From positions 1 through 63,457 of the IMG/VR virus record IMGVR_UViG_3300007960_000020: 63,457 nucleotides of DNA. The stretch is one strand, 5' to 3'. The translations under genes and the position numbers were made by a program. This document shows, one piece after another, positions 1-63,457 of this stretch; position 1 is the first letter of the stretch; the number at the start of each line of letters is the position of its first letter. The DNA is from a virus. The notes under the pieces were generated by a model. It searched no databases and had not been told where the DNA came from. It was given only the letters and a program-made list of their open reading frames with translations.

Positions 1-54
1 GGAAATGAAATTAAACTTTGGGTTATGACAAAAGAAAGTATTTTAAATAATTAA
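1..54 (+). CDS. 3' end of an upstream gene (partial)
   Basis: An open frame runs from the first base to a TAA at 52-54 and gives the last 17 residues of a protein, ending KESILNN. It has the same strand and composition as the genes that follow, so it is probably the tail of the preceding gene in the same transcription unit. Nothing can be said of its function from so few residues. Confidence 0.4.
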   Translation, partial: GNEIKLWVMTKESILNN

Positions 55-85
55 ACAAAATTGAAAATAAACAAAATAATAATAA

Positions 86-2689
86 TTGGATTTACTAAAT
101 TATTTTAAAGGAGATACTTTAGCGGCTGATGTATGGAAAGCTAAATATGCAGATAAAAAAGAAGTCACTCCAGATGATATGCATAAAAGATTAGCTAAAG
201 AATTTGCTAAAATTGAAAATAATTATATAGGAAAAGAACATTCAGGTTCATGTTTACCTTCTATATTTAACAAATATAAAAAGAAACTATCTGAATATGG
301 TAAATCAAGAAAGGATTTAGATGAACAAGCTATTTATAATTTATTTAAAGATTTTAAATATATAATACCTCAAGGTAGTATAATGGCTACTTTAGGTACT
401 AGTAAAATAGCAAGTTTATCTAATTGTTTTTTAGTAGATTCTCCTAAAGATTCCTATGGTGGGATACTAAAAACTGATGAAGAATTAGCCCAATTAATGA
501 AGCGTAGAGGTGGTGTTGGTGTAGATTTATCTACTTTAAGACCAGCAACTACTGAAGTTAATAATGCAGCAGGTTCTTCTACAGGAGTAGTATCCTTTAT
601 GGAAAGATATTCTAATACAACAAGAGAAGTAGCACAAGATGGTCGTAGAGGTGCTTTAATGTTGTCAATAGATGTTAATCATCCTGATATCTTAGAATTT
701 ACTAAAATTAAAAGAGATTTAACTAAAGTTACTGGGGCTAATATATCTATTAAACTCAATAAAGAGTTTATGAATTCAGTAAAAAATAATGAAGATTATA
801 TACTTAGATTTCCTTGTGATGGAAGTTTAAATCCTTTGAGTATCGATTATCGAAATATTGAAGAAATTCCTTTTAATGAATTAATTCATATAAAAGAAAC
901 AAATACTTACTATAAAAAAATAAAAGCTAAAGAACTTTGGGATGAAATAATTAAATCAGCACATGGTGTAGCAGAACCAGGTTTAATGTTTTGGGATAAT
1001 ATGATAGAGTATTCTCCTGATGGAGTTTATTCTGAATATAAACCATTAGGTACTAATCCTTGTGGTGAAATTCCATTACAACCTTATGATGCTTGTCGTT
1101 TAATGGCTATAAATTTATATTCTTTTGTAGAAAATCCATTTACTAAAGATGCTAAATTTAATTATAAAAAGTTATATGAAGTAGCTTATGAACAACAAAG
1201 ATTAGCAGATGATTTAATTGATTTAGAATTAATACAAATAGATAAAATAATAGATAAAATACACAAGGATCCAGAACCATGGGAAGTAAAAGAAAGAGAA
1301 TTTAATTTATGGAATAAGATACGAAATACAGCGAAAGCTAGTAGACGTACTGGTTGTGGTGGTACTGCTTTAGGTGATGCTTTAGCAGCTTTAAATCTTA
1401 AATATGACTCTGATGAAGCATTAAAAGTTATAGAAGAAATATCTAAAACTAAAATGAAAGGAGAATTAGATTGTACTATAGATTTAGCTATTTTAAGAGA
1501 ACCTTTTGATAATTGGAATAGCAATTTAGAATACACTAAAGATTTTAAAGTTAAGGGTAATAATTCTTTTTATACTTTTATAGCTAGAGAATATCCAGAA
1601 CAATATAGTAGAATGTTATTACATGGTCGTAGGAACGTTTCCTGGAGTACTTATGCTCCTACTGGTACAGTTTCTTTAATGACTCAAACATCTAGCGGTA
1701 TTGAGCCTGTATTCATGGCATATTATAAAAGAAGAAAGAAAATTAATCCTAATGATAAAGATGTTAGAGTAGATTTTGTAGACCAAAATGGAGATTCTTG
1801 GCAAGAGTATTTTGTAGTACATCCTAAATTTAAAGATTGGTATAATAATTCTGATTTAAGAGGGTTAAAAGGTGCTTATTTCGATTCTATTAATTGGACT
1901 GAAGAAGGCATAAGTAAAGTATATAAAGAATCTCCTTATTATAATGCTTGTGCTAATGATATAGATTGGACTAAAAGAGTTGAAATCCAATCTATAATTC
2001 AAAAGTATACTACACATAGCATTAGTTCTACTATTAATTTACCTGAAGATGTATCATTAGATTCTGTATCAAAGATATATCTTAAATCTTATGAACTAGG
2101 ATTAAAAGGTATTACTGTATATAGAGATGGTTCTAGAAGTGGTGTATTAGTATCTAATAAAGAAACTAAAGATAACCAATTTAAACAACACGACGCTCCT
2201 AAACGTCCAAAACAATTAAAAGCTGAAGCACATTCAGTTAGAATTAAAGGAGAACTATTCAATGTATTAGTAGGTCTATATGATGATAAACCTTATGAAA
2301 TATTTTGTACTAGTGATGGTGACTCTAATTTAAAAGGTGAAGGAACTTTAACTAAACAAGCAAGTGGTAAATATTGCTTTAAATTAAATAATTCTGATTT
2401 AGATAACTGTATTGTAGATACTTTAACTGATGAACAAGAAACTATTACCAGATTAGTAAGTACATCATTAAGACATGGTTCTAACATTAAATTCATAGTA
2501 GAACAACTTAATAAAACTAAAGGAGATTTGACTTCTTATTCTAAAGCAATTTCAAGAATATTGAAACGATATATTTCTGATGATGAAGAAATATCATCTA
2601 AAGAAACTTGTGATAATTGTGGAAGTACTAATTTAGTTAGAGAAGAAGGTTGTTTAAAATGTGCTGATTGTGGAAGTAGTAAATGTTAA
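86..2689 (+). CDS. nrdJ: Adenosylcobalamin-dependent (class II) ribonucleotide reductase
   Basis: Reduces ribonucleotides to deoxyribonucleotides, supplying precursors for phage DNA. The 867-residue protein has the N-terminal LAADVWKAKYA segment, the first redox cysteine at C114 (SNCFLVDS), the glycine-rich stretch RRGGVGVDLS, and the thiyl-radical loop NPCGEIP (C326, E328). The C-terminal tail is rich in cysteine (CDNCG, CADCG, final SSKC), as in NrdJ enzymes that use a swinging Cys tail for re-reduction. No class I small subunit or class III activase is nearby, which agrees with a B12-dependent single-chain enzyme. The start is TTG at 86: a TAA lies directly before it (83-85), no ATG lies near the N-terminal motif, and TTG starts recur in this genome. 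Confidence 0.93.
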   Translation: MDLLNYFKGDTLAADVWKAKYADKKEVTPDDMHKRLAKEFAKIENNYIGKEHSGSCLPSIFNKYKKKLSEYGKSRKDLDEQAIYNLFKDFKYIIPQGSIMATLGTSKIASLSNCFLVDSPKDSYGGILKTDEELAQLMKRRGGVGVDLSTLRPATTEVNNAAGSSTGVVSFMERYSNTTREVAQDGRRGALMLSIDVNHPDILEFTKIKRDLTKVTGANISIKLNKEFMNSVKNNEDYILRFPCDGSLNPLSIDYRNIEEIPFNELIHIKETNTYYKKIKAKELWDEIIKSAHGVAEPGLMFWDNMIEYSPDGVYSEYKPLGTNPCGEIPLQPYDACRLMAINLYSFVENPFTKDAKFNYKKLYEVAYEQQRLADDLIDLELIQIDKIIDKIHKDPEPWEVKEREFNLWNKIRNTAKASRRTGCGGTALGDALAALNLKYDSDEALKVIEEISKTKMKGELDCTIDLAILREPFDNWNSNLEYTKDFKVKGNNSFYTFIAREYPEQYSRMLLHGRRNVSWSTYAPTGTVSLMTQTSSGIEPVFMAYYKRRKKINPNDKDVRVDFVDQNGDSWQEYFVVHPKFKDWYNNSDLRGLKGAYFDSINWTEEGISKVYKESPYYNACANDIDWTKRVEIQSIIQKYTTHSISSTINLPEDVSLDSVSKIYLKSYELGLKGITVYRDGSRSGVLVSNKETKDNQFKQHDAPKRPKQLKAEAHSVRIKGELFNVLVGLYDDKPYEIFCTSDGDSNLKGEGTLTKQASGKYCFKLNNSDLDNCIVDTLTDEQETITRLVSTSLRHGSNIKFIVEQLNKTKGDLTSYSKAISRILKRYISDDEEISSKETCDNCGSTNLVREEGCLKCADCGSSKC

Positions 2690-2715
2690 TTTTTAAATTT
2701 TAATAATTTTTAATA

Positions 2716-3705
2716 ATGAATGAATATGTTAAAAAAAATGTAAAAGATTATTTATGTACTTATTATCAATGTTTCAACGATCCAGTTGATAAATATTTAA
2801 GAGTATTTGGTAATTTAACTAATTGTCATGAAGACTTTAGATGTACTAGAATAAAAGATGTAAGGCATATTTTCTTTAAGTTAAGTAAATCAGTATTAAC
2901 ATCAGAATTATTTAATATTTTATTTAATAAATTAGTTAAAGAAGGACATAACGTTTCAATCGATGATAACTTATTTATAATAATTTATGAATCTTCTGAT
3001 TCTAATCATTATAAATGGTTTTTATTTGAATTATCACGATCTATTATATTGAATTACTATATATTAGATAAAATAAAGAATTCAGATAAAAACTTGTTAT
3101 TAAAAGTAACAAAAAGATATAACGTATATAATACTTTACAGTTTTTGTTTTATTATTTAAGTTCTTTTGGAAATAACAATTTTATTCCTAAAAATATGTA
3201 TTATAGTACTATTAGTATTAAAATATTTTTGTTACATAATTATGTTTTTGGTCTATCTGATATGACAAATTTAAGTCAATATAGTTATCAATTTAAACCT
3301 GATATAATTACTTATAATACATATATACAGTTATTACAAACAATACGTAATAATGCTGTATTAAGTTTTAATCACAATAGTAAAAAAACTATTGTTAATA
3401 AAATTAACTTATTAATTAAAAAGAAATTAATAATAACTGATAACAATCCATTATTTTCTAATATTAAAGAAGTATTGTTAGATACTAGAAAAAAAAGTAC
3501 AAAAGAAAATATTACATTGGATAAAAACACATCAAAATTGTTATATGATGATGTTGAACAAGAATCTAAAATATTAAGAAAAAAATATTTGCCTATAAAA
3601 AAAATAACTTCTATAGAAGAAGCGGAATTATTTTATAGACAATATAACAAAGACTTTAAACAATTATTAAACAAGTTTATTAAACACTTAAAATATTTTA
3701 ACTGA
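2716..3705 (+). CDS. Hypothetical protein, 329 residues
   Basis: I do not recognise this protein. It is basic and rich in Asn, Tyr and Lys, with no signal peptide, no clear membrane span and no nucleotide-binding motif. The C-terminal quarter is very lysine-rich and probably helical. The stop TGA overlaps the ATG of the glutamine amidotransferase (ATGA arrangement), so the two are translationally coupled. It follows nrdJ after a short AT-only gap. It may serve the amidotransferase/ligase pair downstream, but that rests on position only. Confidence 0.7.
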   Translation: MNEYVKKNVKDYLCTYYQCFNDPVDKYLRVFGNLTNCHEDFRCTRIKDVRHIFFKLSKSVLTSELFNILFNKLVKEGHNVSIDDNLFIIIYESSDSNHYKWFLFELSRSIILNYYILDKIKNSDKNLLLKVTKRYNVYNTLQFLFYYLSSFGNNNFIPKNMYYSTISIKIFLLHNYVFGLSDMTNLSQYSYQFKPDIITYNTYIQLLQTIRNNAVLSFNHNSKKTIVNKINLLIKKKLIITDNNPLFSNIKEVLLDTRKKSTKENITLDKNTSKLLYDDVEQESKILRKKYLPIKKITSIEEAELFYRQYNKDFKQLLNKFIKHLKYFN

Positions 3706-4874
3706 TGAGAAAACCTATTATTGGAATTGTTGGTAAAAAAATTATTAATTCTAAAGGAGGTTTCAGTTATGGAATTCCTGGTCCTTATTGGCGTTGGTTA
3801 TCAATGTTCGGAAGAGTTAAAATGATTAACTTTGATGAATATGATGATACTATAGATGTTCTTGTATTACCTGGTGGTGCTGACGTTTATCCTTTAAGAT
3901 ATAAGGAAATACCTCAAATAGAAACAGGTTATCCTGATATTTATATGGAATATTTTGATATTGAAATATTACCTAAATATGTAAATAATCCGAGTATTCA
4001 CATTTTTGGTATTTGTAGAGGTTTACAAACTTTAGCTGTTCATTTCGGTTTAAAATTAGACCAGGATATATCTCAGGAATATTCAGATACATCAAGAGAT
4101 AAAAGAGTAGATACACTTGAATTTGTTTCATTAAATTTACTACAAGTAAATCTTCAAAAACATTTAAAGAAAAATAAGAAATATCAAGTTAATAGTTTAC
4201 ATCACCAAGCTGTTAATGATTCTGAATTTATAGTTGAAATTCAAGAAGGTTTAGCGACTAATAATGATATTGTTCTTGTAGCAAAAAATAAAGATTTTGG
4301 TAATGTTGAAATATTAGATTTTAGTAATTGTACTAAATTAAAATATTATTCAAAATCTATTGTTGGAGTTCAATATCATCCTGAAGAATTACTTGATGAT
4401 TTATATTCTAATTATACATTAAGAACTATGTGTAATATTGCTGTTACTAATACAAAAAATAAAAATACAAGTAGAGAACAAGAATTAGCAGAAGTATATC
4501 ATAAAGAAGTAGAAAGAATTAAAAGAGAAAAAATAGTAAAAGATGTATTTAACTCTATGTCTGAAGAGCCTGCAAGTATACCTATACCTGATAATTCTAA
4601 AGATTCACTTAATTTTACTTATTATAGTAATGAAAGAGGTGAATTTATTAAACATCCTACTTTAGAAACAGATATAGTTAAAAAAGAAAATAAAGAAGAA
4701 GAAGTAGATTTAGATTGGTTAGATGAAAAGATTGATGATACAGATGGTAATGAAGTAGAACCAACTCTTGAAAAAGAAATTAATGAAGTACCTTTAACTG
4801 AAGATTCTCTTAAAAAATCAATTGAAACTATTTTTGATAATACAAGAAAAAATAAAGTAAAAAAGATTAATTAA
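3705..4874 (+). CDS. Class I glutamine amidotransferase (peptidase C26-like) with acidic tail
   Basis: Residues 1-245 form a class I glutamine amidotransferase or gamma-glutamyl hydrolase domain: the VLVLPGGADVYP strand-turn, nucleophile C104 in FGICRGLQ, and H225/E227 in QYHPEE complete the triad. VNSLHHQAVN is the conserved histidine segment of the C26 (PuuD-like) branch. Members release ammonia from glutamine or cleave gamma-glutamyl amides. Residues 250-389 are an extra, highly charged, Glu/Lys-rich tail without recognised domain. The gene sits directly before a COOH.NH2 ligase, an association known from phage amidoligase systems. I infer it either feeds ammonia to that ligase or removes a glutamyl group from its product. 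Confidence 0.85.
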   Translation: MRKPIIGIVGKKIINSKGGFSYGIPGPYWRWLSMFGRVKMINFDEYDDTIDVLVLPGGADVYPLRYKEIPQIETGYPDIYMEYFDIEILPKYVNNPSIHIFGICRGLQTLAVHFGLKLDQDISQEYSDTSRDKRVDTLEFVSLNLLQVNLQKHLKKNKKYQVNSLHHQAVNDSEFIVEIQEGLATNNDIVLVAKNKDFGNVEILDFSNCTKLKYYSKSIVGVQYHPEELLDDLYSNYTLRTMCNIAVTNTKNKNTSREQELAEVYHKEVERIKREKIVKDVFNSMSEEPASIPIPDNSKDSLNFTYYSNERGEFIKHPTLETDIVKKENKEEEVDLDWLDEKIDDTDGNEVEPTLEKEINEVPLTEDSLKKSIETIFDNTRKNKVKKIN

Positions 4875-4892
4875 TTAAACTAACAAAACAAT

Positions 4893-5711
4893 ATGTTAAC
4901 AATTGACAAAATAGGTTCTGATATGGAAGTTTTTGTTAAAGACATTCATACAGAAGATATAACACCAATTATAGGTTATTTAGGAGGTACAAAATACGAC
5001 CCTAAAGAAATAGAACCTGGTTTTTTTGTACAAGAGGATAATGTTGCAGCAGAATATAATATTCCACCTTGTAACAATAAAGAAGAATTTGTGAATAATT
5101 TATTTAAAGGTTTAAATATTGTTGAAAAATTAGTAGCTGAAAGTGATTTAACAATAAGCTACAAAGAAACACATGAATTTAAACCTTATGAATTAACAGA
5201 CCCTAAAGCATTAGAAATAGGTTGTGAACCAGATTATAATGCATGGACAAATAAAATTAATAAAAAGGTTCAAGGTCACGAAACAAATATCAGAACTTGT
5301 GGAGGACATATTCATATTTCTTTTAAAGAAATTGACCAATTAAATACACCTAAAACAGAAAAGTTTATAATTAATTTTTGTAAAGCTTTAGATTTATTCT
5401 TAGCTGTTCCTTTATTAGCTTACGAAAGTGATAGTAATAGAAGACAATTATATGGTAAAGCTGGTTCTTACAGGAATAAAGTGTATGGATTTGAATATAG
5501 AACTTTAAGTAATGTATTTTTAAAAGATAGGAAATTAGCTGAATTTGTATATGATGGTATATTTAATGCTTATAATTATTGTCTAACTACAACTATTGAT
5601 GATGAAAGAATCAGAGATATTATAGACAATAATAAAAAGATAGAAGCTACTATTTTATGCGAAGTGTATAAATTACCTATTCCTAATGAAATAGTATATG
5701 ACAACAAGTAA
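4893..5711 (+). CDS. COOH.NH2 ligase (glutamine-synthetase fold, phiEco32-type)
   Basis: Forms an amide bond between a carboxylate and an amine with ATP, in the glutamine-synthetase fold group of amidoligases. Visible landmarks are the opening GSDMEVFV (acidic metal ligands), the second acidic strand with EDNVAAEYNIPP, the metal/ATP histidine pair H139-x-H141 in CGGHIHIS, and the later YRTLSN arginine segment. Length (272 residues) fits the family. It follows the class I amidotransferase by 18 bases and overlaps the next small gene by 14. The substrate is unknown: a free amino acid, a peptide, a polyamine or a protein side chain are all possible. Confidence 0.8.
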   Translation: MLTIDKIGSDMEVFVKDIHTEDITPIIGYLGGTKYDPKEIEPGFFVQEDNVAAEYNIPPCNNKEEFVNNLFKGLNIVEKLVAESDLTISYKETHEFKPYELTDPKALEIGCEPDYNAWTNKINKKVQGHETNIRTCGGHIHISFKEIDQLNTPKTEKFIINFCKALDLFLAVPLLAYESDSNRRQLYGKAGSYRNKVYGFEYRTLSNVFLKDRKLAEFVYDGIFNAYNYCLTTTIDDERIRDIIDNNKKIEATILCEVYKLPIPNEIVYDNK

Positions 5712-6045
5712 GTTCTCTGAAGGTTCTAAAGTAGAACTTTATAGAGATCATCAAAATAAGAAAGGTTATTTTGGGGAAGGAGTTTTAATAAGACTCCTTT
5801 CTCAAGGATTACCTTATATGATTGATGATAAAACAGACCAATATTTTGTTTCACATTTATGGAGTATTCAGGTATTGAATTCAAATCATTATACAAAAGG
5901 ACAAAGAATTCAATTAAGAATAAGAGAACCTTATTATAATAACAAAGTAGAAGATAAAGAAGACGATGAAGAAGAAACTAAAAATGATTCTTACAATGCT
6001 ATAAATGATAATTTTATAGAATTTGATGGTGTTGAATCATTTTAA
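5698..6045 (+). CDS. Hypothetical protein, 115 residues, acidic C-terminus
   Basis: A small soluble protein whose first 80 residues look like a compact beta fold (alternating hydrophobic strands with glycines: EGSKVELYRD, GEGVLIRLL, YMIDDKT). A strongly acidic stretch (KEDDEEE) comes before the end. I recognise no family. Its ATG lies inside the end of the COOH.NH2 ligase gene, so it is translationally coupled and could be an accessory to it; that is inference from position. Confidence 0.65.
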   Translation: MTTSKFSEGSKVELYRDHQNKKGYFGEGVLIRLLSQGLPYMIDDKTDQYFVSHLWSIQVLNSNHYTKGQRIQLRIREPYYNNKVEDKEDDEEETKNDSYNAINDNFIEFDGVESF

Positions 6046-6073
6046 ATAATGAATAAAAAGTAAATAAGTATAA

Positions 6074-7996
6074 GTGTTTAAATATTATAGTTATGATATA
6101 GAAATAATGAAAAACTTCTTTTCAATAACGTTTATAAACAATCAAAATACCAAAGAAAAACAAATATTTATAATATCTAAAAATAGAACAGAAGAATTTA
6201 ATAAATCTAATTTCTTAAGTTTAAAGAAATTTGTTATTAATAAAAATTATAAAATTAAATTATCAGGATATAATAATGCTTCTTTTGATGATATAATATT
6301 AAATTATATTCTAATGAAAGAAGAGTTTGATAATGATAGTTTTATTAATGATATATTCTACTATTCTGATTTAGTAATTAAAAATAGTAACTTAGGTATA
6401 CTATACTATGATGAATCAACTAGAAATAGTATATTATTTAATAGAAATAATAAATACTATATTTCTATAGATTTGATGAAAATTTATGATTCTTTGGATT
6501 CTAAGAGAATAAGTCTCAAACAAGTAGCTATTGCCTTAAAATGGCCTAAAATACAAGATATGCCTTATTCTTTTAAGAATTCTATTACTCTAGAACAAGA
6601 AGAAGAAATCATAGATTATAATGTTAATGACACTTTAATAACAAATAAACTCTTACATAATTCTCTTGATATTCTAAAATTAAGAGATTTAGTTTCACAT
6701 AAATACAATATTAATGTATTAAGTGATTCTAAAAGTAAGATTGCAAATAAAATATTATCTAGTTATTATTCCAAAGAAACAGGTTTAGATTATAAAGATT
6801 TTAAAGGAGAAAGAACTTTCAGATCTTTTTTTAGATTAAAAGAATGTATATTTCCTAATATTCAATTTAAATCTGAATTTTTTAATAAAGAATTAGAATC
6901 TTTAAAAGAAATAGTTATTGATGGAGAAAATACCAAATCTCCTTTTGATAAAACAATAACCTTTGATGGTGTAACTTATACTCTTGGTGTAGGTGGATTA
7001 CATTCTCAGGATAATGCAGGTTATTTTGAATCTAATGATAAAGAAGATATAATAGATGCTGATGTTAGTTCTTACTATCCTAGAATAATGATAGAATATG
7101 GAATTAAACCAGAACATTTATCTAATAAGTTTTTAGATATATTAAAAACAATAACAGAACAAAGATTAGAGGCTAAGAAAAATAAAGATTCTATTACAGC
7201 TGATTCATTAAAAATCGTTATTAATAGTACTTTTGGTAAATTAGGTTCTAAGTTATTATGGCTTTATGATCCTAAAGCTATGATAGAAGTAACTATTAAT
7301 GGTCAATTATTTTTATTAATGTTAATTGAAGAATTAGTTCTTAACGGTATAAAAGTAATATCTGCTAATACTGATGGTATATTGTCAATAGTACCTAAAG
7401 ATAAGAAAGAATTATATGATTCTATATGTAAAAATTGGCAAAAATATACTTCTATGGATTTAGAATTTATTAAATATAATAAATACATTAGAAGAGATGT
7501 TAATGCTTATATAAGTATAGAACAAAATACAAATAAAGTTAAAACTAAAGGAATATTTAATAACACAATAGATATAGAAAAAGGTTATGATAAACCTATA
7601 GTATCTATTGCTTTATATAATTATTATGTAAATAATATTCCTATAGAAGAAACTATATATAATCATAAAGATATTTATGATTTTTGTATTTCTCAAAAGA
7701 TAGGTAGCCAGTTTAATATGGTTACAAGAGATATTAAAAATGGTACTATACAAGAAAAAAAGATACAAAAAACTAATAGATTCTTTGTATCTAAAGGAGG
7801 TATATTAATACAAAAAAAGAAAAGTGATAATAAATATGATAGTATAGTTGCTAAAAAATCTCTTACTTTATTTAATGATTATTATGAAGTAGAAGATTTT
7901 AAAGACTATAGAATAGATTATAAATATTACATAAATTCTACAAGAGACATTGTTAATTTAATTACACCAAATATTGTTCAGAAAACTTTATTCTAA
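6074..7996 (+). CDS. Family B DNA polymerase with 3'-5' exonuclease domain
   Basis: The replicative polymerase. The N-terminal exonuclease domain shows ExoI YDIEI (D8, E10), ExoII SGYNNASFDD and ExoIII YNVNDT. The polymerase domain shows motif A DADVSSYYP (D328/D330 to P336), motif B as KIVINSTFGKLG, and motif C NTDG (D434). At 640 residues it is a compact phage-type PolB. Motif B has FG where YG is usual. The start is GTG at 6074; the first aromatic-rich strand runs straight into ExoI, so little is missing. crAss-like phages are known to carry either a PolA or a PolB. Confidence 0.92.
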   Translation: MFKYYSYDIEIMKNFFSITFINNQNTKEKQIFIISKNRTEEFNKSNFLSLKKFVINKNYKIKLSGYNNASFDDIILNYILMKEEFDNDSFINDIFYYSDLVIKNSNLGILYYDESTRNSILFNRNNKYYISIDLMKIYDSLDSKRISLKQVAIALKWPKIQDMPYSFKNSITLEQEEEIIDYNVNDTLITNKLLHNSLDILKLRDLVSHKYNINVLSDSKSKIANKILSSYYSKETGLDYKDFKGERTFRSFFRLKECIFPNIQFKSEFFNKELESLKEIVIDGENTKSPFDKTITFDGVTYTLGVGGLHSQDNAGYFESNDKEDIIDADVSSYYPRIMIEYGIKPEHLSNKFLDILKTITEQRLEAKKNKDSITADSLKIVINSTFGKLGSKLLWLYDPKAMIEVTINGQLFLLMLIEELVLNGIKVISANTDGILSIVPKDKKELYDSICKNWQKYTSMDLEFIKYNKYIRRDVNAYISIEQNTNKVKTKGIFNNTIDIEKGYDKPIVSIALYNYYVNNIPIEETIYNHKDIYDFCISQKIGSQFNMVTRDIKNGTIQEKKIQKTNRFFVSKGGILIQKKKSDNKYDSIVAKKSLTLFNDYYEVEDFKDYRIDYKYYINSTRDIVNLITPNIVQKTLF

Positions 7997-8163
7997 TGAG
8001 TTCAGAAAATATAAAAGATATTGATGCTTTATATGAGAAATTAAACTATTATAATAGGATGCATTGTGTAGTTAAATCCAGAGAGATAAAAGCTAAAATG
8101 ATGCAACTTAAATTGAATATAGAAAAAGAGATAATTAGGTTAGAAAAGAAATTTGGAAAATAA
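7996..8163 (+). CDS. Small coiled-coil protein, 55 residues
   Basis: A short frame whose ATG shares bases with the polymerase stop codon (TAATG) and which ends 11 bases inside the helicase gene. The product (MSSENIKDIDALYEK... ending EKKFGK) is highly charged, with heptad-like Leu/Ile spacing, so it should be a small helical or coiled-coil protein. The tight overlaps at both ends and the absence of any gap argue that it is real. Function unknown; a polymerase or helicase accessory is possible from position only. Confidence 0.65.
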   Translation: MSSENIKDIDALYEKLNYYNRMHCVVKSREIKAKMMQLKLNIEKEIIRLEKKFGK

Positions 8164-9310
8164 AAGAGAAATAAGACATAAAGAAGCGTTTGACAAATGG
8201 TATGAAAATAATAAAAAAGGATTAATACAAGCTGCAACTGGATTTGGTAAATCTAAAGTAGCTATTAATATCTTAAAAGAAGAAGTATCTAATAATAAAA
8301 AGTTGAAGGTATTGTTATTATCTCCAACTCATAGTATTTTAGAAAACTGGAAATCAGAATTTGAATATTGGAAATTTGATTATAATAAATATAAGATTGA
8401 TTTCCAATGTTATCAAAGTGCTTATAAATTTAAAGATAATCATTATAACTTAGTTATAGCAGATGAAATACATAATAGTTTAGATAATGAATATGAAGCT
8501 TTCTTTCATAATAACACTTATGATTCTATTCTATCTTTATCTGCTGAAGTACCTAAAGATAAATTATTTAATTTAACTAAGATATCTCCTGTTGTATATA
8601 ATTATTCTTTAAATCAAGGTATAGAAGATGGTTTCATAGCTCCTTTTGATGTGTATGTTATATTACATACATTAGATGATAAAAATAAATACATTCAATC
8701 AGGTAGTAAAAAAGTTACTTTTTTTACTACAGAATTAAAGCAATATAAATACTTAACCAGTCAAATATTTGCTGCCAGATTCGCTAAAAATGTATTTTAT
8801 GAAAGAAAATTATTAGGAGATAGAATGAGGTTAGTATATAACCTTGAATCCAAAGATAATTCTTGTAAGATATTAATAGAAGAATTAGCTAAAAGAGGAG
8901 AATTCACTCTAGTATTCACTGAATTGTCTAAATCATTAGACAGATTAACAGAGAACGGAATTCACTCTAATAAATCAGAAGAAGAAAATAATAAGATAAA
9001 ACAACAATTTATAGAGAATTCTATTAATACAATAGGTTCTTGTAAAATGTTAAAAGAAGGAGTAACATTATCTACTGTAAATAATATTATCTTACATAGT
9101 TTTAATTCTAAAACGCTAAACTTTATACAAAGAATAGGTAGAGGATTAAGATATGAAGAAAATAAAAAAGCAAAAATATTTATATATAAAACCTTAAATA
9201 CAGTAGAAGAAAAATGGTTTGAAAATATGATTAAATCAACTAACTTTAATATAAAATACTTATCTACTAGTTCAGTTGATTTTAAAAAAGACTTACAAAA
9301 TATATTATGA
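8153..9310 (+). CDS. Superfamily 2 DNA helicase
   Basis: ATP-dependent helicase or translocase. Motif I/Walker A is AATGFGKSK, motif II is the DEIH box in VIADEIHNS, and the C-terminal RecA-like domain has motif VI QRIGRGLRYEE. At 385 residues it has only the two-domain core, like the UvsW/RAD25-type phage helicases. The start is TTG at 8153, overlapping the preceding small gene; the N-terminal REIRHKEAFDKWYE before motif I resembles a Q-motif region, so the start is well supported. It lies between polymerase and DnaB-like helicase and probably serves origin opening, fork remodelling or recombination. Confidence 0.88.
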   Translation: MENKREIRHKEAFDKWYENNKKGLIQAATGFGKSKVAINILKEEVSNNKKLKVLLLSPTHSILENWKSEFEYWKFDYNKYKIDFQCYQSAYKFKDNHYNLVIADEIHNSLDNEYEAFFHNNTYDSILSLSAEVPKDKLFNLTKISPVVYNYSLNQGIEDGFIAPFDVYVILHTLDDKNKYIQSGSKKVTFFTTELKQYKYLTSQIFAARFAKNVFYERKLLGDRMRLVYNLESKDNSCKILIEELAKRGEFTLVFTELSKSLDRLTENGIHSNKSEEENNKIKQQFIENSINTIGSCKMLKEGVTLSTVNNIILHSFNSKTLNFIQRIGRGLRYEENKKAKIFIYKTLNTVEEKWFENMIKSTNFNIKYLSTSSVDFKKDLQNIL

Positions 9311-9960
9311 GCAAAGAACAAACTATAAAGGATTTTAGTAGATTATGTTTGGAGATGGAGTTAAGTCCTAATAGTTTGGTGTACATGTTTAATACTATAG
9401 ATGATAGTATAAATGTAAGATTTAATGAATATTTAGAAAATATAAGTATAAATGAATTAGCTTTAAAAGGATATATAATTATAAAAGATTATACTAATCC
9501 TTATAATTATACTATAAGTAATAAGTTTAATTCATTTGTTAATAAAATTGAAGTAAAAGAAGTAACTCCTATTTTAGAAAAACCTATAGTTGCTGAAAAA
9601 AGTATTAATCAAGTTAATCAATCTACAGATAAAGTAGAAGATTGGATTGAAGAATATAGAACTTTATTTGCTCCTGCAAAGACTAGTGGTGGTAGACCTA
9701 TAAAAGGTAATAGAGATAATTGCATTTTTAAAATGAAAAAATTAATTAAAGATGCAAAAATAACAAAAGAAGAAATTATGGAAGCTACTCAAGCTTATAT
9801 GAGAGAAATGAAAAAACAAAATTATCAATACACTCAATGTGCTGATTATTTTATTTTCAAAGGTTCTGTAACAAATTCTAATTTATTATCTTTTATAGAG
9901 AATTTAAGAGAAAATCCAGTATCAAATATTAATCAGGAAGATGATGATGAATGGATTTAA
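9307..9960 (+). CDS. Hypothetical replication-block protein, 217 residues
   Basis: No family recognised. Residues 1-75 look like a small mixed fold. A linker with VKEVTPILEKP and SINQVNQ follows, then a helical C-terminal domain (about 110-217) containing the basic patch GGRPIKGNRDN and the aromatic segment YQYTQCADYFIFKG, which suggests nucleic-acid or protein contact. It overlaps the SF2 helicase gene by four bases and the DnaB-like gene by 20. The place just before a DnaB-type helicase would suit a helicase loader or initiator, but no motif proves it. Confidence 0.65.
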   Translation: MSKEQTIKDFSRLCLEMELSPNSLVYMFNTIDDSINVRFNEYLENISINELALKGYIIIKDYTNPYNYTISNKFNSFVNKIEVKEVTPILEKPIVAEKSINQVNQSTDKVEDWIEEYRTLFAPAKTSGGRPIKGNRDNCIFKMKKLIKDAKITKEEIMEATQAYMREMKKQNYQYTQCADYFIFKGSVTNSNLLSFIENLRENPVSNINQEDDDEWI

Positions 9961-10951
9961 GAATTTATTCAAAGCCACTTTAAGTAATATTAAAGAAGGT
10001 CTTATAGGAAAAAATAAAGGTTTAGAATTCAATAAAGATAACTTACTTGAATATTTACCTAATATTCAAAAAGGAACTTATTACGTAATTGGAGGGGAAA
10101 GTGGATCTGGTAAAACAAGTTTTGTTGACGATGTTTTTGTATATTCTCCTTTAAAAAACTTAATAGAAACTAATTGTGATCTTAATAAAATATCTATATT
10201 ATATTTTTCATTAGAAATTGATCCTGTTATAAAAACTGCAAAGTTTATAGGAAGAAGAATGTTTGAAAAATATAAAAGAGAATTAGATATAAATATTATT
10301 TTATCCAGAGGTAACTGTAAGTTAAGTGAAAGTTTCTTAAGTAAAATAGAAGAAGAAGAAGAGTTCTTTGAAAAGTTAAATTCCAGAATAAAATATGTAA
10401 CAAAAGGAGCTACTCCTTCTGGTATAAAAAAAGAAGTAGAAATATACTTAAAAGAATCTGGAAAGATAGATGATAACGGTAAAATAGATAAAGACCATTA
10501 CTTTATAATTATTGTAGACCATTTAAATTTAACTAAAAAAGAAACAGGTTTAAGTAAGAAAGAATCTATAGACGAAATTAGCAATTATTTCGTTCAGATA
10601 AGAAATGAAATAGGAGTTATTCCAATTGTTATTCAGCAATTGAATAGAAATATGGTTAGTAATTCAGCTAGACTAACTAAGAATATGTATGAACCTAAAT
10701 TAGCTGATTTTAAAGAAACAGGAACTACTCAAGAAGATGCTAATGTTGTAATGGCTGTATTTAATCCATTCATTTATAAAATAGCTGAATACAAAGGTTA
10801 TGATATAAAAAAATATAAAGATAATTATAGATTTATAACATTTCTAAAAAATAGAGATGGTAAAAATGAAGGAGGAGTTTCTTTCTATTATAATGGAAAA
10901 ATAGGTTTATATACTGATATTGAAAATAAAGATAATACTTTATTAAATTGA
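9941..10951 (+). CDS. DnaB-like replicative helicase (RecA-fold ATPase)
   Basis: Replication fork helicase of the DnaB/gp41 type. Walker A is GGESGSGKTS (about 51-60). Walker B is FIIIVDHLN, followed by the helicase signature VIQQLNRNM, and the late KNRDGKNEGG segment matches the arginine-finger/DNA-loop region of DnaB. The protein has only 336 residues, so it lacks a full N-terminal primase-interaction domain. Three ATG codons in a row (9941, 9944, 9947) leave the exact start open. Its last codon overlaps the TTG start of the Sak4-like gene. The separate TOPRIM primase downstream is its likely partner. Confidence 0.85.
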   Translation: MMMNGFKNLFKATLSNIKEGLIGKNKGLEFNKDNLLEYLPNIQKGTYYVIGGESGSGKTSFVDDVFVYSPLKNLIETNCDLNKISILYFSLEIDPVIKTAKFIGRRMFEKYKRELDINIILSRGNCKLSESFLSKIEEEEEFFEKLNSRIKYVTKGATPSGIKKEVEIYLKESGKIDDNGKIDKDHYFIIIVDHLNLTKKETGLSKKESIDEISNYFVQIRNEIGVIPIVIQQLNRNMVSNSARLTKNMYEPKLADFKETGTTQEDANVVMAVFNPFIYKIAEYKGYDIKKYKDNYRFITFLKNRDGKNEGGVSFYYNGKIGLYTDIENKDNTLLN

Positions 10952-11652
10952 ACAATTTAGAATTACCAAAAGCTAAAGTAAAAGCAAGTAAAAAGAATCC
11001 AAAAATATTAATATTATATGGAAGTCCTAAAGTAGGTAAAACTACTCTATTAAGTCAATTAGATAATTGCTTAATAATTGATTTAGAAAATGGAAGTAAT
11101 CACGTAGACGCTTTAAAAATTAATGCATCTAACCCTGAAGAATTATATAAAATAGCACAAAAAATTAAAGAGTCTGGTAAGCCATATAAATATGTAGCTA
11201 TTGATACTATTACCAAACTCGAAGAATGGTGTGAAGAATTAGCAACAAAAAAATATAAAGAAAGTCCTATTGGAAAAAACTTTCAAGGTGTTAGTGTACT
11301 AGAACTTCCTATGGGAGCTGGTTACAAATGGCTTAGAAACTCTTTTTCTCAATGGACTGATTTATTATCTGATTTAGCAGAAAATGTAATATTTATAGGT
11401 CATTTAAAAGACAAATTTATTGTAGATAAAAGTGGTAAAGATGTTGCTGCTAAAGACCTACAATTAACAGGTAAGATACGAGATATTACTTGCGCTAATG
11501 CAGATGCTATAGGCTATGTTTATAGATTTAAAAATGATATATGGGTATCATTTAAATCTCAAGATGATGTAGTTTGTGGAGCTAGACCAGACCATTTAAA
11601 AGGAGAAAATTTTGTATTTAATTGGAATAAAATTTATATTGATGAAAATTAA
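10948..11652 (+). CDS. Sak4-like RecA-fold ATPase (recombination or replication accessory)
   Basis: A single RecA-like ATPase domain of 234 residues: Walker A GSPKVGKT (25-32), an acidic strand CLIIDLENG and Walker B YVAIDTITKLEEW. This size and order match the AAA_24/Sak4 group of phage ssDNA-annealing and recombination ATPases, which usually lie next to an SSB gene, as here. It probably acts with the SSB in annealing or strand exchange. The start is TTG at 10948, overlapping the TGA of the helicase gene. A plain ssDNA-dependent ATPase role in replication is an alternative. Confidence 0.8.
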   Translation: MNNLELPKAKVKASKKNPKILILYGSPKVGKTTLLSQLDNCLIIDLENGSNHVDALKINASNPEELYKIAQKIKESGKPYKYVAIDTITKLEEWCEELATKKYKESPIGKNFQGVSVLELPMGAGYKWLRNSFSQWTDLLSDLAENVIFIGHLKDKFIVDKSGKDVAAKDLQLTGKIRDITCANADAIGYVYRFKNDIWVSFKSQDDVVCGARPDHLKGENFVFNWNKIYIDEN

Positions 11653-12679
11653 ACAAATAGCATCCAAACTATTGGAATGTAACAGTCCTGATGAATTAAA
11701 ACAAACTTTAGAAAATTATTATAATAGAAAATTTGCAGGAAAAAAAATTTATTCTCAGTTTGTTTTTAATAACAAACAAAATAAAAAAAATATATTTATA
11801 ACTGATAAAACCTGTAAATTAATTAACAATTTATCATTAATGAATTTTAAAGCAGGAAATTATGCACCTGATTTAATATTCAATAGTAGTATTGAAATAG
11901 AACCTATAACGTATACTATTAACTCTATTAAAGTTGATTTTATGTTTTATCATGCTCCTGCTTATGAGTTTGTTAATAATAAATATGAATCACAACTATT
12001 TAATTGTTTTTTAAGGGATACTACTGTAGAAGAAGTTAAGAAAAAAGCTACAAATGGAGATAGTACCAGAGTAAGTTTTATTAAAAATATTATAGTGTCA
12101 TTAGATACTATTGAATTTCCAGAAGCGTTTATTGGTATGGAGTTTTGTACTTTAGTAGACTATTGTGAAACATCTCTATTAGAAGTATCTGATTTCTTCA
12201 AAGATAGTATAACTAACGAAAAAAATATTAATATCAAAGAAGTATTAAATAATCAACAAGATAATGCTTTCTTACAATTATTACCTAAGAATAAGGATAT
12301 AAAAATAGGAAGTAATCTTATAAAATTACTTAATATTGATATTAATAAAGAATATATTGGTTTTAGTTTAATAGTAGATGAAAATAATAATAATAAAATA
12401 TCTGTTTTCAAAACAGATAACCCTCTTCACGGATTTAAAGTTAATGATGGATCTAAGATAAATAACAACAAATTGTATGATAAACTAGTAAAGTTTTTCC
12501 CTCCTTTATCAAGGATATATGTTAAGTCTTATATTCCATTTGTAGATTTTTGTGATGAGAATGAATATTATTATTACTATTTAGAAAATGAAAATAAAAA
12601 GGAAGTTGTAAAAAAAAGAACTTCTAAGAAATTACAAGGAACATCTGATATTAAAAAGAATTTAACAATGCTTGTTTAA
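11642..12679 (+). CDS. Hypothetical replication-block protein, 345 residues
   Basis: No recognised domain. It is a Lys/Asn-rich soluble protein with many aromatic residues; the C-terminus is basic (KEVVKKRTSKKLQG). I place the start at the ATG at 11642 rather than the upstream in-frame ATG at 11612, because 11642 leaves only an 11-base overlap with the Sak4-like gene and the ten residues between (MYLIGIKFIL) look like read-through. It lies between the Sak4-like ATPase and SSB genes, so a role in replication or recombination is likely but unproven. Confidence 0.65.
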   Translation: MKIKQIASKLLECNSPDELKQTLENYYNRKFAGKKIYSQFVFNNKQNKKNIFITDKTCKLINNLSLMNFKAGNYAPDLIFNSSIEIEPITYTINSIKVDFMFYHAPAYEFVNNKYESQLFNCFLRDTTVEEVKKKATNGDSTRVSFIKNIIVSLDTIEFPEAFIGMEFCTLVDYCETSLLEVSDFFKDSITNEKNINIKEVLNNQQDNAFLQLLPKNKDIKIGSNLIKLLNIDINKEYIGFSLIVDENNNNKISVFKTDNPLHGFKVNDGSKINNNKLYDKLVKFFPPLSRIYVKSYIPFVDFCDENEYYYYYLENENKKEVVKKRTSKKLQGTSDIKKNLTMLV

Positions 12680-12706
12680 CTTGTAATTAAAAAAAATTAA
12701 TTATTA

Positions 12707-13309
12707 ATGAGTAACATAACCTTTAAAACTAGTGGTGTTGAAGTAAGCGAAAATACCTTTGAATCGCCTTATATTTCTTATGGTATTAATGAAGTTAGGA
12801 TTAGTTCTGTAGATTATTTAGAATCTGCACAGAATACTCCTGGAATAAGGTTTAATTTTGAAACGTTGGAAGTATATCCTCAATTGGATAATTCTCCAAA
12901 AACAACTAATCATGTTTATTATCTTAAAACAGAGATAAATAATAAAATATTTATCGAAAGAGTTATCCTAATGGCTAACGCTTTAGGAATAAGACAAGAA
13001 CTTGATTCTTTGGGTGAAGAGAATCTTTCTATGAAAGACTATGTTTCTGGATTAAATGATATTTTTGCTGGTAAAGAAGCAAGAATAAAATTTAAAGGAA
13101 AAGAAGTAGCGGGTAAAGAAGGTAAAAATAATTGGTTTAAAGCTGAATTATCTATGGATAAAAGGTTTATTGAATCAATAGATGTACCTTTGGAACAAAG
13201 TAAATTAACGTTTGATGAAAATAACAAATATGACGTTGATAAACTTGAGAAATTAGATACTAATTCTCCTGTTACAAACGAAACATCTTCTTCTAGCGGA
13301 CTTTACTAA
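12707..13309 (+). CDS. Probable single-stranded DNA-binding protein
   Basis: A 200-residue protein with a beta-rich central region (GINEVRISSVDYLES, PGIRFNFETLEVYPQ, EARIKFKGKEV, WFKAELSM) and a disordered Ser/Thr/Asn-rich tail ending SSSSGLY. An OB-like core with a flexible tail and a terminal aromatic residue is how many phage SSBs look. The position between a Sak4-like ATPase and a primase is also typical in crAss-like phages. The final acidic tip of bacterial SSBs is absent. It is the last gene before a hairpin terminator, which may set its level apart from downstream genes. The call rests on pattern and context. Confidence 0.55.
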   Translation: MSNITFKTSGVEVSENTFESPYISYGINEVRISSVDYLESAQNTPGIRFNFETLEVYPQLDNSPKTTNHVYYLKTEINNKIFIERVILMANALGIRQELDSLGEENLSMKDYVSGLNDIFAGKEARIKFKGKEVAGKEGKNNWFKAELSMDKRFIESIDVPLEQSKLTFDENNKYDVDKLEKLDTNSPVTNETSSSSGLY

Positions 13310-13331
13310 TATTGAACATTGAGTATTATAG

Positions 13332-13359
13332 TAGGGGGGTATTTAATTATACCCCTCTA
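13332..13359 (+). terminator. Hairpin terminator after the SSB gene
   Basis: A ten-pair stem (TAGGGGGGTA against TACCCCTCTA, one G-T pair) closes an eight-base loop. It is by far the most GC-rich patch nearby. An AT-only run with several T residues follows, though not a pure T-tract. It lies in the 71-base gap between SSB and primase, so it is probably an intrinsic or partly leaky terminator, or an mRNA-stabilising hairpin behind SSB. Confidence 0.6.
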
Positions 13360-13380
13360 TTATATTATTAATATTAAAAA

Positions 13381-14391
13381 ATGTTTAAAACAAAAAATGT
13401 AATAGTAAACGAAATAGGATATAGTAAAGAAAATATTTTAAAATTAATTCCTCAAGAAGATATATTTAAAAGATATTTTGGTGAATTCACAACAGGATGT
13501 GCATATAACTCTCCTTTAAGAAAAGGAGATAGTAATCCATCATTTAATATTTATTATTCTGATGGAATATTATTATATAAAGATTTTGCTCATTCTACTG
13601 GTGATTGTTTTAAATTTGTACAAGAATTATATGGATTATCTTATAAAGAAGCTATTAACAAAATATTAACTGATTTTGAAATAGATAAAACTAAAGTGGT
13701 AATTCCTAATAGATCTTTTACAAATAAAACTAAAGTAAAAGAATCAATATGTTTACAAATAGAAAAAAGAGAATTTTCTGAAAAAGATATTAATTACTGG
13801 AAACAATTTTATATATCTAGAAATACTTTAGATTATTATAAAGTTTATAGTGTTTCTAAAATATTCAGAAATAAATACTTATTTTTAAGTATAAATAAAG
13901 ATGTATTATGTTTTGCTTATTTAGTAAACAATAACTTTAAAATATATTTTCCTTTAAATGAGAAATATAAATGGTATAGTAATATAAGATTTTATAGTAT
14001 TAAAGATATACAAGGGTTTGAACAATTAGATTTATATGAGAATAAACCTAAAAAAGAATTATTAATTATTACAAAATCACTGAAAGATGTAATGGTTTTT
14101 TATGAATTAGGTATAGATTCTATTGCTATAAGTAGTGAATCTGTTACTTTAAGTAAAGAATACATTGATTATTTGTTAGAATATTATAACAATATTATAA
14201 TAAATACTGATAACGATGAACAAGGTAATAAGATAATTCAATCTTATAAAGATACTTATAAAGATTATATTAATATAACTTATTTTCAAATACCAACAAC
14301 AGCAGGAACTAAAGATCCTGCTGAATTTGTTAAAAAATACGATTTACAAACTTTAAAAAATTTAATTATCAATGGACGTAACAGAATATAA
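13381..14391 (+). CDS. DnaG-type DNA primase (TOPRIM)
   Basis: Makes RNA primers for lagging-strand synthesis. The N-terminal region resembles a DnaG zinc-binding/CHC2-like domain with a degraded zinc site (CAYNSPLRKGD, then KDFAHSTGDCFKFVQ). The C-terminal half is a TOPRIM domain: the first acidic-loop position is occupied by ITKSLKD, the DxD pair is D277/D279 in NTDNDEQG, and KDPAEF closes it. The glutamate usual in the first TOPRIM motif is replaced (TKS where one expects an E), as in some phage primases. The gene overlaps the cyclotransferase gene by 20 bases. DnaB-like helicase, SSB and polymerase genes lie just upstream. Confidence 0.85.
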   Translation: MFKTKNVIVNEIGYSKENILKLIPQEDIFKRYFGEFTTGCAYNSPLRKGDSNPSFNIYYSDGILLYKDFAHSTGDCFKFVQELYGLSYKEAINKILTDFEIDKTKVVIPNRSFTNKTKVKESICLQIEKREFSEKDINYWKQFYISRNTLDYYKVYSVSKIFRNKYLFLSINKDVLCFAYLVNNNFKIYFPLNEKYKWYSNIRFYSIKDIQGFEQLDLYENKPKKELLIITKSLKDVMVFYELGIDSIAISSESVTLSKEYIDYLLEYYNNIIINTDNDEQGNKIIQSYKDTYKDYINITYFQIPTTAGTKDPAEFVKKYDLQTLKNLIINGRNRI

Positions 14392-14764
14392 AACGATAGC
14401 TGTATATGGCACTTTGAAATCTGATAAAGGTAACAGAAGTGTTATGAGAGGAACTTTAATTGGTAAAGGATTAACCAAAGAAAAATATGCTATGTTTGCA
14501 AGTGGTATTCCTTATTTGGCTAAAAACATTCCTCAAACAAATATTACAGTAGAATTGTATAAAGTTCCTGTAGATGAAGTAAAATATTTAGATAGGTTTG
14601 AAGGCCATCCTACTTTCTATGAGAGAACACCTATCAAAGTATTGTGTAATGAAGAAGAAGTAGATGCTGATATTTATTTTACAAAAGATTTTGAAAAATT
14701 CAAATCTGTTGACGAAGTTCAGTATTATACTCAAATTCGTAATATAAGTGATGGAATATTCTAA
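14372..14764 (+). CDS. Gamma-glutamylcyclotransferase-like protein (AIG2/GGCT fold)
   Basis: Members of this fold split gamma-glutamyl amines and release 5-oxoproline. The 130-residue protein shows the defining YGTLK loop near the N-terminus (AVYGTLKSDKGN), a central segment AMFASGIPYL, and LDRFEGHPTFYERTPIKV with the catalytic glutamate region. In phage and antibiotic clusters (for example BtrG) such proteins remove a gamma-glutamyl protecting group from an amidoligase product. Two GS-fold amidoligases, an ATP-grasp ligase and two glutamine amidotransferases are encoded within 11 kb on either side, so I infer the same kind of job here. It overlaps primase upstream and ung downstream. Confidence 0.85.
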   Translation: MDVTEYKTIAVYGTLKSDKGNRSVMRGTLIGKGLTKEKYAMFASGIPYLAKNIPQTNITVELYKVPVDEVKYLDRFEGHPTFYERTPIKVLCNEEEVDADIYFTKDFEKFKSVDEVQYYTQIRNISDGIF

Positions 14765-14963
14765 TATATATAAAAAATTAATACAAACTAATTGGTATAA
14801 TATTCTGGAAGATTTCTTACTTTCTAAAGATATGGATAAAATAGTATCTCATATTAAAGAAAGAAGTAAACAAACAGATATATATCCTAAATCAGAAGAT
14901 TTATTTAAAGCATTTAATTATTTTGATTTCTTTGATTTAAAAGTAGTTATATTAGGACAGGAT
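14751..14963 (+). CDS. ung: Uracil-DNA glycosylase, exon 1 (N-terminal 71 residues)
   Basis: The 5' exon of a split family 1 uracil-DNA glycosylase, which excises uracil from DNA. It ends exactly after D71 of the water-activating motif GQDPYH (VVILGQD), where an intron begins with a stop codon in frame. I chose the ATG at 14751; a GTG three bases earlier is the alternative. The start lies inside the end of the cyclotransferase gene. Joined to 15995-16495 it gives 237 residues, the normal length for the family. Without splicing only an inactive fragment would be made. Confidence 0.93.
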
Positions 14964-15018
14964 TAAATATTATTTTTTATTATTTTTATAATAAATTATT
15001 TATTTGTATATTTGTAGT

Positions 15019-15768
15019 ATGAAAAATACTACAGTAAACCAAATACTAGATTTCCATTCACAAGGAAAAACAAACATTGAAATATTAGAATTGATTAATG
15101 ATGATACTATAAGTATAAAAAATATATGCTCTCTTATTAATAGAAAAGGATTAAATAGTAATAAACATAAAGAGATAACAATAACCAATGAATTAAATAA
15201 TTTAATAATTGGAAGTATGTTAGGAGATGGTCATATAACTAAAGAGAAAAACTATAATAGTAAATTATCATTAGCACATTCTATTAAACAAGAAAGTTAT
15301 TTAAAATATAAATTTAATATTTTAAAAAAATATGAATTAGTTAATAAATTTTGTAAATATAAAATTCATAATAATAGATATAAAAATGGATTTATAGAAG
15401 AAGTGAGATTTAAATCAAAAGCTCATCCTATATTTTCTAATTATAGAGATATATTTTATAAAAATAATGTAAAATATATTCCTAATAAAATAGAAGAGTT
15501 AGATGAATTTGGATTATCTATATGGTATTTCGATGATGGAAATAAAACAAAATATGGATATCAATTAAATACTCAAAATTTTACTATAACAGATATTAAA
15601 AAATTATCATTATTATTAAAAACAAAATTTAATATTAATAATACTATTCATAAAAATAAAACAATTTATATTTTATCAGATTCTAAAGATATTTTAACAA
15701 ATATTTTAAATAAATATTCAATTCCTTGTGTAGATTATAAAATACATAGAAAGACGAGTCCTGTATAA
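15019..15768 (+). CDS. LAGLIDADG homing endonuclease (intron-encoded)
   Basis: A 249-residue endonuclease with two LAGLIDADG-type motifs, LIIGSMLGDGH (about 62-72) and LSIWYFDDG (about 166-174), with the acidic residue of each at the DG pair. It is thus a single chain with two motifs (LAGLIDADG_2 style). Residues 1-50 look like a helix-turn-helix. It cuts an intron-free allele of the host gene so that repair copies the intron in. I chose ATG 15019; a TTG at 15004 is in frame but adds only MYICS. The final codons AGT CCT GTA also form the ribozyme's internal guide. Codon use is as AT-rich as that of the phage. Confidence 0.9.
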   Translation: MKNTTVNQILDFHSQGKTNIEILELINDDTISIKNICSLINRKGLNSNKHKEITITNELNNLIIGSMLGDGHITKEKNYNSKLSLAHSIKQESYLKYKFNILKKYELVNKFCKYKIHNNRYKNGFIEEVRFKSKAHPIFSNYRDIFYKNNVKYIPNKIEELDEFGLSIWYFDDGNKTKYGYQLNTQNFTITDIKKLSLLLKTKFNINNTIHKNKTIYILSDSKDILTNILNKYSIPCVDYKIHRKTSPV

Positions 15769-15994
15769 ATTGGGTGAATTCGGTGAAAGTCTAGAAGTAG
15801 ATAACCCCGAGCCAAGCTAAGTTTAGGTTAAAAGAACTTAGAAGGTGTAACGCATAGTAAATGAGCCTAACAATAATTTTACCACGAGCGCCCAACATTT
15901 TTAATAAAAAATGATGATGTATGCTGAACTGTAGATATAACAATTATGAAACTACAGAATTTAAAGATAAAAAACTTTAAAGATAACAACATTG
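15758..15994 (+). ncRNA. Group IA intron ribozyme core
   Basis: The catalytic RNA, read by pairing. Internal guide 15758-15764; P3 TTGGGTG (15770-15776) with CGCCCAA (15889-15895); P4 TTCGG with CCGAG; P6 CTAAGTT (15817-15823) with AACTTAG (15835-15841); P7 GCATA (15852-15856) with TATGC (15920-15924); P8 CATTTTT with AAAAATG; P9 CTGTAG (15929-15934) with CTACAG (15952-15957); and P9.1 TTTAAAG with CTTTAAA. The string CCCCGAGCCAAGC between P4 and P6 is a classic group IA signature. About 30 bases between P7 and P3' leave room for P7.1/P7.2. Omega-G is at 15994. Confidence 0.9.
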
Positions 15995-16495
15995 CCATAT
16001 CATACTCCTAATGTAGCAGATGGTTTATGTTTTAGTTCTAATCTAAAACATATAGTACCACCTAGTCTTAGAAATATTTTAACTGAAATGTATAATGATA
16101 TTTATAATAAAAAACAATTAGATATTAAAGCTAATCCTAATTTGGAATATTTAGCTAAACAAAACGTTTTATTATTAAATACAGCATTAACAGTTGAAAG
16201 AGGTTCGCCTGGTTCTCATACAGAATTATGGAAACCATTTACTAATTATGTTTTAAATAAAATTAGTGATAGAAAAACAGATAATATAGTAATCTTTTTA
16301 TTATGGGGAAATAAAGCGAAAGAATATAAACCTATAATAGAAAAAAATAACTTTAATATCATATATGAAGCAGCTCATCCATCTCCATTTTCAGCATATA
16401 ATGGTTTCTTTGGATGTAGACATTTTAGCTCTGTAAATGAAACATTAAGGTTTTATAATGAAAATAGTATTAATTGGATTGATGAAATTAATTAA
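15995..16495 (+). CDS. ung: Uracil-DNA glycosylase, exon 2 (residues 72-237)
   Basis: The 3' exon starts with PYHTPNVADGLCFS, completing GQDPYH, and carries the rest of a family 1 glycosylase: LLNTALTVE (uracil-binding strand), FLLWGNKAKEY, and the DNA-intercalation motif with catalytic H199 in HPSPFSAYNGFFGCRHFSSVN. All residues expected for activity are present. It needs splicing, since no proper start codon exists at the junction except a TTG inside the intron end. The 3' end overlaps the next gene. In the phage it may guard DNA against dUTP incorporation or attack host or competing uracil-containing DNA. Confidence 0.93.
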   Translation, partial: PYHTPNVADGLCFSSNLKHIVPPSLRNILTEMYNDIYNKKQLDIKANPNLEYLAKQNVLLLNTALTVERGSPGSHTELWKPFTNYVLNKISDRKTDNIVIFLLWGNKAKEYKPIIEKNNFNIIYEAAHPSPFSAYNGFFGCRHFSSVNETLRFYNENSINWIDEIN

Positions 16496-17264
16496 TAAAT
16501 ATAATCCTAAATTAGGAATAGAAGCTTTTAAGTTTGGAATAAAATATGCAGCATGTTTAAAAGGTGAAAATGATGAATTTTATAATATAACAGCTTTTGC
16601 TACATGTAAAGATTTATTTCCAGACATTTACTGGTATGAATACAAAGGAAAGAAAGAGAAAAAAGAAAAATATATATATGGTTACGACTTATTATATACA
16701 GAAGAATATGTAAAAAATGATATTAATCATATTTGTTTACAATTAAATAAAGAACAGTTTGAATTATATAATAAGAATTTAGAATTTTATACTGATTTTT
16801 GTAATAAATATTTGAAATATTTTAATGTAAAAGGAGAAATTAAAACCTTTGTAATTGAGAATGAAACTAAAGATGAATTTAATTATGTAATGTGTGAATT
16901 TCCAAAACACTTATGTGATAAACATTTTTTAGCTTCTATGTTAATATTAGTATTGAGAAATGGAATATATCTAAGTAAAAAGAGAATATCTTTTAAACTC
17001 TATATTTTAGATTTAATTTCTATAGGTACAGAAATAGAGAACCAAAACAAAAAATCTACTATAATAACTATAATAAGAGATTATTATTATTTCAAAAATA
17101 TTATTAAAGTTTTATCTTTATTAAGAAAACATAAGAAGCATATAAAATCTTATTATAATTTTAATTATATAGGAGATTCCCATGGATTTGGTGTTGTTAA
17201 TATTTCAAATAATTTAGCGGATGAATCAAAATTTAAATACGTAGTAAATGAAAGTTTCATATAG
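16458..17264 (+). CDS. Unknown protein at the head of the amide-ligase block, 268 residues
   Basis: I do not recognise this protein. It appears soluble, with central hydrophobic helices (FLASMLILVLRNG; FKLYILDLISIGTEI) and a C-terminal GDSHGFGVVN motif preceded by a lysine-rich helix. The GDSHGFG turn could be a nucleotide- or metal-binding loop, but no family is evident. The start at 16458 overlaps ung by 38 bases; a second in-frame ATG at 16482 reduces the overlap to 14 and may be the true start. It overlaps the ATP-grasp gene by 17 bases, so it is co-translated with it and is a candidate partner or substrate of the amide-bond pathway. Confidence 0.65.
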   Translation: MKIVLIGLMKLINKYNPKLGIEAFKFGIKYAACLKGENDEFYNITAFATCKDLFPDIYWYEYKGKKEKKEKYIYGYDLLYTEEYVKNDINHICLQLNKEQFELYNKNLEFYTDFCNKYLKYFNVKGEIKTFVIENETKDEFNYVMCEFPKHLCDKHFLASMLILVLRNGIYLSKKRISFKLYILDLISIGTEIENQNKKSTIITIIRDYYYFKNIIKVLSLLRKHKKHIKSYYNFNYIGDSHGFGVVNISNNLADESKFKYVVNESFI

Positions 17265-18042
17265 AATAAAAATAAGAAGTAGACATCCTAGTCATAGTGT
17301 CTTAAGAAAAAATTTACCTAAATTAGGTTTTACTAGTATTGTTAGATTAGGCAGTACTACAGAATTACTAGATAAATCCAAAGTAGAATTAAATTCAATA
17401 GAATCAATAAGAACTAGTAGTAATAAACTACTAATGAAAGAAGCTTTTACAAAACATAATGTTAAAACAGCAGATTGGTTTAAATTAATTGATATAAATA
17501 AAGAAGAACTTCCTTTCGAATATCCTATTGTAATAAAAAACATTTATGGAAGTAGAAACACAGGTAATCACTTTATTTCTAATAGAGAGGAATTAGATTC
17601 TTTTTTAAGTAAAAGTATTAATTTAAACAATTATATTGTTGAGAAATATTATAATTATAATAAAGAATATAGATTACATGTAAATAAACATACTTGTTTT
17701 TATACTTGTAGAAAAATGTTAAAGACTGATGCTAAAAATAGATGGTTCAGAAATGATTCTAATTCTATTTGGGTTTTAGAAGAAAATGAATTATTTGATA
17801 GACCAGCTAATTGGAATGAAATAGTTAATGAATGTATAAAAGCTTTAAATGCTGTTGGATTAGATTTCGGAGCAATTGATTTAAGAGTACAATCAAATAA
17901 AGATAAGAAAGAAAATATAAGACAAAATCCTGATTTTATAGTTATTGAAACAAATAGTGCTCCTAGTTTTGGAAATATAACACAACAAAAATATTTAGAA
18001 GAAATACCTAAAATGTTAATTAACAAATACAACAATAGATGA
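17248..18042 (+). CDS. ATP-grasp carboxylate-amine ligase (RimK-like)
   Basis: ATP-grasp enzymes activate a carboxylate as acyl phosphate and join it to an amine. Visible here are the first ATP-binding strand with lysine (YPIVIKNIYGSRNTG, a flexible glycine loop), the hinge YIVEKYYNYNKEYRLHV that binds adenine and carries the EYR arginine, and the metal-binding end (GAIDLRVQ followed by FIVIETNSAPSFGN, acidic residues plus Asn). At 264 residues it has a short N-terminal pre-ATP-grasp domain. It overlaps the unknown gene upstream and the class II glutamine amidotransferase downstream. It is probably one ligase of the modification pathway; adding amino acids to a peptide or protein end is the usual role of RimK-like members. 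Confidence 0.85.
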   Translation: MKVSYRIKIRSRHPSHSVLRKNLPKLGFTSIVRLGSTTELLDKSKVELNSIESIRTSSNKLLMKEAFTKHNVKTADWFKLIDINKEELPFEYPIVIKNIYGSRNTGNHFISNREELDSFLSKSINLNNYIVEKYYNYNKEYRLHVNKHTCFYTCRKMLKTDAKNRWFRNDSNSIWVLEENELFDRPANWNEIVNECIKALNAVGLDFGAIDLRVQSNKDKKENIRQNPDFIVIETNSAPSFGNITQQKYLEEIPKMLINKYNNR

Positions 18043-20195
18043 TTTTAAGTAATATTTTATTAACGCTTTTATTTTGGTATAGTTTGATAACTTTTATAAG
18101 TTTGATGTTTACTAAACCAAAATATAATACCTTTAATTGTGGGTTATTTGGATACATAGGTCCTAAAGCTGATGTAATGGCTTTAAAAATACTGGGCTTA
18201 TATAATAATGATAGAGGAGGAGACTCATGTGGTTTTGCTTTAAAAACCGATAATTTAGATGATTTTATTATTGATAAAGGTTTTGATAGTAAAAAAGACT
18301 GGGGAGATTTTATAGTTTCATCTGAATTATGTAATTATGAAGATGAAACAGTTAAAGTTTTCTTAGGTCATACTAGAAAAGCTTCAAAGTTTTATTCTAA
18401 AGAGAAAGAAACACATCCTTTCTTAATACAAAATCAAGATACAAATATAGATATAATAGGAGCACATAATGGCACTATCCATAATATGACTGATTTATTA
18501 ACTAAATATGATATGTCAGATGTTAAAGACATAATGGATTTAGATAGTTATCAATTATTTTCTATATTAAATACTAAGAATTATTCTGTATTAAAAAACT
18601 ACGAAGGAACAGCTACTTTAACATGGACTTTTCCTAAAGAAAATGATTCTTTGTATATATATAAAGGAGCTTGTTTAGTTGAACAATGGAATAATACAAC
18701 CAAAAAACATGAAGAAGTATTAGTAGAAGAAAGACCATTATATTATGTTAGAATAAATGATGGTTACTATTATTCTTCTTTATACATGTCTTTAAAAGCT
18801 TGTTTTCCTAATAATAAAGTAGAATGTTTTCCTACAAACAAAGTTATTAAACTTTATTTAAACAAGGATAATAAAGTAATAGTAAGTTATCCTAAAACTT
18901 CTGATGTAGATAGAAGTGATAACAAACAAAATGCTAATACTGGTAGAAAAAGAGTTGTTATTACTAATGTAAATAACAACATAAACACTTATTCTAGCGC
19001 TGCAAAGCAGACAGCCCTTCCATGGGAGAAAGAAACGGAAAAAACAGAAAGCTCGAAGAAGACGAAGATGATTCAAGATTTCAGTTCTTTAAAAAATATT
19101 TTTGGAACTGGAATTAGTATTTTGTCAGAGCCTAAGTTAGATGTTTTAGACACAACTATTCATTTAGACCGAGTTGTGTATTGGAGGGGTAGGTACTATA
19201 AAAATGGTCATTTGTGTCATGGAACATTTACATTAGATAAGTTCGGATATAAAAAAGATTCACCTTTATTTAGTCAATATCAAGGACCTAGAATTTATTA
19301 TTTTATTTTAGGTATGTTGGTAACTGAATCTGATTTTGGAAAATTATATAATGTCAACACAGATAGTGCTATTAAAAACAAAGTATTTGTAACTGATTCT
19401 TGTTATATAGATGTAGCTTTTATGAAAGATTGTTTAGTATCAGGTCATTATTATTCAGATACTACTTATGATTTTATAGAAACCCATAGTAATTATGGAT
19501 ATGAACTATTTAGTTCAGATGGATTTAATGAGAAAGAAATTGAATACAAACCTTTATTTTCAAATAGAGTATATAAGATTTCATCAGATGATAAAGTATT
19601 AGGTTTAATGGAAGATATGTTTGATTCTTATATTGTTGTAAAAAAGGATTCTAGTCCAGGGTGGCTAAAGAAAACTGTACAATATTCAGTATCTTCAGCT
19701 AGTACAGAATTTATTTACTTAAATGGTTCTAAAAATCAAAATATGATTATTACAAATGACGATAATGATAATACCAAATCTAACTCTAATTCTGATTTCA
19801 ATCCTACTGAATTAACAGAAGATGTAAAAGATGTAGAAGATGCTCCATTCGATAAAGATATGGAAATGATTTATGACGATAAAAATTATATGGAAGGAAT
19901 AGCGTTAGAATTAAAAAGAGAAATTTGTGATAAATATATTTCATTTGTAGAAACAGAAATAGACAATTTTATAAAAGAAATAGAAGAAGCTAATGAAGAA
20001 ATTGTCTATGCTACAGTTAATAAAGATGAAGATTTGGAACAAGTAGATTCTACTTTAAATCGTTTTATTAAAGATTTAAAGCAAGCTAAACTTTACTTAA
20101 AAGAAAGAATGAATTCTGCTATGAAAAATAGCGAGTTTATTGATTTGAATATAGAAGATAAGAATAGCAAACAGGAAATTCTTATTAATGATTAA
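18039..20195 (+). CDS. Class II (Ntn) glutamine amidotransferase, large, with N-terminal hydrophobic segment
   Basis: Residues 34 to about 250 form a class II glutamine amidotransferase domain: the nucleophile C34 in NCGLFGYIGPK, then RGGDSCGFALK (glutamine-binding), FLGHTRKAS, and AHNGTIHN with the oxyanion Asn/Gly. Such domains free ammonia from glutamine, as in GFAT and asparagine synthetase. The cysteine normally must become the N-terminus, yet here a hydrophobic stretch (residues 4-22) precedes it. Starting at the inner ATG (18105) would leave an 11-residue propeptide like that of PurF. The C-terminal 450 residues are not recognised; about 620-700 is a charged coiled coil. No synthase domain is fused, so the ammonia acceptor must be another protein, plausibly the adjacent ATP-grasp ligase or amidoligase. 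Confidence 0.82.
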   Translation: MILSNILLTLLFWYSLITFISLMFTKPKYNTFNCGLFGYIGPKADVMALKILGLYNNDRGGDSCGFALKTDNLDDFIIDKGFDSKKDWGDFIVSSELCNYEDETVKVFLGHTRKASKFYSKEKETHPFLIQNQDTNIDIIGAHNGTIHNMTDLLTKYDMSDVKDIMDLDSYQLFSILNTKNYSVLKNYEGTATLTWTFPKENDSLYIYKGACLVEQWNNTTKKHEEVLVEERPLYYVRINDGYYYSSLYMSLKACFPNNKVECFPTNKVIKLYLNKDNKVIVSYPKTSDVDRSDNKQNANTGRKRVVITNVNNNINTYSSAAKQTALPWEKETEKTESSKKTKMIQDFSSLKNIFGTGISILSEPKLDVLDTTIHLDRVVYWRGRYYKNGHLCHGTFTLDKFGYKKDSPLFSQYQGPRIYYFILGMLVTESDFGKLYNVNTDSAIKNKVFVTDSCYIDVAFMKDCLVSGHYYSDTTYDFIETHSNYGYELFSSDGFNEKEIEYKPLFSNRVYKISSDDKVLGLMEDMFDSYIVVKKDSSPGWLKKTVQYSVSSASTEFIYLNGSKNQNMIITNDDNDNTKSNSNSDFNPTELTEDVKDVEDAPFDKDMEMIYDDKNYMEGIALELKREICDKYISFVETEIDNFIKEIEEANEEIVYATVNKDEDLEQVDSTLNRFIKDLKQAKLYLKERMNSAMKNSEFIDLNIEDKNSKQEILIND

Positions 20196-20206
20196 TTTTT
20201 TAAAAT

Positions 20207-21853
20207 ATGTCTATTATAATAAATGAAGACGTTGATATTGATATGAGTAATTTAAAAGTTGTTAGTGTTAGTGGTAAAGAAATTCCAAGAACAAATGCTA
20301 TTAGAATTAAAGGAAGATGGTATGAAAGAAATGTAGATTGTTTCATGATTCCTAATATTGGAAACAAAATAGGAAAAAATGGAAAAGACTATATGTGGCA
20401 TATTAAGAATAATGGTATAATTGATTTGGATTTTGAAAAAAATGAATATAGAAGAATTAGTGATATGCTTAAAGAAGGCAAAGTAAAAGGTTATATAAAT
20501 AAAAAACTTGACGTTGCTTACTTTACTATTAATCCTAATTATTCTGTATTGATTAAAGAATCTTTGGGAGACCCTGGTTTATATTGTTTAAATAAAGAAT
20601 TAATAGAAAACAATCCTAAATTTGTAGAAGATTTAGTAACAGGAATATATTATGTAAAAGATAATATTAATTCTTCTTTACTAAAAAATATTACAAAGAA
20701 AAGAATAGACCATAACCAATATCCTGAAGGTTTAACCTATAATGCTGACCCTAATAATATACTATATCTAAAAATTATAGAAGAGCATACTAAATACAAA
20801 AATAGTATGAAACCTTCTAAAAACGTAAAAATAATTGCTAATAACTTATTAGAAAATTATTCTTTTGGTGTTGAGTTTGAAACTATAAATGGAACTATAC
20901 CTAAGAATCTTTGTTCTATGTATGGTATAGTACCACTTAGAGATGGTTCTTTAAAAGGTCCTTACGGAGAAGGTATTGAATTTACAACAGTACCTTTAAG
21001 TGGAGCTGTTGGATTAGAAATCCTAAAAAATCAAACTTACGAATTATCTAAAAGATGTGAAATATCTCATAATTGTAGTATGCATTTACATATATCTGGT
21101 ATACCAAAAACAAGATATAATGCGATGGCTGTTTATAAGTTATTTTATCTATTAGAGGAAGAGTTCTTTGGTTTAGTTCAACCTTATAAAGAGAATCCTG
21201 GAAAACTATGTTCTGATTGGAAAAAGTTTTCTTCAGACATAAGAGACAATTATTGTAGCAAATTACCTAAATTTAGTTTTTTAAATAAAACTGTATCTGA
21301 ATCTGAAGCTATAAATTATTTTAAAGATTTATTTATATTTTTAGCTGACCATTCAGAGATAACAAAAGAAAGTAGTATTTATAATTTTGAAGCTTATGTA
21401 CATCCTAAAAATAGAAAATGGTTGATTAATAGTAGATATTATTGGGTTAACTTTGTTCCATTTGTATTTAATAGAAGTGAAACTATAGAGATGCGTTTAC
21501 ATACGCCAACTCTTAATTTTACTAAAACAAGTTGTTGGTTATTTATAAATTTAGCTGTATTAAAATTTGCAGAAAATAATGCTAATCTTATTTTAAATAA
21601 AGATTTTAATAAGATTACATTAGAAGATGTAGTTAAAGGATATCTAACTGACTTCGGAAATACTAAATTAAGTAGAACAGAAGAAGAAAACTTAATAATA
21701 AAAGATTTTGTTGATTACTTATTGGCTTATATTAATAATAGAAAAGAGTTATACTTTAGCAATAAAGAAAAGAAATTATATTACGATAAAAAAGAATTTG
21801 TTGACGATAATACATTTTCGTTGAAACATAAAAGAATGAATAGTCTTTATTAA
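20207..21853 (+). CDS. Amidoligase (Amidoligase_2 family, GS fold) with N-terminal extension
   Basis: A 548-residue protein whose region from about 215 to 460 is an Amidoligase_2 domain: SFGVEFET with metal ligands E223/E225, GSLKGPYGEGIEFTT (second acidic strand), the H293-x-H295 pair in CSMHLHIS, and the closing arginine in TIEMRLHTP. The family makes amide bonds in peptide tags or cell-wall-like products. Residues 1-210 are an unrecognised domain that includes GRWYERN, similar to GRYYKNG in the preceding amidotransferase. The gene starts 12 bases after that gene, so the two are probably made together. It is the second GS-fold ligase of this genome. Confidence 0.82.
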   Translation: MSIIINEDVDIDMSNLKVVSVSGKEIPRTNAIRIKGRWYERNVDCFMIPNIGNKIGKNGKDYMWHIKNNGIIDLDFEKNEYRRISDMLKEGKVKGYINKKLDVAYFTINPNYSVLIKESLGDPGLYCLNKELIENNPKFVEDLVTGIYYVKDNINSSLLKNITKKRIDHNQYPEGLTYNADPNNILYLKIIEEHTKYKNSMKPSKNVKIIANNLLENYSFGVEFETINGTIPKNLCSMYGIVPLRDGSLKGPYGEGIEFTTVPLSGAVGLEILKNQTYELSKRCEISHNCSMHLHISGIPKTRYNAMAVYKLFYLLEEEFFGLVQPYKENPGKLCSDWKKFSSDIRDNYCSKLPKFSFLNKTVSESEAINYFKDLFIFLADHSEITKESSIYNFEAYVHPKNRKWLINSRYYWVNFVPFVFNRSETIEMRLHTPTLNFTKTSCWLFINLAVLKFAENNANLILNKDFNKITLEDVVKGYLTDFGNTKLSRTEEENLIIKDFVDYLLAYINNRKELYFSNKEKKLYYDKKEFVDDNTFSLKHKRMNSLY

Positions 21854-21861
21854 TAACAATA

Positions 21862-22227
21862 ATGCCAAATAATAAAACAAGAGGAAGTTCTTTTGAAAGA
21901 TACTGTATCAATAAACTTAAAGAATTAGGTTATGATAAAGCTGTTTCAAGTAGAGCTGAATCTAAAAATAGAGATAACCTCGGAGTGGATATTTGTTATA
22001 CAGAACCATTTAATATTCAATGTAAAACTTTATCAAAGAACATTGATATTTATGATGTTATAACAAATATGCCCTCTGAGGAATCTATGATTAATATGAT
22101 ATTCTATAGAAAAACAAAAAAAGCTAAAGTTAATTTTGTTACACAAGGAGAATATGCAATATTACATTTAAATGATTTTTTAACCATAATGAAAATATTA
22201 AATAAATATAAAAAAATTGAGTTATAA
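21862..22227 (+). CDS. PD-(D/E)xK-type endonuclease, small
   Basis: A 121-residue single-domain nuclease of the restriction-endonuclease fold (Holliday-junction-resolvase/VRR-like). An N-terminal glutamate lies in RGSSFERYCINKLKELGY, the metal aspartate in NLGVDICY, and the x-Q-C-K strand in FNIQCKT; these make the E...D...QxK set. Likely roles are junction resolution during recombination or packaging, or DNA trimming. It overlaps the next gene, another PD-(D/E)xK nuclease, by 11 bases, so the pair probably works in the same recombination process. Confidence 0.72.
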   Translation: MPNNKTRGSSFERYCINKLKELGYDKAVSSRAESKNRDNLGVDICYTEPFNIQCKTLSKNIDIYDVITNMPSEESMINMIFYRKTKKAKVNFVTQGEYAILHLNDFLTIMKILNKYKKIEL

Positions 22228-23245
22228 AACAAAAGATTTAATAAGTCAAAGTGATTTAACATTACTAAGTTTTAGTCCTTTAGCTTATTATAATAAAAAG
22301 AATTTAAATCCATTAGAAGAAGTATCTAAATCTTATTTTGATTTAGGTAGTTTAGTAGATGCTTTATTATCAGAACCACAAGAAGTAATAGATAAACAAT
22401 TTGCAATTGATTCTAATATAAATAAACCTTCTGATAAATTACTGGATTTATGTAATCAAATAGTTAAAGAAGTATATGAATATACTAATTTATTAGGTAT
22501 TAGTAATCCTAAATTATTAGAAGATCCATTAATAATATTAGATGCTAGAGAAAAAACTGGATATAATAAAAATTTAAAAGAAGATACTCTTATTAATAAG
22601 GTATTAGAATATAAAGATTACATGTTATTTAAATTAGAAAATTATAATAAAGTAATAATTGATTCTAATACTTATAATAAAGCACATGAAATAGTTAATA
22701 GTTTATTAACTAATGATAAGATTAGTAAGATATTAGATAATTGTAAACAAAAACAATTAGAAATATATTGGAATTATAATGAAGAAGATTGTAAATCTAA
22801 ATTAGATTTTGTAAAAGTAGATGAAGTAAATAAAGAAATAAACATATATGATTTAAAAACTACTTCTGATTATGTTTATAGCTTTCCTAAATCTATTATA
22901 AAATTCAGATATGATTTACAAGGAGCATTTTATGTTAGTGCTCTTTATGAATATTATTCTAATAATCCTGAATTATTAAAAGATGATTTAATTAAGTATA
23001 CTTTTAATTTTTATTTTATAGTTGAATCAACAAGTTATCCAGGAACACCTTTACTATATAAACTATCTGAAAAAGATTTAAGTTGTGGTGTATCAGGTGG
23101 TATTTTAAAATCTAATAAAATAAAATTAAAAGGATTTGTCGAATTAATTGATGATTTAAAATGGCATAAAGAAAATAATCTTTGGGAATATCCTAGAGAA
23201 GTATATGAAAATAACATGGAAATAGAAACAAATATTTATGAATAA
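22217..23245 (+). CDS. RecB/Cas4-like PD-(D/E)xK exonuclease
   Basis: A 342-residue nuclease related to phage exonucleases of the exodeoxyribonuclease VIII/PDDEXK_1 type. The N-terminus has SQSDLTLLSFSPLAYY, and DLGSLVDALLSEP is the helix with the conserved Gly-Ser. The catalytic core is KLDFVKV then YDLKTTSDY (D...DxK), followed by the QGAFYVSALYEYY motif that is typical of this group (the Q-x-x-x-Y helix). It probably resects double-strand ends for annealing by Sak4 and SSB. The start is TTG at 22217, inside the end of the previous nuclease gene. Confidence 0.82.
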   Translation: MSYKTKDLISQSDLTLLSFSPLAYYNKKNLNPLEEVSKSYFDLGSLVDALLSEPQEVIDKQFAIDSNINKPSDKLLDLCNQIVKEVYEYTNLLGISNPKLLEDPLIILDAREKTGYNKNLKEDTLINKVLEYKDYMLFKLENYNKVIIDSNTYNKAHEIVNSLLTNDKISKILDNCKQKQLEIYWNYNEEDCKSKLDFVKVDEVNKEINIYDLKTTSDYVYSFPKSIIKFRYDLQGAFYVSALYEYYSNNPELLKDDLIKYTFNFYFIVESTSYPGTPLLYKLSEKDLSCGVSGGILKSNKIKLKGFVELIDDLKWHKENNLWEYPREVYENNMEIETNIYE

Positions 23246-23798
23246 CAATTATAATTATAGTAGTAAATTCTTACTTCCTTTTTTAAGACCTAATTATGGA
23301 ATGTTATTTAATGCTTTTAATTTAAAAAATTGTTATATCGGAGATGAGAGATTTGTTCCTAAAGAAAAAAATCGTTTGTATTTACTTTTTCATCCTAAAC
23401 CTAATGATTTAAATGAATTTAAAAAAATACTTCAAAACAAAGGTATACCAAATATGGAATTTTATTATCCAACAAATAATATTTTAGAATATGTTGTTGT
23501 ATGTAATTTTCCAAAAGATTGCTTTTATTATTTAAAAGAATTTATACAAGGAAGATATTCTAAAATTAAGCAAACAGATATTAACAAATACTTTCCAAGA
23601 ATGGTTAGAAACGTATACGGAGATTCTATTATATCTCCTACTTGGGAAATATTAGTTAAATCTAAAAGATTAAAGAAACAATTAGAACAAGATTTAGAAG
23701 TAGAGATAGATGATGAACAGGAATTATTCAGTATTCCTTATAACAATAGAGAAATAATCGAACAAAGTAAAACAAAATTATTTAATTATGTCGAATGA
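23238..23798 (+). CDS. Hypothetical protein, 186 residues
   Basis: No recognised family. It is a soluble protein with a mixed alpha/beta look (RLYLLFHPKPND, LEYVVVCNFPKD), one conserved-looking aromatic patch (FYYLKEFIQGRYSKIKQ), and an acidic C-terminal linker (EVEIDDEQE). It overlaps the exonuclease upstream by eight bases and the nucleotide-pool fusion downstream by 11. Conservation among crAss-like relatives seems likely from its regular composition but cannot be tested here. Confidence 0.65.
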   Translation: MNNNYNYSSKFLLPFLRPNYGMLFNAFNLKNCYIGDERFVPKEKNRLYLLFHPKPNDLNEFKKILQNKGIPNMEFYYPTNNILEYVVVCNFPKDCFYYLKEFIQGRYSKIKQTDINKYFPRMVRNVYGDSIISPTWEILVKSKRLKKQLEQDLEVEIDDEQELFSIPYNNREIIEQSKTKLFNYVE

Positions 23799-24597
23799 GA
23801 TAGGATTGAGATTTAATAAAGATAAGATTAGACATGATTTATTACCACCTTTTGCTATTAATGAAGTAGCTAAAGTATTAACATTTGGAGCTACTAAATA
23901 TGAACCCAGAAATTGGGAAAAAGGATTAAGTTGGACAAGTACTTTAGCTAGTTTAAAAAGGCATTTAAATCTTCTTGAACAAAGAGAAGATTATGATAAA
24001 GAATCTAATATGTTACATGCTGCTCATATAGCTACTAACGCATTAATGTTATTAGAGTTTTATAAAATAGCTCCTCAATTTGATGATAGACCGCTAAGAA
24101 CTTTAGATCAACAATTTACCTTAGATATAGATGATGTTATATGTAGTTGGATGGATGCTTGGACAGATAGATTTAATCTTCCAAAAACTAATAACTCCTG
24201 GTATTTTGATAGAAATATTCTAGATAGATTTAAAGAATTAGCTAATAATAAAGAATTAGATGAATTTTATTTATCTTTAAAACCTTTAATTGATCCTAAA
24301 GATTTACCATTTGAACCTCATTCTTATGTAACTAGTAGACCTGTTGATTCTGAAATAACAGAGAAATGGTTAGATATGCATGGGTTTCCAACAAGACCTG
24401 TTATAACTGTAGGATTAAATGGTTCTAAAGTAGATGCTATTAAATCTACAGGATGTAAAATACATGTTGATGATAGTTATCGTAACTATCTAGATCTAAC
24501 TAAAAACGGAATCTGTTGTTATTTATTTGATAGACCATGGAATCATAAATACGATGTTGGTTTTAAAAGAATATATTCTTTAAATGATTTAAAATAG
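23788..24597 (+). CDS. dATP/dGTP diphosphohydrolase-like domain fused to a 5'(3')-deoxyribonucleotidase
   Basis: Two nucleotide enzymes in one chain. Residues 1-105 match the dATP/dGTP diphosphohydrolase N-terminal (DUF5664) family: GLRFNKDKIRHDLLPP, LTFGATKYEPRNWEKG and LHAAHIATNALMLLEF. Residues 110-269 match the NT5C HAD family: D113-x-D115 in LDIDDVICSWMDAW, YVTSRPVDS (motif II Thr/Ser), and KIHVDDSYRNYLDL with the late aspartates. Together the two would take a dNTP to dNMP and then to nucleoside, adjusting the dNTP pool. The fusion is unusual. Nearby ribonucleotide reductase, ung and MazG genes point to active pool management. Confidence 0.8.
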   Translation: MSNEIGLRFNKDKIRHDLLPPFAINEVAKVLTFGATKYEPRNWEKGLSWTSTLASLKRHLNLLEQREDYDKESNMLHAAHIATNALMLLEFYKIAPQFDDRPLRTLDQQFTLDIDDVICSWMDAWTDRFNLPKTNNSWYFDRNILDRFKELANNKELDEFYLSLKPLIDPKDLPFEPHSYVTSRPVDSEITEKWLDMHGFPTRPVITVGLNGSKVDAIKSTGCKIHVDDSYRNYLDLTKNGICCYLFDRPWNHKYDVGFKRIYSLNDLK

Positions 24598-24839
24598 TGA
24601 ATATAAAAAATTTATTTTATGTTCCTATTAAGTTAGAAAGTATCTATAAAAGTAAATTCTCTAGTTTTAAATATGATTATATATTATATTGTAAATATAG
24701 AAGTGATTACGTTATAGATACTTTCTTAACTAAAAAACAAGTTAAAGATTTAATAGGAATAGATAACTACAAATTATTAATTAATAAAAAACAAAATAAA
24801 TTTAATATTCACTATAAACAATTAAGAAATTATGAGTAG
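24597..24839 (+). CDS. Hypothetical protein, 80 residues
   Basis: A small basic, tyrosine-rich protein with no recognised motif. It starts with GTG at 24597, overlapping the final base of the preceding TAG, and ends inside the start of the next gene, which supports it as a real member of the operon. The pattern KKQVKDLIGID resembles a short helix-turn. Function unknown. Confidence 0.55.
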   Translation: MNIKNLFYVPIKLESIYKSKFSSFKYDYILYCKYRSDYVIDTFLTKKQVKDLIGIDNYKLLINKKQNKFNIHYKQLRNYE

Positions 24840-25131
24840 TAAAAAAATATTATCAGCACAAGATAAATTAAATAATTTATTAAAAGATAGTAATTATAGA
24901 TGTAATTTTGCAATGAAATCAGGTTTAAATATTTATATAACTAGGTTTAAAAATAAATTAGATGATGCTATTATAGTTACAACTTCTAATTTAGAAAGTG
25001 ATGTTAATTATCTAATAGCTAATTATAATAAAGCAACAAGAAAAAAAAGAATACAAAGATTAAAGAAATTAGAAGAATTCTATAATGCTTATGAAGATAA
25101 AATAACAGATATATTAAATGAAAGTAATTAA
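24832..25131 (+). CDS. Hypothetical protein, 99 residues
   Basis: A small lysine-rich, mostly helical protein (KATRKKRIQRLKKLEEFYNAYEDK) with a likely coiled coil in its second half. No family is recognised. It overlaps the neighbour genes on both sides by 8 and 14 bases, the usual spacing in this operon. The very basic helix could bind nucleic acid, but there is no motif to support that. Confidence 0.55.
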   Translation: MSSKKILSAQDKLNNLLKDSNYRCNFAMKSGLNIYITRFKNKLDDAIIVTTSNLESDVNYLIANYNKATRKKRIQRLKKLEEFYNAYEDKITDILNESN

Positions 25132-25327
25132 AGAATATAAGTTTCCATCTTTATATAAAGTAGTTACTTTAAGAAAGAACAATATAATGACAGTAAAAAC
25201 TGTAAAGTATTATACCTTAGATGGTAAAACAGAAGTTAATTCAAATTATTATCATAAACTTGATAACGAATTGAGTAAAAAAGAAAGAGAGTTTTTATTA
25301 AAAAAAAATCTAAATAATGAGACGTAA
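25118..25327 (+). CDS. Hypothetical protein, 69 residues
   Basis: A very small basic protein. The first half is probably a beta hairpin (YKFPSLYKVVTLRKN, TVKTVKYYTLDGK) and the second a charged helix (ELSKKEREFLLKK). No family is recognised. It is kept because it overlaps both neighbours in the compact style of the operon and shares their composition. Confidence 0.5.
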   Translation: MKVIKEYKFPSLYKVVTLRKNNIMTVKTVKYYTLDGKTEVNSNYYHKLDNELSKKEREFLLKKNLNNET

Positions 25328-25853
25328 ATTTAATGTTGGTGATTTTGTTACAATAAATGCTAAAGGATTTAAACTAATTAAAGATTTACCAAATGCTTTA
25401 GAAATTTATAATCAAAAAACAAAAGTTCAAATTGTTGAGTATGTAAATAGATATGATTATAATCCTTATAAAGTATGTATAAATAATAAATATATTTATT
25501 TTAAATCAGATGAATTAGATAAAATAGAATTAAAAGGAGATATATCAATAGATACTAAAGTAAAAAACAAACAAAATTATTTAGACTTAAGTAGAAAACT
25601 ACAAAAGTTAAAAGTAAATAATGAAGAGTTAGAAGAATTAAAAAAACAAAATGATTCAGAAATTTTAGAAATTGAAAATAAATTAAAATTTCTAAGAGAT
25701 TTTGGATTAGGTTCTTTTGATGATAAACAATATAGAGGTATTACTAAAATAACAGGATTTATTTCAAAGATTAATTTTATTAGTAATCCTAATCAAAGAA
25801 TGTCACTTTACAATGAATTAATTAAACATTGTAAACAAATAAAAATTGAATAA
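25317..25853 (+). CDS. Hypothetical protein, 178 residues, coiled-coil centre
   Basis: The N-terminal 80 residues look like a small beta-barrel (KFNVGDFVTINAKGFKL, KVQIVEYVNRYD, YKVCINNKYIYF), in the style of SH3/KOW folds. A charged coiled coil follows (about 90-130) and then a short C-terminal domain. No family is recognised. A KOW-like barrel with a coiled coil could bind RNA polymerase or nucleic acid, but this is speculative. It is the last gene before a 20-base gap preceding the MazG-like gene. Confidence 0.6.
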   Translation: MRRKFNVGDFVTINAKGFKLIKDLPNALEIYNQKTKVQIVEYVNRYDYNPYKVCINNKYIYFKSDELDKIELKGDISIDTKVKNKQNYLDLSRKLQKLKVNNEELEELKKQNDSEILEIENKLKFLRDFGLGSFDDKQYRGITKITGFISKINFISNPNQRMSLYNELIKHCKQIKIE

Positions 25854-25873
25854 AATATAATAAATTTAACAAA

Positions 25874-26203
25874 TTGAATTTAAACGATTATCAAACATTT
25901 GTAAAAGAAATTTCAGTATATCCTAATGTAGGTGAAAATATAATATATCCTGTATTAGGATTATGTGGTGAAACTGGAGAAGTAGCTGAAAAGATTAAAA
26001 AAGTTATCAGAGATAACAATGGTGTTATTACAAAAGAAAAGCAGATAGAAATAGGAAAAGAATTAGGAGATGTTATTTGGTATATAGCTGCTATTTGTAA
26101 TGAATTAAAACTTGATTTATCTGATGTTCTTTTAGCTAATATGGAGAAATTAAATTCCAGAAAAGATAGAGACAAATTACAAGGTAACGGAGATAATAGA
26201 TAA
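25874..26203 (+). CDS. MazG-like nucleotide pyrophosphohydrolase
   Basis: All-alpha NTP pyrophosphohydrolases of this group hydrolyse (d)NTPs to monophosphates. The 109-residue protein shows the first helix LNDYQTFVKEI, the metal-binding helix GLCGETGEVAEKIKK (ExxE) and the second metal helix GKELGDVIWYIAAICNEL (E...D). The start is TTG at 25874. It may lower alarmone or dNTP levels or clear aberrant nucleotides, alongside the second MazG-like protein at 29648-29944 and the fused diphosphohydrolase. Confidence 0.88.
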   Translation: MNLNDYQTFVKEISVYPNVGENIIYPVLGLCGETGEVAEKIKKVIRDNNGVITKEKQIEIGKELGDVIWYIAAICNELKLDLSDVLLANMEKLNSRKDRDKLQGNGDNR

Positions 26204-26208
26204 TAGAT

Positions 26209-26538
26209 ATGAACTTAATAATATTATTTGTAATAGCATTTATACAAAATATGGTTTTTACTTGGGTAAGTAGAAGTCGTAATAGTGGTAATGTAAATAA
26301 ACATATGATTGCTTCTATATGTAGCAATTTAATTTGGTTTATATGTAACTTTTTTATACTTTTTCCAGAAATATTAAAAACAGTACAAGAAGGAAGTATA
26401 TTAGATAGAGTTTTAGTTTTAATAATTTATACTATAGCAACATCGTTAGGTTCTGTAGTAATGATGAAAGTAAATTTAGGACATTGGTATATACCTTTTT
26501 TAACTGAAAATGGAAAAGATAAAGTAGGAGAAAGATAA
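26209..26538 (+). CDS. Integral membrane protein, 109 residues
   Basis: Three hydrophobic segments: about 1-18 (LIILFVIAFIQNMVF), 35-55 (IASICSNLIWFICNFFILF) and 68-88 (VLVLIIYTIATSLGSVVMM), joined by short charged loops (SRSRNSGN). It is therefore an inner-membrane protein, family not recognised. It lies six bases after the MazG-like gene. Its size and topology would fit a small phage membrane effector, a superinfection-exclusion protein or a holin, but nothing decides between these. Confidence 0.65.
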   Translation: MNLIILFVIAFIQNMVFTWVSRSRNSGNVNKHMIASICSNLIWFICNFFILFPEILKTVQEGSILDRVLVLIIYTIATSLGSVVMMKVNLGHWYIPFLTENGKDKVGER

Positions 26539-26562
26539 TGAATATATTTATAATAAGTAAAA

Positions 26563-26922
26563 ATGAAATTAAATAAATCAGAAATAGAAGCATTAGCTAA
26601 TAAAATATATGATGAATATAATGTAGAGAGAAACAAAACTATTAAAGCTGAAGAACAATCTGCTTTAGAAAAATATAAAAAAACCAAACAGTATTCTTTA
26701 ATAGAACAATTAAAAAAAGAATTACCAGAAGGAATAGATTTATATTTTAAAAAACAAGGATTGAGTAGAGATTATCCTTATATGTTTGATATAAATTATA
26801 CTATTAAATCAAGATATATGAGTTTAAGTGCTATAAAAGATGCTATAGTTTTAGCTCAATTAGATAACTCTAATATTAATGACATTATAGCTACTGTAAA
26901 AAAACAATTAATAAGTAATTAA
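26563..26922 (+). CDS. Hypothetical helical protein, 119 residues
   Basis: Soluble and highly charged. A long N-terminal helix (KLNKSEIEALANKIYDEY) leads to a middle with aromatic residues (EGIDLYFKKQ, RDYPYMFDINY) and a helical end. No family is recognised. A 24-base gap separates it from the membrane protein upstream and a 30-base gap follows, so it may be translated independently. Confidence 0.55.
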   Translation: MKLNKSEIEALANKIYDEYNVERNKTIKAEEQSALEKYKKTKQYSLIEQLKKELPEGIDLYFKKQGLSRDYPYMFDINYTIKSRYMSLSAIKDAIVLAQLDNSNINDIIATVKKQLISN

Positions 26923-26952
26923 TAAAACTTTAATAATTTTAAATTTTAATGT

Positions 26953-27204
26953 ATGATTGGTTTTTTAATATGTTTATTACTCATCCTTGGATTTTTTTAT
27001 TTAAAAGATTGGGATGAGTCTGAGATGCTTAAATCTAGTTTGTTATTTAAGATATCTTCTTTAGAACATAAATTAATAGCAGAGAAATATAATAATGAAG
27101 TGTTACAAAAAGAATTAACACTTAAAAAGAAAGAAATAAAACAACTATATAAAACTATAGAAGAGTTAAATAAAAACAACATTGAAGATATTTTATTAGA
27201 ATAA
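26953..27204 (+). CDS. Small membrane-anchored coiled-coil protein, 83 residues
   Basis: An N-terminal transmembrane segment (GFLICLLLILGFFYL) is followed by a cluster of charges and then an uninterrupted coiled coil up to the C-terminus. This is the layout of a type II membrane-anchored coiled-coil protein such as an i-spanin. It sits directly before another single-span protein (27206-27844), so a two-part membrane or lysis complex is possible. No signature proves it. Confidence 0.6.
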   Translation: MIGFLICLLLILGFFYLKDWDESEMLKSSLLFKISSLEHKLIAEKYNNEVLQKELTLKKKEIKQLYKTIEELNKNNIEDILLE

Positions 27205-27205
27205 A

Positions 27206-27844
27206 ATGAATGATGAAGGAATAAATATAAATATTAAAGATTCTTTGGATAATAAATATACTCCTTGGTTTTTAATAGCTATTTTAATAATAGTAATAAT
27301 ACTAATGAAACAATGTGATGGTGTTAAAAAAGTAGAAGACTTTGTATGTAATTGTGATGAAAGTTATTATGAGTTAAGAACTGTATATAGAGATACAGGT
27401 TCAGTAGAAAAAATTTACATACCAGAAAGAGATACTTTATTTGATACTGTTTTATTAGATAGATTTATTACTATTCCTCAAGAAGTAGATACCCAGGCTA
27501 TAATAGAAGATTACTTTAGAGTATATACTTATAGAGATAGTTTTTTAGCTAATGATATTAAAGCTTATCTATATGATACTATAGGTATGAATAGAATATT
27601 ATCAAGAAAGTGGGAACTTCAAAACTTGAGAGAAACATCTATTATACAACCAATTAAGAAACCCAAGTTTCAAGTTTATGTTGGTATGGGATTATCTAGT
27701 AGACATAAACTACCTATAAGAGCTGATATAAATCCTTCTTTAGCATTTAAAACTAAAACAGATTTATTATTAACTTTTAATTATGGAGTATTTGAAAATA
27801 GAATACAGGCAACTGTATATTATAAAATTAAGTTTAGAAAATGA
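27206..27844 (+). CDS. Single-span membrane protein with periplasmic domain, 212 residues
   Basis: A short N-terminal cytoplasmic part is followed by one membrane span (about 21-34, LIAILIIVIILMK). An extended periplasmic region has repeated D-T-V/L patterns (ERDTLFDTVLLDRF) like those of spanin-like DUF6808-type proteins of Bacteroidota phages and plasmids. The C-terminal 50 residues have alternating strands (FQVYVGMGLSS, DLLLTFNYGVF, QATVYYKIKF) like the last strands of an outer-membrane barrel. I infer an envelope-spanning protein. The family name is tentative. Confidence 0.55.
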   Translation: MNDEGININIKDSLDNKYTPWFLIAILIIVIILMKQCDGVKKVEDFVCNCDESYYELRTVYRDTGSVEKIYIPERDTLFDTVLLDRFITIPQEVDTQAIIEDYFRVYTYRDSFLANDIKAYLYDTIGMNRILSRKWELQNLRETSIIQPIKKPKFQVYVGMGLSSRHKLPIRADINPSLAFKTKTDLLLTFNYGVFENRIQATVYYKIKFRK

Positions 27845-27969
27845 TAGAAATATTAAATTTTATTTTTAGTAGCTTTTGGATATGGTTAGGAACTTTTTTA
27901 CTTTTAGGAGTAATTAGTTTAGGAATTTATAACTTATTCGGAAGTATTATAAAAGCAATAAGAAGATGA
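27841..27969 (+). CDS. Membrane micro-protein, 42 residues
   Basis: The ATG overlaps the previous stop (ATGA) and the TGA overlaps the next ATG (ATGA), so the frame is fully embedded in the translational chain. The product is nearly all hydrophobic (FIFSSFWIWLGTFLLLGVISLGIY) and ends in basic residues (KAIRR), a single or hairpin membrane helix with a cytoplasmic positive end. Possibly a holin-like or accessory membrane peptide. Confidence 0.6.
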   Translation: MIEILNFIFSSFWIWLGTFLLLGVISLGIYNLFGSIIKAIRR

Positions 27970-28700
27970 GCACTTTCGTAATAGGAGATATTCATGGAAA
28001 TTTAAAATCTTTAAATCAGATTTTAGAAAGAGCTAACATAACCAAGGAGGATACATTGATCTTTCTTGGTGACTATGTTGATAGATTTCCTGAAAGCGCA
28101 GAAGTAATACATAGATTAATTGAATTACAAGAAACTAATCCTTGTATATTTATAATGGGTAATCATGATATTTGGCTTAAAGATTATTTAAATAAAGGTA
28201 TAGCTCCTAATTTATGGATAACTCAAGGAGGAAGAGAAACTATAGAATCTTATCAAAAATATTTTGACAATAAAGAATTTATAGAAATGCACCGTAAGTT
28301 TTTAAATAATATGAAACCATATTATGTTGATAATAAGAATAGAATATTTGTTCATGGAGGGTTTACATCTTATAGAGGTATAGAACATGAACCTTATCAT
28401 ACTAATTATTATTGGGATAGAACTTTAGTTCAATTAGCTTATTATTATTCTAAGTTATTAGAAAAAAATGATAACACTCCAATACCTAAAATATTAAATA
28501 CTTTTAATGAACTATATTTAGGACATACTAGTACTATAAGTTGGAATGATGAAAATGGTGAACCAATAACTACTCCTATAAAAATGTATAATGTTTGGAA
28601 TTTAGATACAGGAGGGGGGTATAAAGGTAAACTAACAATAATGAATATAGACAGTAAAGAATACTGGCAATCTGATAATGTAGAAACTTTGTACACATGA
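27966..28700 (+). CDS. Metallophosphoesterase (serine/threonine phosphatase-like)
   Basis: A 244-residue calcineurin-like phosphatase with the full motif set: GDIHGN near the N-terminus, GDYVDRFP (about 36-43), GNHD, and FVHGGF for the late histidine. This order matches the PP1/lambda-phosphatase/PrpE group, which removes phosphate from proteins or from dinucleotides such as Ap4A. In a phage it may alter host phosphorylation or alarmone signalling. It is embedded between two membrane micro-proteins with ATGA overlaps on both sides. Confidence 0.85.
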   Translation: MSTFVIGDIHGNLKSLNQILERANITKEDTLIFLGDYVDRFPESAEVIHRLIELQETNPCIFIMGNHDIWLKDYLNKGIAPNLWITQGGRETIESYQKYFDNKEFIEMHRKFLNNMKPYYVDNKNRIFVHGGFTSYRGIEHEPYHTNYYWDRTLVQLAYYYSKLLEKNDNTPIPKILNTFNELYLGHTSTISWNDENGEPITTPIKMYNVWNLDTGGGYKGKLTIMNIDSKEYWQSDNVETLYT

Positions 28701-28870
28701 AAAGATTAAAATCAACTATTTTTATACTTGCTATAATTATGTTATTATCAATAATTATTTTAATAATATTAAGTTTTTATCAAATAGTTAATGTGGGAGT
28801 TGCTGGTATAATATCTATAGCATTAATTTATATAAGTTATTTTTTACTTGAAACACATAAAAAATTATAA
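28697..28870 (+). CDS. Membrane micro-protein, 57 residues, two spans
   Basis: The ATG overlaps the phosphatase stop (ATGA) and the TAA is followed at once by the next ATG. There is a basic N-terminus (MKRLKS), then two hydrophobic helices (IFILAIIMLLSIIILIILSF and VGVAGIISIALIYISYFLL) and a charged tail (ETHKKL). Two spans with charged ends fit a class II holin or a small membrane regulator. No family can be named. Confidence 0.6.
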   Translation: MKRLKSTIFILAIIMLLSIIILIILSFYQIVNVGVAGIISIALIYISYFLLETHKKL

Positions 28871-29194
28871 ATGAGTCTTAAACAAGATTTAATTAAGTTA
28901 TTAGCTAATAACAAAATAGAAGTTAAATACACAGATGTTATAATAAACAATTATAATACTACAGGATTAAATACAATTGATTTATTTTTTAGATATAAAG
29001 AAGCTAAAGTTTTTTATTTATATACATGGTATACTAAAGGAAATACAGTTAATGCTAAATTAACTATAGATAATATGAATAAATTAAATGCTTCTGATTT
29101 AGAAAAAATAAATCATATTTTATTTGCTTCTAAAGTGTTAATAGAACAAGAAGTAAAAACAATTAAAGATGGACAACAACAACATATTGTCTAA
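28871..29194 (+). CDS. Hypothetical protein, 107 residues
   Basis: A small soluble alpha/beta protein: an N-terminal helix (LKQDLIKLLANNKI), central strands (TIDLFFRYKEAKVFYLYTWY, VNAKLTID) and a C-terminal helix. No family is recognised. Its last 26 bases overlap the start of the DUF5662-type gene in another frame. Confidence 0.6.
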   Translation: MSLKQDLIKLLANNKIEVKYTDVIINNYNTTGLNTIDLFFRYKEAKVFYLYTWYTKGNTVNAKLTIDNMNKLNASDLEKINHILFASKVLIEQEVKTIKDGQQQHIV

Positions 29195-29648
29195 ATTAGA
29201 AAAACTAGATGCTATATTATCTCATATAAATAATGTAAGAGATAATTGTTTAAAGTTAGGTAAATATCTAATTAAAAATAATAGAGAACAATTAGGTTTA
29301 TTGCTAATAGCTAATTCTCAAATACATGATCATTCTAAATTTTTTGGAATAGAATGGGATAATATAGCAGATAGACATGGTAATCCAGAATTAATTAAAG
29401 TAACAGTATTCCATCATAATCATACTAATATGCATCATCCAGAATATTGGGGTAGTATTCATAATATGCCTGATGTATATTTAGCTGAAATGGTTTGTGA
29501 TTGGAAAGCTAGAAGTAATGAATTTGGAGGAGATTTAATTGATTGGGTTACTAATAAAGCTACTATTAGATTTAAATTTACTTTAGATGATTTAGTAGGA
29601 ATTAAAATAAAAGAATTTTTAAATATAATATTAGAAAAACAATTTTAA
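29169..29648 (+). CDS. DUF5662-type HD-like protein (probable metal-dependent hydrolase)
   Basis: A 159-residue all-helical protein with the features I associate with the DUF5662 family: HDHSKFFGIEW, the histidine cluster FHHNHTNMHHPEYW, and AEMVCDWKARSNEFGGD. The spaced His/Asp residues look like an HD-domain metal site, so a phosphohydrolase activity is likely, though I know of no defined substrate. It overlaps the second MazG-like gene by one base, which suggests a shared role in nucleotide handling. Confidence 0.72.
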   Translation: MDNNNILSKLEKLDAILSHINNVRDNCLKLGKYLIKNNREQLGLLLIANSQIHDHSKFFGIEWDNIADRHGNPELIKVTVFHHNHTNMHHPEYWGSIHNMPDVYLAEMVCDWKARSNEFGGDLIDWVTNKATIRFKFTLDDLVGIKIKEFLNIILEKQF

Positions 29649-29944
29649 TGAAAAAAGCTAAATTAAAAGTAATAAAAACATTAATAGAAACTAATGATTT
29701 GAATTATAATAAACTTAAAGCAGCAGAAGAACTTCAAGAATTATCATTAGCTTTAACTCAACAACTTTTAAAACCTACGAGAATAACTGATGAAGCAGTT
29801 ATAGATGAAATAGGAGATGTTTGGATTAGGATGCAAATTCTTATGAAGTTATATGATAAGAAAAAAGTTAATGATAGAATAGTTTATAAGTTAAATAAAT
29901 TTTCTGAATACTTTGATAAAAGATTATATAAAGGAAGTATTTAA
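29648..29944 (+). CDS. Second MazG-like protein
   Basis: A 98-residue helical protein with the MazG-type metal pairs: KAAEELQELSLALTQQL (E-E...E) and DEIGDVWIRMQIL (E...D). It is a shorter and divergent relative of the protein at 25874-26203. Both ExxE and ExxD segments are intact, so activity is plausible. It follows the DUF5662-type gene without a gap. Confidence 0.75.
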   Translation: MKKAKLKVIKTLIETNDLNYNKLKAAEELQELSLALTQQLLKPTRITDEAVIDEIGDVWIRMQILMKLYDKKKVNDRIVYKLNKFSEYFDKRLYKGSI

Positions 29945-29955
29945 TAATAAAAAAC

Positions 29956-30438
29956 ATGAAATTAAAAACAAACAGTTGGCATAGTAGATATTATATGTAT
30001 TTCTACGATTTGCGAGATTTTGAATTACCAAAAGATTATTGTACATATTTTTGGAAGTTGTCTTTTGCTATTCTTTTATTTATATTACCTCTATTATCTT
30101 TACCAGCATTATTATTTGTATTTTTGTTTGATAAAAGAAATATAGATAGAATTTCTTTAAAAGAATGTTTACTAATGACTTTTTTTGGAAATATAATATT
30201 TTCTGTTTTTGGTATTGTAGGATATGAGTTTTATAGTGATTTTTATCATGCTTTAATGGCATTTCTTATAATAATAGGTATTTTAATATTTATTATTCTT
30301 GGTGCTGTTGGATATATGTTCGTTACATCAGAAGAGTTAAAAGAATCAATATCCGATGTAGTTGAAGATAATCTAATATATAAGAAATATAAATCATTTA
30401 AAGAAAAGAATTGTCCTATAATAGAATGGGATAAATAA
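29956..30438 (+). CDS. Integral membrane protein, 160 residues; last gene of the left arm
   Basis: Three likely membrane helices: about 32-53 (FAILLFILPLLSLPALLFVF), 70-90 (LMTFFGNIIFSVFGIVGYEF) and 97-118 (FLIIIGILIFIILGAVGYMF), with a charged soluble tail. No family is recognised. It is the last gene before the strong terminator at 30453. A position at the end of the early arm is common for optional host-interaction genes. Confidence 0.65.
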   Translation: MKLKTNSWHSRYYMYFYDLRDFELPKDYCTYFWKLSFAILLFILPLLSLPALLFVFLFDKRNIDRISLKECLLMTFFGNIIFSVFGIVGYEFYSDFYHALMAFLIIIGILIFIILGAVGYMFVTSEELKESISDVVEDNLIYKKYKSFKEKNCPIIEWDK

Positions 30439-30452
30439 TTAATATAAACAAT

Positions 30453-30488
30453 AAAAAAGTCCGTTGAAACCAATCAACGGACTTTTTT
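30453..30488. terminator. Bidirectional intrinsic terminator between the converging arms
   Basis: A 15-pair stem: an A-run plus GTCCGTTGA on the left, and TCAACGGAC plus a T-run on the right, closing a six-base loop (AACCAA). The T-run trails the stem on the plus strand and the A-run becomes a U-run on the minus strand, so it can end transcription from both sides. It lies in the 70-base gap between the plus-strand arm (ends 30438) and the minus-strand arm (ends 30509). Confidence 0.93.
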
Positions 30489-30508
30489 TTACCCCTATCA
30501 ATTAATGT

Positions 30509-33500
30509 TTATCTTGTATATCTTGAATCTAAATTTAGATTTTCTAATTCTTCTAATCTTTGAATATGATTAACAACAGGAATTACTTTTTTAACTTTTC
30601 TAACAAAATTAGATTTATCTTTATTGTAACCAGTTTTAATTTTATCTTCTCCTTGTATTGCTCTTATAGCTGCTGGAATTAATTCATATACATCAACTAT
30701 ACTCTTTGTAACAGGACTAATATCTCTTAAAATTTTAATCTGAGAAACAGGAGATACAAAGAAAGATAATTCCCCTTCAATTCTCATAGATTGATTAGTT
30801 ATAAAAGTTAATAAAGCTACTTTCTCATCATCATCATCTAATTCTATTGATTTTAATATAGAAGATGCAGCTATTAAAGTTAGAATAAGTCTAAGTTCAG
30901 CTACATTCTTTCTCATATTCTCCTGATCTATTTCACTTAATCCTTCAAAAGAATTAGATTTATATAATCTAAAACTAAGTTGACTTAATATTTCAGTTCC
31001 TAACATTTTAACATAATTAACTAAATCAGTATTTTTATAAGTATCCATAGCACTTATCCATCTGCCTTTCATAGTTCTTCCTAACCTTTCATCATAATAT
31101 TCTTTACCTATTCTCGCAGATATAGCTTGAGGTAACCATCTTCTAAATATCATTATCATTCTTCCCCATGTTTGTGATTTAATCTTTATAGGAGAATCAG
31201 GATCGTAGTTACCATGTACATATTTATTTATTTGTTGTATCTTTTTGTATAACTCAAATTTGTTTTGAGATCCATCGCCATAATTATAATCAGGAAACTC
31301 ATCTTTTTTAAATTTTCCGTTATCGTCAAAAGCATCGAATAAAGTGTGTTCTTTACCATTTTTATCTTTTAATTTGATATTCAACATAGTAGCTATCATA
31401 GTTTGAGATTGTACAAACTTCTCTGTATGTATTTGAGCAAAGAATAATACATCTCCCATTTTTTTACCTATACTACCTGATTCATAAAAAGTATCTGTAG
31501 CATCTTTAACTAAGTTAAATTCTTTAGCTAAGTTATATACTTTACTATTAGGTTTTACAATACTAGTTGCTAATAAAACAGCTCTTCTTAATTGTGATTC
31601 TGTATAATCAACATTACCTGCAGCATGTATAAAGTTAGATATAGTACCAAATAAAGTATTAGTTACAGCAGAAAAAGCATTAAAAGATAACCCTTTTAAT
31701 CTGGTATAATCTATAAACCTATCAATTATATTACCTATAGTAATTTTTCTTACTTCTCCTTCAACTTCTACAGTACCTATTTTAGAAGTATGATCTTCTC
31801 TATGTTTATCATATAACATAGAATCAATATAATATTCTAATTGGTCAATTGATTGTTTATTACCATTTAAGAGTTCAATCATCTCACCATACTTATTAGT
31901 TTTATTCTTTCCTTCTACTTCTATTCTCTCTTTTAAAGTTTTAAATATATTTCTAGCTATTATGATAGGATCTTCTACAGCAGCTTTATATTCATAAGAA
32001 TAAGACATTACTGCAAAAGCATTTAATACTTTTTCTAAATCATAAGATTTTTCATCAGCATTTAATTTACCAGATACCATATATACTGGTATTTTCTTTT
32101 GTGGTCTACCTGTTAATGGATCTTGTAAAGAATAATCTTTAACAGCATCTAATGGTTCTGAGAAATACTTAACAAAAGCAGGACCTAAACCTCTAAAGAT
32201 ATCTGTCATTTTCTTTTTACTAAGTTCATGCAACATAGACCTTTTCAATTCAGGTATAAAATTAGATTGCATGTTTACTGGAAGAACACCTTTTCTTTCA
32301 TCTAATTTAGTAACAAAATAATTATAGAATCTTTGTAGTTCTGGAGTATTCTCTATTTTAGTATATCTATCATCTTTCCATAAACTTTCTTTTGGTTTAT
32401 ATTCTATATATAAATATTTTTTCTTACCATTTGTAGGATTGTGTTCTTTTATCCATTCTGTAAATAATGCTTCATTAACATTACCATCTACATCAGTATA
32501 TAATAATTTAGCTTCACTTTTAGCTTTATTATATTTATCATTATCTACAATTATATCTGTATTCTCTTCTAAAAATTTATAATACTTATTCCATTTTTTA
32601 GTTTCTTTAGCTTCTTTTAAAAGTTTAGAACGTATATCATAAAATTCTTGTTTAATATTAGTTATGTAATTACCTGTTAAATTACCTTTATTATCTTTCT
32701 GTACAAATAAATCCCATAATTTTTCATCTTTAATATTATTAGCTTTAGCCCATTCTTTTAATAATTTAACTTCTTTAGAAGTTTCTTCTTCAAATTCTTT
32801 AGCTGACTCATAAGCAGAAAATGAAGCTCTATCTAATAACTCATATATTTTTCTAAACAATGGTATTTTAGATACAGATATATCTAAGAACTGAGCTTCA
32901 AAGAAATTAGTTTCTGTTGGATTTATAAATAAGTTTCTAGGATCATGAGGATTAGAAATAAAAATATCATTTAAATAGTTATTTATGTATAATTTATTTA
33001 CATTATCTAATAATCTACTTGCTTTATCAGATATTAAAGATAAGTTTTTATTTAATTCTTCATCTTCATATTGTATAATTTTAGATAAATTTCTCCACGC
33101 ACTTAAATAGTCATTAGCAATAGCATATAAATCTTCTTTTTCTTCTCTAGATAAACTGGTAAAATTATTAAATAATTGTTCTACTTTATCTACTTGTGAT
33201 TTTGCTAAATCTTCTATTAATCCTATATCTCTTGTTTTAACTAACTTTTTAATATAGTTCTCTATTGCTGTTATTCTCGCATTTATTTTGTTATTCTTTG
33301 TTTCATTTCCTTTTACTCTTTGAGATTTAAGAACATCAATTACTTTTTGTTGTCTTCTTATCTCATCGTCAATTGCTTTTACACCAGTCTTTTTACCTGA
33401 TATAGAATATAAAGTATCAGTACTTAAAAAATTTCTTATATCAAAGGATGTTCCTTCTAATAAATAAGAAGATGATTCTTTTAATACTTCGTTTAATTGT

Positions 33501-34312
33501 TTTTCAAATAACTCTTCGTTACTATTTTTAAATATACTTTTAATATACTTTAATATTCTTTGTATTATATTATCTGTTTTAGTATCAGATTTATTTTTGT
33601 TATTATGGATATAATTATTAATTAATTTACCCATAGTTTCTTTAACTAATAACTCTTCGTTATTATCATATTCATTAGAATATGTTTCTAATACATTATT
33701 ATATTCAGTTGTATTTTTAGATAATTCGTATAATCTATTATATAAAGTAGGATTTTTAACTTTTAACATTTCTACTAAAAAGTGAGCAGCTTCTTCTCCT
33801 AGTACTGTACTATCTAATTTATCCTTAGATACTTTAATAACTTTATTTAGAATATCTGCTAAAGCATCTGCTTTTAAATTCTTTCTTGTAGTTAAATTAT
33901 CAACAACTTCTACCGATATATCATTGTTATTTAAAAAGTTAGTTATTATATCTAATAATTTAGATTCTGTTTTATCAACAGTCTCTTCTTTTGTATCCAT
34001 TGATTTTTTAATAGGATTAAAAGGAGGAATCTCTTTATCAAAAGATGGTGATAAAGAATAAAATATATTATTCTTATTATCAACTTTTTTAAATAACTCT
34101 TTATTAGGAACAGCTTTAGTTCCATTATTTTCTTCATAGAACCATTTACCTTCTATATCATATCTTTCTATTCCGTTTTGAGTTAATAGTTTATTAACCT
34201 CTCTAAACTTCTTTAAATCAGTAATATTTAGATAAGGGTCTATTACATTATTTCTTTTCAAATAATCTTTAGCGTTAGCTTCTGCTGTTTTATAAGGTAA
34301 TTTACAAGACAT
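30509..34312 (-). CDS. Large virion-associated protein, 1267 residues
   Basis: The promoter-distal gene of the late arm, 23 bases after the RNA polymerase giant. It is mostly charged and helical with long coiled-coil regions (about 300-450) and no signal peptide. Near residue 173 is EEAAHFLVEML, which looks like a zincin helix whose first histidine has become glutamate. The C-terminal third (LKGLSFNAFSAVTNTLFGTISNF, ELRLILTLIAASSILKSIEL) has hydrophobic helices. In crAss-like phages very large proteins at this place are internal cargo or RNA-polymerase-associated subunits ejected with DNA; I infer the same class. The exact role is unknown. Confidence 0.7.
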   Translation of the reverse strand: MSCKLPYKTAEANAKDYLKRNNVIDPYLNITDLKKFREVNKLLTQNGIERYDIEGKWFYEENNGTKAVPNKELFKKVDNKNNIFYSLSPSFDKEIPPFNPIKKSMDTKEETVDKTESKLLDIITNFLNNNDISVEVVDNLTTRKNLKADALADILNKVIKVSKDKLDSTVLGEEAAHFLVEMLKVKNPTLYNRLYELSKNTTEYNNVLETYSNEYDNNEELLVKETMGKLINNYIHNNKNKSDTKTDNIIQRILKYIKSIFKNSNEELFEKQLNEVLKESSSYLLEGTSFDIRNFLSTDTLYSISGKKTGVKAIDDEIRRQQKVIDVLKSQRVKGNETKNNKINARITAIENYIKKLVKTRDIGLIEDLAKSQVDKVEQLFNNFTSLSREEKEDLYAIANDYLSAWRNLSKIIQYEDEELNKNLSLISDKASRLLDNVNKLYINNYLNDIFISNPHDPRNLFINPTETNFFEAQFLDISVSKIPLFRKIYELLDRASFSAYESAKEFEEETSKEVKLLKEWAKANNIKDEKLWDLFVQKDNKGNLTGNYITNIKQEFYDIRSKLLKEAKETKKWNKYYKFLEENTDIIVDNDKYNKAKSEAKLLYTDVDGNVNEALFTEWIKEHNPTNGKKKYLYIEYKPKESLWKDDRYTKIENTPELQRFYNYFVTKLDERKGVLPVNMQSNFIPELKRSMLHELSKKKMTDIFRGLGPAFVKYFSEPLDAVKDYSLQDPLTGRPQKKIPVYMVSGKLNADEKSYDLEKVLNAFAVMSYSYEYKAAVEDPIIIARNIFKTLKERIEVEGKNKTNKYGEMIELLNGNKQSIDQLEYYIDSMLYDKHREDHTSKIGTVEVEGEVRKITIGNIIDRFIDYTRLKGLSFNAFSAVTNTLFGTISNFIHAAGNVDYTESQLRRAVLLATSIVKPNSKVYNLAKEFNLVKDATDTFYESGSIGKKMGDVLFFAQIHTEKFVQSQTMIATMLNIKLKDKNGKEHTLFDAFDDNGKFKKDEFPDYNYGDGSQNKFELYKKIQQINKYVHGNYDPDSPIKIKSQTWGRMIMIFRRWLPQAISARIGKEYYDERLGRTMKGRWISAMDTYKNTDLVNYVKMLGTEILSQLSFRLYKSNSFEGLSEIDQENMRKNVAELRLILTLIAASSILKSIELDDDDEKVALLTFITNQSMRIEGELSFFVSPVSQIKILRDISPVTKSIVDVYELIPAAIRAIQGEDKIKTGYNKDKSNFVRKVKKVIPVVNHIQRLEELENLNLDSRYTR

Positions 34313-34335
34313 TTAATTGATATTTTATTTTTATA

Positions 34336-37300
34336 TTAAAAAGGAGGAGGACCACAATCGTCACCTTCTACCATATCTTCATCAGTTATTTGATCTCTTA
34401 GATCGTCTATAGTTAATTGACTTGGGTCTAATAAAGATCCAAATGGAGAACTAGTAGGAAGTAAATCAGAATTTAAAGTAGGTGTTTCTTCTTTATTTAT
34501 AGGAACTTCTACTGCTACTTCATTAACAGATTTAGTTAAAAAAGAGTTCATAGAATATTCATTATTTAATTGATTTACTTTTTCAAATATTCTATGAGTA
34601 TCTGTTTCATCATATATCATATATAATTCACTTCTTCTTTTTTCTTTATTATACAGTTTAACAAAATCTGTTACTAATAAAGTATCAGGAGTAGTATTTT
34701 TAGTTATATCTATAGATACAGTTCTCTTATCTTTTGAAAATCTACCATTAACTATTTCAGGAGCTTTATTAGGATTGTTTCTAAAGAATTGTTGGACAAA
34801 TAATTTAGACATCTTTATCTCATTAATAGGATTATTATTTAGTATAGAATAAAACTCTTTAGAATTATAAGCATCTCCAAATCCAATAGATACTAAATAC
34901 TCTATAGGAATAATAGAACTCAATCCATTAGAACTTCTTAGACCACCTGTTGTTAAATAAGAATAAGCTATTAAATCTTTAGCTAATAAAGCTTCTTCTG
35001 CATTATCAGAAGATAACATATCAGCTACAGTTTTCATACCATAAATTCTTTCAGTTGATTCTAATTGGTTTGTATTTAAAGTAATCTTATCTACAAATAA
35101 TTCTTTATTATCAGCTAACTCAATATTCATTCTTTGCATTAACCAATTATCAGGATTATCTGTTTTATATTTTAATAACCTGGCTCCTATTCCTTTAAGA
35201 ATATTTTTTCTATATTCATCAAAAGTTACTTCTGTAGAATAAAGATTATTTTTCTTATAAGTCATTAAGAATTGAATTAATGCTTTTTTAACATCTCTAC
35301 TTAGTTTTTGAGATAACTCATCACTACCTAAAGATTTTAAAATATCAGCATTAATATCATAAAACAACTTACTATTATATGGATATAAACTATTATTGTT
35401 ATATAAACTTATAACAGGTCTATAAGCTTTATCCATTAACTCACCTGCAAATGTTTTAGTATAAAAATCATCTACATTTCTAAATGGTAAAGCTTTAACA
35501 GCTTCTTCTGAAAGTTGAGTACTCTCTCTATATTTATCTGATAGATTTATGTTTTTAACTAAATCAGTAAAGTTTTTACCTACTGATTGAGTATCTATAT
35601 TTAAACCATTTATAACTTCAGTTAATTTAGCAGCTGTATTACTATATTGCATATAAGTATGTAATATTTTTAATTGAGCTTCATAGAATAATATCTTTTG
35701 TTGATTATTTAAAGATTCTAAATTTTTATTAATTTTTAAATTATTCTCTAAACCTTTTTTAGAAAATATACCAATATCAGTAGCTGTAAATGGTTTACCT
35801 TTTAATTCTTTTATTTTATTATTAAAATAATTTATAGTTTGTATTTCAGCTTCTTCTTCATAAGTAGTCTTTACATACTTATTTAAACTTGATTTACTAG
35901 CTTTTAAAATTTCAATATATTTAACAATAGCAGGTTGTTTTAAAAAGCCTACAATCAAAGATAAATCATCTATACCAGATATTGCTATATACATAGCTGT
36001 AGGTAATGTTTCTATATTTAAATTAGCTTTATTCAACTGTTGCTCTTTAGCGTTATCCACAGCAGCAGATTGGAATATCTGTAGTATATCTGATATATAG
36101 GTATTGTTAACAACACCTCTTATTTTATTAAGTTTAAATAATCCAAATAATTCTTTATTATTATAAGAACCTGCTTTGTCTAAATCAACATCAGTATATA
36201 ATTCATCTGAATCATCTTTTTTAAATTTAACTCCTTTTATAACATCATTTGTTTTTAAAGCAAAATTAGTATACTGAGCTTGAGAAAAGAAAGTAGAAAA
36301 TAAAGAAGTAATACCAACTGCTGTTTTACCTACTACGTTAGATTCGAAATAAGCATCTTGTGTTACTGAAGAAAAAGGACTTATTACTTCTGTTTGTTCA
36401 TCATATTGACTATAGTGATCATTCACTTCTTTTAACACATCAATTTCGTTTGGCTTCAACATTCTTTCTAATAACTTAGGATTAGTAAGAACATCTAAGT
36501 ACATATCTATTATCTTATTCTGTCTGGCTTTTAAAGTATTCTGAGCAGCAGGTGATTGTTCTTTAAAGGTTTCAAAGTCAGGAATATATTTTTTATTTAT
36601 CAATTCATTTATTAAAGATTTTTTACTTGTTATATAATCCTCTTCTATTTCTTTAAATTCTTTATTTAAAAATAAAGTCTTAACATTTAATAACTCTATT
36701 TTTTCTCTTATTTCATCTTCTTCTTCTCTAGTTTTAGCTTCTTCTAATTGTTCAGCATAATCTTCTAATAGACGTTGAGTATCTTTATTACTCTTTATTG
36801 CTTTCTCATACTCTTTCTTATAAAATGAGAATGTTTTGAGTTTTGATTTATTCTCTCTTAAATATAAAGCTAATAACTCTTCTACTTTTTCAACATACCT
36901 ATTCTCTACATCTTTCTCATCTAAAGATTCACTATATTTAACTACTTGTTTAGTTATAGGATCTACGTTTTTAAAATAAATATATAATTTATCAACGTCA
37001 AAGTCAGATCCCATTCTCTTCAACATCTCAGGAGAAACTACAACTAAGTCTCCCATAGAAGGAGGTAAGAATCCTTGAATTTTTAATGGAACCATTAAGT
37101 TATGTCCTTGGTTAGGAATCCTAAAACCAACTACTCTTAATAATTCTTCAGGTATATTATTAATATCGCTAAAATAACTTTTAAAGATATTTGGTAAATA
37201 TATTCCTTCAGGTAATGTTCTAGCTTCTTCATTAGATTTTTGATTAAACCTTTCATTTAAAATATCAGATAAAGCTCTAGCTTGAGATATATCTGTAGTA

Positions 37301-40300
37301 GCAAATTGATCAGTTAATGTTTTACCTTTAGCTTTTTGATATAAATCTTTTTCTAAATCTGGATTTTCATTTAAATATTGTTCCCATAAAGATTTATAAG
37401 CTTGGTAAGACTCTTCTTTAGTCATTTTATTTAAAGGTGCTTTACCTTTACCTAATTTCCAATCGTTACCTTGAACTCTATATCCTTTAACATCTAATTG
37501 ATATGCTTCCTCTATAGTTCTACCATCATTTAATTTAGCATATAAAGCACTAAATCTTTTATCTCCTTTAGAAGAAACTTCATAATTATTTTTATTTTCT
37601 TTTTTATATCTACTCCAATCTATTTTTGTTTCTGATTCAATAGATAAGGTATCTAATGAATTACTATTATCTCTAATATACTGAATCTTATTTTTTGCAT
37701 TTTTAAATAATTCTGATTCTGTATCTATTACTTTATTAAATGCAAAGTTAGAAGCTTGAACAAATGATTTACCACTCATCTTCTGTTTTACTAATTTATT
37801 AGTAAAAATAGATAATAAGAGTGATTCTATTTGTTCAGAGTAAGGTGTTAAGTATAAAGGAATTAAGAATTTATTATCAAGTGTTTCTAAAGCTTGTAAA
37901 AAGTTTTCATCAAATCCTCTTGACTCAGCTTCTCTTAATATTACTTCTTTAAATTTATCTATATTATTTATTTGATACCTTTTAGTTTCAGGATCATAAT
38001 AAGACTCTAAAGTAGCTACTATTAAGTTTCTATAATTCTCTTGTACTGTATATAAGTGTAAGTCTTCGAACAATGCTTTTTTCTCTTCTGCATTAGCATC
38101 AAATTCTTTTAAAGCTTCAAAGAGAAGTTTTCTAGCCTGAGAAACTAAGTTTACTTTATTTTTCTCTGCATCGAAAGGAACTTCTTGCTGTAGTCTCATA
38201 CCACTCCAAGGAAGAACATTTATGTTATCGGGATCTAAATCTAATAACTCATAGTTTTCATTTACAATTGGTTGTATACCTTGTGAACCTATCTTAGAAG
38301 CAGATTCAAAAAATAGTATATCTACAGGATTATCTTTATTTTCCATTTTATCCTTTAACTCTTTTAATTGAGTAAAGTTATTATTATTAACTAATTCGTT
38401 AATCAATGGAAATGCTGAGAACTTAATATATTTAGGTACATATACTTTTAAAGTATCATCCCATACATCCTCCACGTATACAGGTTTCAGAGGTCCTAAT
38501 ACTTTGTATAAATCTTTATTAGATAGTTTTTGATTATTTCTTATCTTATTAATAATTCTCTTATAATCTTTATCTAATCTACCTAAACCATCTAACATTT
38601 TTTCATAAGTATCTAAGGTTACTATTGCCTGAGCATCAGTACCATTCATATCTTTAGAATACTCTTCAACTAATTTATCATAAGTTTTCTTATCTTTAAC
38701 AATTGATTTTAAGTCTTCTAAAAATTTATCTTTATTTTTTAAAGGATAATAAATATCTTTAACGATAGCAGCTCTAAATGAACCTTCTAAAAAGAAGTCT
38801 AAACCAGGAGCTAAGTTTTTAGCAGCTCGTTTTGAAGCATCATCAAGGTTTTTAGTAAAAGCTAAATCGTTATCCATCAAACTAGAATATACAATTTGAG
38901 ATAATAAACTATTATATATATAACTATCTAATAAGTCTATATCTTTATCTTTTTGTTTAGAATAATTTACATCAATATATTTAGATAATATATTTCCTTT
39001 ATTATTTACTAAATTAAGTTTTTGTAATTGTTTTATTTTTTCTTCTTTAAGCTTAATGAAAATATCATTTAAAGCATTTAATATTTGTTCCTTATGTACT
39101 TCTGGATTATATAAAGGATCAGTTAATAAGAAAGTAGAGTTCTCTGTAGATAAACTTGTTTTATTTAAAGTTGGAAATATTACAAATTTAAAAGCTTCCC
39201 CATCTTTACTTAATTTATCTTTTTTGTAATGATAGTTTAAAACTAACTTTGATTCTAATCTCTTTTTTAGAGCTGGGTCAGTTGTAGTTTTTATAGCATC
39301 TATTAATCTATGAGCTTCTCTTATTCTATTAAACTCTGATATATAAATACTATATAAGTTATTTAAAGATTCAGAATCTAATCTATTATTAACAAAAGAT
39401 ACTCTAAACTTAGGCATTTTAATAAAAGGAATAGTAGGTTTATCTGACTGAGTAGGAGATATAAACCAACCTGTACTATTACCTTCATTCATAAAACCAA
39501 TCAATTTAGTTATCTCTCTTTCTTGAGGAGATAAGTTTTTAAATGGTTTACCATTACCATAATCTCCTATTTTATTAAAGTTAGAGAATATAGCATATTC
39601 AAAATTAGTAGAATTCCACTCACCTGAATTTAATTTCTGTGTAATAAAACTATCTTTATGAAAAGGACTATTATTTAAAGCTAATCTAAAAGTAGAATTA
39701 GCATTAAATAAATCTCTCATTTTTTTAGATAAAGCGTGATTAGCAAAAACAGAATAAATGTTTTTACCCTCTTCGTTTCTAAACATAGTTGAGTAAACGT
39801 TATTATTAGTTAATAATTCAGCTAATGATAACATTTTAATATTGTTACTTTCTTTAGAAAAAGGATTATTATCTATCGCATTATCACCTTCTTTTATTGA
39901 TTCTAATGATTCAAATATTCTATAAACAGAAGATAAGAATTTAGTAGCAGTGTATTTTCTATTAATTAATTGAGGACTATTAACAATTATACTTATAGTT
40001 TCAGGACTAATATCTATACCTAAATCTTTTAATAATGGTCTTAAATAAGATAATTTAACTTCAATACTCTGCTGATTATCTTTTATAATTCTATAATTCT
40101 CTAATATTTTATTTATTCTTTTTAAATCATAAACTAATTGATTATTAGAATATTTTACATTCTTATTTAAATTTGTATTTTTAAAGTTTTCATACCAATT
40201 AGTTATTATTAATTCATTAGCTTCTCTTCTATTAGAATAAATAAATCTTAATGTATTATTATTGTCATTTTTAGTAAACTGAGCTGTAACAAATTTAGCA

Positions 40301-43300
40301 TGTTGTTTACTAAAGTTAGACATGAATTCTTTATAAACAGCAACAGAGTCTTGATTTTTAGAATTCTTAAACTCATTTAATTTCTCAGCTATGTAATGAT
40401 ACATTGAATTATATCTACCTAATTCTTGTAACCTATCATATATTTCTTCTATAGGAACATTAGATAAGTTTAATACTAAGTTATTATATACTACATCATA
40501 AGGTAGATAAGATGTCATGTTGAAAATATTAACTTTATTCTCAAACGCACCTTTAGTATTCTTTATTCTTTCAGGAATAAAAGCTAAAAACTTTTTCATT
40601 CTGGCAGAAGCTGAATCTTTTGGATTAACCTGAAATGCTTCTCTACCATAAGATTCTGAACCAATAGAATCTAACTCTAAATCTTCATCATACTCATCTT
40701 CTAATAATTCAGAGTATGTTATGATTTTATCAAGACTTTTTATATAAGCAATAGATTTTTCTACTATTTTTTTGAAAGTAGGATTATTAAAATCATTTGC
40801 TAGAATAGATTCATATCTTTCTAATATAGGATCTTCTGAATCTAGTAATTCTATTTCTTCTTTAGTTTCTAATAATATATTTTTTAATTTACTAACAGCT
40901 TCATCTATTTTTTTATCTGGATTACGTAGAATAAAATCCAATAATACTTTACTTGATGATTTTAATATTTCATCAGTTTCGAAAATAGATAATTCAGGAA
41001 CTAAGAAGTTTTCATATAAATCATATGATTTTTCTTCAGAGTTTAATTTATTATTAGAATATTTGTTATCATAGTTTAATATATCAGATACATGCTTATC
41101 TACTAATTCATAAATAGAATTATTTTTAGTTGATATACCAAATAAAGATTTAATAAAATCTATAAACTTATCAAATACAGATTTATCTTTATCAGTATTT
41201 TTTAATCTTTCTTTAAACTCTTTATTAGAAAAAGCTTCTGATAAGAATTCATCTATTGATGATAAAGCATAATTGAACTTATCATCTTTTATTTTCTCTT
41301 TAGCTTCTTTGTATAATTGTTGTAGATCTTTATTACCTGTGTGTTTATGTAAAGCAGCGTGTAATAATTCGTGTACTATTACATATTCTATATCTCTTGA
41401 AGACTTTTTAATAGCTTTAGTATTAATAAGAATTGTATTAGTATTAGCATTATATTTAGCTATCTTTTTATCCTGAGCATAGTAATATTTAAAGGTAGGT
41501 AAATTACCTTTTAAGTTATTTAATATCTTATCATAAATAATACTTAATTCAGGATCTTTACTAATTAGTTCTGGTAATACATCATATTCATTACCTACTA
41601 ATTTAGTTAATTGTCTTATGTTATGTATATTACCTAATTGTGAATTGAAAGTAACACTAGAATCTATAAAAAATAAGTCATTAGGATTTTCTACATCATC
41701 TAAATCGATTACTTTACCTAAAGGATTTGTTTTACCAGATGATTTACCTTTAGGAGGAGTTTTAGGTGGAGTTTTAGGCTTAGGCTTAGGCTTAGCTTTT
41801 GGCTTAGGTTTAGCTTTAGGTTTAACTGATTTAGTAGCAGGTTCGTTTTTGTTAGTTAAAGCTTTATTAATATATGCTTCGGCAAACTCTCTTATATTTT
41901 TAAAACCTTGTTTATCTTTTTTATATTCAGCTAAAATGCTAGGATATTTCTTAGCAATATTTCCTACAGCTTTTTCAGTTTGTACATATTCTAAATCTTC
42001 ATTTGTAAATTTAGTATTTTCTGTATCAGGTATTAGTACTTCTTTATTATTAGGTTTATAAGTAGATTCTTCTTTTTTAGAAGTTTCATCTATAACTTTA
42101 AATGATATTACTGGTTGTAAGTTATAATACTTTTTACCAGGATTACTTTCACTATAAGGTAAACCTTTAACATTAGTTGTTAAGTTTCTACCAAGAAACT
42201 CTCTATTACTTATTTTACCTTTATAAACTAATTGGTTATTATCAAATTCCATATTGATATAATCACCTTTAAGTATATTATATCTAAGGTTAGATAATAA
42301 TTCTCTTATTTTAGATTCATCTTTATTAGTAAAATATTCAGTAGTCCATCCTCCTTTAGAAGACTTAGTAGTGAATATTCTAATTTCTTTTGTTTTACTA
42401 TCTCTAACTACTTTAAAGTTATTAGAGTTATTACCATTATAAACAATATAATTCAATAGTTTTGAAGCAGAATTAATTTCCGCAGGAAAACCTAATTTAG
42501 CTAATTCTGTTGGGTTATCATATCTATCCCAATTTTGTAATATATATAGAGCTTTTTCTATAGCATTTTGATCTAATTGTCTAGGAACAACAGCCCATGG
42601 CATTAATACTTTTTTATTAGGATTTTTAGAACCTCTTGCGAAAGTAGGTATTAATGCGAATACAGTACCTTTTTTAAATTTATTTACATTACTAACATCT
42701 ATTTCACTATCAGATAAATCTGGGTTACCTATTATTTGTAAAGCATTAACATCATCTGCATAACCAAATGCTATATCAGAATCTAATGTTTGACCATCTC
42801 CTAACTTTTCTACTAAACTACCATAGTTATCTGTTTTATTAAACACACCATTATTCTTATCAGTTATTTCTATAGTAACTGGATTATTATTAGTTACTAA
42901 ACTATCAAATAATTTAGTTCTTAATTCTAATAATTGTTTCTGAGCTTCTTTAGTATTTTTTTCACTTATTAATCTTGCTATGTTAGGATCTATTCTATCT
43001 AAACTAGTTACTTGATTTTGGAAAGCATGTACATAAGCTACTTTCTTATTATTAGAATCTACTATAACATAAGGAATCTTATGTAAGTTTTTAGAGTTTA
43101 TCTCTATATTATTCTCCTTAGCATATTCCTCATCTATAATAATTGAAAATCTCTCACCTGGTAATATCTTATCTCTATCTAATAAATCATTGTTTATTAA
43201 ATTATTAATAACAAGATTACCATTTTCATCATAGACATCTTCTAAATCTTCATTTTTTTCTATATGAAGATAAGCAAAGGTTATGATATTTCCTTTTTTA

Positions 43301-45807
43301 TATTTTACATCTTCTTCTTCATATACACTTTCATTATCTTCTAAAACAGATTCTTCTGTTTGACCACTAGTATCTATTACATCTGGGTCTGTATTTAAAG
43401 TAGGTTTAGTTTTAGTTTTAGGTTTAGCTTTAGCTTTAGACTTAGGAGGAGTCTTTGGTTTTTTACTTAACTCTTTTTCTAAATCTATTACGCCTTCAGA
43501 AATTAATGTAGCAGCTTCAGCGAATAAGTCCTCATACTTATTCATTAAATCAATTTCTTCTTGTGTTAAATCTACACCTTTGAGTTGTTTGTCTATTATT
43601 TCTAATATTCTTCTTTGAGAAGGTTTTTCGTCAGTAGATGTTGTTGCATCTGATTCTTCTTCTGTATCTGTTTCTGATTCTTTTTGAGACTGTTTAAAGT
43701 TTTCATACTTTAAATCTATTTCCTTTTTCTTATCTTCTGAAAGATTAGGATACATTAGTTTTAACTCTTCAAATAATTTATCTACAGTATCAGCATCATT
43801 ATTATTAATAGCTTCATCAAAAGAAATTTCTTTTTCTTTAATTACTTTATCAAAAGCATCTTTAACTTCTTTCTCTCTTTGGTCATTAATATCTTTTTCT
43901 CTTTTAGTGGCATACTCAGAATCTTTTAATTTTCTATAATTATCTGTGTTGTTAGTTACTTGTATTTCAGATGCTAATATATTAGCTACTTTTTTCTGTA
44001 CATCTCCATCTATCTCATCTATTAAAAAATCAACTTCACCAAAAGGTTTATTAGTATCTTCTTTTATTTTTTCTTGTAAAGATTTTAATTCTCTAGAATT
44101 AGATTCTAATTTAGATTGTAAAAATTCTATATCTTTTTCTGATAAATTCTTTCTGGTATCTTCCTCAGATAATACACCTTCAATTACTTTATTTTCGTTT
44201 AATAATTGATTACCTCTTATTACAGAATCTTTAATTAAATTATCTACATTAGATAAATTAGCTTTACTATATATATCAAATAAAGATGCTTTAGCTTTAG
44301 TTATAGTTTCTTTGTTAAGAAGTATATTAGCTAAGTTATTAAAAGCTTCTAATCTAACATTAGTTAATGAACCATCAAATTCATTAGTTACTTTATTCCA
44401 AGTATTTTCTATAATGTCTACTGCTTTTAGATATTCTCCTTTTTTATTTTTAATAACATTAGGATCTAATCCAGCTGCAACAGCTTCTTCCTCTGTCATA
44501 TTGAACATCTCATCTAAAGTAGCTTTAAACTGTTCAATAGTTCCTTGTTCAGCATTATGAAATGCTAAGTTATATAACATTTTCTTTTGAAGTTGTTCAT
44601 ATTTAACTTCATCATTATTAGCTATAGCTTCTTGCATTTCAGCATAAAGTTTAGAATTTTTATTAAAAATATCTTTAACTTTATCTTTATTTTTATTAGC
44701 AAATGCCATTGCTTTTTCTTCTTGCTGAGCATATGTAGGAGCACCTTTTATCTTTGATATAGCATCATTCAATTTTTGTCCTCCAGCCTCAAAAGCAACA
44801 CCACCAACTGCACCTAATAGACCTGCTGTTAAACCTTCATCAGAAGTTAAATAATCCATAAACCTACTAGATATAGTAGTATCATCTTGAATATTTAAAG
44901 CATCTCTTTCATTATCTTTTGCTATAAAATCCATTAAAACCTCTTCACCATATTCACCAGCAGCGTTCATAAAATATTCTTTTCCTCTCTTTTTAATCCA
45001 AGGAGAAGCAGCATCAGCAAATCTAGAAGCAGTTTTAATTCCTCTCATTAAAGTATAGTATTGAGGAATTTCAAACATTAAATTTATTTTAGATTGGTAT
45101 ACTATATCCATAGCTTCATTTAAAGCTACTTCATTAGAAACACCTTGACTTAATAATGATTTATAAGTTTGAGAAGCATTTTGCATAGCTTCTACGTAAT
45201 TCATTGAATAAGCACTAGTAAGAGCACTACCAAATTTAGTTGCGTTAGCTCCTAGTTTTAAAGCTTGTAATCCTAAAGAAGTAGCTCTACCAATAGCCAT
45301 ACCAGGAACCATATAACCTAATGATTCTAATACAGTATCACCATTTCTCATCCACCATTCAAAAGATAATGGGTCAAACTCTTCACTACCAGGAATAGAT
45401 CTACTGAACTCTGGAAGTTCTTCATCTAATTTATCTTTTAATCCTCTTACTGATTCTGATACAGTGTTTGTAAAATCTCTTTCTAATCCTAATATTTCAG
45501 GAATATCTAATAGAAAACCTATTGATTCTGGTATAGTTAAAGCAGCCTTACCTATACCTCTTAAAGTCATATTACCTAATTTAGTTAGTCTAGATTGCTT
45601 TTCATTCAAATCTTCCATTATAGTAGAAGATGTAACATTGTTATAGTTTACACCATATTTATCTGCATACTTCTGTATTACAGGATCTAAAGTTACACTG
45701 TTAGGGTCTGGAAAATTAACCCTATCTATTTTAAATTGTTGTTTAGGATCTTGTAGAGGATCTAAACTGTTGTTAAAATTTATATCTTTAAATATACTGT
45801 TAGCCAT
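34336..45807 (-). CDS. Giant virion RNA polymerase polyprotein (crAss-like), with zincin domain
   Basis: A protein of 3823 residues. The key signal is SDFDVDKLYIYF, giving D2935-F-D-V-D2939. This is the metal-binding DxDxD loop of crAss-like virion RNA polymerases (DFDID in phi14:2 gp66), which are related to eukaryotic RNAi polymerases and travel in the capsid to transcribe early genes. Upstream, IVHELLHAALH (H1479-E-x-x-H1483) is a complete zincin motif. Two Lys/Pro-rich linkers (about 780-805 and 1328-1355) separate folded units. The N-terminal 350 residues carry hydrophobic, glycine-rich helices as in injected internal proteins. The first polymerase barrel and the surrounding helices cannot be placed by eye. 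I infer that the zincin either processes this or other virion proteins or acts in the host. Confidence 0.85.
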   Translation of the reverse strand: MANSIFKDINFNNSLDPLQDPKQQFKIDRVNFPDPNSVTLDPVIQKYADKYGVNYNNVTSSTIMEDLNEKQSRLTKLGNMTLRGIGKAALTIPESIGFLLDIPEILGLERDFTNTVSESVRGLKDKLDEELPEFSRSIPGSEEFDPLSFEWWMRNGDTVLESLGYMVPGMAIGRATSLGLQALKLGANATKFGSALTSAYSMNYVEAMQNASQTYKSLLSQGVSNEVALNEAMDIVYQSKINLMFEIPQYYTLMRGIKTASRFADAASPWIKKRGKEYFMNAAGEYGEEVLMDFIAKDNERDALNIQDDTTISSRFMDYLTSDEGLTAGLLGAVGGVAFEAGGQKLNDAISKIKGAPTYAQQEEKAMAFANKNKDKVKDIFNKNSKLYAEMQEAIANNDEVKYEQLQKKMLYNLAFHNAEQGTIEQFKATLDEMFNMTEEEAVAAGLDPNVIKNKKGEYLKAVDIIENTWNKVTNEFDGSLTNVRLEAFNNLANILLNKETITKAKASLFDIYSKANLSNVDNLIKDSVIRGNQLLNENKVIEGVLSEEDTRKNLSEKDIEFLQSKLESNSRELKSLQEKIKEDTNKPFGEVDFLIDEIDGDVQKKVANILASEIQVTNNTDNYRKLKDSEYATKREKDINDQREKEVKDAFDKVIKEKEISFDEAINNNDADTVDKLFEELKLMYPNLSEDKKKEIDLKYENFKQSQKESETDTEEESDATTSTDEKPSQRRILEIIDKQLKGVDLTQEEIDLMNKYEDLFAEAATLISEGVIDLEKELSKKPKTPPKSKAKAKPKTKTKPTLNTDPDVIDTSGQTEESVLEDNESVYEEEDVKYKKGNIITFAYLHIEKNEDLEDVYDENGNLVINNLINNDLLDRDKILPGERFSIIIDEEYAKENNIEINSKNLHKIPYVIVDSNNKKVAYVHAFQNQVTSLDRIDPNIARLISEKNTKEAQKQLLELRTKLFDSLVTNNNPVTIEITDKNNGVFNKTDNYGSLVEKLGDGQTLDSDIAFGYADDVNALQIIGNPDLSDSEIDVSNVNKFKKGTVFALIPTFARGSKNPNKKVLMPWAVVPRQLDQNAIEKALYILQNWDRYDNPTELAKLGFPAEINSASKLLNYIVYNGNNSNNFKVVRDSKTKEIRIFTTKSSKGGWTTEYFTNKDESKIRELLSNLRYNILKGDYINMEFDNNQLVYKGKISNREFLGRNLTTNVKGLPYSESNPGKKYYNLQPVISFKVIDETSKKEESTYKPNNKEVLIPDTENTKFTNEDLEYVQTEKAVGNIAKKYPSILAEYKKDKQGFKNIREFAEAYINKALTNKNEPATKSVKPKAKPKPKAKPKPKPKTPPKTPPKGKSSGKTNPLGKVIDLDDVENPNDLFFIDSSVTFNSQLGNIHNIRQLTKLVGNEYDVLPELISKDPELSIIYDKILNNLKGNLPTFKYYYAQDKKIAKYNANTNTILINTKAIKKSSRDIEYVIVHELLHAALHKHTGNKDLQQLYKEAKEKIKDDKFNYALSSIDEFLSEAFSNKEFKERLKNTDKDKSVFDKFIDFIKSLFGISTKNNSIYELVDKHVSDILNYDNKYSNNKLNSEEKSYDLYENFLVPELSIFETDEILKSSSKVLLDFILRNPDKKIDEAVSKLKNILLETKEEIELLDSEDPILERYESILANDFNNPTFKKIVEKSIAYIKSLDKIITYSELLEDEYDEDLELDSIGSESYGREAFQVNPKDSASARMKKFLAFIPERIKNTKGAFENKVNIFNMTSYLPYDVVYNNLVLNLSNVPIEEIYDRLQELGRYNSMYHYIAEKLNEFKNSKNQDSVAVYKEFMSNFSKQHAKFVTAQFTKNDNNNTLRFIYSNRREANELIITNWYENFKNTNLNKNVKYSNNQLVYDLKRINKILENYRIIKDNQQSIEVKLSYLRPLLKDLGIDISPETISIIVNSPQLINRKYTATKFLSSVYRIFESLESIKEGDNAIDNNPFSKESNNIKMLSLAELLTNNNVYSTMFRNEEGKNIYSVFANHALSKKMRDLFNANSTFRLALNNSPFHKDSFITQKLNSGEWNSTNFEYAIFSNFNKIGDYGNGKPFKNLSPQEREITKLIGFMNEGNSTGWFISPTQSDKPTIPFIKMPKFRVSFVNNRLDSESLNNLYSIYISEFNRIREAHRLIDAIKTTTDPALKKRLESKLVLNYHYKKDKLSKDGEAFKFVIFPTLNKTSLSTENSTFLLTDPLYNPEVHKEQILNALNDIFIKLKEEKIKQLQKLNLVNNKGNILSKYIDVNYSKQKDKDIDLLDSYIYNSLLSQIVYSSLMDNDLAFTKNLDDASKRAAKNLAPGLDFFLEGSFRAAIVKDIYYPLKNKDKFLEDLKSIVKDKKTYDKLVEEYSKDMNGTDAQAIVTLDTYEKMLDGLGRLDKDYKRIINKIRNNQKLSNKDLYKVLGPLKPVYVEDVWDDTLKVYVPKYIKFSAFPLINELVNNNNFTQLKELKDKMENKDNPVDILFFESASKIGSQGIQPIVNENYELLDLDPDNINVLPWSGMRLQQEVPFDAEKNKVNLVSQARKLLFEALKEFDANAEEKKALFEDLHLYTVQENYRNLIVATLESYYDPETKRYQINNIDKFKEVILREAESRGFDENFLQALETLDNKFLIPLYLTPYSEQIESLLLSIFTNKLVKQKMSGKSFVQASNFAFNKVIDTESELFKNAKNKIQYIRDNSNSLDTLSIESETKIDWSRYKKENKNNYEVSSKGDKRFSALYAKLNDGRTIEEAYQLDVKGYRVQGNDWKLGKGKAPLNKMTKEESYQAYKSLWEQYLNENPDLEKDLYQKAKGKTLTDQFATTDISQARALSDILNERFNQKSNEEARTLPEGIYLPNIFKSYFSDINNIPEELLRVVGFRIPNQGHNLMVPLKIQGFLPPSMGDLVVVSPEMLKRMGSDFDVDKLYIYFKNVDPITKQVVKYSESLDEKDVENRYVEKVEELLALYLRENKSKLKTFSFYKKEYEKAIKSNKDTQRLLEDYAEQLEEAKTREEEDEIREKIELLNVKTLFLNKEFKEIEEDYITSKKSLINELINKKYIPDFETFKEQSPAAQNTLKARQNKIIDMYLDVLTNPKLLERMLKPNEIDVLKEVNDHYSQYDEQTEVISPFSSVTQDAYFESNVVGKTAVGITSLFSTFFSQAQYTNFALKTNDVIKGVKFKKDDSDELYTDVDLDKAGSYNNKELFGLFKLNKIRGVVNNTYISDILQIFQSAAVDNAKEQQLNKANLNIETLPTAMYIAISGIDDLSLIVGFLKQPAIVKYIEILKASKSSLNKYVKTTYEEEAEIQTINYFNNKIKELKGKPFTATDIGIFSKKGLENNLKINKNLESLNNQQKILFYEAQLKILHTYMQYSNTAAKLTEVINGLNIDTQSVGKNFTDLVKNINLSDKYRESTQLSEEAVKALPFRNVDDFYTKTFAGELMDKAYRPVISLYNNNSLYPYNSKLFYDINADILKSLGSDELSQKLSRDVKKALIQFLMTYKKNNLYSTEVTFDEYRKNILKGIGARLLKYKTDNPDNWLMQRMNIELADNKELFVDKITLNTNQLESTERIYGMKTVADMLSSDNAEEALLAKDLIAYSYLTTGGLRSSNGLSSIIPIEYLVSIGFGDAYNSKEFYSILNNNPINEIKMSKLFVQQFFRNNPNKAPEIVNGRFSKDKRTVSIDITKNTTPDTLLVTDFVKLYNKEKRRSELYMIYDETDTHRIFEKVNQLNNEYSMNSFLTKSVNEVAVEVPINKEETPTLNSDLLPTSSPFGSLLDPSQLTIDDLRDQITDEDMVEGDDCGPPPF

Positions 45808-48733
45808 TTAAAATATTGTTTATGTATTTTTGTGTTTCAAGAGGTAAAGCTGTTATATCTTTTTTATCGTATTTAATCCATTTGTCCACATTACCTGTTC
45901 CCCAGTTATAAGCTGCTAAAGCTAAAACTTTGTCTCCTTTATATTTATCTAATAATGCTTCTAAATAATCTCTTCCTAATCTATATTGATGTTTTATTTG
46001 TTCTTCAGCTGATAATTGTTCATAATTATCAGGAAGAGGTTTAATATTAAAACCAGGATTTTTACCTGTAGCTGACATTATTTGTGTTAGTCCAAATGCT
46101 CCTTTTTTAGAAACAGCAGATGGATCATAATTACTTTCTTGTTTCATCAAAGGTATCATTAATTCAGTAGCCATATTTTGATATATATTATCTTTATTAT
46201 TAGTTATAATTCCTGTGCTATCTTCTGTATTATCTTCGTTATCAAATATAATAGCCATTATGTTTTCTTTAGTAGGAACTATATCAGCAAATTTATCTTC
46301 AGTAGTTTGATTATTTGTTTGATTATCAGTTACTTTTTTTTTTTCGTTTTCAGCTGCCTGATTAAAGTTTTCTAAAAAATACTGAATTTGATTAGGAGAA
46401 AAACCATGTTGTTGAAGACCTTGTATAAAATAAGCTCTTTTTTGTTCAGCATCTAAATAAGGATTAGGTAATATTTCTGTTTCTAATTTATTTAAATCAT
46501 AGAACATATTTAAAGCATCTAAAGTAGTATTAGCTTTTACTGTTATACCTTTATAAGTAACATCTAATTTACCTCCACTATCTTGATTATTAAAAATATC
46601 TCTTGATAATTCTATTTTAGTATCTCCAACTTTAAATTCTGCGTATGTTCCTAAAGAATTTCTTAATTGATTTTCCATACTTTGAATATATGAATAATCT
46701 AATTGACTTTGTAAACCTATTTCTTGTAACAATCCTACATCTTCAATAGGATATTCTATTTTAAGCTTATCATTAATAGCTATATCAGCCATCCATTTAT
46801 TATCACCAGGATCATAAGTAAGAGCAAAACTAGCATTATAAAAATTATCAACATTTAATTTATCATCATCAACTTTATCTTTTTCACTTGCTTGTGAATT
46901 TTCATATAAAAATTTATTAACTAATTTTTTCTCATCTTCAGTTAAAGGTCTATTATCAGTAGTTCTAATTTCGTTAGAAGGATTAAATGCTAAAGCAGTT
47001 TTAATTGTACTTATAACTCCTTCTCTTGCTCTTTTAGTATCTGGATTAAAGCCAGCAGGTATAACAAAAGATAAAGTAGAAAAAGAAGTAGCTTGTGTTA
47101 AATTATTTAATTTACCTACTATTTCTTTATACTGAGGAGAATAATTACTTAAATATTCATCTCTTTTTTTATTAGCGGCTTCTATTGTTTTATCACTTAG
47201 CTTTAAATCTTTTAAATCACTTCTTAATACAACATTAGTAGCTAATGGATAATAACCTGGTTTTATTTCTTCGAAACTGTCTACTACTTTTACAGGATGT
47301 GGCAGTAAAGGATTACCTGCATTACTTCTTTGTGCTCTATATAAAGTAATAGCTTCTTCTTCTAAAGCTTGTTCATAAACTTTATCAGCATTTTTTAATA
47401 CTTCTGGATGTAAATCGCCATTTTTTAATTGTCTATTTAAATCTCCTAAAATTTGTTTTACTCCATTGTAAGTACTCCAATCTTTTTCTCTAATAGAATT
47501 TATAGGTAAAACAGAGTTAGCGTAAAAGTTATTATATGTTTGTTGTTGAGCTTGACTTAGATTATCATAATCTAAACCAGATACAATTAAAGATGTAAAT
47601 CCTTTTCCATTATCTACATATTCAAAATTAACGTTAGGTATTTCTAATCCTTTATCTTGAAAAGCAGTTGTATATTGTGTACTTATTTCACTTATATATT
47701 CTTTATCTCTTTGTTCATTTGTTTCTGATAAAGCTTCTAAGTGTTTAGTCATTCCTTGAAAAGTATTAGCTGAACTTGGTAATAAAGGTTGTTGAGTTCT
47801 ACTAGTAGCTATAGATGTTAAACTAGCAAAAGTACTTTCACTTGCTTTTTTACTACCACTACCACTACCATCTTTAGAAGGAGATACTTTTTTATTCATT
47901 TGTTCTGTTACAGAATGTTCATACATTCTTATTAAATTAACTCCTAAAACATCTTCTCTATATTTATTAATATCATATTCTAATCCTAAATCTTTTTCAT
48001 AAGAAGCTTTTCTAAAAGCAAGACCTTCACCTTGACCTTCAAATAATGTATTAGTATATTCTTTATTATCACCTGTGATAAAATTAAGTAACATATCTTT
48101 ATCTATGTATTCTTCTTGACCATATTCTCCTTCTTGATAATAATAAATTTCTCCATCTTCGGATTTACCTATTTTAAGGTCTGGAAAATATGTTTTAATT
48201 TTTTCTAAAGAAGGTTTTAATAAATTGAAATGCCCTTGATATTCTTTTATCCAATCAGTTTTAGGTGTAAATTCATACCAAGATGGATCAAAATCTTCAC
48301 CTTTTTTTGTTTGTATATAATTTCCACTTTTATCTAAGTAATTAAATACAGCTCCTTTATTCTCTCTATTTATTTTTTCAGCTTCAGATCTATATTTCTC
48401 ATCATATAATATATTCTTATATTCAGGATTATTAGAAATCTCTCTGGCTAATGATTTTATGTTAGCCATTGCTTTAGATGAATTACCAGTTTTTTGAAGC
48501 TCTGTTAATATAGATTCTATTTGAGGATTATATTTCTCTTTAAACATAGTAGCTCTTTCACTAGTTCTATAACCTCCTTCAGGAAGTAGTTTAGCTAGTT
48601 CATCTGCAGTAGTATTAGCTTTATCAAAATCTGTTTGTTTTTGATTTAATGCTATAATAGCTTCTTTAAAAGGAAGCTCTGGTACTGGATTTGGTATGTT
48701 ATCTATTGATGGTAATTTAAAAAATCTAGCCAT
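45800..48733 (-). CDS. Internal virion protein with C-terminal lytic transglycosylase domain
   Basis: A 977-residue protein. Residues 1-830 are an unrecognised, mostly helical virion part with coiled-coil stretches and a Gly/Ser-rich linker near 290. Residues 855-977 are a soluble lytic transglycosylase domain: catalytic E866 in MKQESNYDPSAVSKKGAFGL, then TQIM, and LALAAYNWGTGNVDKWI near the end. Such domains cut the peptidoglycan glycan chain during DNA entry, like T7 gp16. The stop overlaps the giant gene's start by eight bases. This protein probably helps to form the route by which the polymerase giant enters the cell. Confidence 0.82.
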   Translation of the reverse strand: MARFFKLPSIDNIPNPVPELPFKEAIIALNQKQTDFDKANTTADELAKLLPEGGYRTSERATMFKEKYNPQIESILTELQKTGNSSKAMANIKSLAREISNNPEYKNILYDEKYRSEAEKINRENKGAVFNYLDKSGNYIQTKKGEDFDPSWYEFTPKTDWIKEYQGHFNLLKPSLEKIKTYFPDLKIGKSEDGEIYYYQEGEYGQEEYIDKDMLLNFITGDNKEYTNTLFEGQGEGLAFRKASYEKDLGLEYDINKYREDVLGVNLIRMYEHSVTEQMNKKVSPSKDGSGSGSKKASESTFASLTSIATSRTQQPLLPSSANTFQGMTKHLEALSETNEQRDKEYISEISTQYTTAFQDKGLEIPNVNFEYVDNGKGFTSLIVSGLDYDNLSQAQQQTYNNFYANSVLPINSIREKDWSTYNGVKQILGDLNRQLKNGDLHPEVLKNADKVYEQALEEEAITLYRAQRSNAGNPLLPHPVKVVDSFEEIKPGYYPLATNVVLRSDLKDLKLSDKTIEAANKKRDEYLSNYSPQYKEIVGKLNNLTQATSFSTLSFVIPAGFNPDTKRAREGVISTIKTALAFNPSNEIRTTDNRPLTEDEKKLVNKFLYENSQASEKDKVDDDKLNVDNFYNASFALTYDPGDNKWMADIAINDKLKIEYPIEDVGLLQEIGLQSQLDYSYIQSMENQLRNSLGTYAEFKVGDTKIELSRDIFNNQDSGGKLDVTYKGITVKANTTLDALNMFYDLNKLETEILPNPYLDAEQKRAYFIQGLQQHGFSPNQIQYFLENFNQAAENEKKKVTDNQTNNQTTEDKFADIVPTKENIMAIIFDNEDNTEDSTGIITNNKDNIYQNMATELMIPLMKQESNYDPSAVSKKGAFGLTQIMSATGKNPGFNIKPLPDNYEQLSAEEQIKHQYRLGRDYLEALLDKYKGDKVLALAAYNWGTGNVDKWIKYDKKDITALPLETQKYINNILNG

Positions 48734-50634
48734 TATCCTTCTAATTTTTTACCTTTATATGTAATGTTACCTAATGCATCAATATCAAAATCATTAGATA
48801 TTGACTTAAGAATATTTAACTTTTGTTTATTAGATATATTAGAAGATTGAATCTGTGCTAAAGAATATCCTCTTTTCTCTAAGTTTCTAAATGCATCAGC
48901 CATTGCTTGTCTTGAAGCATCTCTTTCTTGAGTATTTATTTGCTCTGTCATATATTGACCTTGAGCTGTTAATTGACCTTGATTAGCTAAATAATAACTT
49001 AATTGATTAGCAAAAGTATTTCTACTTTTTAATAAGTTATTCTGAATAGAATTAGAATAAGTATTAAATAATTGTTGTTTTGCACCAGCACCTATATTAG
49101 GAGCTAATCCTTCATTTAAAGATTTTAAAGTAGTTGTTAATCCTAATCTAGATTCATTTATCATAGCTTTTTCTGCTAAATTACCTTCTTGTTTTAAAGT
49201 ATTTATAGCAGGAGTCATAGCTCCTTTATAATAATTTCTAACTGTTTCTGGTTTGTTACTTTTAGCTAAAGCAAAATCAGCAGCAGTAGATAAAGCAGAA
49301 GTGAATCCTTGTGTTAATTGAGGTAACATAGAAGCAAATTTAAATCCTTCTTTATCATTATAATTAAAATCTTTATCTCTTCTATTTAATCTCATATCTT
49401 TAGCTGGTTCTATTGTAGGTAGAACAGGAATATTAGAATTGGTTAAACTATTACTATTTACTTCGCTTAGATTAACTTTATTAAAACTAATAGGTGAGTC
49501 TATATCAACATATCGAGTTGTTGGAATATCTTCAATACCTAAAGATTCTTTAGTTACACCAGTTTTACCTCCACCATCATACTTAGGTAATTTTCCACCA
49601 TTTTTAAAATTAGTTTTAAATAATTGATTAGTTATATCTTTTATAGTACTAATTGATTGTTTACCTGCAAATTTAATAGGTTCTAATGACCATTCACCTT
49701 GCTTTTTATAAAGTTCTCTATAATTTTCATGTAAAGCTCCGTGTAATTCACGAGGAGTCAAATCTTTATAAAAAGACAATCCTATTAAATCTTTATTTTT
49801 TTCTAAAAAAGCTTTTTTATCTCCTGCATGATTATATCTCATAGCAGCTAATATAGCATTTTGTTCATTTTTTAAATCTGTTATAGATCCTCCATCTTGA
49901 AACTTTTGAACATTAAAAGATTCTTCTTTCATTCTTAATTCTTCATTAAGTTTAGCTAAATTAGAAAGTTCTCTTTCTCTTGATTCTAAAGATATTTTAT
50001 CTTTTTTACCTTTATATTTCTTATCTATTTTTTTAGATAGTTCAGCAAAAGATTTATTGGAAGAAGGATCTTTTAAGAATTCTGAGAATACATAATCTTT
50101 ATAAGATGTTTCTCCTCCTTCTAATTCTGCGATAGCATTTGTTTTACTAGTTGGCATTAGGCTTTTATTTACTCCTATTCCTCCATATTTATGTTTAGGA
50201 CCAGAATAAGAAAGTAAAGGAGATTTAAAAGAACTTTCTTTATTAAAAGAAACTTTACCTCCCATTTTAAATTGGTCAGAAACAGTATCTATTACATCAG
50301 TAGCTATATTTACAGCATTAGATACTTTTCCTAAAGTATCTAATCCAGAACTAGCAGCACCAGCTGCTCCTGCTCCTAATCCTCCTATTCCAAAAGAAGC
50401 AGCTAAACTACCTATTGAACCAGCTACATTACCAGTAGCTTGTCCTATACCAGCGGCTCTTGTATAAGTTTCACTTTCATCTTGAAGTGGTAACTTAGGC
50501 ATTATTTGACTATTTAATTGAGCTAAGCTATCTCCTACTATAGGAATAGAGCCTAACACACCATTAGCAAAGCCAGCCATAGCACCAGCCATTTTATATT
50601 TTTTACTAGTAGGGTCTATTGGTTTTCTTTTCAT
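48733..50634 (-). CDS. Internal virion protein with glycine-rich hydrophobic segments, 633 residues
   Basis: The N-terminal 110 residues contain two small-residue hydrophobic segments (GAMAGFANGVLGSIPIVGD and GIGGLGAGAAGAASSGLD) as in membrane-penetrating ejection proteins. A recurring phage motif, AIAELEGGETSYKDYVFSE, follows near 168. This E-G-G-E-T...YVFS pattern is common in virion proteins of crAss-like phages. The rest is helical and Asn/Lys-rich. It overlaps the transglycosylase protein gene by one base. I infer a capsid-internal protein ejected with DNA. Confidence 0.7.
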   Translation of the reverse strand: MKRKPIDPTSKKYKMAGAMAGFANGVLGSIPIVGDSLAQLNSQIMPKLPLQDESETYTRAAGIGQATGNVAGSIGSLAASFGIGGLGAGAAGAASSGLDTLGKVSNAVNIATDVIDTVSDQFKMGGKVSFNKESSFKSPLLSYSGPKHKYGGIGVNKSLMPTSKTNAIAELEGGETSYKDYVFSEFLKDPSSNKSFAELSKKIDKKYKGKKDKISLESRERELSNLAKLNEELRMKEESFNVQKFQDGGSITDLKNEQNAILAAMRYNHAGDKKAFLEKNKDLIGLSFYKDLTPRELHGALHENYRELYKKQGEWSLEPIKFAGKQSISTIKDITNQLFKTNFKNGGKLPKYDGGGKTGVTKESLGIEDIPTTRYVDIDSPISFNKVNLSEVNSNSLTNSNIPVLPTIEPAKDMRLNRRDKDFNYNDKEGFKFASMLPQLTQGFTSALSTAADFALAKSNKPETVRNYYKGAMTPAINTLKQEGNLAEKAMINESRLGLTTTLKSLNEGLAPNIGAGAKQQLFNTYSNSIQNNLLKSRNTFANQLSYYLANQGQLTAQGQYMTEQINTQERDASRQAMADAFRNLEKRGYSLAQIQSSNISNKQKLNILKSISNDFDIDALGNITYKGKKLEG

Positions 50635-50705
50635 ATTAAATGTAAATATAGTTAAAATAAATTAATTAATAAAATTTTATAAAATTTTATTTATTATTTG
50701 ATAAA

Positions 50706-53700
50706 TTATTTTATAGTTGATTCTAAATTTGATAAAATAAAGTTAGTAGATAATTTATTTGACTTATTATATATCATTCTTGCACAAATATATCTATCAG
50801 ATAATCTATCTCTTTGATATATATTTTTAGTAGAATTTAGTTTATTAGAGTTAGGAACTTTATCAATATAGTATAAAAATCCACTAGCTATAATAGAACT
50901 CCAATTCTTAGAAAAGAATGATTCATTAACTGTATCATCTACAAAGTTTCTATATTCTGATATAGACCATAATTTATTATATCTATCTGCATAGATTATA
51001 ATAGGAGCGTTATTAGTTATAGTAGAATATGGATTAGACTTTTTATCTAATATTGTTTGTAACAAAGTAGATTGATAATCATTATATATTATACACTGGT
51101 CAAATGTATCATCTAAATCTTCATAGAATTCTTTATTTGAAGTATTATACTTTTTAGATATAGAAGACCATTTAATAGCGTTTGTTGTATTTTTAGAAAC
51201 ATTATCTTTTGTTAATACTGATTCTACTATAAAAGGATATTGAATACCATAATAATTATTATAAACATTACTATTATGAATATATATTTTACCATCATTT
51301 AAAGTAGAATAAAAATCATTATTATCAGAATACAATAATCTTGGTAAATAAGAATAGTAAGATATCCAAACTTTTTCTTGTAAATGAAATGCTATTGTGA
51401 ATGATTTATTTTCATAATGAGTTACATCATCAAAAGAAGGATAATATAATACATTACTTAATACATAAGCATATTGTTTATTGGTATCATCCCATAGGTA
51501 TACATCATTTAATACTTCATCTTTATATCCTATTACTGTTCCATCTAATAGTTTAAACTCATTATCGTTTAAAGTATAACCTATTAATTTGTCTTCATTG
51601 ATTAGTTTATAATCTTTTTTAGTTATTATAATTCTTTTATTGTTAGGATCATAACAAGCTGTAAATCCTACTGATTTAGGACTATAAACATTATCTTGAA
51701 AATAAAATAAGCCTTCCAATAAGGAATTAGTAGATGTTAATTTTTTTAACTGATCGTAATAAAATAAAGATAAATTTTCTTTAAAGAATTTATGTTGACC
51801 ATTAGATGATATTTCTTCTAATGATGAAGTTAATAAGAATATAGATTTTTGTTTTTCAGATATTATTAGTTGTCCATAAGGAGTTGATATATCTCCAAAC
51901 TTAGCATAACCTCCAGCAAAACCATTTTCACCATTAGTTATTTGATAAGGTTCTATACTAAATATTTCTCCTGTTCCTATATATAAAGGAGCTTCAATTG
52001 TTTGTATTGCTTGTTGAGGTTTAACTTGTTGTACAAATAAACTTCTCTCTGTTTTATAATAAAGTTTATTTTCTTTAACAAATATATTTGTTATTTCACC
52101 TGTACTAGATGGAATATCTGTATAATTATTAAATAAGAAACTTCTATAGTTATCAACTCTTTCTTGTTGGTAAGATTTATTCGAAGCAGCTACTCTTGTT
52201 TTATAAGAGTTTAAACATTTAGTACAATAATTATAATTAGAAGGTATAGGAAAATAAGCTTTTATTTCGTTTATTTTAGAATAATCTAAATTATAAAAAT
52301 ATGTATTTGTATATACTTTATCGTTCACTATAACTGTTGGTAAACCAGTTAATCTTCTTAAATAATCAGGTACATTATTCTTTGTATCATTATAAGTTTT
52401 AGGATAATATCCACCTTGATATATATCTTCTTCATCTTCAAAGAACTCATGTCTTAATTCTGAGTTGATTTCTGATTCACAATATAGTGTAACAATACTT
52501 CCTTCTTCCCAATATTCTATAGGAGTAAAGCTACATAGTGTAGCATAAGACCCTTTGAAACTTCTTGGTACTGTTATACTAGAAATAAAAGTATCTCCTT
52601 GATATAAATCAATAGAAGTATTCGACTTATCTCTTGAACAATAATGAGTATCATAATATATAATGTTTGCTAAATCACCATACATTTGAGGATTATAATT
52701 CTTTAAAGCACTATAATATGATATAGCAGTAGCACCAGTAGATACTCTTAAATAAGGGGGTGATCCTCCGTAGTTATCAGCACCAACAAATTCGATATAA
52801 GTAGGATCAGGTATTTCATCTTCTAATTCTATAACATAAGTCTCTTGTTGATTCTCATTAAAAAATATATTAGATAAATCAGAAGAAACTCTTTCATAAG
52901 GTTCTATTTTCTTTTGATTAGTTATTACTCTGTTAGTTGTTATTAAAGGATTAGTTTGAGGATATTGAGAATCTTTAAAATCTAATCTTTCTCTGTATAT
53001 ATAAATACCACCTGTACCATTATCTAAATCATAATTACTAACATTACCTCTCAATTCTCTTTCTATTTTTAAATAATGAGCTGTATCTATAGATGAAAAC
53101 TTAGTTACAGGAGAATGAAAAGAAAAGCTTTTTGTTAAGTTAGATTCTTTTGCAAAAGGACCATTAGGAGCAGCACATAAAGGACTACCACCTGCCTCTA
53201 CAACATCATAAGGTATATTATAATATAAGTTAGATACGCTTGGAGCTAAATGTTTATAATAAGGATAAGATTGAATAGTACCACTAAAATCATTAATATT
53301 TCTTTGAACAATACTATTAGCTAAGTTAGCATTAGGAAATATAAAACCTTTATCTAATACTGTTTTATTATTGAATTCTCTTTTTGCTCTTACTATTTTA
53401 TATCCTGATATTATATCAGAATATTGAGCTGGAGGAATAATATTATTAAATTGAATACCTAATGAAACAATTTTGTCAGAACTAGGAAATATATTAGTGT
53501 TTAATGCAGATGAACCATCTACTTCTCCCATTATAAAATGAGGTTCTAATGTAGTATCTGGAAATTTATGATGTAATATAGGAGTTCCTGCTAATGAACC
53601 ATATATATTATTACCAGAACAATCTGTTGTTGTTGGATATAATAATTCTGATTCATAATAAGCCATCTCTCCTGACGTATATATATCACCTGCTTCTATA

Positions 53701-55160
53701 CTAGAATTAGATGGATTAGTATAAGTTCTAATAGCTGTATTATAAGCTTTCCATCTTGGAACTAAAGTTTGAGTAGGTAAATGTTGTAAATCTGGATGAG
53801 TTGGAAGAGCTACTAATATTTCTTTATCCCAGTTATTAGTACCAGCAGGAGGTCTATTATGAGCATTGCTGTTACCTGTAAGTTTTAAAGAACTACTATT
53901 TATAGCTACTCTACCAGGAATATGAAACGGAGGTGTTTCTGTTCCATCTGTTAATTGCCATACTATAGCAAAAGCGTAAATCTCATCTCTCATATAAGAC
54001 CTTAAATCATTATAATATTTAGCTGATTTAGGAGAATAAGAATCATTAGATGAGTTTTTAGCTTGATGTATTTTTGTAATATATTTAGAAGTTATGTTAA
54101 GAGCTTCTCTTTGAAATACAGAATAATCAATTATTTTATCTTTTAAATTAGCTATAATTAATCTATTATCTGTTTGATCTATGTGTTTAGCTAAATAATT
54201 TATTTTAGAGGCTGTTACATCTGCTAAAGAAGATATACTATCATTAGTTACATCTATACCAGTAAAGTTATATGTAGAAGTAGAAGAATGAATTTCTATA
54301 GGAGTTTTTAAATATACATTAGTAGATGAAGCTATAGTAGCTATTACAGCTATTCTATAATAACTAAAGTTTTGATCTAAATCAGTAATATTTAGTTTTA
54401 TAGATTTATTAGTCTTTAATTCTATAGCAGGATTACCACCTTCTACTACATTATAATCTCCATTATAATTACCTGATGTAATAGGAATAGGATTTGTAAT
54501 AGAATGAAAAGGAGTTGGATTTAAATCATCATCTAAATATTGTATTGCAAATTGATATACTCCTAATTCTAAACTACCTCCTGAGTTTAATACTTTATCT
54601 AAAGATATACAAGATTGTTCAAAATCTCTAAATAAACTAAGTTTTGAAACTACTAAGTTATTAGAAGAATCATAATATTGATCTCTTTCATCTATATCAA
54701 ACACTCTAATAGAATTGTATTGATCTGTCATATATACAGTTCTATTACATCCTTCTCTTATTCTAAATGTACAATCTATAGGATAATGTATATTTAGATT
54801 TAAAGAGAAATTAGTTAGAGCATAAGTATCTTCTAATAATACAGTTTTATTTCCAGAATCATCTACAATTAGAAAATAACCTTTAGCTGTAGAATCAGGT
54901 GTTTCATTATAATTATTAGTAACTATAAGAAACCTTTCATTATTTCCTATATTACATTGTCCTATAATAATTAAACCTTCACCTAAATCTGTTAAATCAA
55001 CAGAAGTTTGATTTCCTTTATCATTAGATAAAGAATAAGAATCTCCTTCTTTAGTTTCTAAATTTCCATTTAGAATAAAGCTTGAAGTATTCTTAGGTTG
55101 TAAAGATTTATCAAAATCAGAATTCATTCCTTTTTGGAATGAGTTAATTGATTGCTCCAT
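50706..55160 (-). CDS. Large tail/stabilisation-type structural protein, 1484 residues
   Basis: The protein begins SINSFQKGMNSDFDKSLQP, a start seen in crAss-like 'stabilisation'/muzzle-type proteins, and continues as a beta-rich chain with many Tyr, Asn and Ser residues, without coiled coil. Cysteines CTKCLNS near 990 could bind a metal. Size, beta content and the place next to the ring-type proteins suggest the large tail component around the portal exit. It follows the 279-residue adaptor by two bases. The assignment rests on the N-terminal pattern and gene order; a receptor-binding role for parts of it cannot be excluded. Confidence 0.65.
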   Translation of the reverse strand: MEQSINSFQKGMNSDFDKSLQPKNTSSFILNGNLETKEGDSYSLSNDKGNQTSVDLTDLGEGLIIIGQCNIGNNERFLIVTNNYNETPDSTAKGYFLIVDDSGNKTVLLEDTYALTNFSLNLNIHYPIDCTFRIREGCNRTVYMTDQYNSIRVFDIDERDQYYDSSNNLVVSKLSLFRDFEQSCISLDKVLNSGGSLELGVYQFAIQYLDDDLNPTPFHSITNPIPITSGNYNGDYNVVEGGNPAIELKTNKSIKLNITDLDQNFSYYRIAVIATIASSTNVYLKTPIEIHSSTSTYNFTGIDVTNDSISSLADVTASKINYLAKHIDQTDNRLIIANLKDKIIDYSVFQREALNITSKYITKIHQAKNSSNDSYSPKSAKYYNDLRSYMRDEIYAFAIVWQLTDGTETPPFHIPGRVAINSSSLKLTGNSNAHNRPPAGTNNWDKEILVALPTHPDLQHLPTQTLVPRWKAYNTAIRTYTNPSNSSIEAGDIYTSGEMAYYESELLYPTTTDCSGNNIYGSLAGTPILHHKFPDTTLEPHFIMGEVDGSSALNTNIFPSSDKIVSLGIQFNNIIPPAQYSDIISGYKIVRAKREFNNKTVLDKGFIFPNANLANSIVQRNINDFSGTIQSYPYYKHLAPSVSNLYYNIPYDVVEAGGSPLCAAPNGPFAKESNLTKSFSFHSPVTKFSSIDTAHYLKIERELRGNVSNYDLDNGTGGIYIYRERLDFKDSQYPQTNPLITTNRVITNQKKIEPYERVSSDLSNIFFNENQQETYVIELEDEIPDPTYIEFVGADNYGGSPPYLRVSTGATAISYYSALKNYNPQMYGDLANIIYYDTHYCSRDKSNTSIDLYQGDTFISSITVPRSFKGSYATLCSFTPIEYWEEGSIVTLYCESEINSELRHEFFEDEEDIYQGGYYPKTYNDTKNNVPDYLRRLTGLPTVIVNDKVYTNTYFYNLDYSKINEIKAYFPIPSNYNYCTKCLNSYKTRVAASNKSYQQERVDNYRSFLFNNYTDIPSSTGEITNIFVKENKLYYKTERSLFVQQVKPQQAIQTIEAPLYIGTGEIFSIEPYQITNGENGFAGGYAKFGDISTPYGQLIISEKQKSIFLLTSSLEEISSNGQHKFFKENLSLFYYDQLKKLTSTNSLLEGLFYFQDNVYSPKSVGFTACYDPNNKRIIITKKDYKLINEDKLIGYTLNDNEFKLLDGTVIGYKDEVLNDVYLWDDTNKQYAYVLSNVLYYPSFDDVTHYENKSFTIAFHLQEKVWISYYSYLPRLLYSDNNDFYSTLNDGKIYIHNSNVYNNYYGIQYPFIVESVLTKDNVSKNTTNAIKWSSISKKYNTSNKEFYEDLDDTFDQCIIYNDYQSTLLQTILDKKSNPYSTITNNAPIIIYADRYNKLWSISEYRNFVDDTVNESFFSKNWSSIIASGFLYYIDKVPNSNKLNSTKNIYQRDRLSDRYICARMIYNKSNKLSTNFILSNLESTIK

Positions 55161-55162
55161 AA

Positions 55163-56002
55163 TTAAAATAAATAATTATAATATTTACCATTCATAGATA
55201 AATATTCTGGTGTATTTAAATTTTGAAAAAAAGAATAATACCTTCTATCTACAGGTACTAATCTATTTGTCATATTTTTAATATTCTCATATTCATCCAA
55301 AGAAGGCATCATTAAGCTACCAACTGATTTAGGATATAAGTGATTCCATTTAGTAGACCAGTATTGTAATATAAGACCTACTCCTTCTTCTTTCATATTA
55401 AATCTTTTCTCAAATATTCTCATTAAGCAATAAGATTTAATAGCTTCTATTACATCTGGATTATTAGGTATTAAGAAGTCTCCTTCTTCATTAACAGGAT
55501 ATCTTAAATAAGATATACAAATATATCCATTTTGTAAAGAAGTAGTTATACAACCATTAGGTTCTATAGTAAAAGAATGTTCACCTGGAGTATCTATATT
55601 CTTACAATCTTCACACATATACTGATTACCAAACTCAGATGTGTTATATCTCATAGGCCAATAATTATTTCTAAAGTAACTACTTGTAGTAAATCCTTCG
55701 TAATAATTATCATTATTAATACCTACTTCTCTTTTTATTTCTTCTATATCTGTTTCATCTAAAGTATTATTTACTTTATAAGCTATCATATTCAACTGAT
55801 ATATTCCTTGAGGTAATACAGCTTTATGATTAGTTACTTTAGTAAAAAATATTTTATTTTCTACTTGAGTTTTAACAGCTAATTTTTCCATGGCTTTAGC
55901 TGCATTTTCAAGTACTGCCATTTCATTCCAATATTGTGAATCTAAAGAATCTTGTAAATCATCTAATACAGTTCTTATAGATATATAATCAGTTATTATC
56001 AT
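55163..56002 (-). CDS. Ring/adaptor-type head-tail protein, 279 residues
   Basis: Begins MIITDYISIRTVLDDLQDSL and has GIYQLNMIAYKVN, CISYLRYPVNEEGD and a helix YCLMRIFEKRFNMKEEG, a mixed helix/strand pattern I associate with crAss-like ring (gp11/gatekeeper-like) proteins. It contains CEDCKN near 135. It lies between the 147-residue gene and the stabilisation-type gene, where such ring proteins usually lie. The exact ring number is not resolved. Confidence 0.6.
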   Translation of the reverse strand: MIITDYISIRTVLDDLQDSLDSQYWNEMAVLENAAKAMEKLAVKTQVENKIFFTKVTNHKAVLPQGIYQLNMIAYKVNNTLDETDIEEIKREVGINNDNYYEGFTTSSYFRNNYWPMRYNTSEFGNQYMCEDCKNIDTPGEHSFTIEPNGCITTSLQNGYICISYLRYPVNEEGDFLIPNNPDVIEAIKSYCLMRIFEKRFNMKEEGVGLILQYWSTKWNHLYPKSVGSLMMPSLDEYENIKNMTNRLVPVDRRYYSFFQNLNTPEYLSMNGKYYNYLF

Positions 56003-56004
56003 TA

Positions 56005-56448
56005 TTATAAAGTTTCGTAGTTTATAATAGTATTATTCTCTTTTATTTCCTTAGCTAAATATCTTTTATTTCCTCTTGTAGGTGTAAACTTATAGAAGTT
56101 TCTATTTTTAATATTATACCCTACTCTCTTCCACTCATACTTAGCATATTCATTTGAAGAATGGTTATTATTGTGAAATACTTGTTTTTTTAATTCTTTA
56201 GATTTTTTAAAATCTATTTTTCTATCTCTTAAATGCTCTGGAATTAATCCTTTTTTTATTTGTAGATATGAACGTAAAAAAGGCATTTTAAACTTAATGC
56301 CTTCTTTAACTAGTTTTTGTATTAAGAGTTTATTAAACTCTTTACATATATTTACAAATGTAGAATAATCAGCATAATAAGAATCCCTTTCTGTTACATT
56401 ATTCGGAAATGATTTATAAGCATCTGATAATGTTCTAGAATACTTCAT
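56005..56448 (-). CDS. Conserved virion-block protein, 147 residues
   Basis: A basic protein with the pattern ADYSTFVNICKEFNKLL, GIKFKMPFLRSYLQIKKG, and a C-terminal KFTPTRGNKRYLAKEIKEN. I recall the same three-part pattern in small proteins next to ring proteins of crAss-like and other large Bacteroidota phages, but I know of no firm function. It is probably a structural or assembly protein of the head-tail connection. It overlaps the upstream gene by one base. Confidence 0.6.
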   Translation of the reverse strand: MKYSRTLSDAYKSFPNNVTERDSYYADYSTFVNICKEFNKLLIQKLVKEGIKFKMPFLRSYLQIKKGLIPEHLRDRKIDFKKSKELKKQVFHNNNHSSNEYAKYEWKRVGYNIKNRNFYKFTPTRGNKRYLAKEIKENNTIINYETL

Positions 56449-57128
56449 TATTCTTTTTGGTTTAATACTATACCTTGTGAATCATTTGTTAAATCATTTA
56501 AACTTTGATTCATATATCTCATTATTTCTTCGTAAGTCATAGTTCTTATAGTGTCTAACATATAAGTATCTATAGGATAATTTTGAGTTAATGGATCAAA
56601 ACATTTACTATTATTACATGATTTTACTGTTTGTAATTCAACAGGATCTTCAAATAATCCTTTAACTTGTACATGAGATAACATGTTATTAGGATCTACT
56701 ACTACTAAAAAATTATTATGAATAAACCAAAACATTTTATTATTCTTTGTTCTGGTATATTTAAAGTTTTTAGCTTCTTCTAAAGTAGAGTTATTTATTA
56801 ATGTTCCATCAGGAGTATATACTTTTAATAGTAGTTGATTTCTAGATTGTATAACTCTTGGTAACTGATATTTGCTTTTTAAGAATTTACAATTTAAAGT
56901 CAAACAAGGACACTCAGGTAGAATACTTAACTCTAATTCAAGACAATCTATAGTTTGGAAGTTAAAGGGATTAACTTCCTGATATTTATCTATAGATTGT
57001 CTTAATAGCTTAGCTCTATAAGACTTAATAAAGGTATAAATAAATCTATTAGAATAAATAGAATCATCAGATTTACTTCCTTTATTAAGAACAGTTTGTA
57101 TACTATATATTATTTCATTTAATAGCAT
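56448..57128 (-). CDS. Ring/tail-tube-type protein, 226 residues
   Basis: The N-terminal helix (LLNEIIYSIQTVLNKGSKSDDSIYSNRFIYTFIKSYRAKLLRQ in part) with S-D-D-x-x-Y and a helix of K-S-Y-R-A-K-L pattern is typical of the crAss-like ring protein resembling T7 gp11. A beta-rich middle with CPCLTLNC and a C-terminal helix MTYEEIMRYMNQSLNDL follow. It is the first of three small connector-type genes downstream of the phosphoesterase, all overlapping or nearly so. Confidence 0.6.
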   Translation of the reverse strand: MLLNEIIYSIQTVLNKGSKSDDSIYSNRFIYTFIKSYRAKLLRQSIDKYQEVNPFNFQTIDCLELELSILPECPCLTLNCKFLKSKYQLPRVIQSRNQLLLKVYTPDGTLINNSTLEEAKNFKYTRTKNNKMFWFIHNNFLVVVDPNNMLSHVQVKGLFEDPVELQTVKSCNNSKCFDPLTQNYPIDTYMLDTIRTMTYEEIMRYMNQSLNDLTNDSQGIVLNQKE

Positions 57129-58318
57129 TATAACAATAACAGTTTAGAGGTTGTTTTATTTTTATATTTATCTACTTCTTCTATTAAACATCCTGGTTGA
57201 GAATATCCAAAGTTATGTTGAGTCCATTTAGAAGAACCTACTATAGAAGGTACATTAGTATAGGAGAATCTTTTAGCTGTTTGTTCTCCATAGGTATGTA
57301 AATCTCCTTTCTTAAAATGATTATAATAAGCATGTAGATTCTTTCTATCTATATATTCATTTATAAAATTTTCTGTTTTATTATTTAGAATATAAGGTAA
57401 ATTAGCTTTCATATCTTCAGAATCTTTTCCATGACTTAACATGAAACAATGATTACCAAAAACATAATGATCTATAAATTTATCAAATATTTTAAATGTT
57501 ACAGTTGGATATTTTATATTAAAATATGTTTTTAATACTTCAAAAGCAAAATAACCAAAATCACCAGAATGATTATCGTTGGATACATTTAATATTGTAA
57601 AATGTTTAGCAATGTTTAACCTAATTAATTCTTCATAAAACTCTTTATGTACTTTAATATAAGTTAAAAATTGTTCTTTGTTATTCATGTTTTGAGGAAG
57701 AGCGTGACCACCTCTGGTTGTTTGTTTATTATATCCATCTAAAGGATCTCCTAAATCAGATATAACTAATTCATCATAATACTTATCACCATATTCTTTT
57801 TTTATTTCAGATATTATTTTAAACATTCTATTTCTAAAAGTAGTATAATCATAGTTATCAGAATAAAGAGTATCTTTTGGTAATTCTAATCCAACATGTT
57901 TATCTGCTGTCCAAATAAACAATCCTTTTTCTTTTTGTTTAGAATCGATATTTTTTTCTTGAAAAATATTAGGACTTACATCACTTAACAATTCAAATAT
58001 TTCTTCTTTAAAAGATTTCCAAAAATCTTCTGGATCCATTTCATCTTCTTTCTTTGGTTTTAAAGAATATCTCCATTCACCATTAGGAAGTTGCCATGCG
58101 CTTTTTATTTCCAAATTATCTTCTTTTACTTCTTTTTTAACAGATTCTTTAGAACTAGAACTAGAGTTAAAGATTCTAAGAGCTTCTTCTGTTTCTTCAA
58201 TACTGGCTTTAATGTTATTTTTAAAAAGAATATAACTTAATCTCTTTTTACCTTCTTTTTTATAACCAGGTTTTTCAGTCAAAAAATTTAAAATAGATTC
58301 AATTGTTTTTTGATTCAT
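57128..58318 (-). CDS. Calcineurin-like metallophosphoesterase in the virion block, 396 residues
   Basis: The N-terminal 120 residues are a small helical domain plus a charged linker. The rest is a metallophosphoesterase: WTADKHVG (D-x-H), ISDLGDPLDG (G-D-x-x-D), NVSNDNHSG (N-x-N-H, here DNH) and MLSHGKD for the late histidine. It has the complete metal-ligand set, so it may be a DNA or RNA nuclease or a phosphatase. It is the first gene after the promoter at 58332-58363 and heads the connector genes. That a phosphoesterase should be co-transcribed with connector genes is unexpected; it may take part in packaging or DNA processing. Confidence 0.8.
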   Translation of the reverse strand: MNQKTIESILNFLTEKPGYKKEGKKRLSYILFKNNIKASIEETEEALRIFNSSSSSKESVKKEVKEDNLEIKSAWQLPNGEWRYSLKPKKEDEMDPEDFWKSFKEEIFELLSDVSPNIFQEKNIDSKQKEKGLFIWTADKHVGLELPKDTLYSDNYDYTTFRNRMFKIISEIKKEYGDKYYDELVISDLGDPLDGYNKQTTRGGHALPQNMNNKEQFLTYIKVHKEFYEELIRLNIAKHFTILNVSNDNHSGDFGYFAFEVLKTYFNIKYPTVTFKIFDKFIDHYVFGNHCFMLSHGKDSEDMKANLPYILNNKTENFINEYIDRKNLHAYYNHFKKGDLHTYGEQTAKRFSYTNVPSIVGSSKWTQHNFGYSQPGCLIEEVDKYKNKTTSKLLLL

Positions 58319-58331
58319 AATTTGTTTTTTA

Positions 58332-58363
58332 CAAAAATAGATAAAATATAATGAAAATCAAAA
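58332..58363 (-). promoter_or_regulatory. Bacteroidota-type promoter (-33 TTTG, -7 TAnnTTTG) facing the phosphoesterase gene
   Basis: Read on the minus strand, TTTTG (58363-58359) is followed after exactly 19 bases by TATTTTTG (58339-58332). This fits the primary-sigma consensus of Bacteroides (-33 TTTG, -7 TAnnTTTG). It lies in the 64-base gap before the phosphoesterase ATG at 58318, leaving a short leader. It suggests that the connector-to-RNAP genes can be transcribed by the host polymerase. Confidence 0.65.
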
Positions 58364-58382
58364 TAATATAAAAAAATCTTTT

Positions 58383-58634
58383 TTAACAATTTACTTTTGT
58401 TAATTTTTCTATTTCATCTATAATAAGATTTATTTGATCATCAGTTATACATGTATCATCTTCTACTATATGAGTGAATATATCAAACAACATAGTAGCA
58501 TCTTCTAAATTCTGTTTATAAATATTAATACATTTGCTACCTATTTTTAAGGAATTAATATATTTGTCATAGCTAAAATTAGCTACTTTACAAACAAGAC
58601 AGCTTCTATAATTAATTAATTCTTGTTCGGTCAT
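58383..58634 (-). CDS. Small hypothetical protein, 83 residues, Cys-containing
   Basis: A small acidic protein with six cysteines, including SCLVCKV near the N-terminus and a C-terminal NC. Central helices (LEDATMLFDIFTHIVE, DQINLIIDEIEKL) follow. No family is recognised. It lies between the fibre-like gene upstream and the promoter gap downstream, so it may be a chaperone or minor part of the fibre unit. Confidence 0.6.
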   Translation of the reverse strand: MTEQELINYRSCLVCKVANFSYDKYINSLKIGSKCINIYKQNLEDATMLFDIFTHIVEDDTCITDDQINLIIDEIEKLTKVNC

Positions 58635-58663
58635 AATAGTTGAAGTTAAAGGTAAAATTAATA

Positions 58664-59788
58664 TTAAGTATCATTTCTTTCCGTTTCGAAAGTAATATCT
58701 AATTTTCCTCCTGCTGTAGTTTTAGTAGTAATTACTCTTATTTCATCACCAGGATTAAAAGTGTTATTAGAAGCAGGTGTTAAACTAAATCCTGTCCCAT
58801 AAGCAGAAGCTTTAGTTATTGTAACAGTTCCCATAGAGTTACCAGAATCATCTTGAAATTCTACAGTACCATCATCAGTAGCTTCTATTAATTTAGTTAC
58901 TCTTATCTTAATTTCATCTATAGTACCTTTATAAGGCATATAATGATAATTAGTGCCTTTTTCACCTGATTCAAAAGAAGCTGATATATATTCTCTTAAT
59001 GTTCTATGAACAGCCGTTAATTTAGAAGGTTGCAACGTATTAGCAGCTACTTCATTATTTGATATAGTAGATCCAACAGAGAACGTTCCTGCTGATACTT
59101 TTACTATACCTGTAGAAGAACTAAAATCTTGACCTGTACCACCTCTTGAAGGATCTAATTGAGCCTCACTAGATAGTGTTCCTGAACCGTTATTTATTAT
59201 AACATGATCTGCTGTACCATTAGCTAATTTAGTTCTTGTTATAGCAGCTGAAGCATTAATATCAGCATCTACTATAACACCAGCAGCAATAGCTGTAACA
59301 CCAGCATTAGTTATAGTTACATCACCAGTTACACTCACAGCTGACCATACACCAGAACCATTAGCTACTTGTATTTGAGCAGATGTTCCATTAGCTAATT
59401 TAGTTAATTCTATAGTGTTAATATCTATTTGAGAATTAGTAATTTTAGTTGTACCATCCCAATCTATTATAAAATCTACATTCCAAGCAGAACCATCATA
59501 TTGTGCATATATTGTAACATGTTGATCTGCTAAATCAGCAGGTAAATCTACTCCATGGAAAGATACAGTACCAACACCACCATAAGTAGCAGCACCTCTA
59601 TATTTGTATATATAAGTTAAACCTGATGTAGGAGTACCACTTTCTTGAAATATATTAGAAGTTCCAGCTCCACCTAGTGAAACTGTTCCTGTTATAAGGT
59701 AAAAAGCACTTTGTTCTGCTACTGGTATAGATATAGTTTGACCAGAAGCATTTAAAGGAAATGTAGGGTAAATATATTGTATTGCCAT
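58664..59788 (-). CDS. Fibre-like virion protein, 374 residues
   Basis: Rich in Gly, Ser, Thr and Ala with strand-forming alternation, as in phage fibres. An imperfect internal repeat starts at TKLANGTSAQIQVANGSG and again at TKLANGTADHVIINNGSG, about 55 residues apart. RGGTGQDFSSSTG is the common fibre turn motif. The N-terminal 110 residues (IQYIYPTFPLNASGQT...) are probably the attachment domain and the C-terminal 100 a compact beta head. It follows the collagen-like protein by one base and likely forms a head or tail fibre with it. Confidence 0.72.
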   Translation of the reverse strand: MAIQYIYPTFPLNASGQTISIPVAEQSAFYLITGTVSLGGAGTSNIFQESGTPTSGLTYIYKYRGAATYGGVGTVSFHGVDLPADLADQHVTIYAQYDGSAWNVDFIIDWDGTTKITNSQIDINTIELTKLANGTSAQIQVANGSGVWSAVSVTGDVTITNAGVTAIAAGVIVDADINASAAITRTKLANGTADHVIINNGSGTLSSEAQLDPSRGGTGQDFSSSTGIVKVSAGTFSVGSTISNNEVAANTLQPSKLTAVHRTLREYISASFESGEKGTNYHYMPYKGTIDEIKIRVTKLIEATDDGTVEFQDDSGNSMGTVTITKASAYGTGFSLTPASNNTFNPGDEIRVITTKTTAGGKLDITFETERNDT

Positions 59789-59789
59789 A

Positions 59790-60344
59790 TTATATTAGTG
59801 TTTTATTTATTTTCATTGAAACAATACCTAAATCAGTACCAACAAAATTAGTAGTAGAATCTGCTACTATAGTAATAGGAATAGGATTAGTAAAATCTAA
59901 TCCAGGAATTTCAGTTACTCCAACAGGACTCCATGTTCCAATAATACCTGTTTTTTCAGCTACTAATTTCATTGTATTTGTGGAATTTTTATAGAGTTCT
60001 GCTTTTAAATTAGAATAATAACCAGCATTACCTCCATAAGAATATATTATATCTGTAATAGTAGTACCATTAATTTTTAATGTTAATTTATATGTATCCG
60101 TATTTGATAAAGGAGCATCTAATTCACCCATAATAGATATAGATAAACCATCACCATTATCTGATAAAGTATTAGGTGGTAAATTATATGTTAGTATTGG
60201 TTGTGTTGGAGCACCTGCTGTTGTATAAACAGCAGTATTTAAGCTGTATAGTACTGTAGTACCATCAGAACCATTAGCACCTGTTGGGCCAGTTGGTCCT
60301 TGTGTACTAGTAGATAATGTTACGTCATGACATCCGCATCCCAT
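59790..60344 (-). CDS. Collagen-like virion protein with CxC N-terminus, 184 residues
   Basis: The N-terminus MGCGCHDVTL is followed by a short collagen-like run QGPTGPTGANGSDG (G-x-y repeats), which should trimerise the chain. The rest is a beta-rich domain (YKLTLKINGTTITDIIYSYGG and so on). Such proteins are surface fibres or their bases. The C-x-C start resembles that of the next upstream protein (GCSCDSV), which suggests both attach to the same partner or share a metal or disulphide feature. Confidence 0.7.
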   Translation of the reverse strand: MGCGCHDVTLSTSTQGPTGPTGANGSDGTTVLYSLNTAVYTTAGAPTQPILTYNLPPNTLSDNGDGLSISIMGELDAPLSNTDTYKLTLKINGTTITDIIYSYGGNAGYYSNLKAELYKNSTNTMKLVAEKTGIIGTWSPVGVTEIPGLDFTNPIPITIVADSTTNFVGTDLGIVSMKINKTLI

Positions 60345-60382
60345 AATTTTATTTATTTATTGATTGATTAATTGATTAATTA

Positions 60383-60973
60383 TTAACATCCTTTACAAGC
60401 TTCTTTAGCTAGTTTATTATTTATTAAAGTAAGATAAGAAGATACCTTAGAATTAGTTAAACAATAACCTGAATATAATAAAGCTAAATAATCTGAATAT
60501 ATTTCTCTTAATTTATCTCTTGAAGTATTAGAAGTACAACAGTCACAATCTAATACTTTAGCTGCTAAGTTTTTTATATTACACATTATTGTACATAAGG
60601 ACATTTTAGTTACTTGGTGTTGATATACTGTTCCACCACTAGTTGTTATTTTATAAGTAAAACTGTATTTTCCATCTGCGAATTTTGTTAAACCAGCATT
60701 AACTGAACTTAGTTCTAAATCAGAAACATTTATTGTTTGTGACAAAACACTACTTGATGGAAAATTAGATGATAAATCAATGCTGTCATAAGTTACTGAA
60801 TTTAATTCATCTTTTATTATTAATTCTACTGTAGAAAAATCACTAGTTGCTGGATTAGGTGAACCATAACCTCCTGTATTAGTTAAAGCATCATAAGCAC
60901 CTGTTAACTCTGTAAATATAACAGAATCGCAGCTACAACCTAAATCTATTCTTGTGTTTAGTGATAAACTCAT
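60383..60973 (-). CDS. Cys-rich virion-type protein, 196 residues
   Basis: The N-terminal half is a beta domain (TVELIIKDELNSVTYDSI, YSFTYKITTSGGTVYQH) preceded by GCSCDSV. The C-terminal half is helical and rich in cysteine (CTIMCNIKNLAAKVLDCDCC, GYCLTNS, final ACKGC), which suggests a metal site or disulphides. It is probably part of the head or tail fibre set with its collagen-like neighbour. A terminator precedes it (60996-61018), so it may be transcribed separately from the solenoid protein upstream. Confidence 0.65.
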   Translation of the reverse strand: MSLSLNTRIDLGCSCDSVIFTELTGAYDALTNTGGYGSPNPATSDFSTVELIIKDELNSVTYDSIDLSSNFPSSSVLSQTINVSDLELSSVNAGLTKFADGKYSFTYKITTSGGTVYQHQVTKMSLCTIMCNIKNLAAKVLDCDCCTSNTSRDKLREIYSDYLALLYSGYCLTNSKVSSYLTLINNKLAKEACKGC

Positions 60974-60995
60974 TGTTTTAATTTTTTAAAAAGAA

Positions 60996-61018
60996 AGGGT
61001 TATATTTAATATAACCCT
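60996..61018 (-). terminator. Intrinsic terminator (minus strand) after the solenoid gene
   Basis: A ten-pair stem (AGGGTTATAT on one arm, ATATAACCCT on the other) with a three-base loop. On the minus strand the stem is followed by TTTCTTTTT, a good U-run. It lies in the 89-base gap between 61063 and 60973, ending transcripts of the lysis/solenoid unit before the Cys-rich gene. Confidence 0.75.
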
Positions 61019-61062
61019 CCCTCCTACCTTTATATGAATGAAAAGAATTGTTATTATATATA

Positions 61063-62172
61063 TTAAGTATAAAATTGATATTCTGTATCATTACTAGGGT
61101 CTGTTACTTTATCGTATTTTAGATTCATTTGTAAAAAATTAGCTAATACTCCTGAATTTAAACTCATTTGATTAGTAAAAGGACCTTTTTGTTCTACTCT
61201 TTGAATAGTACCTTGATTATTGTCACAATCAGCTACAGTTGTCTGAGAGAATTTAGACCATTTAATAACACCAGAATTGTTAGCAGCTTTTAAAGTAGCA
61301 CCAATATCTAAATGTATAGCTCCCATTAAACCTTCGTTATAAGGAGCGTCTACAGAAGCACCATTAAATATAGTAAAACTTCTTGTTTCACCTGTAGAAG
61401 ATTGATTGTTACAAGTCATAGGACCATTAAAACATCTATTATCATCAAATACTCCTTCATTAAAACTAAAGTCTAAGATAGAAACTGGTGTTTGAGATAA
61501 GTTGTTTGCTATGATACCTTTGTTATTTTTAGCTAATATTTGAGAAGAATATCTAACATCATTGTTATATATAGAACCTTCGTTTAATGTAGCATCTAAT
61601 AAAGCATCACTAAATAAAACATTACCTATTACCAAGTAACTTTGATTAATACAAAGAAGTCTTGATTCAGTTACTTGATTATTAAATACACCAGGAGAAC
61701 CCCATTGAAATTCATCTATTGGGCTAGGAGAGTATGATGAAGCATAATCTAAAGTTAGATCAAAACAGTTTAATTGATTATCTTTTCTATAGTAGAATAG
61801 ATTAGAATCAATATCATATTTTACTTCATCAACTGATTCCAGATATCCAAAACCTAAATTTGGTGTTAACAAATTCCAGTTAGTAGTATCTAAATCAGGG
61901 GTAGTGGAAGTATTAGTTCCTGTTAAGTTTTGAAAGTGAAGCCCATTCCAAATAGATATATCATTTATAGAAAAAGTAGAACCACTTCTCCACAAAGGAT
62001 AATTGTTATAATCAGGAACTAAAAATATTGCATAGCCTTTAGATAGTAACTTACTATCAGATATAGCTTGCAACGTACAATTATAAGCATCACTTATTCT
62101 ATACAATTCTCCAGGAATCAAAGAATTAGTAGATATAAGGTTAAGAATGTTACTTCTTGTATTGATTATCAT
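61063..62172 (-). CDS. Beta-solenoid (beta-helix) virion protein, 369 residues
   Basis: The N-terminal ~150 residues are a beta domain (ELYRISDAYNC, WRSGSTFSINDISIWNG). From about residue 195 the sequence repeats every 20-21 residues with a turn N-x-G-[V/I/L/S/T] (NEGSI, NKGII, NEGVF, NEGLM, NSGVI, NQGTI, NSGVL), as in a right-handed beta-helix. Such folds form tail spikes and fibre shafts. A final segment (KVTDPSNDTEYQFYT) caps it. It lies between the amidase and a terminator, and probably is a spike or receptor-binding protein. Confidence 0.75.
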   Translation of the reverse strand: MIINTRSNILNLISTNSLIPGELYRISDAYNCTLQAISDSKLLSKGYAIFLVPDYNNYPLWRSGSTFSINDISIWNGLHFQNLTGTNTSTTPDLDTTNWNLLTPNLGFGYLESVDEVKYDIDSNLFYYRKDNQLNCFDLTLDYASSYSPSPIDEFQWGSPGVFNNQVTESRLLCINQSYLVIGNVLFSDALLDATLNEGSIYNNDVRYSSQILAKNNKGIIANNLSQTPVSILDFSFNEGVFDDNRCFNGPMTCNNQSSTGETRSFTIFNGASVDAPYNEGLMGAIHLDIGATLKAANNSGVIKWSKFSQTTVADCDNNQGTIQRVEQKGPFTNQMSLNSGVLANFLQMNLKYDKVTDPSNDTEYQFYT

Positions 62173-62189
62173 TTTAATTTTTTTATTTG

Positions 62190-62681
62190 TTAAAAAACTT
62201 TGCCGTCTTTAATATTTTTTTCAGGAACACCTATTGATCTAAGGTAACTAGGTACATCAAAATTAGGACAAGTTTTAGTAGTATTATACGCTTGATAATG
62301 ACCTACTATTATAATATCTGGAAATTTAGCAATTATTTCTTTTATTAGTTTTGACATAGTTGTTACTTGAGGACCTGTTCTTGTATCTAAAGGATTACCT
62401 GAATAAGATTGTCCTCCTGCATAACATATATGATATGATTTATCATTAAAAGATTTTACTCCATTTGCTATCTCATTCCATTCAACAATGCCATTATCAT
62501 CAAAACTTATTAATGTATCTAATGTTCCATCAGTTCTTATAAAATAATTATAACCTACTTTACTCCAACCTCTACCTTGAGGTTCAGGTAAAGTATGCCA
62601 TCTTTTAATATCTTCTCCAGTAATGTAATGACTTATTTTAGTGTCACTACAATGAATAAATAAGTATTTTACTTTATTCAT
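62190..62681 (-). CDS. N-acetylmuramoyl-L-alanine amidase (endolysin)
   Basis: Cuts the bond between muramic acid and the stem peptide. The 163 residues show the Amidase_2 set: YLFIHCSDT (zinc His), the substrate strand VGYNYFIRTDG, ICYAGGQSYSG with DTRTGPQ, and IIVGHYQAYNTTKTCPNFDV (second zinc His, and Cys as third ligand). There is no signal peptide, so it needs a holin. It overlaps the coiled-coil membrane gene upstream by four bases, which together make a lysis unit. Confidence 0.9.
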   Translation of the reverse strand: MNKVKYLFIHCSDTKISHYITGEDIKRWHTLPEPQGRGWSKVGYNYFIRTDGTLDTLISFDDNGIVEWNEIANGVKSFNDKSYHICYAGGQSYSGNPLDTRTGPQVTTMSKLIKEIIAKFPDIIIVGHYQAYNTTKTCPNFDVPSYLRSIGVPEKNIKDGKVF

Positions 62682-63088
62682 TTTTTAGATTTTAATATAT
62701 TGTTTTCTTTTATTACTTTATCAAGTTTTAATTCTAACTCCTCAATTTTTAAAGTAAGTGATTTATTTTGTTCTCTGTACTCATCAATTTTTAATACTAA
62801 CTTTTCATTTTCTTCTTTATAAGTATCTAAATCAATTCTTAATTGTTTGATATTATCAATTAATTCAGTATTTTCTTTTTTTTGTTCAACAAGTTTTAAT
62901 TCTAATTCTTTACTAGTTCTTTCCCATATATTGATGGCTTGATTAACTCCTTCTATTTTAGTAATTAATGTTTGAGCATCAGTTTGTTTAGAAGAAGATT
63001 TTATTTGCCTCCATTGTAGAAAATTACCTATTATAGAAGGAACAGAAATTCCACTTAGAATTAATGTAACTATTCCTTGCCATTCCAT
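62678..63088 (-). CDS. Membrane-anchored coiled-coil protein beside the amidase (spanin/holin-type)
   Basis: The N-terminal segment (GIVTLILSGISVPSIIGNFL) is a hydrophobic anchor with an N-out or hairpin topology. A long uninterrupted coiled coil with regular Leu/Ile heptads runs from about 45 to the C-terminus (KELELKLVEQKKENTEL...). The position just before the endolysin suggests a holin or i-spanin. It is the last gene of normal composition on the right before the GC-richer segment. Confidence 0.7.
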   Translation of the reverse strand: MEWQGIVTLILSGISVPSIIGNFLQWRQIKSSSKQTDAQTLITKIEGVNQAINIWERTSKELELKLVEQKKENTELIDNIKQLRIDLDTYKEENEKLVLKIDEYREQNKSLTLKIEELELKLDKVIKENNILKSKK

Positions 63089-63109
63089 ATTTATGTGTTA
63101 GTTTAATTA

Positions 63110-63232
63110 TTAGAAATTATTTATTTCTGTTACAAAAGCAGTAGCCCCCGTTAGCGATATAGCCGTACCAGTCTGGTCGGATAGCGTTACCGTCATTGTA
63201 TATGCGTCGTGCTGTTGTATTTCGAATATCAT
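63110..63232 (-). pseudogene. Truncated N-terminus of a baseplate-type protein at a composition junction, 40 residues
   Basis: The frame begins at an ATG overlapping the nuclease stop (ATGA) and reads IFEIQQHDAYTMTVTLSDQ then GTAISLTGATAFVTEI. This is the opening of the BppU-type N-terminal beta domain found in phage baseplate or tail proteins, which normally continues for 60 or more residues. Here it stops after NNF. The composition changes from GC-richer to AT-rich in the last codons, so the true gene was probably cut at the junction. Confidence 0.55.
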
Positions 63233-63457
63233 AACCTTATTACGTCTAGTACTTGTTCTAAGCTGTTACACACGTCGTATTGACCTGTCCAGTTATCTTT
63301 AAAAGGTTGTTGTGCATCCCTAAGTTTCTGTTGACTAGGGCTTTTTGCCCCGTCTTTTAATTCTATTAGGTAGTTATATTTCTTGTACCCCACTACTATG
63401 TCGGGAAACCCGTTACCGCTTTGCGAGGTTATCGCCACGGTCAAGTTGGGTACTTTA
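63229..63457 (-). CDS. VRR-NUC domain nuclease (5' end beyond the window)
   Basis: The frame is open to the right edge and ends at TGA 63229-63231. It encodes a VRR-NUC-type PD-(D/E)xK nuclease: SGNGFPDIVVGYKKYNYLIELKDG contributes the D...E-x-K set, and KSPSQQKLRDAQ is the following conserved helix. Such small phage nucleases nick or resolve DNA. Codon use (many C and G at third positions) is unlike that of the rest of the window. An in-frame TTG at 63444 exists, but the frame continues upstream (KVPN), so it is probably not the start. Confidence 0.8.
   Translation of the reverse strand, partial: KVPNLTVAITSQSGNGFPDIVVGYKKYNYLIELKDGAKSPSQQKLRDAQQPFKDNWTGQYDVCNSLEQVLDVIRL

Follow-up and report, generated by a model that had tools for sequence, protein, structure and literature searches.

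A crAss-like phage version of the podovirus amide-ligation cassette, with an optional membrane leader on its class II glutamine amidotransferase

Introduction

Podoviruses of the RIO-1-, phiEco32- and LUZ24-like groups carry a gene set that is in print as a 'peptidoglycan modification cassette' (PMC5498523, PMC11945000; further sources, reached via citations, are Hardies et al., 2013 and Iyer et al., 2009). In the portions of these accounts that were available, the peptidoglycan role is a hypothesis built on comparative evidence only, and no experiment on the cassette enzymes is described. The cassette comprises a COOH-NH2 ligase, an Amidoligase_2 protein, an ATP-grasp ligase, a class II glutamine amidotransferase (GAT-II) and a gamma-glutamyl(amine) cyclotransferase (GGCT/GGACT) on one strand by the primase gene. 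This arrangement was confirmed in PaP3 (L005) and phiEco32 (L035), and the available part of the published UFV-P2 table shows it as well. A p47/gp85-like seventh gene can lie between the COOH-NH2 ligase and Amidoligase_2 genes.

Puu-type gamma-glutamyl-amine metabolism combines a ligase of the glutamine synthetase (GS) fold, PuuA, with a C26 hydrolase, PuuD, and BtrG/BtrJ of butirosin constitute a gamma-glutamyl protecting-group pathway. RimK-like ATP-grasps are protein and cofactor glutamylases. Class II amidotransferases require their N-terminal Cys to be free, and a removable propeptide is found in some PurF and GltS proteins.

We analyzed the 63,457 nucleotides of IMG/VR virus record IMGVR_UViG_3300007960_000020 (the window). 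The original prediction had presented six of its genes as a possibly undescribed system, but the set is already in print for podoviruses, and the window holds its crAss-like version. New here are the occurrence of the set in crAss-like phages, its 18-kb spread, the neighbor pairs, the pattern of C26 and GGCT, and the optional GAT-II leader. The literature search found no paper combining 'crAss-like' and 'amidoligase', and no product of the cassette in print.

Results

Genome setting

The window phage belongs to the Crassvirales by its structural and cargo protein markers (phrog_9863, 121 bits; crAss_CARG1, 31.2 bits with a cut-off of 27), and tblastn relatives were from Crassvirales and Flavobacterium phages. 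All six predicted ORFs were present on the plus strand, spread over 18.1 kb (Table 1). Their division into three loci holds for the window genome, in which loci two and three are merely 2.5 kb apart, with the UDG gene and a 268-aa ORF of unassigned family between them. The UDG gene is interrupted by a homing-endonuclease ORF. An intein was rejected because the stop comes directly after GQD, and the region contained no Rfam intron at the gathering threshold. PolB, helicase and UDG genes are interleaved with the cassette genes, and the cassette has replication genes for neighbors rather than genes for lysis or the wall.

Table 1. Positions of the cassette genes and associated features in the window
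Feature	Position	Strand	Remarks
C26-type class I amidotransferase-fold enzyme (gamma-glutamyl hydrolase or glutaminase)	3705..4874	+	Peptidase_C26 PF07722
COOH-NH2 ligase (PF14395), carboxylate-amine ligase of glutamine-synthetase-like class	4893..5711	+	Pfam, PHROG
DNA primase (context, outside the pathway)	13381..14391	+	phrog_12622; adjoins GGCT
Gamma-glutamyl(amine) cyclotransferase GGCT/GGACT	14372..14764	+	overlaps end of DNA primase gene
RimK-like ATP-grasp ligase	17248..18042	+	PHROG match, ExN motif
Class II glutamine amidotransferase GAT-II	18039..20195	+	GATase_6; nucleophile Cys34
Hydrophobic leader of GAT-II, 33 codons	18039..18137	+	ends immediately before Cys34
Amidoligase_2 protein	20207..21853	+	extra N-terminal part and GS-type ligase fold, residues ~195-535

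Family assignment and active sites

The profile searches proposed with the original prediction placed four of the proteins above their Pfam cut-offs: C26 (82.3 bits, cut-off 20.5), the COOH-NH2 ligase (46.4 bits, cut-off 25; also phrog_3815 at 1e-69), GGCT (GGACT PF06094, 62.1 bits, cut-off 22.8) and GAT-II (GATase_6 PF13522, 30.6 bits, cut-off 27). The other two fell just short in Pfam, with 19.9 bits against 21 for RimK PF08443 and 19.4 bits against 22 for Amidoligase_2 PF12224, but both had strong PHROG matches (phrog_2599 at 3.7e-29 and phrog_2443 at 2.1e-16, respectively).

As had been predicted, the catalytic residues were in place, and residues of catalytic type were conserved over the homologues. 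The C26 triad, Cys104/His225/Glu227, is followed by a C-terminal extension; it was invariant in four sequences, and its residues were found in 91/95 (C), 92/95 (H) and 94/95 (E) matches. In the COOH-NH2 ligase, E12, E54, H139 and R194 were kept in 125/125 matches and E201 in 124/125. The YG motif of GGCT was present in 84/85 matches and its Glu in 81/85, while the ExN motif of the ATP-grasp retained E in 129/130 and N in 126/130. The GAT-II residues C34, R59, H143-N144-G145 and D169 were invariant across 43 sequences, leader-bearing and leaderless.

The RimK-like protein was assigned as an ATP-grasp by phrog_2599 and the ExN motif. Its NCBIfam rimK_fam score of 35 bits was far below the 143-bit cut-off, and its nearest solved chains and models, all weak, include cyanophycin synthetase, RimK and D-Ala-D-Ala ligase. 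The GAT-II model resembled the glutaminase domains of GlmS and PurF, with low model confidence in the long C-terminal part. The Amidoligase_2 model (pLDDT 88.9) had a GS-type fold: it aligned with YbdK over 246 residues (VIA-align Z 11.7, rmsd 4.5), and its best Foldseek match was a glutamine synthetase (E 5.8e-4), in a search that barely covered the first 195 residues of the model. The fold is shared with YbdK and with the Pup ligase/depupylase enzymes PafA and Dop (Z ~11 across ~245 residues for Dop and YbdK), whereas sequence identity to these proteins is about 10%. Together, phrog_2443 and the modeled fold indicate that the protein probably works like an Amidoligase_2 despite its Pfam score. 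A fused p47-like protein as its N-terminal part was rejected, as no profile matched. The predicted count of two GS-fold ligases and one ATP-grasp was retained, the fold being assigned by model for Amidoligase_2 and by family only for the COOH-NH2 ligase.

The cassette is inherited as one module

Related loci were collected by scans with the COOH-NH2 ligase (80 kept of 233 relatives found in viral contigs) and the ATP-grasp (80 kept of at least 335 relatives), and were de-duplicated at 90% DNA identity over 1.5 kb; L001 and L036-L043 were excluded before counting. At least four of the six families occurred in 124 of the 142 de-duplicated loci, with mixed strands in none. Species-genome contigs contributed four of these 124; all others are in viral contigs, in named phages or in the window. 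The median span was 6.5 kb in the 105 loci with at least five families, a comparison in which wide cassettes are under-counted because the fetched stretches reached at most ~21.6 kb around the bait.

Among loci in which each flank of the bait was 6.5 kb or longer, the COOH-NH2 ligase (30 loci) was accompanied by GAT-II in 29, Amidoligase_2 in 29 and the ATP-grasp in 26, and the ATP-grasp (42 loci) by GAT-II in 42, Amidoligase_2 in 39 and the COOH-NH2 ligase in 36. The core of these four genes was complete within the fetched stretch in 13/16, 26/30 and 36/42 loci, depending on the bait. One miss per bait was the phage of the window itself, in which the genes are spread too widely; the others included a clade without ATP-grasp and GGCT (L082, L104, L113), distant relatives, and L152, in which neither C26 nor the COOH-NH2 ligase was present.

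GAT-II and Amidoligase_2 were neighbors in 111/121 loci and C26 and the COOH-NH2 ligase in 69/87. Counted per distinct gene order, GAT-II/Amidoligase_2 alone stood out (28/33), the pairing being less strict for C26/COOH-NH2 ligase (15/24) and ATP-grasp/GGCT (13/24). Two families of unassigned kind occurred on the flanks, one in 24 loci and one in 20. Inside the cassette, a single additional family was frequent: a 212-aa protein encoded between the COOH-NH2 ligase and Amidoligase_2 genes of 42 loci, none of the crAss order.

Read as separate auxiliary genes of nitrogen metabolism, serving host ammonia use or amino-acid making, the six would follow a proposal made for Phage-ZRK32, which in the available part of that report raised the growth of Pseudomonas stutzeri 273 together with nitrate or ammonium (PMC10945688). 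Such tight co-inheritance is unexpected for independent metabolic genes, though, and the COOH-NH2 ligase is nearly confined to viruses: the pattern scan found 5 loci in 84,980 species genomes, each of these loci with at least two other cassette families, compared with the 233 relatives in viral contigs. We consider this reading very unlikely.

Occurrence in crAss-like phages

crAss-like phages carry the cassette with five or six genes. Whole records of 20 phages were searched for four of the six families, and GAT-II and ATP-grasp were searched in the phage collection by tblastn. Seven records had been chosen by a crAss structural gene (six Crassvirales and Flavobacterium phage FpV4, which is not filed under Crassvirales), three belonged to cassette phages with names, and the remaining ten had been selected for carrying the cassette. 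COOH-NH2 ligase, GGACT, C26 and Amidoligase_2 were found in 0/7 of the genomes chosen by the structural gene, while among the 13 cassette genomes Amidoligase_2 was present in 13 and the other three in 12 each; only the seven records chosen by the structural gene are unbiased, since the other 13 were picked as cassette phages.

In Cellulophaga phage phi14:2 and crAss-like phage cr108_1, the genes for the same crAss-like proteins are clustered, and the UDG gene comes next. The former is without C26 and its GAT-II has a leader, as in the window; the latter is without GGCT and its GAT-II starts with Met-Cys. Leptolyngbya phage Lbo-JY46 has all six families in a contiguous arrangement, but differs in its cyanobacterial host, its two strong C26 copies and the lack of a leader. 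The loss of single members, which had been named as evidence against one pathway, thus occurs for C26 and GGCT, each missing from the whole record of phi14:2 or cr108_1, respectively; the four-gene core was broken less often. Co-inheritance and the whole-genome searches support the predicted single multi-step pathway.

In comparison with the podovirus cassette, the window has the crAss-like order of GAT-II before Amidoligase_2, has both C26 and GGCT, is spread over 18 kb and carries the membrane leader, but is without the p47-like gene. The p47/gp85-like profile matched nothing in the window or in the 73 crAss-order loci, and matched in 50/69 loci of other orders, including PaP3 and phiEco32.

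C26 and GGCT

The original prediction had counted two sources of ammonia and a single deprotecting enzyme, a reading that the comparisons do not favor. C26 or GGCT was kept in 71/73 core-complete loci with 3.5 kb margins; 21 of the 73 had no C26, and GGCT was present in 19 of those 21. As either may be absent but rarely both, C26 is likelier a second gamma-glutamyl remover than an ammonia source. Replacement of one by the other was significant within the podovirus order (Fisher, p 2e-4) and outside the crAss order (p 1.5e-5). Significant mutual replacement overall was rejected, with p 0.07 across all 73 loci and four independent pairs, hence no power, in the tree-aware test.

If C26 instead supplied ammonia to the COOH-NH2 ligase, the cassette would contain two amidotransferase-ligase pairs. 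Its frequent position beside that ligase, its class I fold with a full triad, a class I GATase score of 33 bits, over the cut-off, and distant matches of GMP-synthase type are in line with this. We nevertheless hold it to be doubtful: many core-complete loci have the COOH-NH2 ligase but no C26, PF07722 fits far better (82 vs 33 bits), and one of the weak relatives of solved structure is the gamma-glutamyl-GABA hydrolase PuuD. One ammonia source and two gamma-glutamyl removers is the better reading from these sequence patterns, short of proof. The presence of a GS-like ligase beside a C26 hydrolase recalls Puu-type metabolism; in contrast to the latter, no oxidase or dehydrogenase was seen in the cassette, and the PuuD-model score was far below its cut-off. 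A search for butirosin BtrG/BtrJ gave nothing.

The GAT-II leader

The GAT-II leader starts with an ATG that shares bases with the stop codon of the ATP-grasp gene in the sequence ATGA, and residues 2-25 are predicted to form a helix, with pLDDT >90 over residues 1-20. A membrane-helix leader of 24-33 aa that ends exactly before the nucleophile Cys was found in 30 de-duplicated loci including the window, a count that excludes L087, whose hydrophobic leader is longer, and loci with truncated ends. The mean net charge was +1.9 after the hydrophobic core and about 0 before it (after > before in 29/30), and Leu occupied position -2 in 23/30. As a control, 87 Met-Cys loci were inspected: four were open for 27 codons upstream, and none was both open and hydrophobic.

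The leader was missing in most loci, near relatives of leader-bearing ones included, so membrane targeting cannot be essential. L011, a leaderless near relative in the comparison, is open upstream without being hydrophobic. That the leaders form one clade was rejected, as the tree needs 19 changes, at least four of them forced by well-supported branches. A leader encoded in another frame in leaderless relatives was likewise rejected (17 loci were looked at, and all were counted); a hydrophobic stretch in any frame lay within 150 bases in 4/41 crAss-order and 3/46 other leaderless loci. A lipoprotein signal peptide (Leu-x-Cys ending) was set aside by inference because basic residues sit between the helix and the Cys.

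These features fit a removable, membrane-targeting propeptide, whose cleavage we infer from the sequences. A permanent anchor, with the requirement for an N-terminal nucleophile relaxed or the anchored form inactive, would agree with the confidently predicted helix and with a charge pattern compatible with an N-out/C-in anchor. It appears unlikely, given the class II catalytic residues that are invariant with and without a leader, and L088 and L093, which differ by the clean presence or absence of the leader before the same Cys. No paper joining 'class II glutamine amidotransferase', 'propeptide' and 'transmembrane' was found in a search with this wording only.

Proposed pathway and substrate

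Three ATP-dependent ligases (COOH-NH2 ligase, ATP-grasp and Amidoligase_2) would form amide bonds on a carboxylate-bearing substrate. GAT-II would deliver ammonia from glutamine to Amidoligase_2, its near-constant neighbor, and the COOH-NH2 ligase and ATP-grasp may add gamma-linked glutamate or another amino acid of this kind. Gamma-glutamyl groups would be taken off by GGCT, as 5-oxoproline, and by C26, through hydrolysis, for proofreading or deprotection. The window GAT-II would be made with a removable N-out/C-in leader, and the cut before Cys34 would be required for its activity. The most likely substrate, and the least certain step, is a cell-envelope peptide such as a peptidoglycan precursor at the inner membrane. 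The GAT-II leader mildly favors an envelope-linked substrate; no peptidoglycan-enzyme model of Pfam or NCBIfam passed its cut-off for any of the six proteins. We give an even chance to the whole explanation, that is, one functional cassette for amide ligation and gamma-glutamyl removal with an envelope-peptide substrate and a removable GAT-II leader.

The same chemistry might act outside the envelope, on a small molecule or a protein, e.g., a replication or transcription protein. A primase-containing BLAST cluster lay in the cassette or within 3.5 kb of it in 79/124 loci, and the best NCBIfam matches of the ATP-grasp, below cut-off, were the RimK family and a methanopterin glutamate ligase. 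R2K ATP-grasps of other phages have been proposed to modify host proteins in the available portions of two reports (PMC4431377, PMC7824862). However, no acceptor protein is apparent among the families between cassette genes, the 212-aa insert being absent from the crAss order, and the GAT-II leader points to the membrane in 30 loci. A non-envelope target is the less probable alternative, yet one to be taken seriously.

Within the envelope-peptide reading, a more specific version is improbable as a whole: in a lineage of crAss-like phages, GAT-II would be produced as a precursor targeted to the membrane, and cutting the leader before the nucleophile would activate the amidation of lipid-linked wall precursors at the inner membrane, the exchangeable leader having been gained or lost many times and the gamma-glutamyl group serving as temporary protection with two interchangeable removers. 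If the wall-precursor reading is true, phages, crAss-like ones too, would possess a pathway by which envelope peptides of the host are rewritten in the course of infection.

Across phages of proteobacteria, Bacteroidota and cyanobacteria, the amide-bond cassette is a recurrent gene set. From the comparisons, its core comes down to four enzymes with a likely ammonia-ligase pair, and two alternative gamma-glutamyl removers are suggested. A membrane-pointing leader that ends at a defined nucleophile offers a biochemical handle that is testable on one protein. An N-acetylmuramoyl-alanine amidase is also encoded in the window (62190-62681) and was counted in favor of the envelope-peptide reading.

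The cassette genes and their phage

All six genes of the original prediction were found, on a single strand as claimed: a class I-fold amidotransferase-like enzyme (C26), a COOH-NH2 ligase, a GGCT (GGACT), an ATP-grasp protein, a class II glutamine amidotransferase (GAT-II) and an Amidoligase_2 protein. Four of the proteins passed the Pfam cut-offs; the ATP-grasp and Amidoligase_2 proteins fell slightly under them and gave strong PHROG family matches. Active-site residues were kept across homologues in each family. The Amidoligase_2 model (pLDDT 88.9) had a glutamine-synthetase-type ligase fold at residues 195-535 and aligned with YbdK over 246 residues (Z 11.7, rmsd 4.5), with Dop, GmaS and glutamine synthetases as structural matches little below YbdK; Foldseek ranked a glutamine synthetase first, with an E-value of just 5.8e-4. 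The window, 63,457 bases of a crAss-like phage, has very long late ORFs, a crAss_CARG1 domain and a virion protein whose relatives occur in genomes of Crassvirales and in Flavobacterium phages. The phage is also present on IMGVR_UViG_3300007538_000020 (94,981 bases), with 99.98% identity across the 21,644 bases compared.

The six genes are inherited together

Loci were taken from viral contigs with Amidoligase_2 (29), COOH-NH2 ligase (80 of 233) and ATP-grasp (80 of at least 335) as baits and scored with profiles of the six families. After de-duplication 142 loci had a match, and at least four families were present in 124 (COOH-NH2 ligase 122, GAT-II 122, Amidoligase_2 121, ATP-grasp 116, C26 87, GGCT 79), none of them with mixed strands. 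When 6.5 kb was required on either side of the bait, the core of COOH-NH2 ligase, ATP-grasp, GAT-II and Amidoligase_2 was complete in 13 of 16, 26 of 30 and 36 of 42 loci for the Amidoligase_2, COOH-NH2 ligase and ATP-grasp baits, respectively; for each bait, one incomplete core belonged to the window's phage, whose cassette is too wide for a single locus. Co-inheritance and the uniform strand support the proposal that the six genes serve one pathway. The cassette of the window spans 18,143 bases, the widest of 105 loci with at least five families (median 6,519), a comparison biased toward compact sets because most fetched loci are at most 21.6 kb; it was also the widest in 13 whole cassette records. 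A well-supported GAT-II clade (loci L023, L082, L104, L113 and L203) has C26, COOH-NH2 ligase, GAT-II and Amidoligase_2, and both ATP-grasp and GGCT were missing from its fetched stretches. L082, L104 and L113 lie on contigs of 160-176 kb.

In a collection of 50,697 phage records (E ≤1e-5), window-like Amidoligase_2 and GAT-II were each found only in phi14:2, cr108_1 and Lbo-JY46, and window-like ATP-grasp in these and four further phages. In whole records of 13 phages selected for carrying the cassette, Amidoligase_2 was present in 13 and COOH-NH2 ligase, GGACT and C26 in 12 each; these four families were found in none of seven phages picked by a structural gene alone. C26 was missing from the whole phi14:2 record and GGCT from that of cr108_1. 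The COOH-NH2 ligase of one whole record (G006) was missed by the Pfam model and found by a purpose-built profile (locus L163). A pattern scan of 84,980 species genomes gave five COOH-NH2 ligase loci, all of them accompanied by two or more further cassette families; as far as such a scan can tell, this ligase appears almost confined to viruses. Such genes were interpreted as nitrogen-metabolism helpers in the ZRK32 paper (PMC10945688), a role that the virus-confined, co-inherited pattern speaks against and that we consider very improbable here.

Gene order and named relatives

The genes are closely clustered in phi14:2 (GGCT, ATP-grasp, COOH-NH2 ligase, GAT-II, Amidoligase_2, uracil-DNA glycosylase (UDG)), whose public annotation already names them singly, in cr108_1 (ATP-grasp, two unknowns, C26, COOH-NH2 ligase, GAT-II, Amidoligase_2, UDG) and in Lbo-JY46, which has all six families. 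PaP3 and phiEco32 carry COOH-NH2 ligase, a p47-like gene, Amidoligase_2, GAT-II, ATP-grasp and GGCT, followed by a primase. This seventh, p47-like gene was present in 50 of 69 loci outside the crAss order and in none of 73 crAss-order loci; the PaP3 member is phrog_4877 (function not assigned). Cassettes of crAss order are bordered by two families without assigned function, one at 24 loci and the other at 20.

Features of the window and of cassette loci (L005, PaP3; L035, phiEco32; L002, a further locus)
Feature	Location	Context	Assignment
UDG gene, split	window 14748-16495		
268-aa ORF	window 16458-17264	between UDG and ATP-grasp	
Seventh family, ~190-212 aa	L005:8648-9226; L035:21704-22321; 42 further loci	between COOH-NH2 ligase and Amidoligase_2	
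Flanking-family members	window 23226-23795; L002:14102-14797		BLAST clusters 4 and 5
N-acetylmuramoyl-L-alanine amidase, likely endolysin	window 62190-62681		PF01510

When only the cassette's own six genes are considered, GAT-II lay next to Amidoligase_2 in 111 of 121 loci, against a random expectation of 0.39; C26 bordered COOH-NH2 ligase in 69 of 87 and ATP-grasp bordered GGCT in 62 of 79, and no remaining pair exceeded 50%. The idea of three pairs arose from a first locus set and was counted on a larger, overlapping one. When each distinct gene order was given a single count, the values were 28/33, 15/24 and 13/24, so that only the GAT-II/Amidoligase_2 pair is strong. In 73 core-complete loci (3.5 kb margins), C26 and GGCT occurred together in 36, C26 alone in 16, GGCT alone in 19 and neither in two; a tree-aware test of this pattern had just four independent pairs, too few for statistical power. 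The distribution favours overlapping duties of C26 and GGCT and hence, together with family scores, a role of C26 in gamma-glutamyl removal. The predicted two ammonia sources and one deprotecting enzyme were accordingly revised: ammonia would come from one source, and gamma-glutamyl groups would be taken off by two enzymes.

An optional leader on GAT-II

Class II amidotransferases use a free N-terminal Cys, and some carry propeptides. GAT-II starts with Met-Cys in most loci. In the window its ATG overlaps the ATP-grasp stop codon and opens a hydrophobic leader of 33 residues, the last directly before the nucleophile Cys34; since closer in-frame starts exist there, the grounds for assigning its full length are the stop-start overlap and the relatives. 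A leader is also present in phi14:2, and leaders of 24-33 residues with a single helix-like core occurred in 30 de-duplicated loci, 11 of which have no in-frame ATG, GTG or TTG closer to the Cys. Among 87 Met-Cys control loci, four were open for 27 codons upstream and none was both open and hydrophobic there. The mean net charge of the 30 leaders was +1.9 from core to Cys versus ∼0 ahead of the core, which suggests N-out/C-in insertion, and Leu stood at -2 in 23. AlphaFold placed a helix at residues 2-25 of the window GAT-II (pLDDT >90 at residues 1-20, 63 for the next ten).

At least 19 changes of leader state are needed on a GAT-II tree, and well-supported branches force four of these; ahead of the same Cys the leader is cleanly present in locus L088 and absent in L093. 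As the catalytic core is unchanged with or without the leader, a removable propeptide would be the simplest reading. Until the predicted cleavage, the leader would hold GAT-II on the inner membrane, facing the cytoplasm. On visual inspection, a His lies mid-core in 12 of the 30 (e.g. L014, L016, L017, L088, L132), a hint that these leaders share an ancestor or have been exchanged.

Target of the cassette

The literature found reported no product of the cassette. In two papers (PMC5498523, on Pseudoalteromonas phages; PMC11945000, 2025), the set is proposed to make three unusual linkages in peptidoglycan peptides, for superinfection block or lysis preparation, an idea attributed there to Iyer et al. 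and to Hardies et al. 2013. The suggestion of an undescribed system was not borne out; the window holds a variant of a known phage cassette. New here is a crAss-like version in which the genes are unusually scattered and GAT-II can carry a membrane leader; in the paper collection searched, "crAss-like" and "amidoligase" occurred together in no paper. The best reading of the target is the cell envelope, for which the leader adds modest new support; a protein or small molecule is a serious rival.

The interrupted UDG gene

The UDG gene is split within its active-site motif (GQD | PYH) by an insert of ∼1 kb containing a LAGLIDADG_2 endonuclease ORF. No Rfam match reached the gathering threshold. 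The neighbouring 268-aa ORF had no Pfam or PHROG match and lay outside the 25 largest BLAST clusters around cassettes. As a stop immediately follows GQD, an intein appears less likely than an unrecognised intron.
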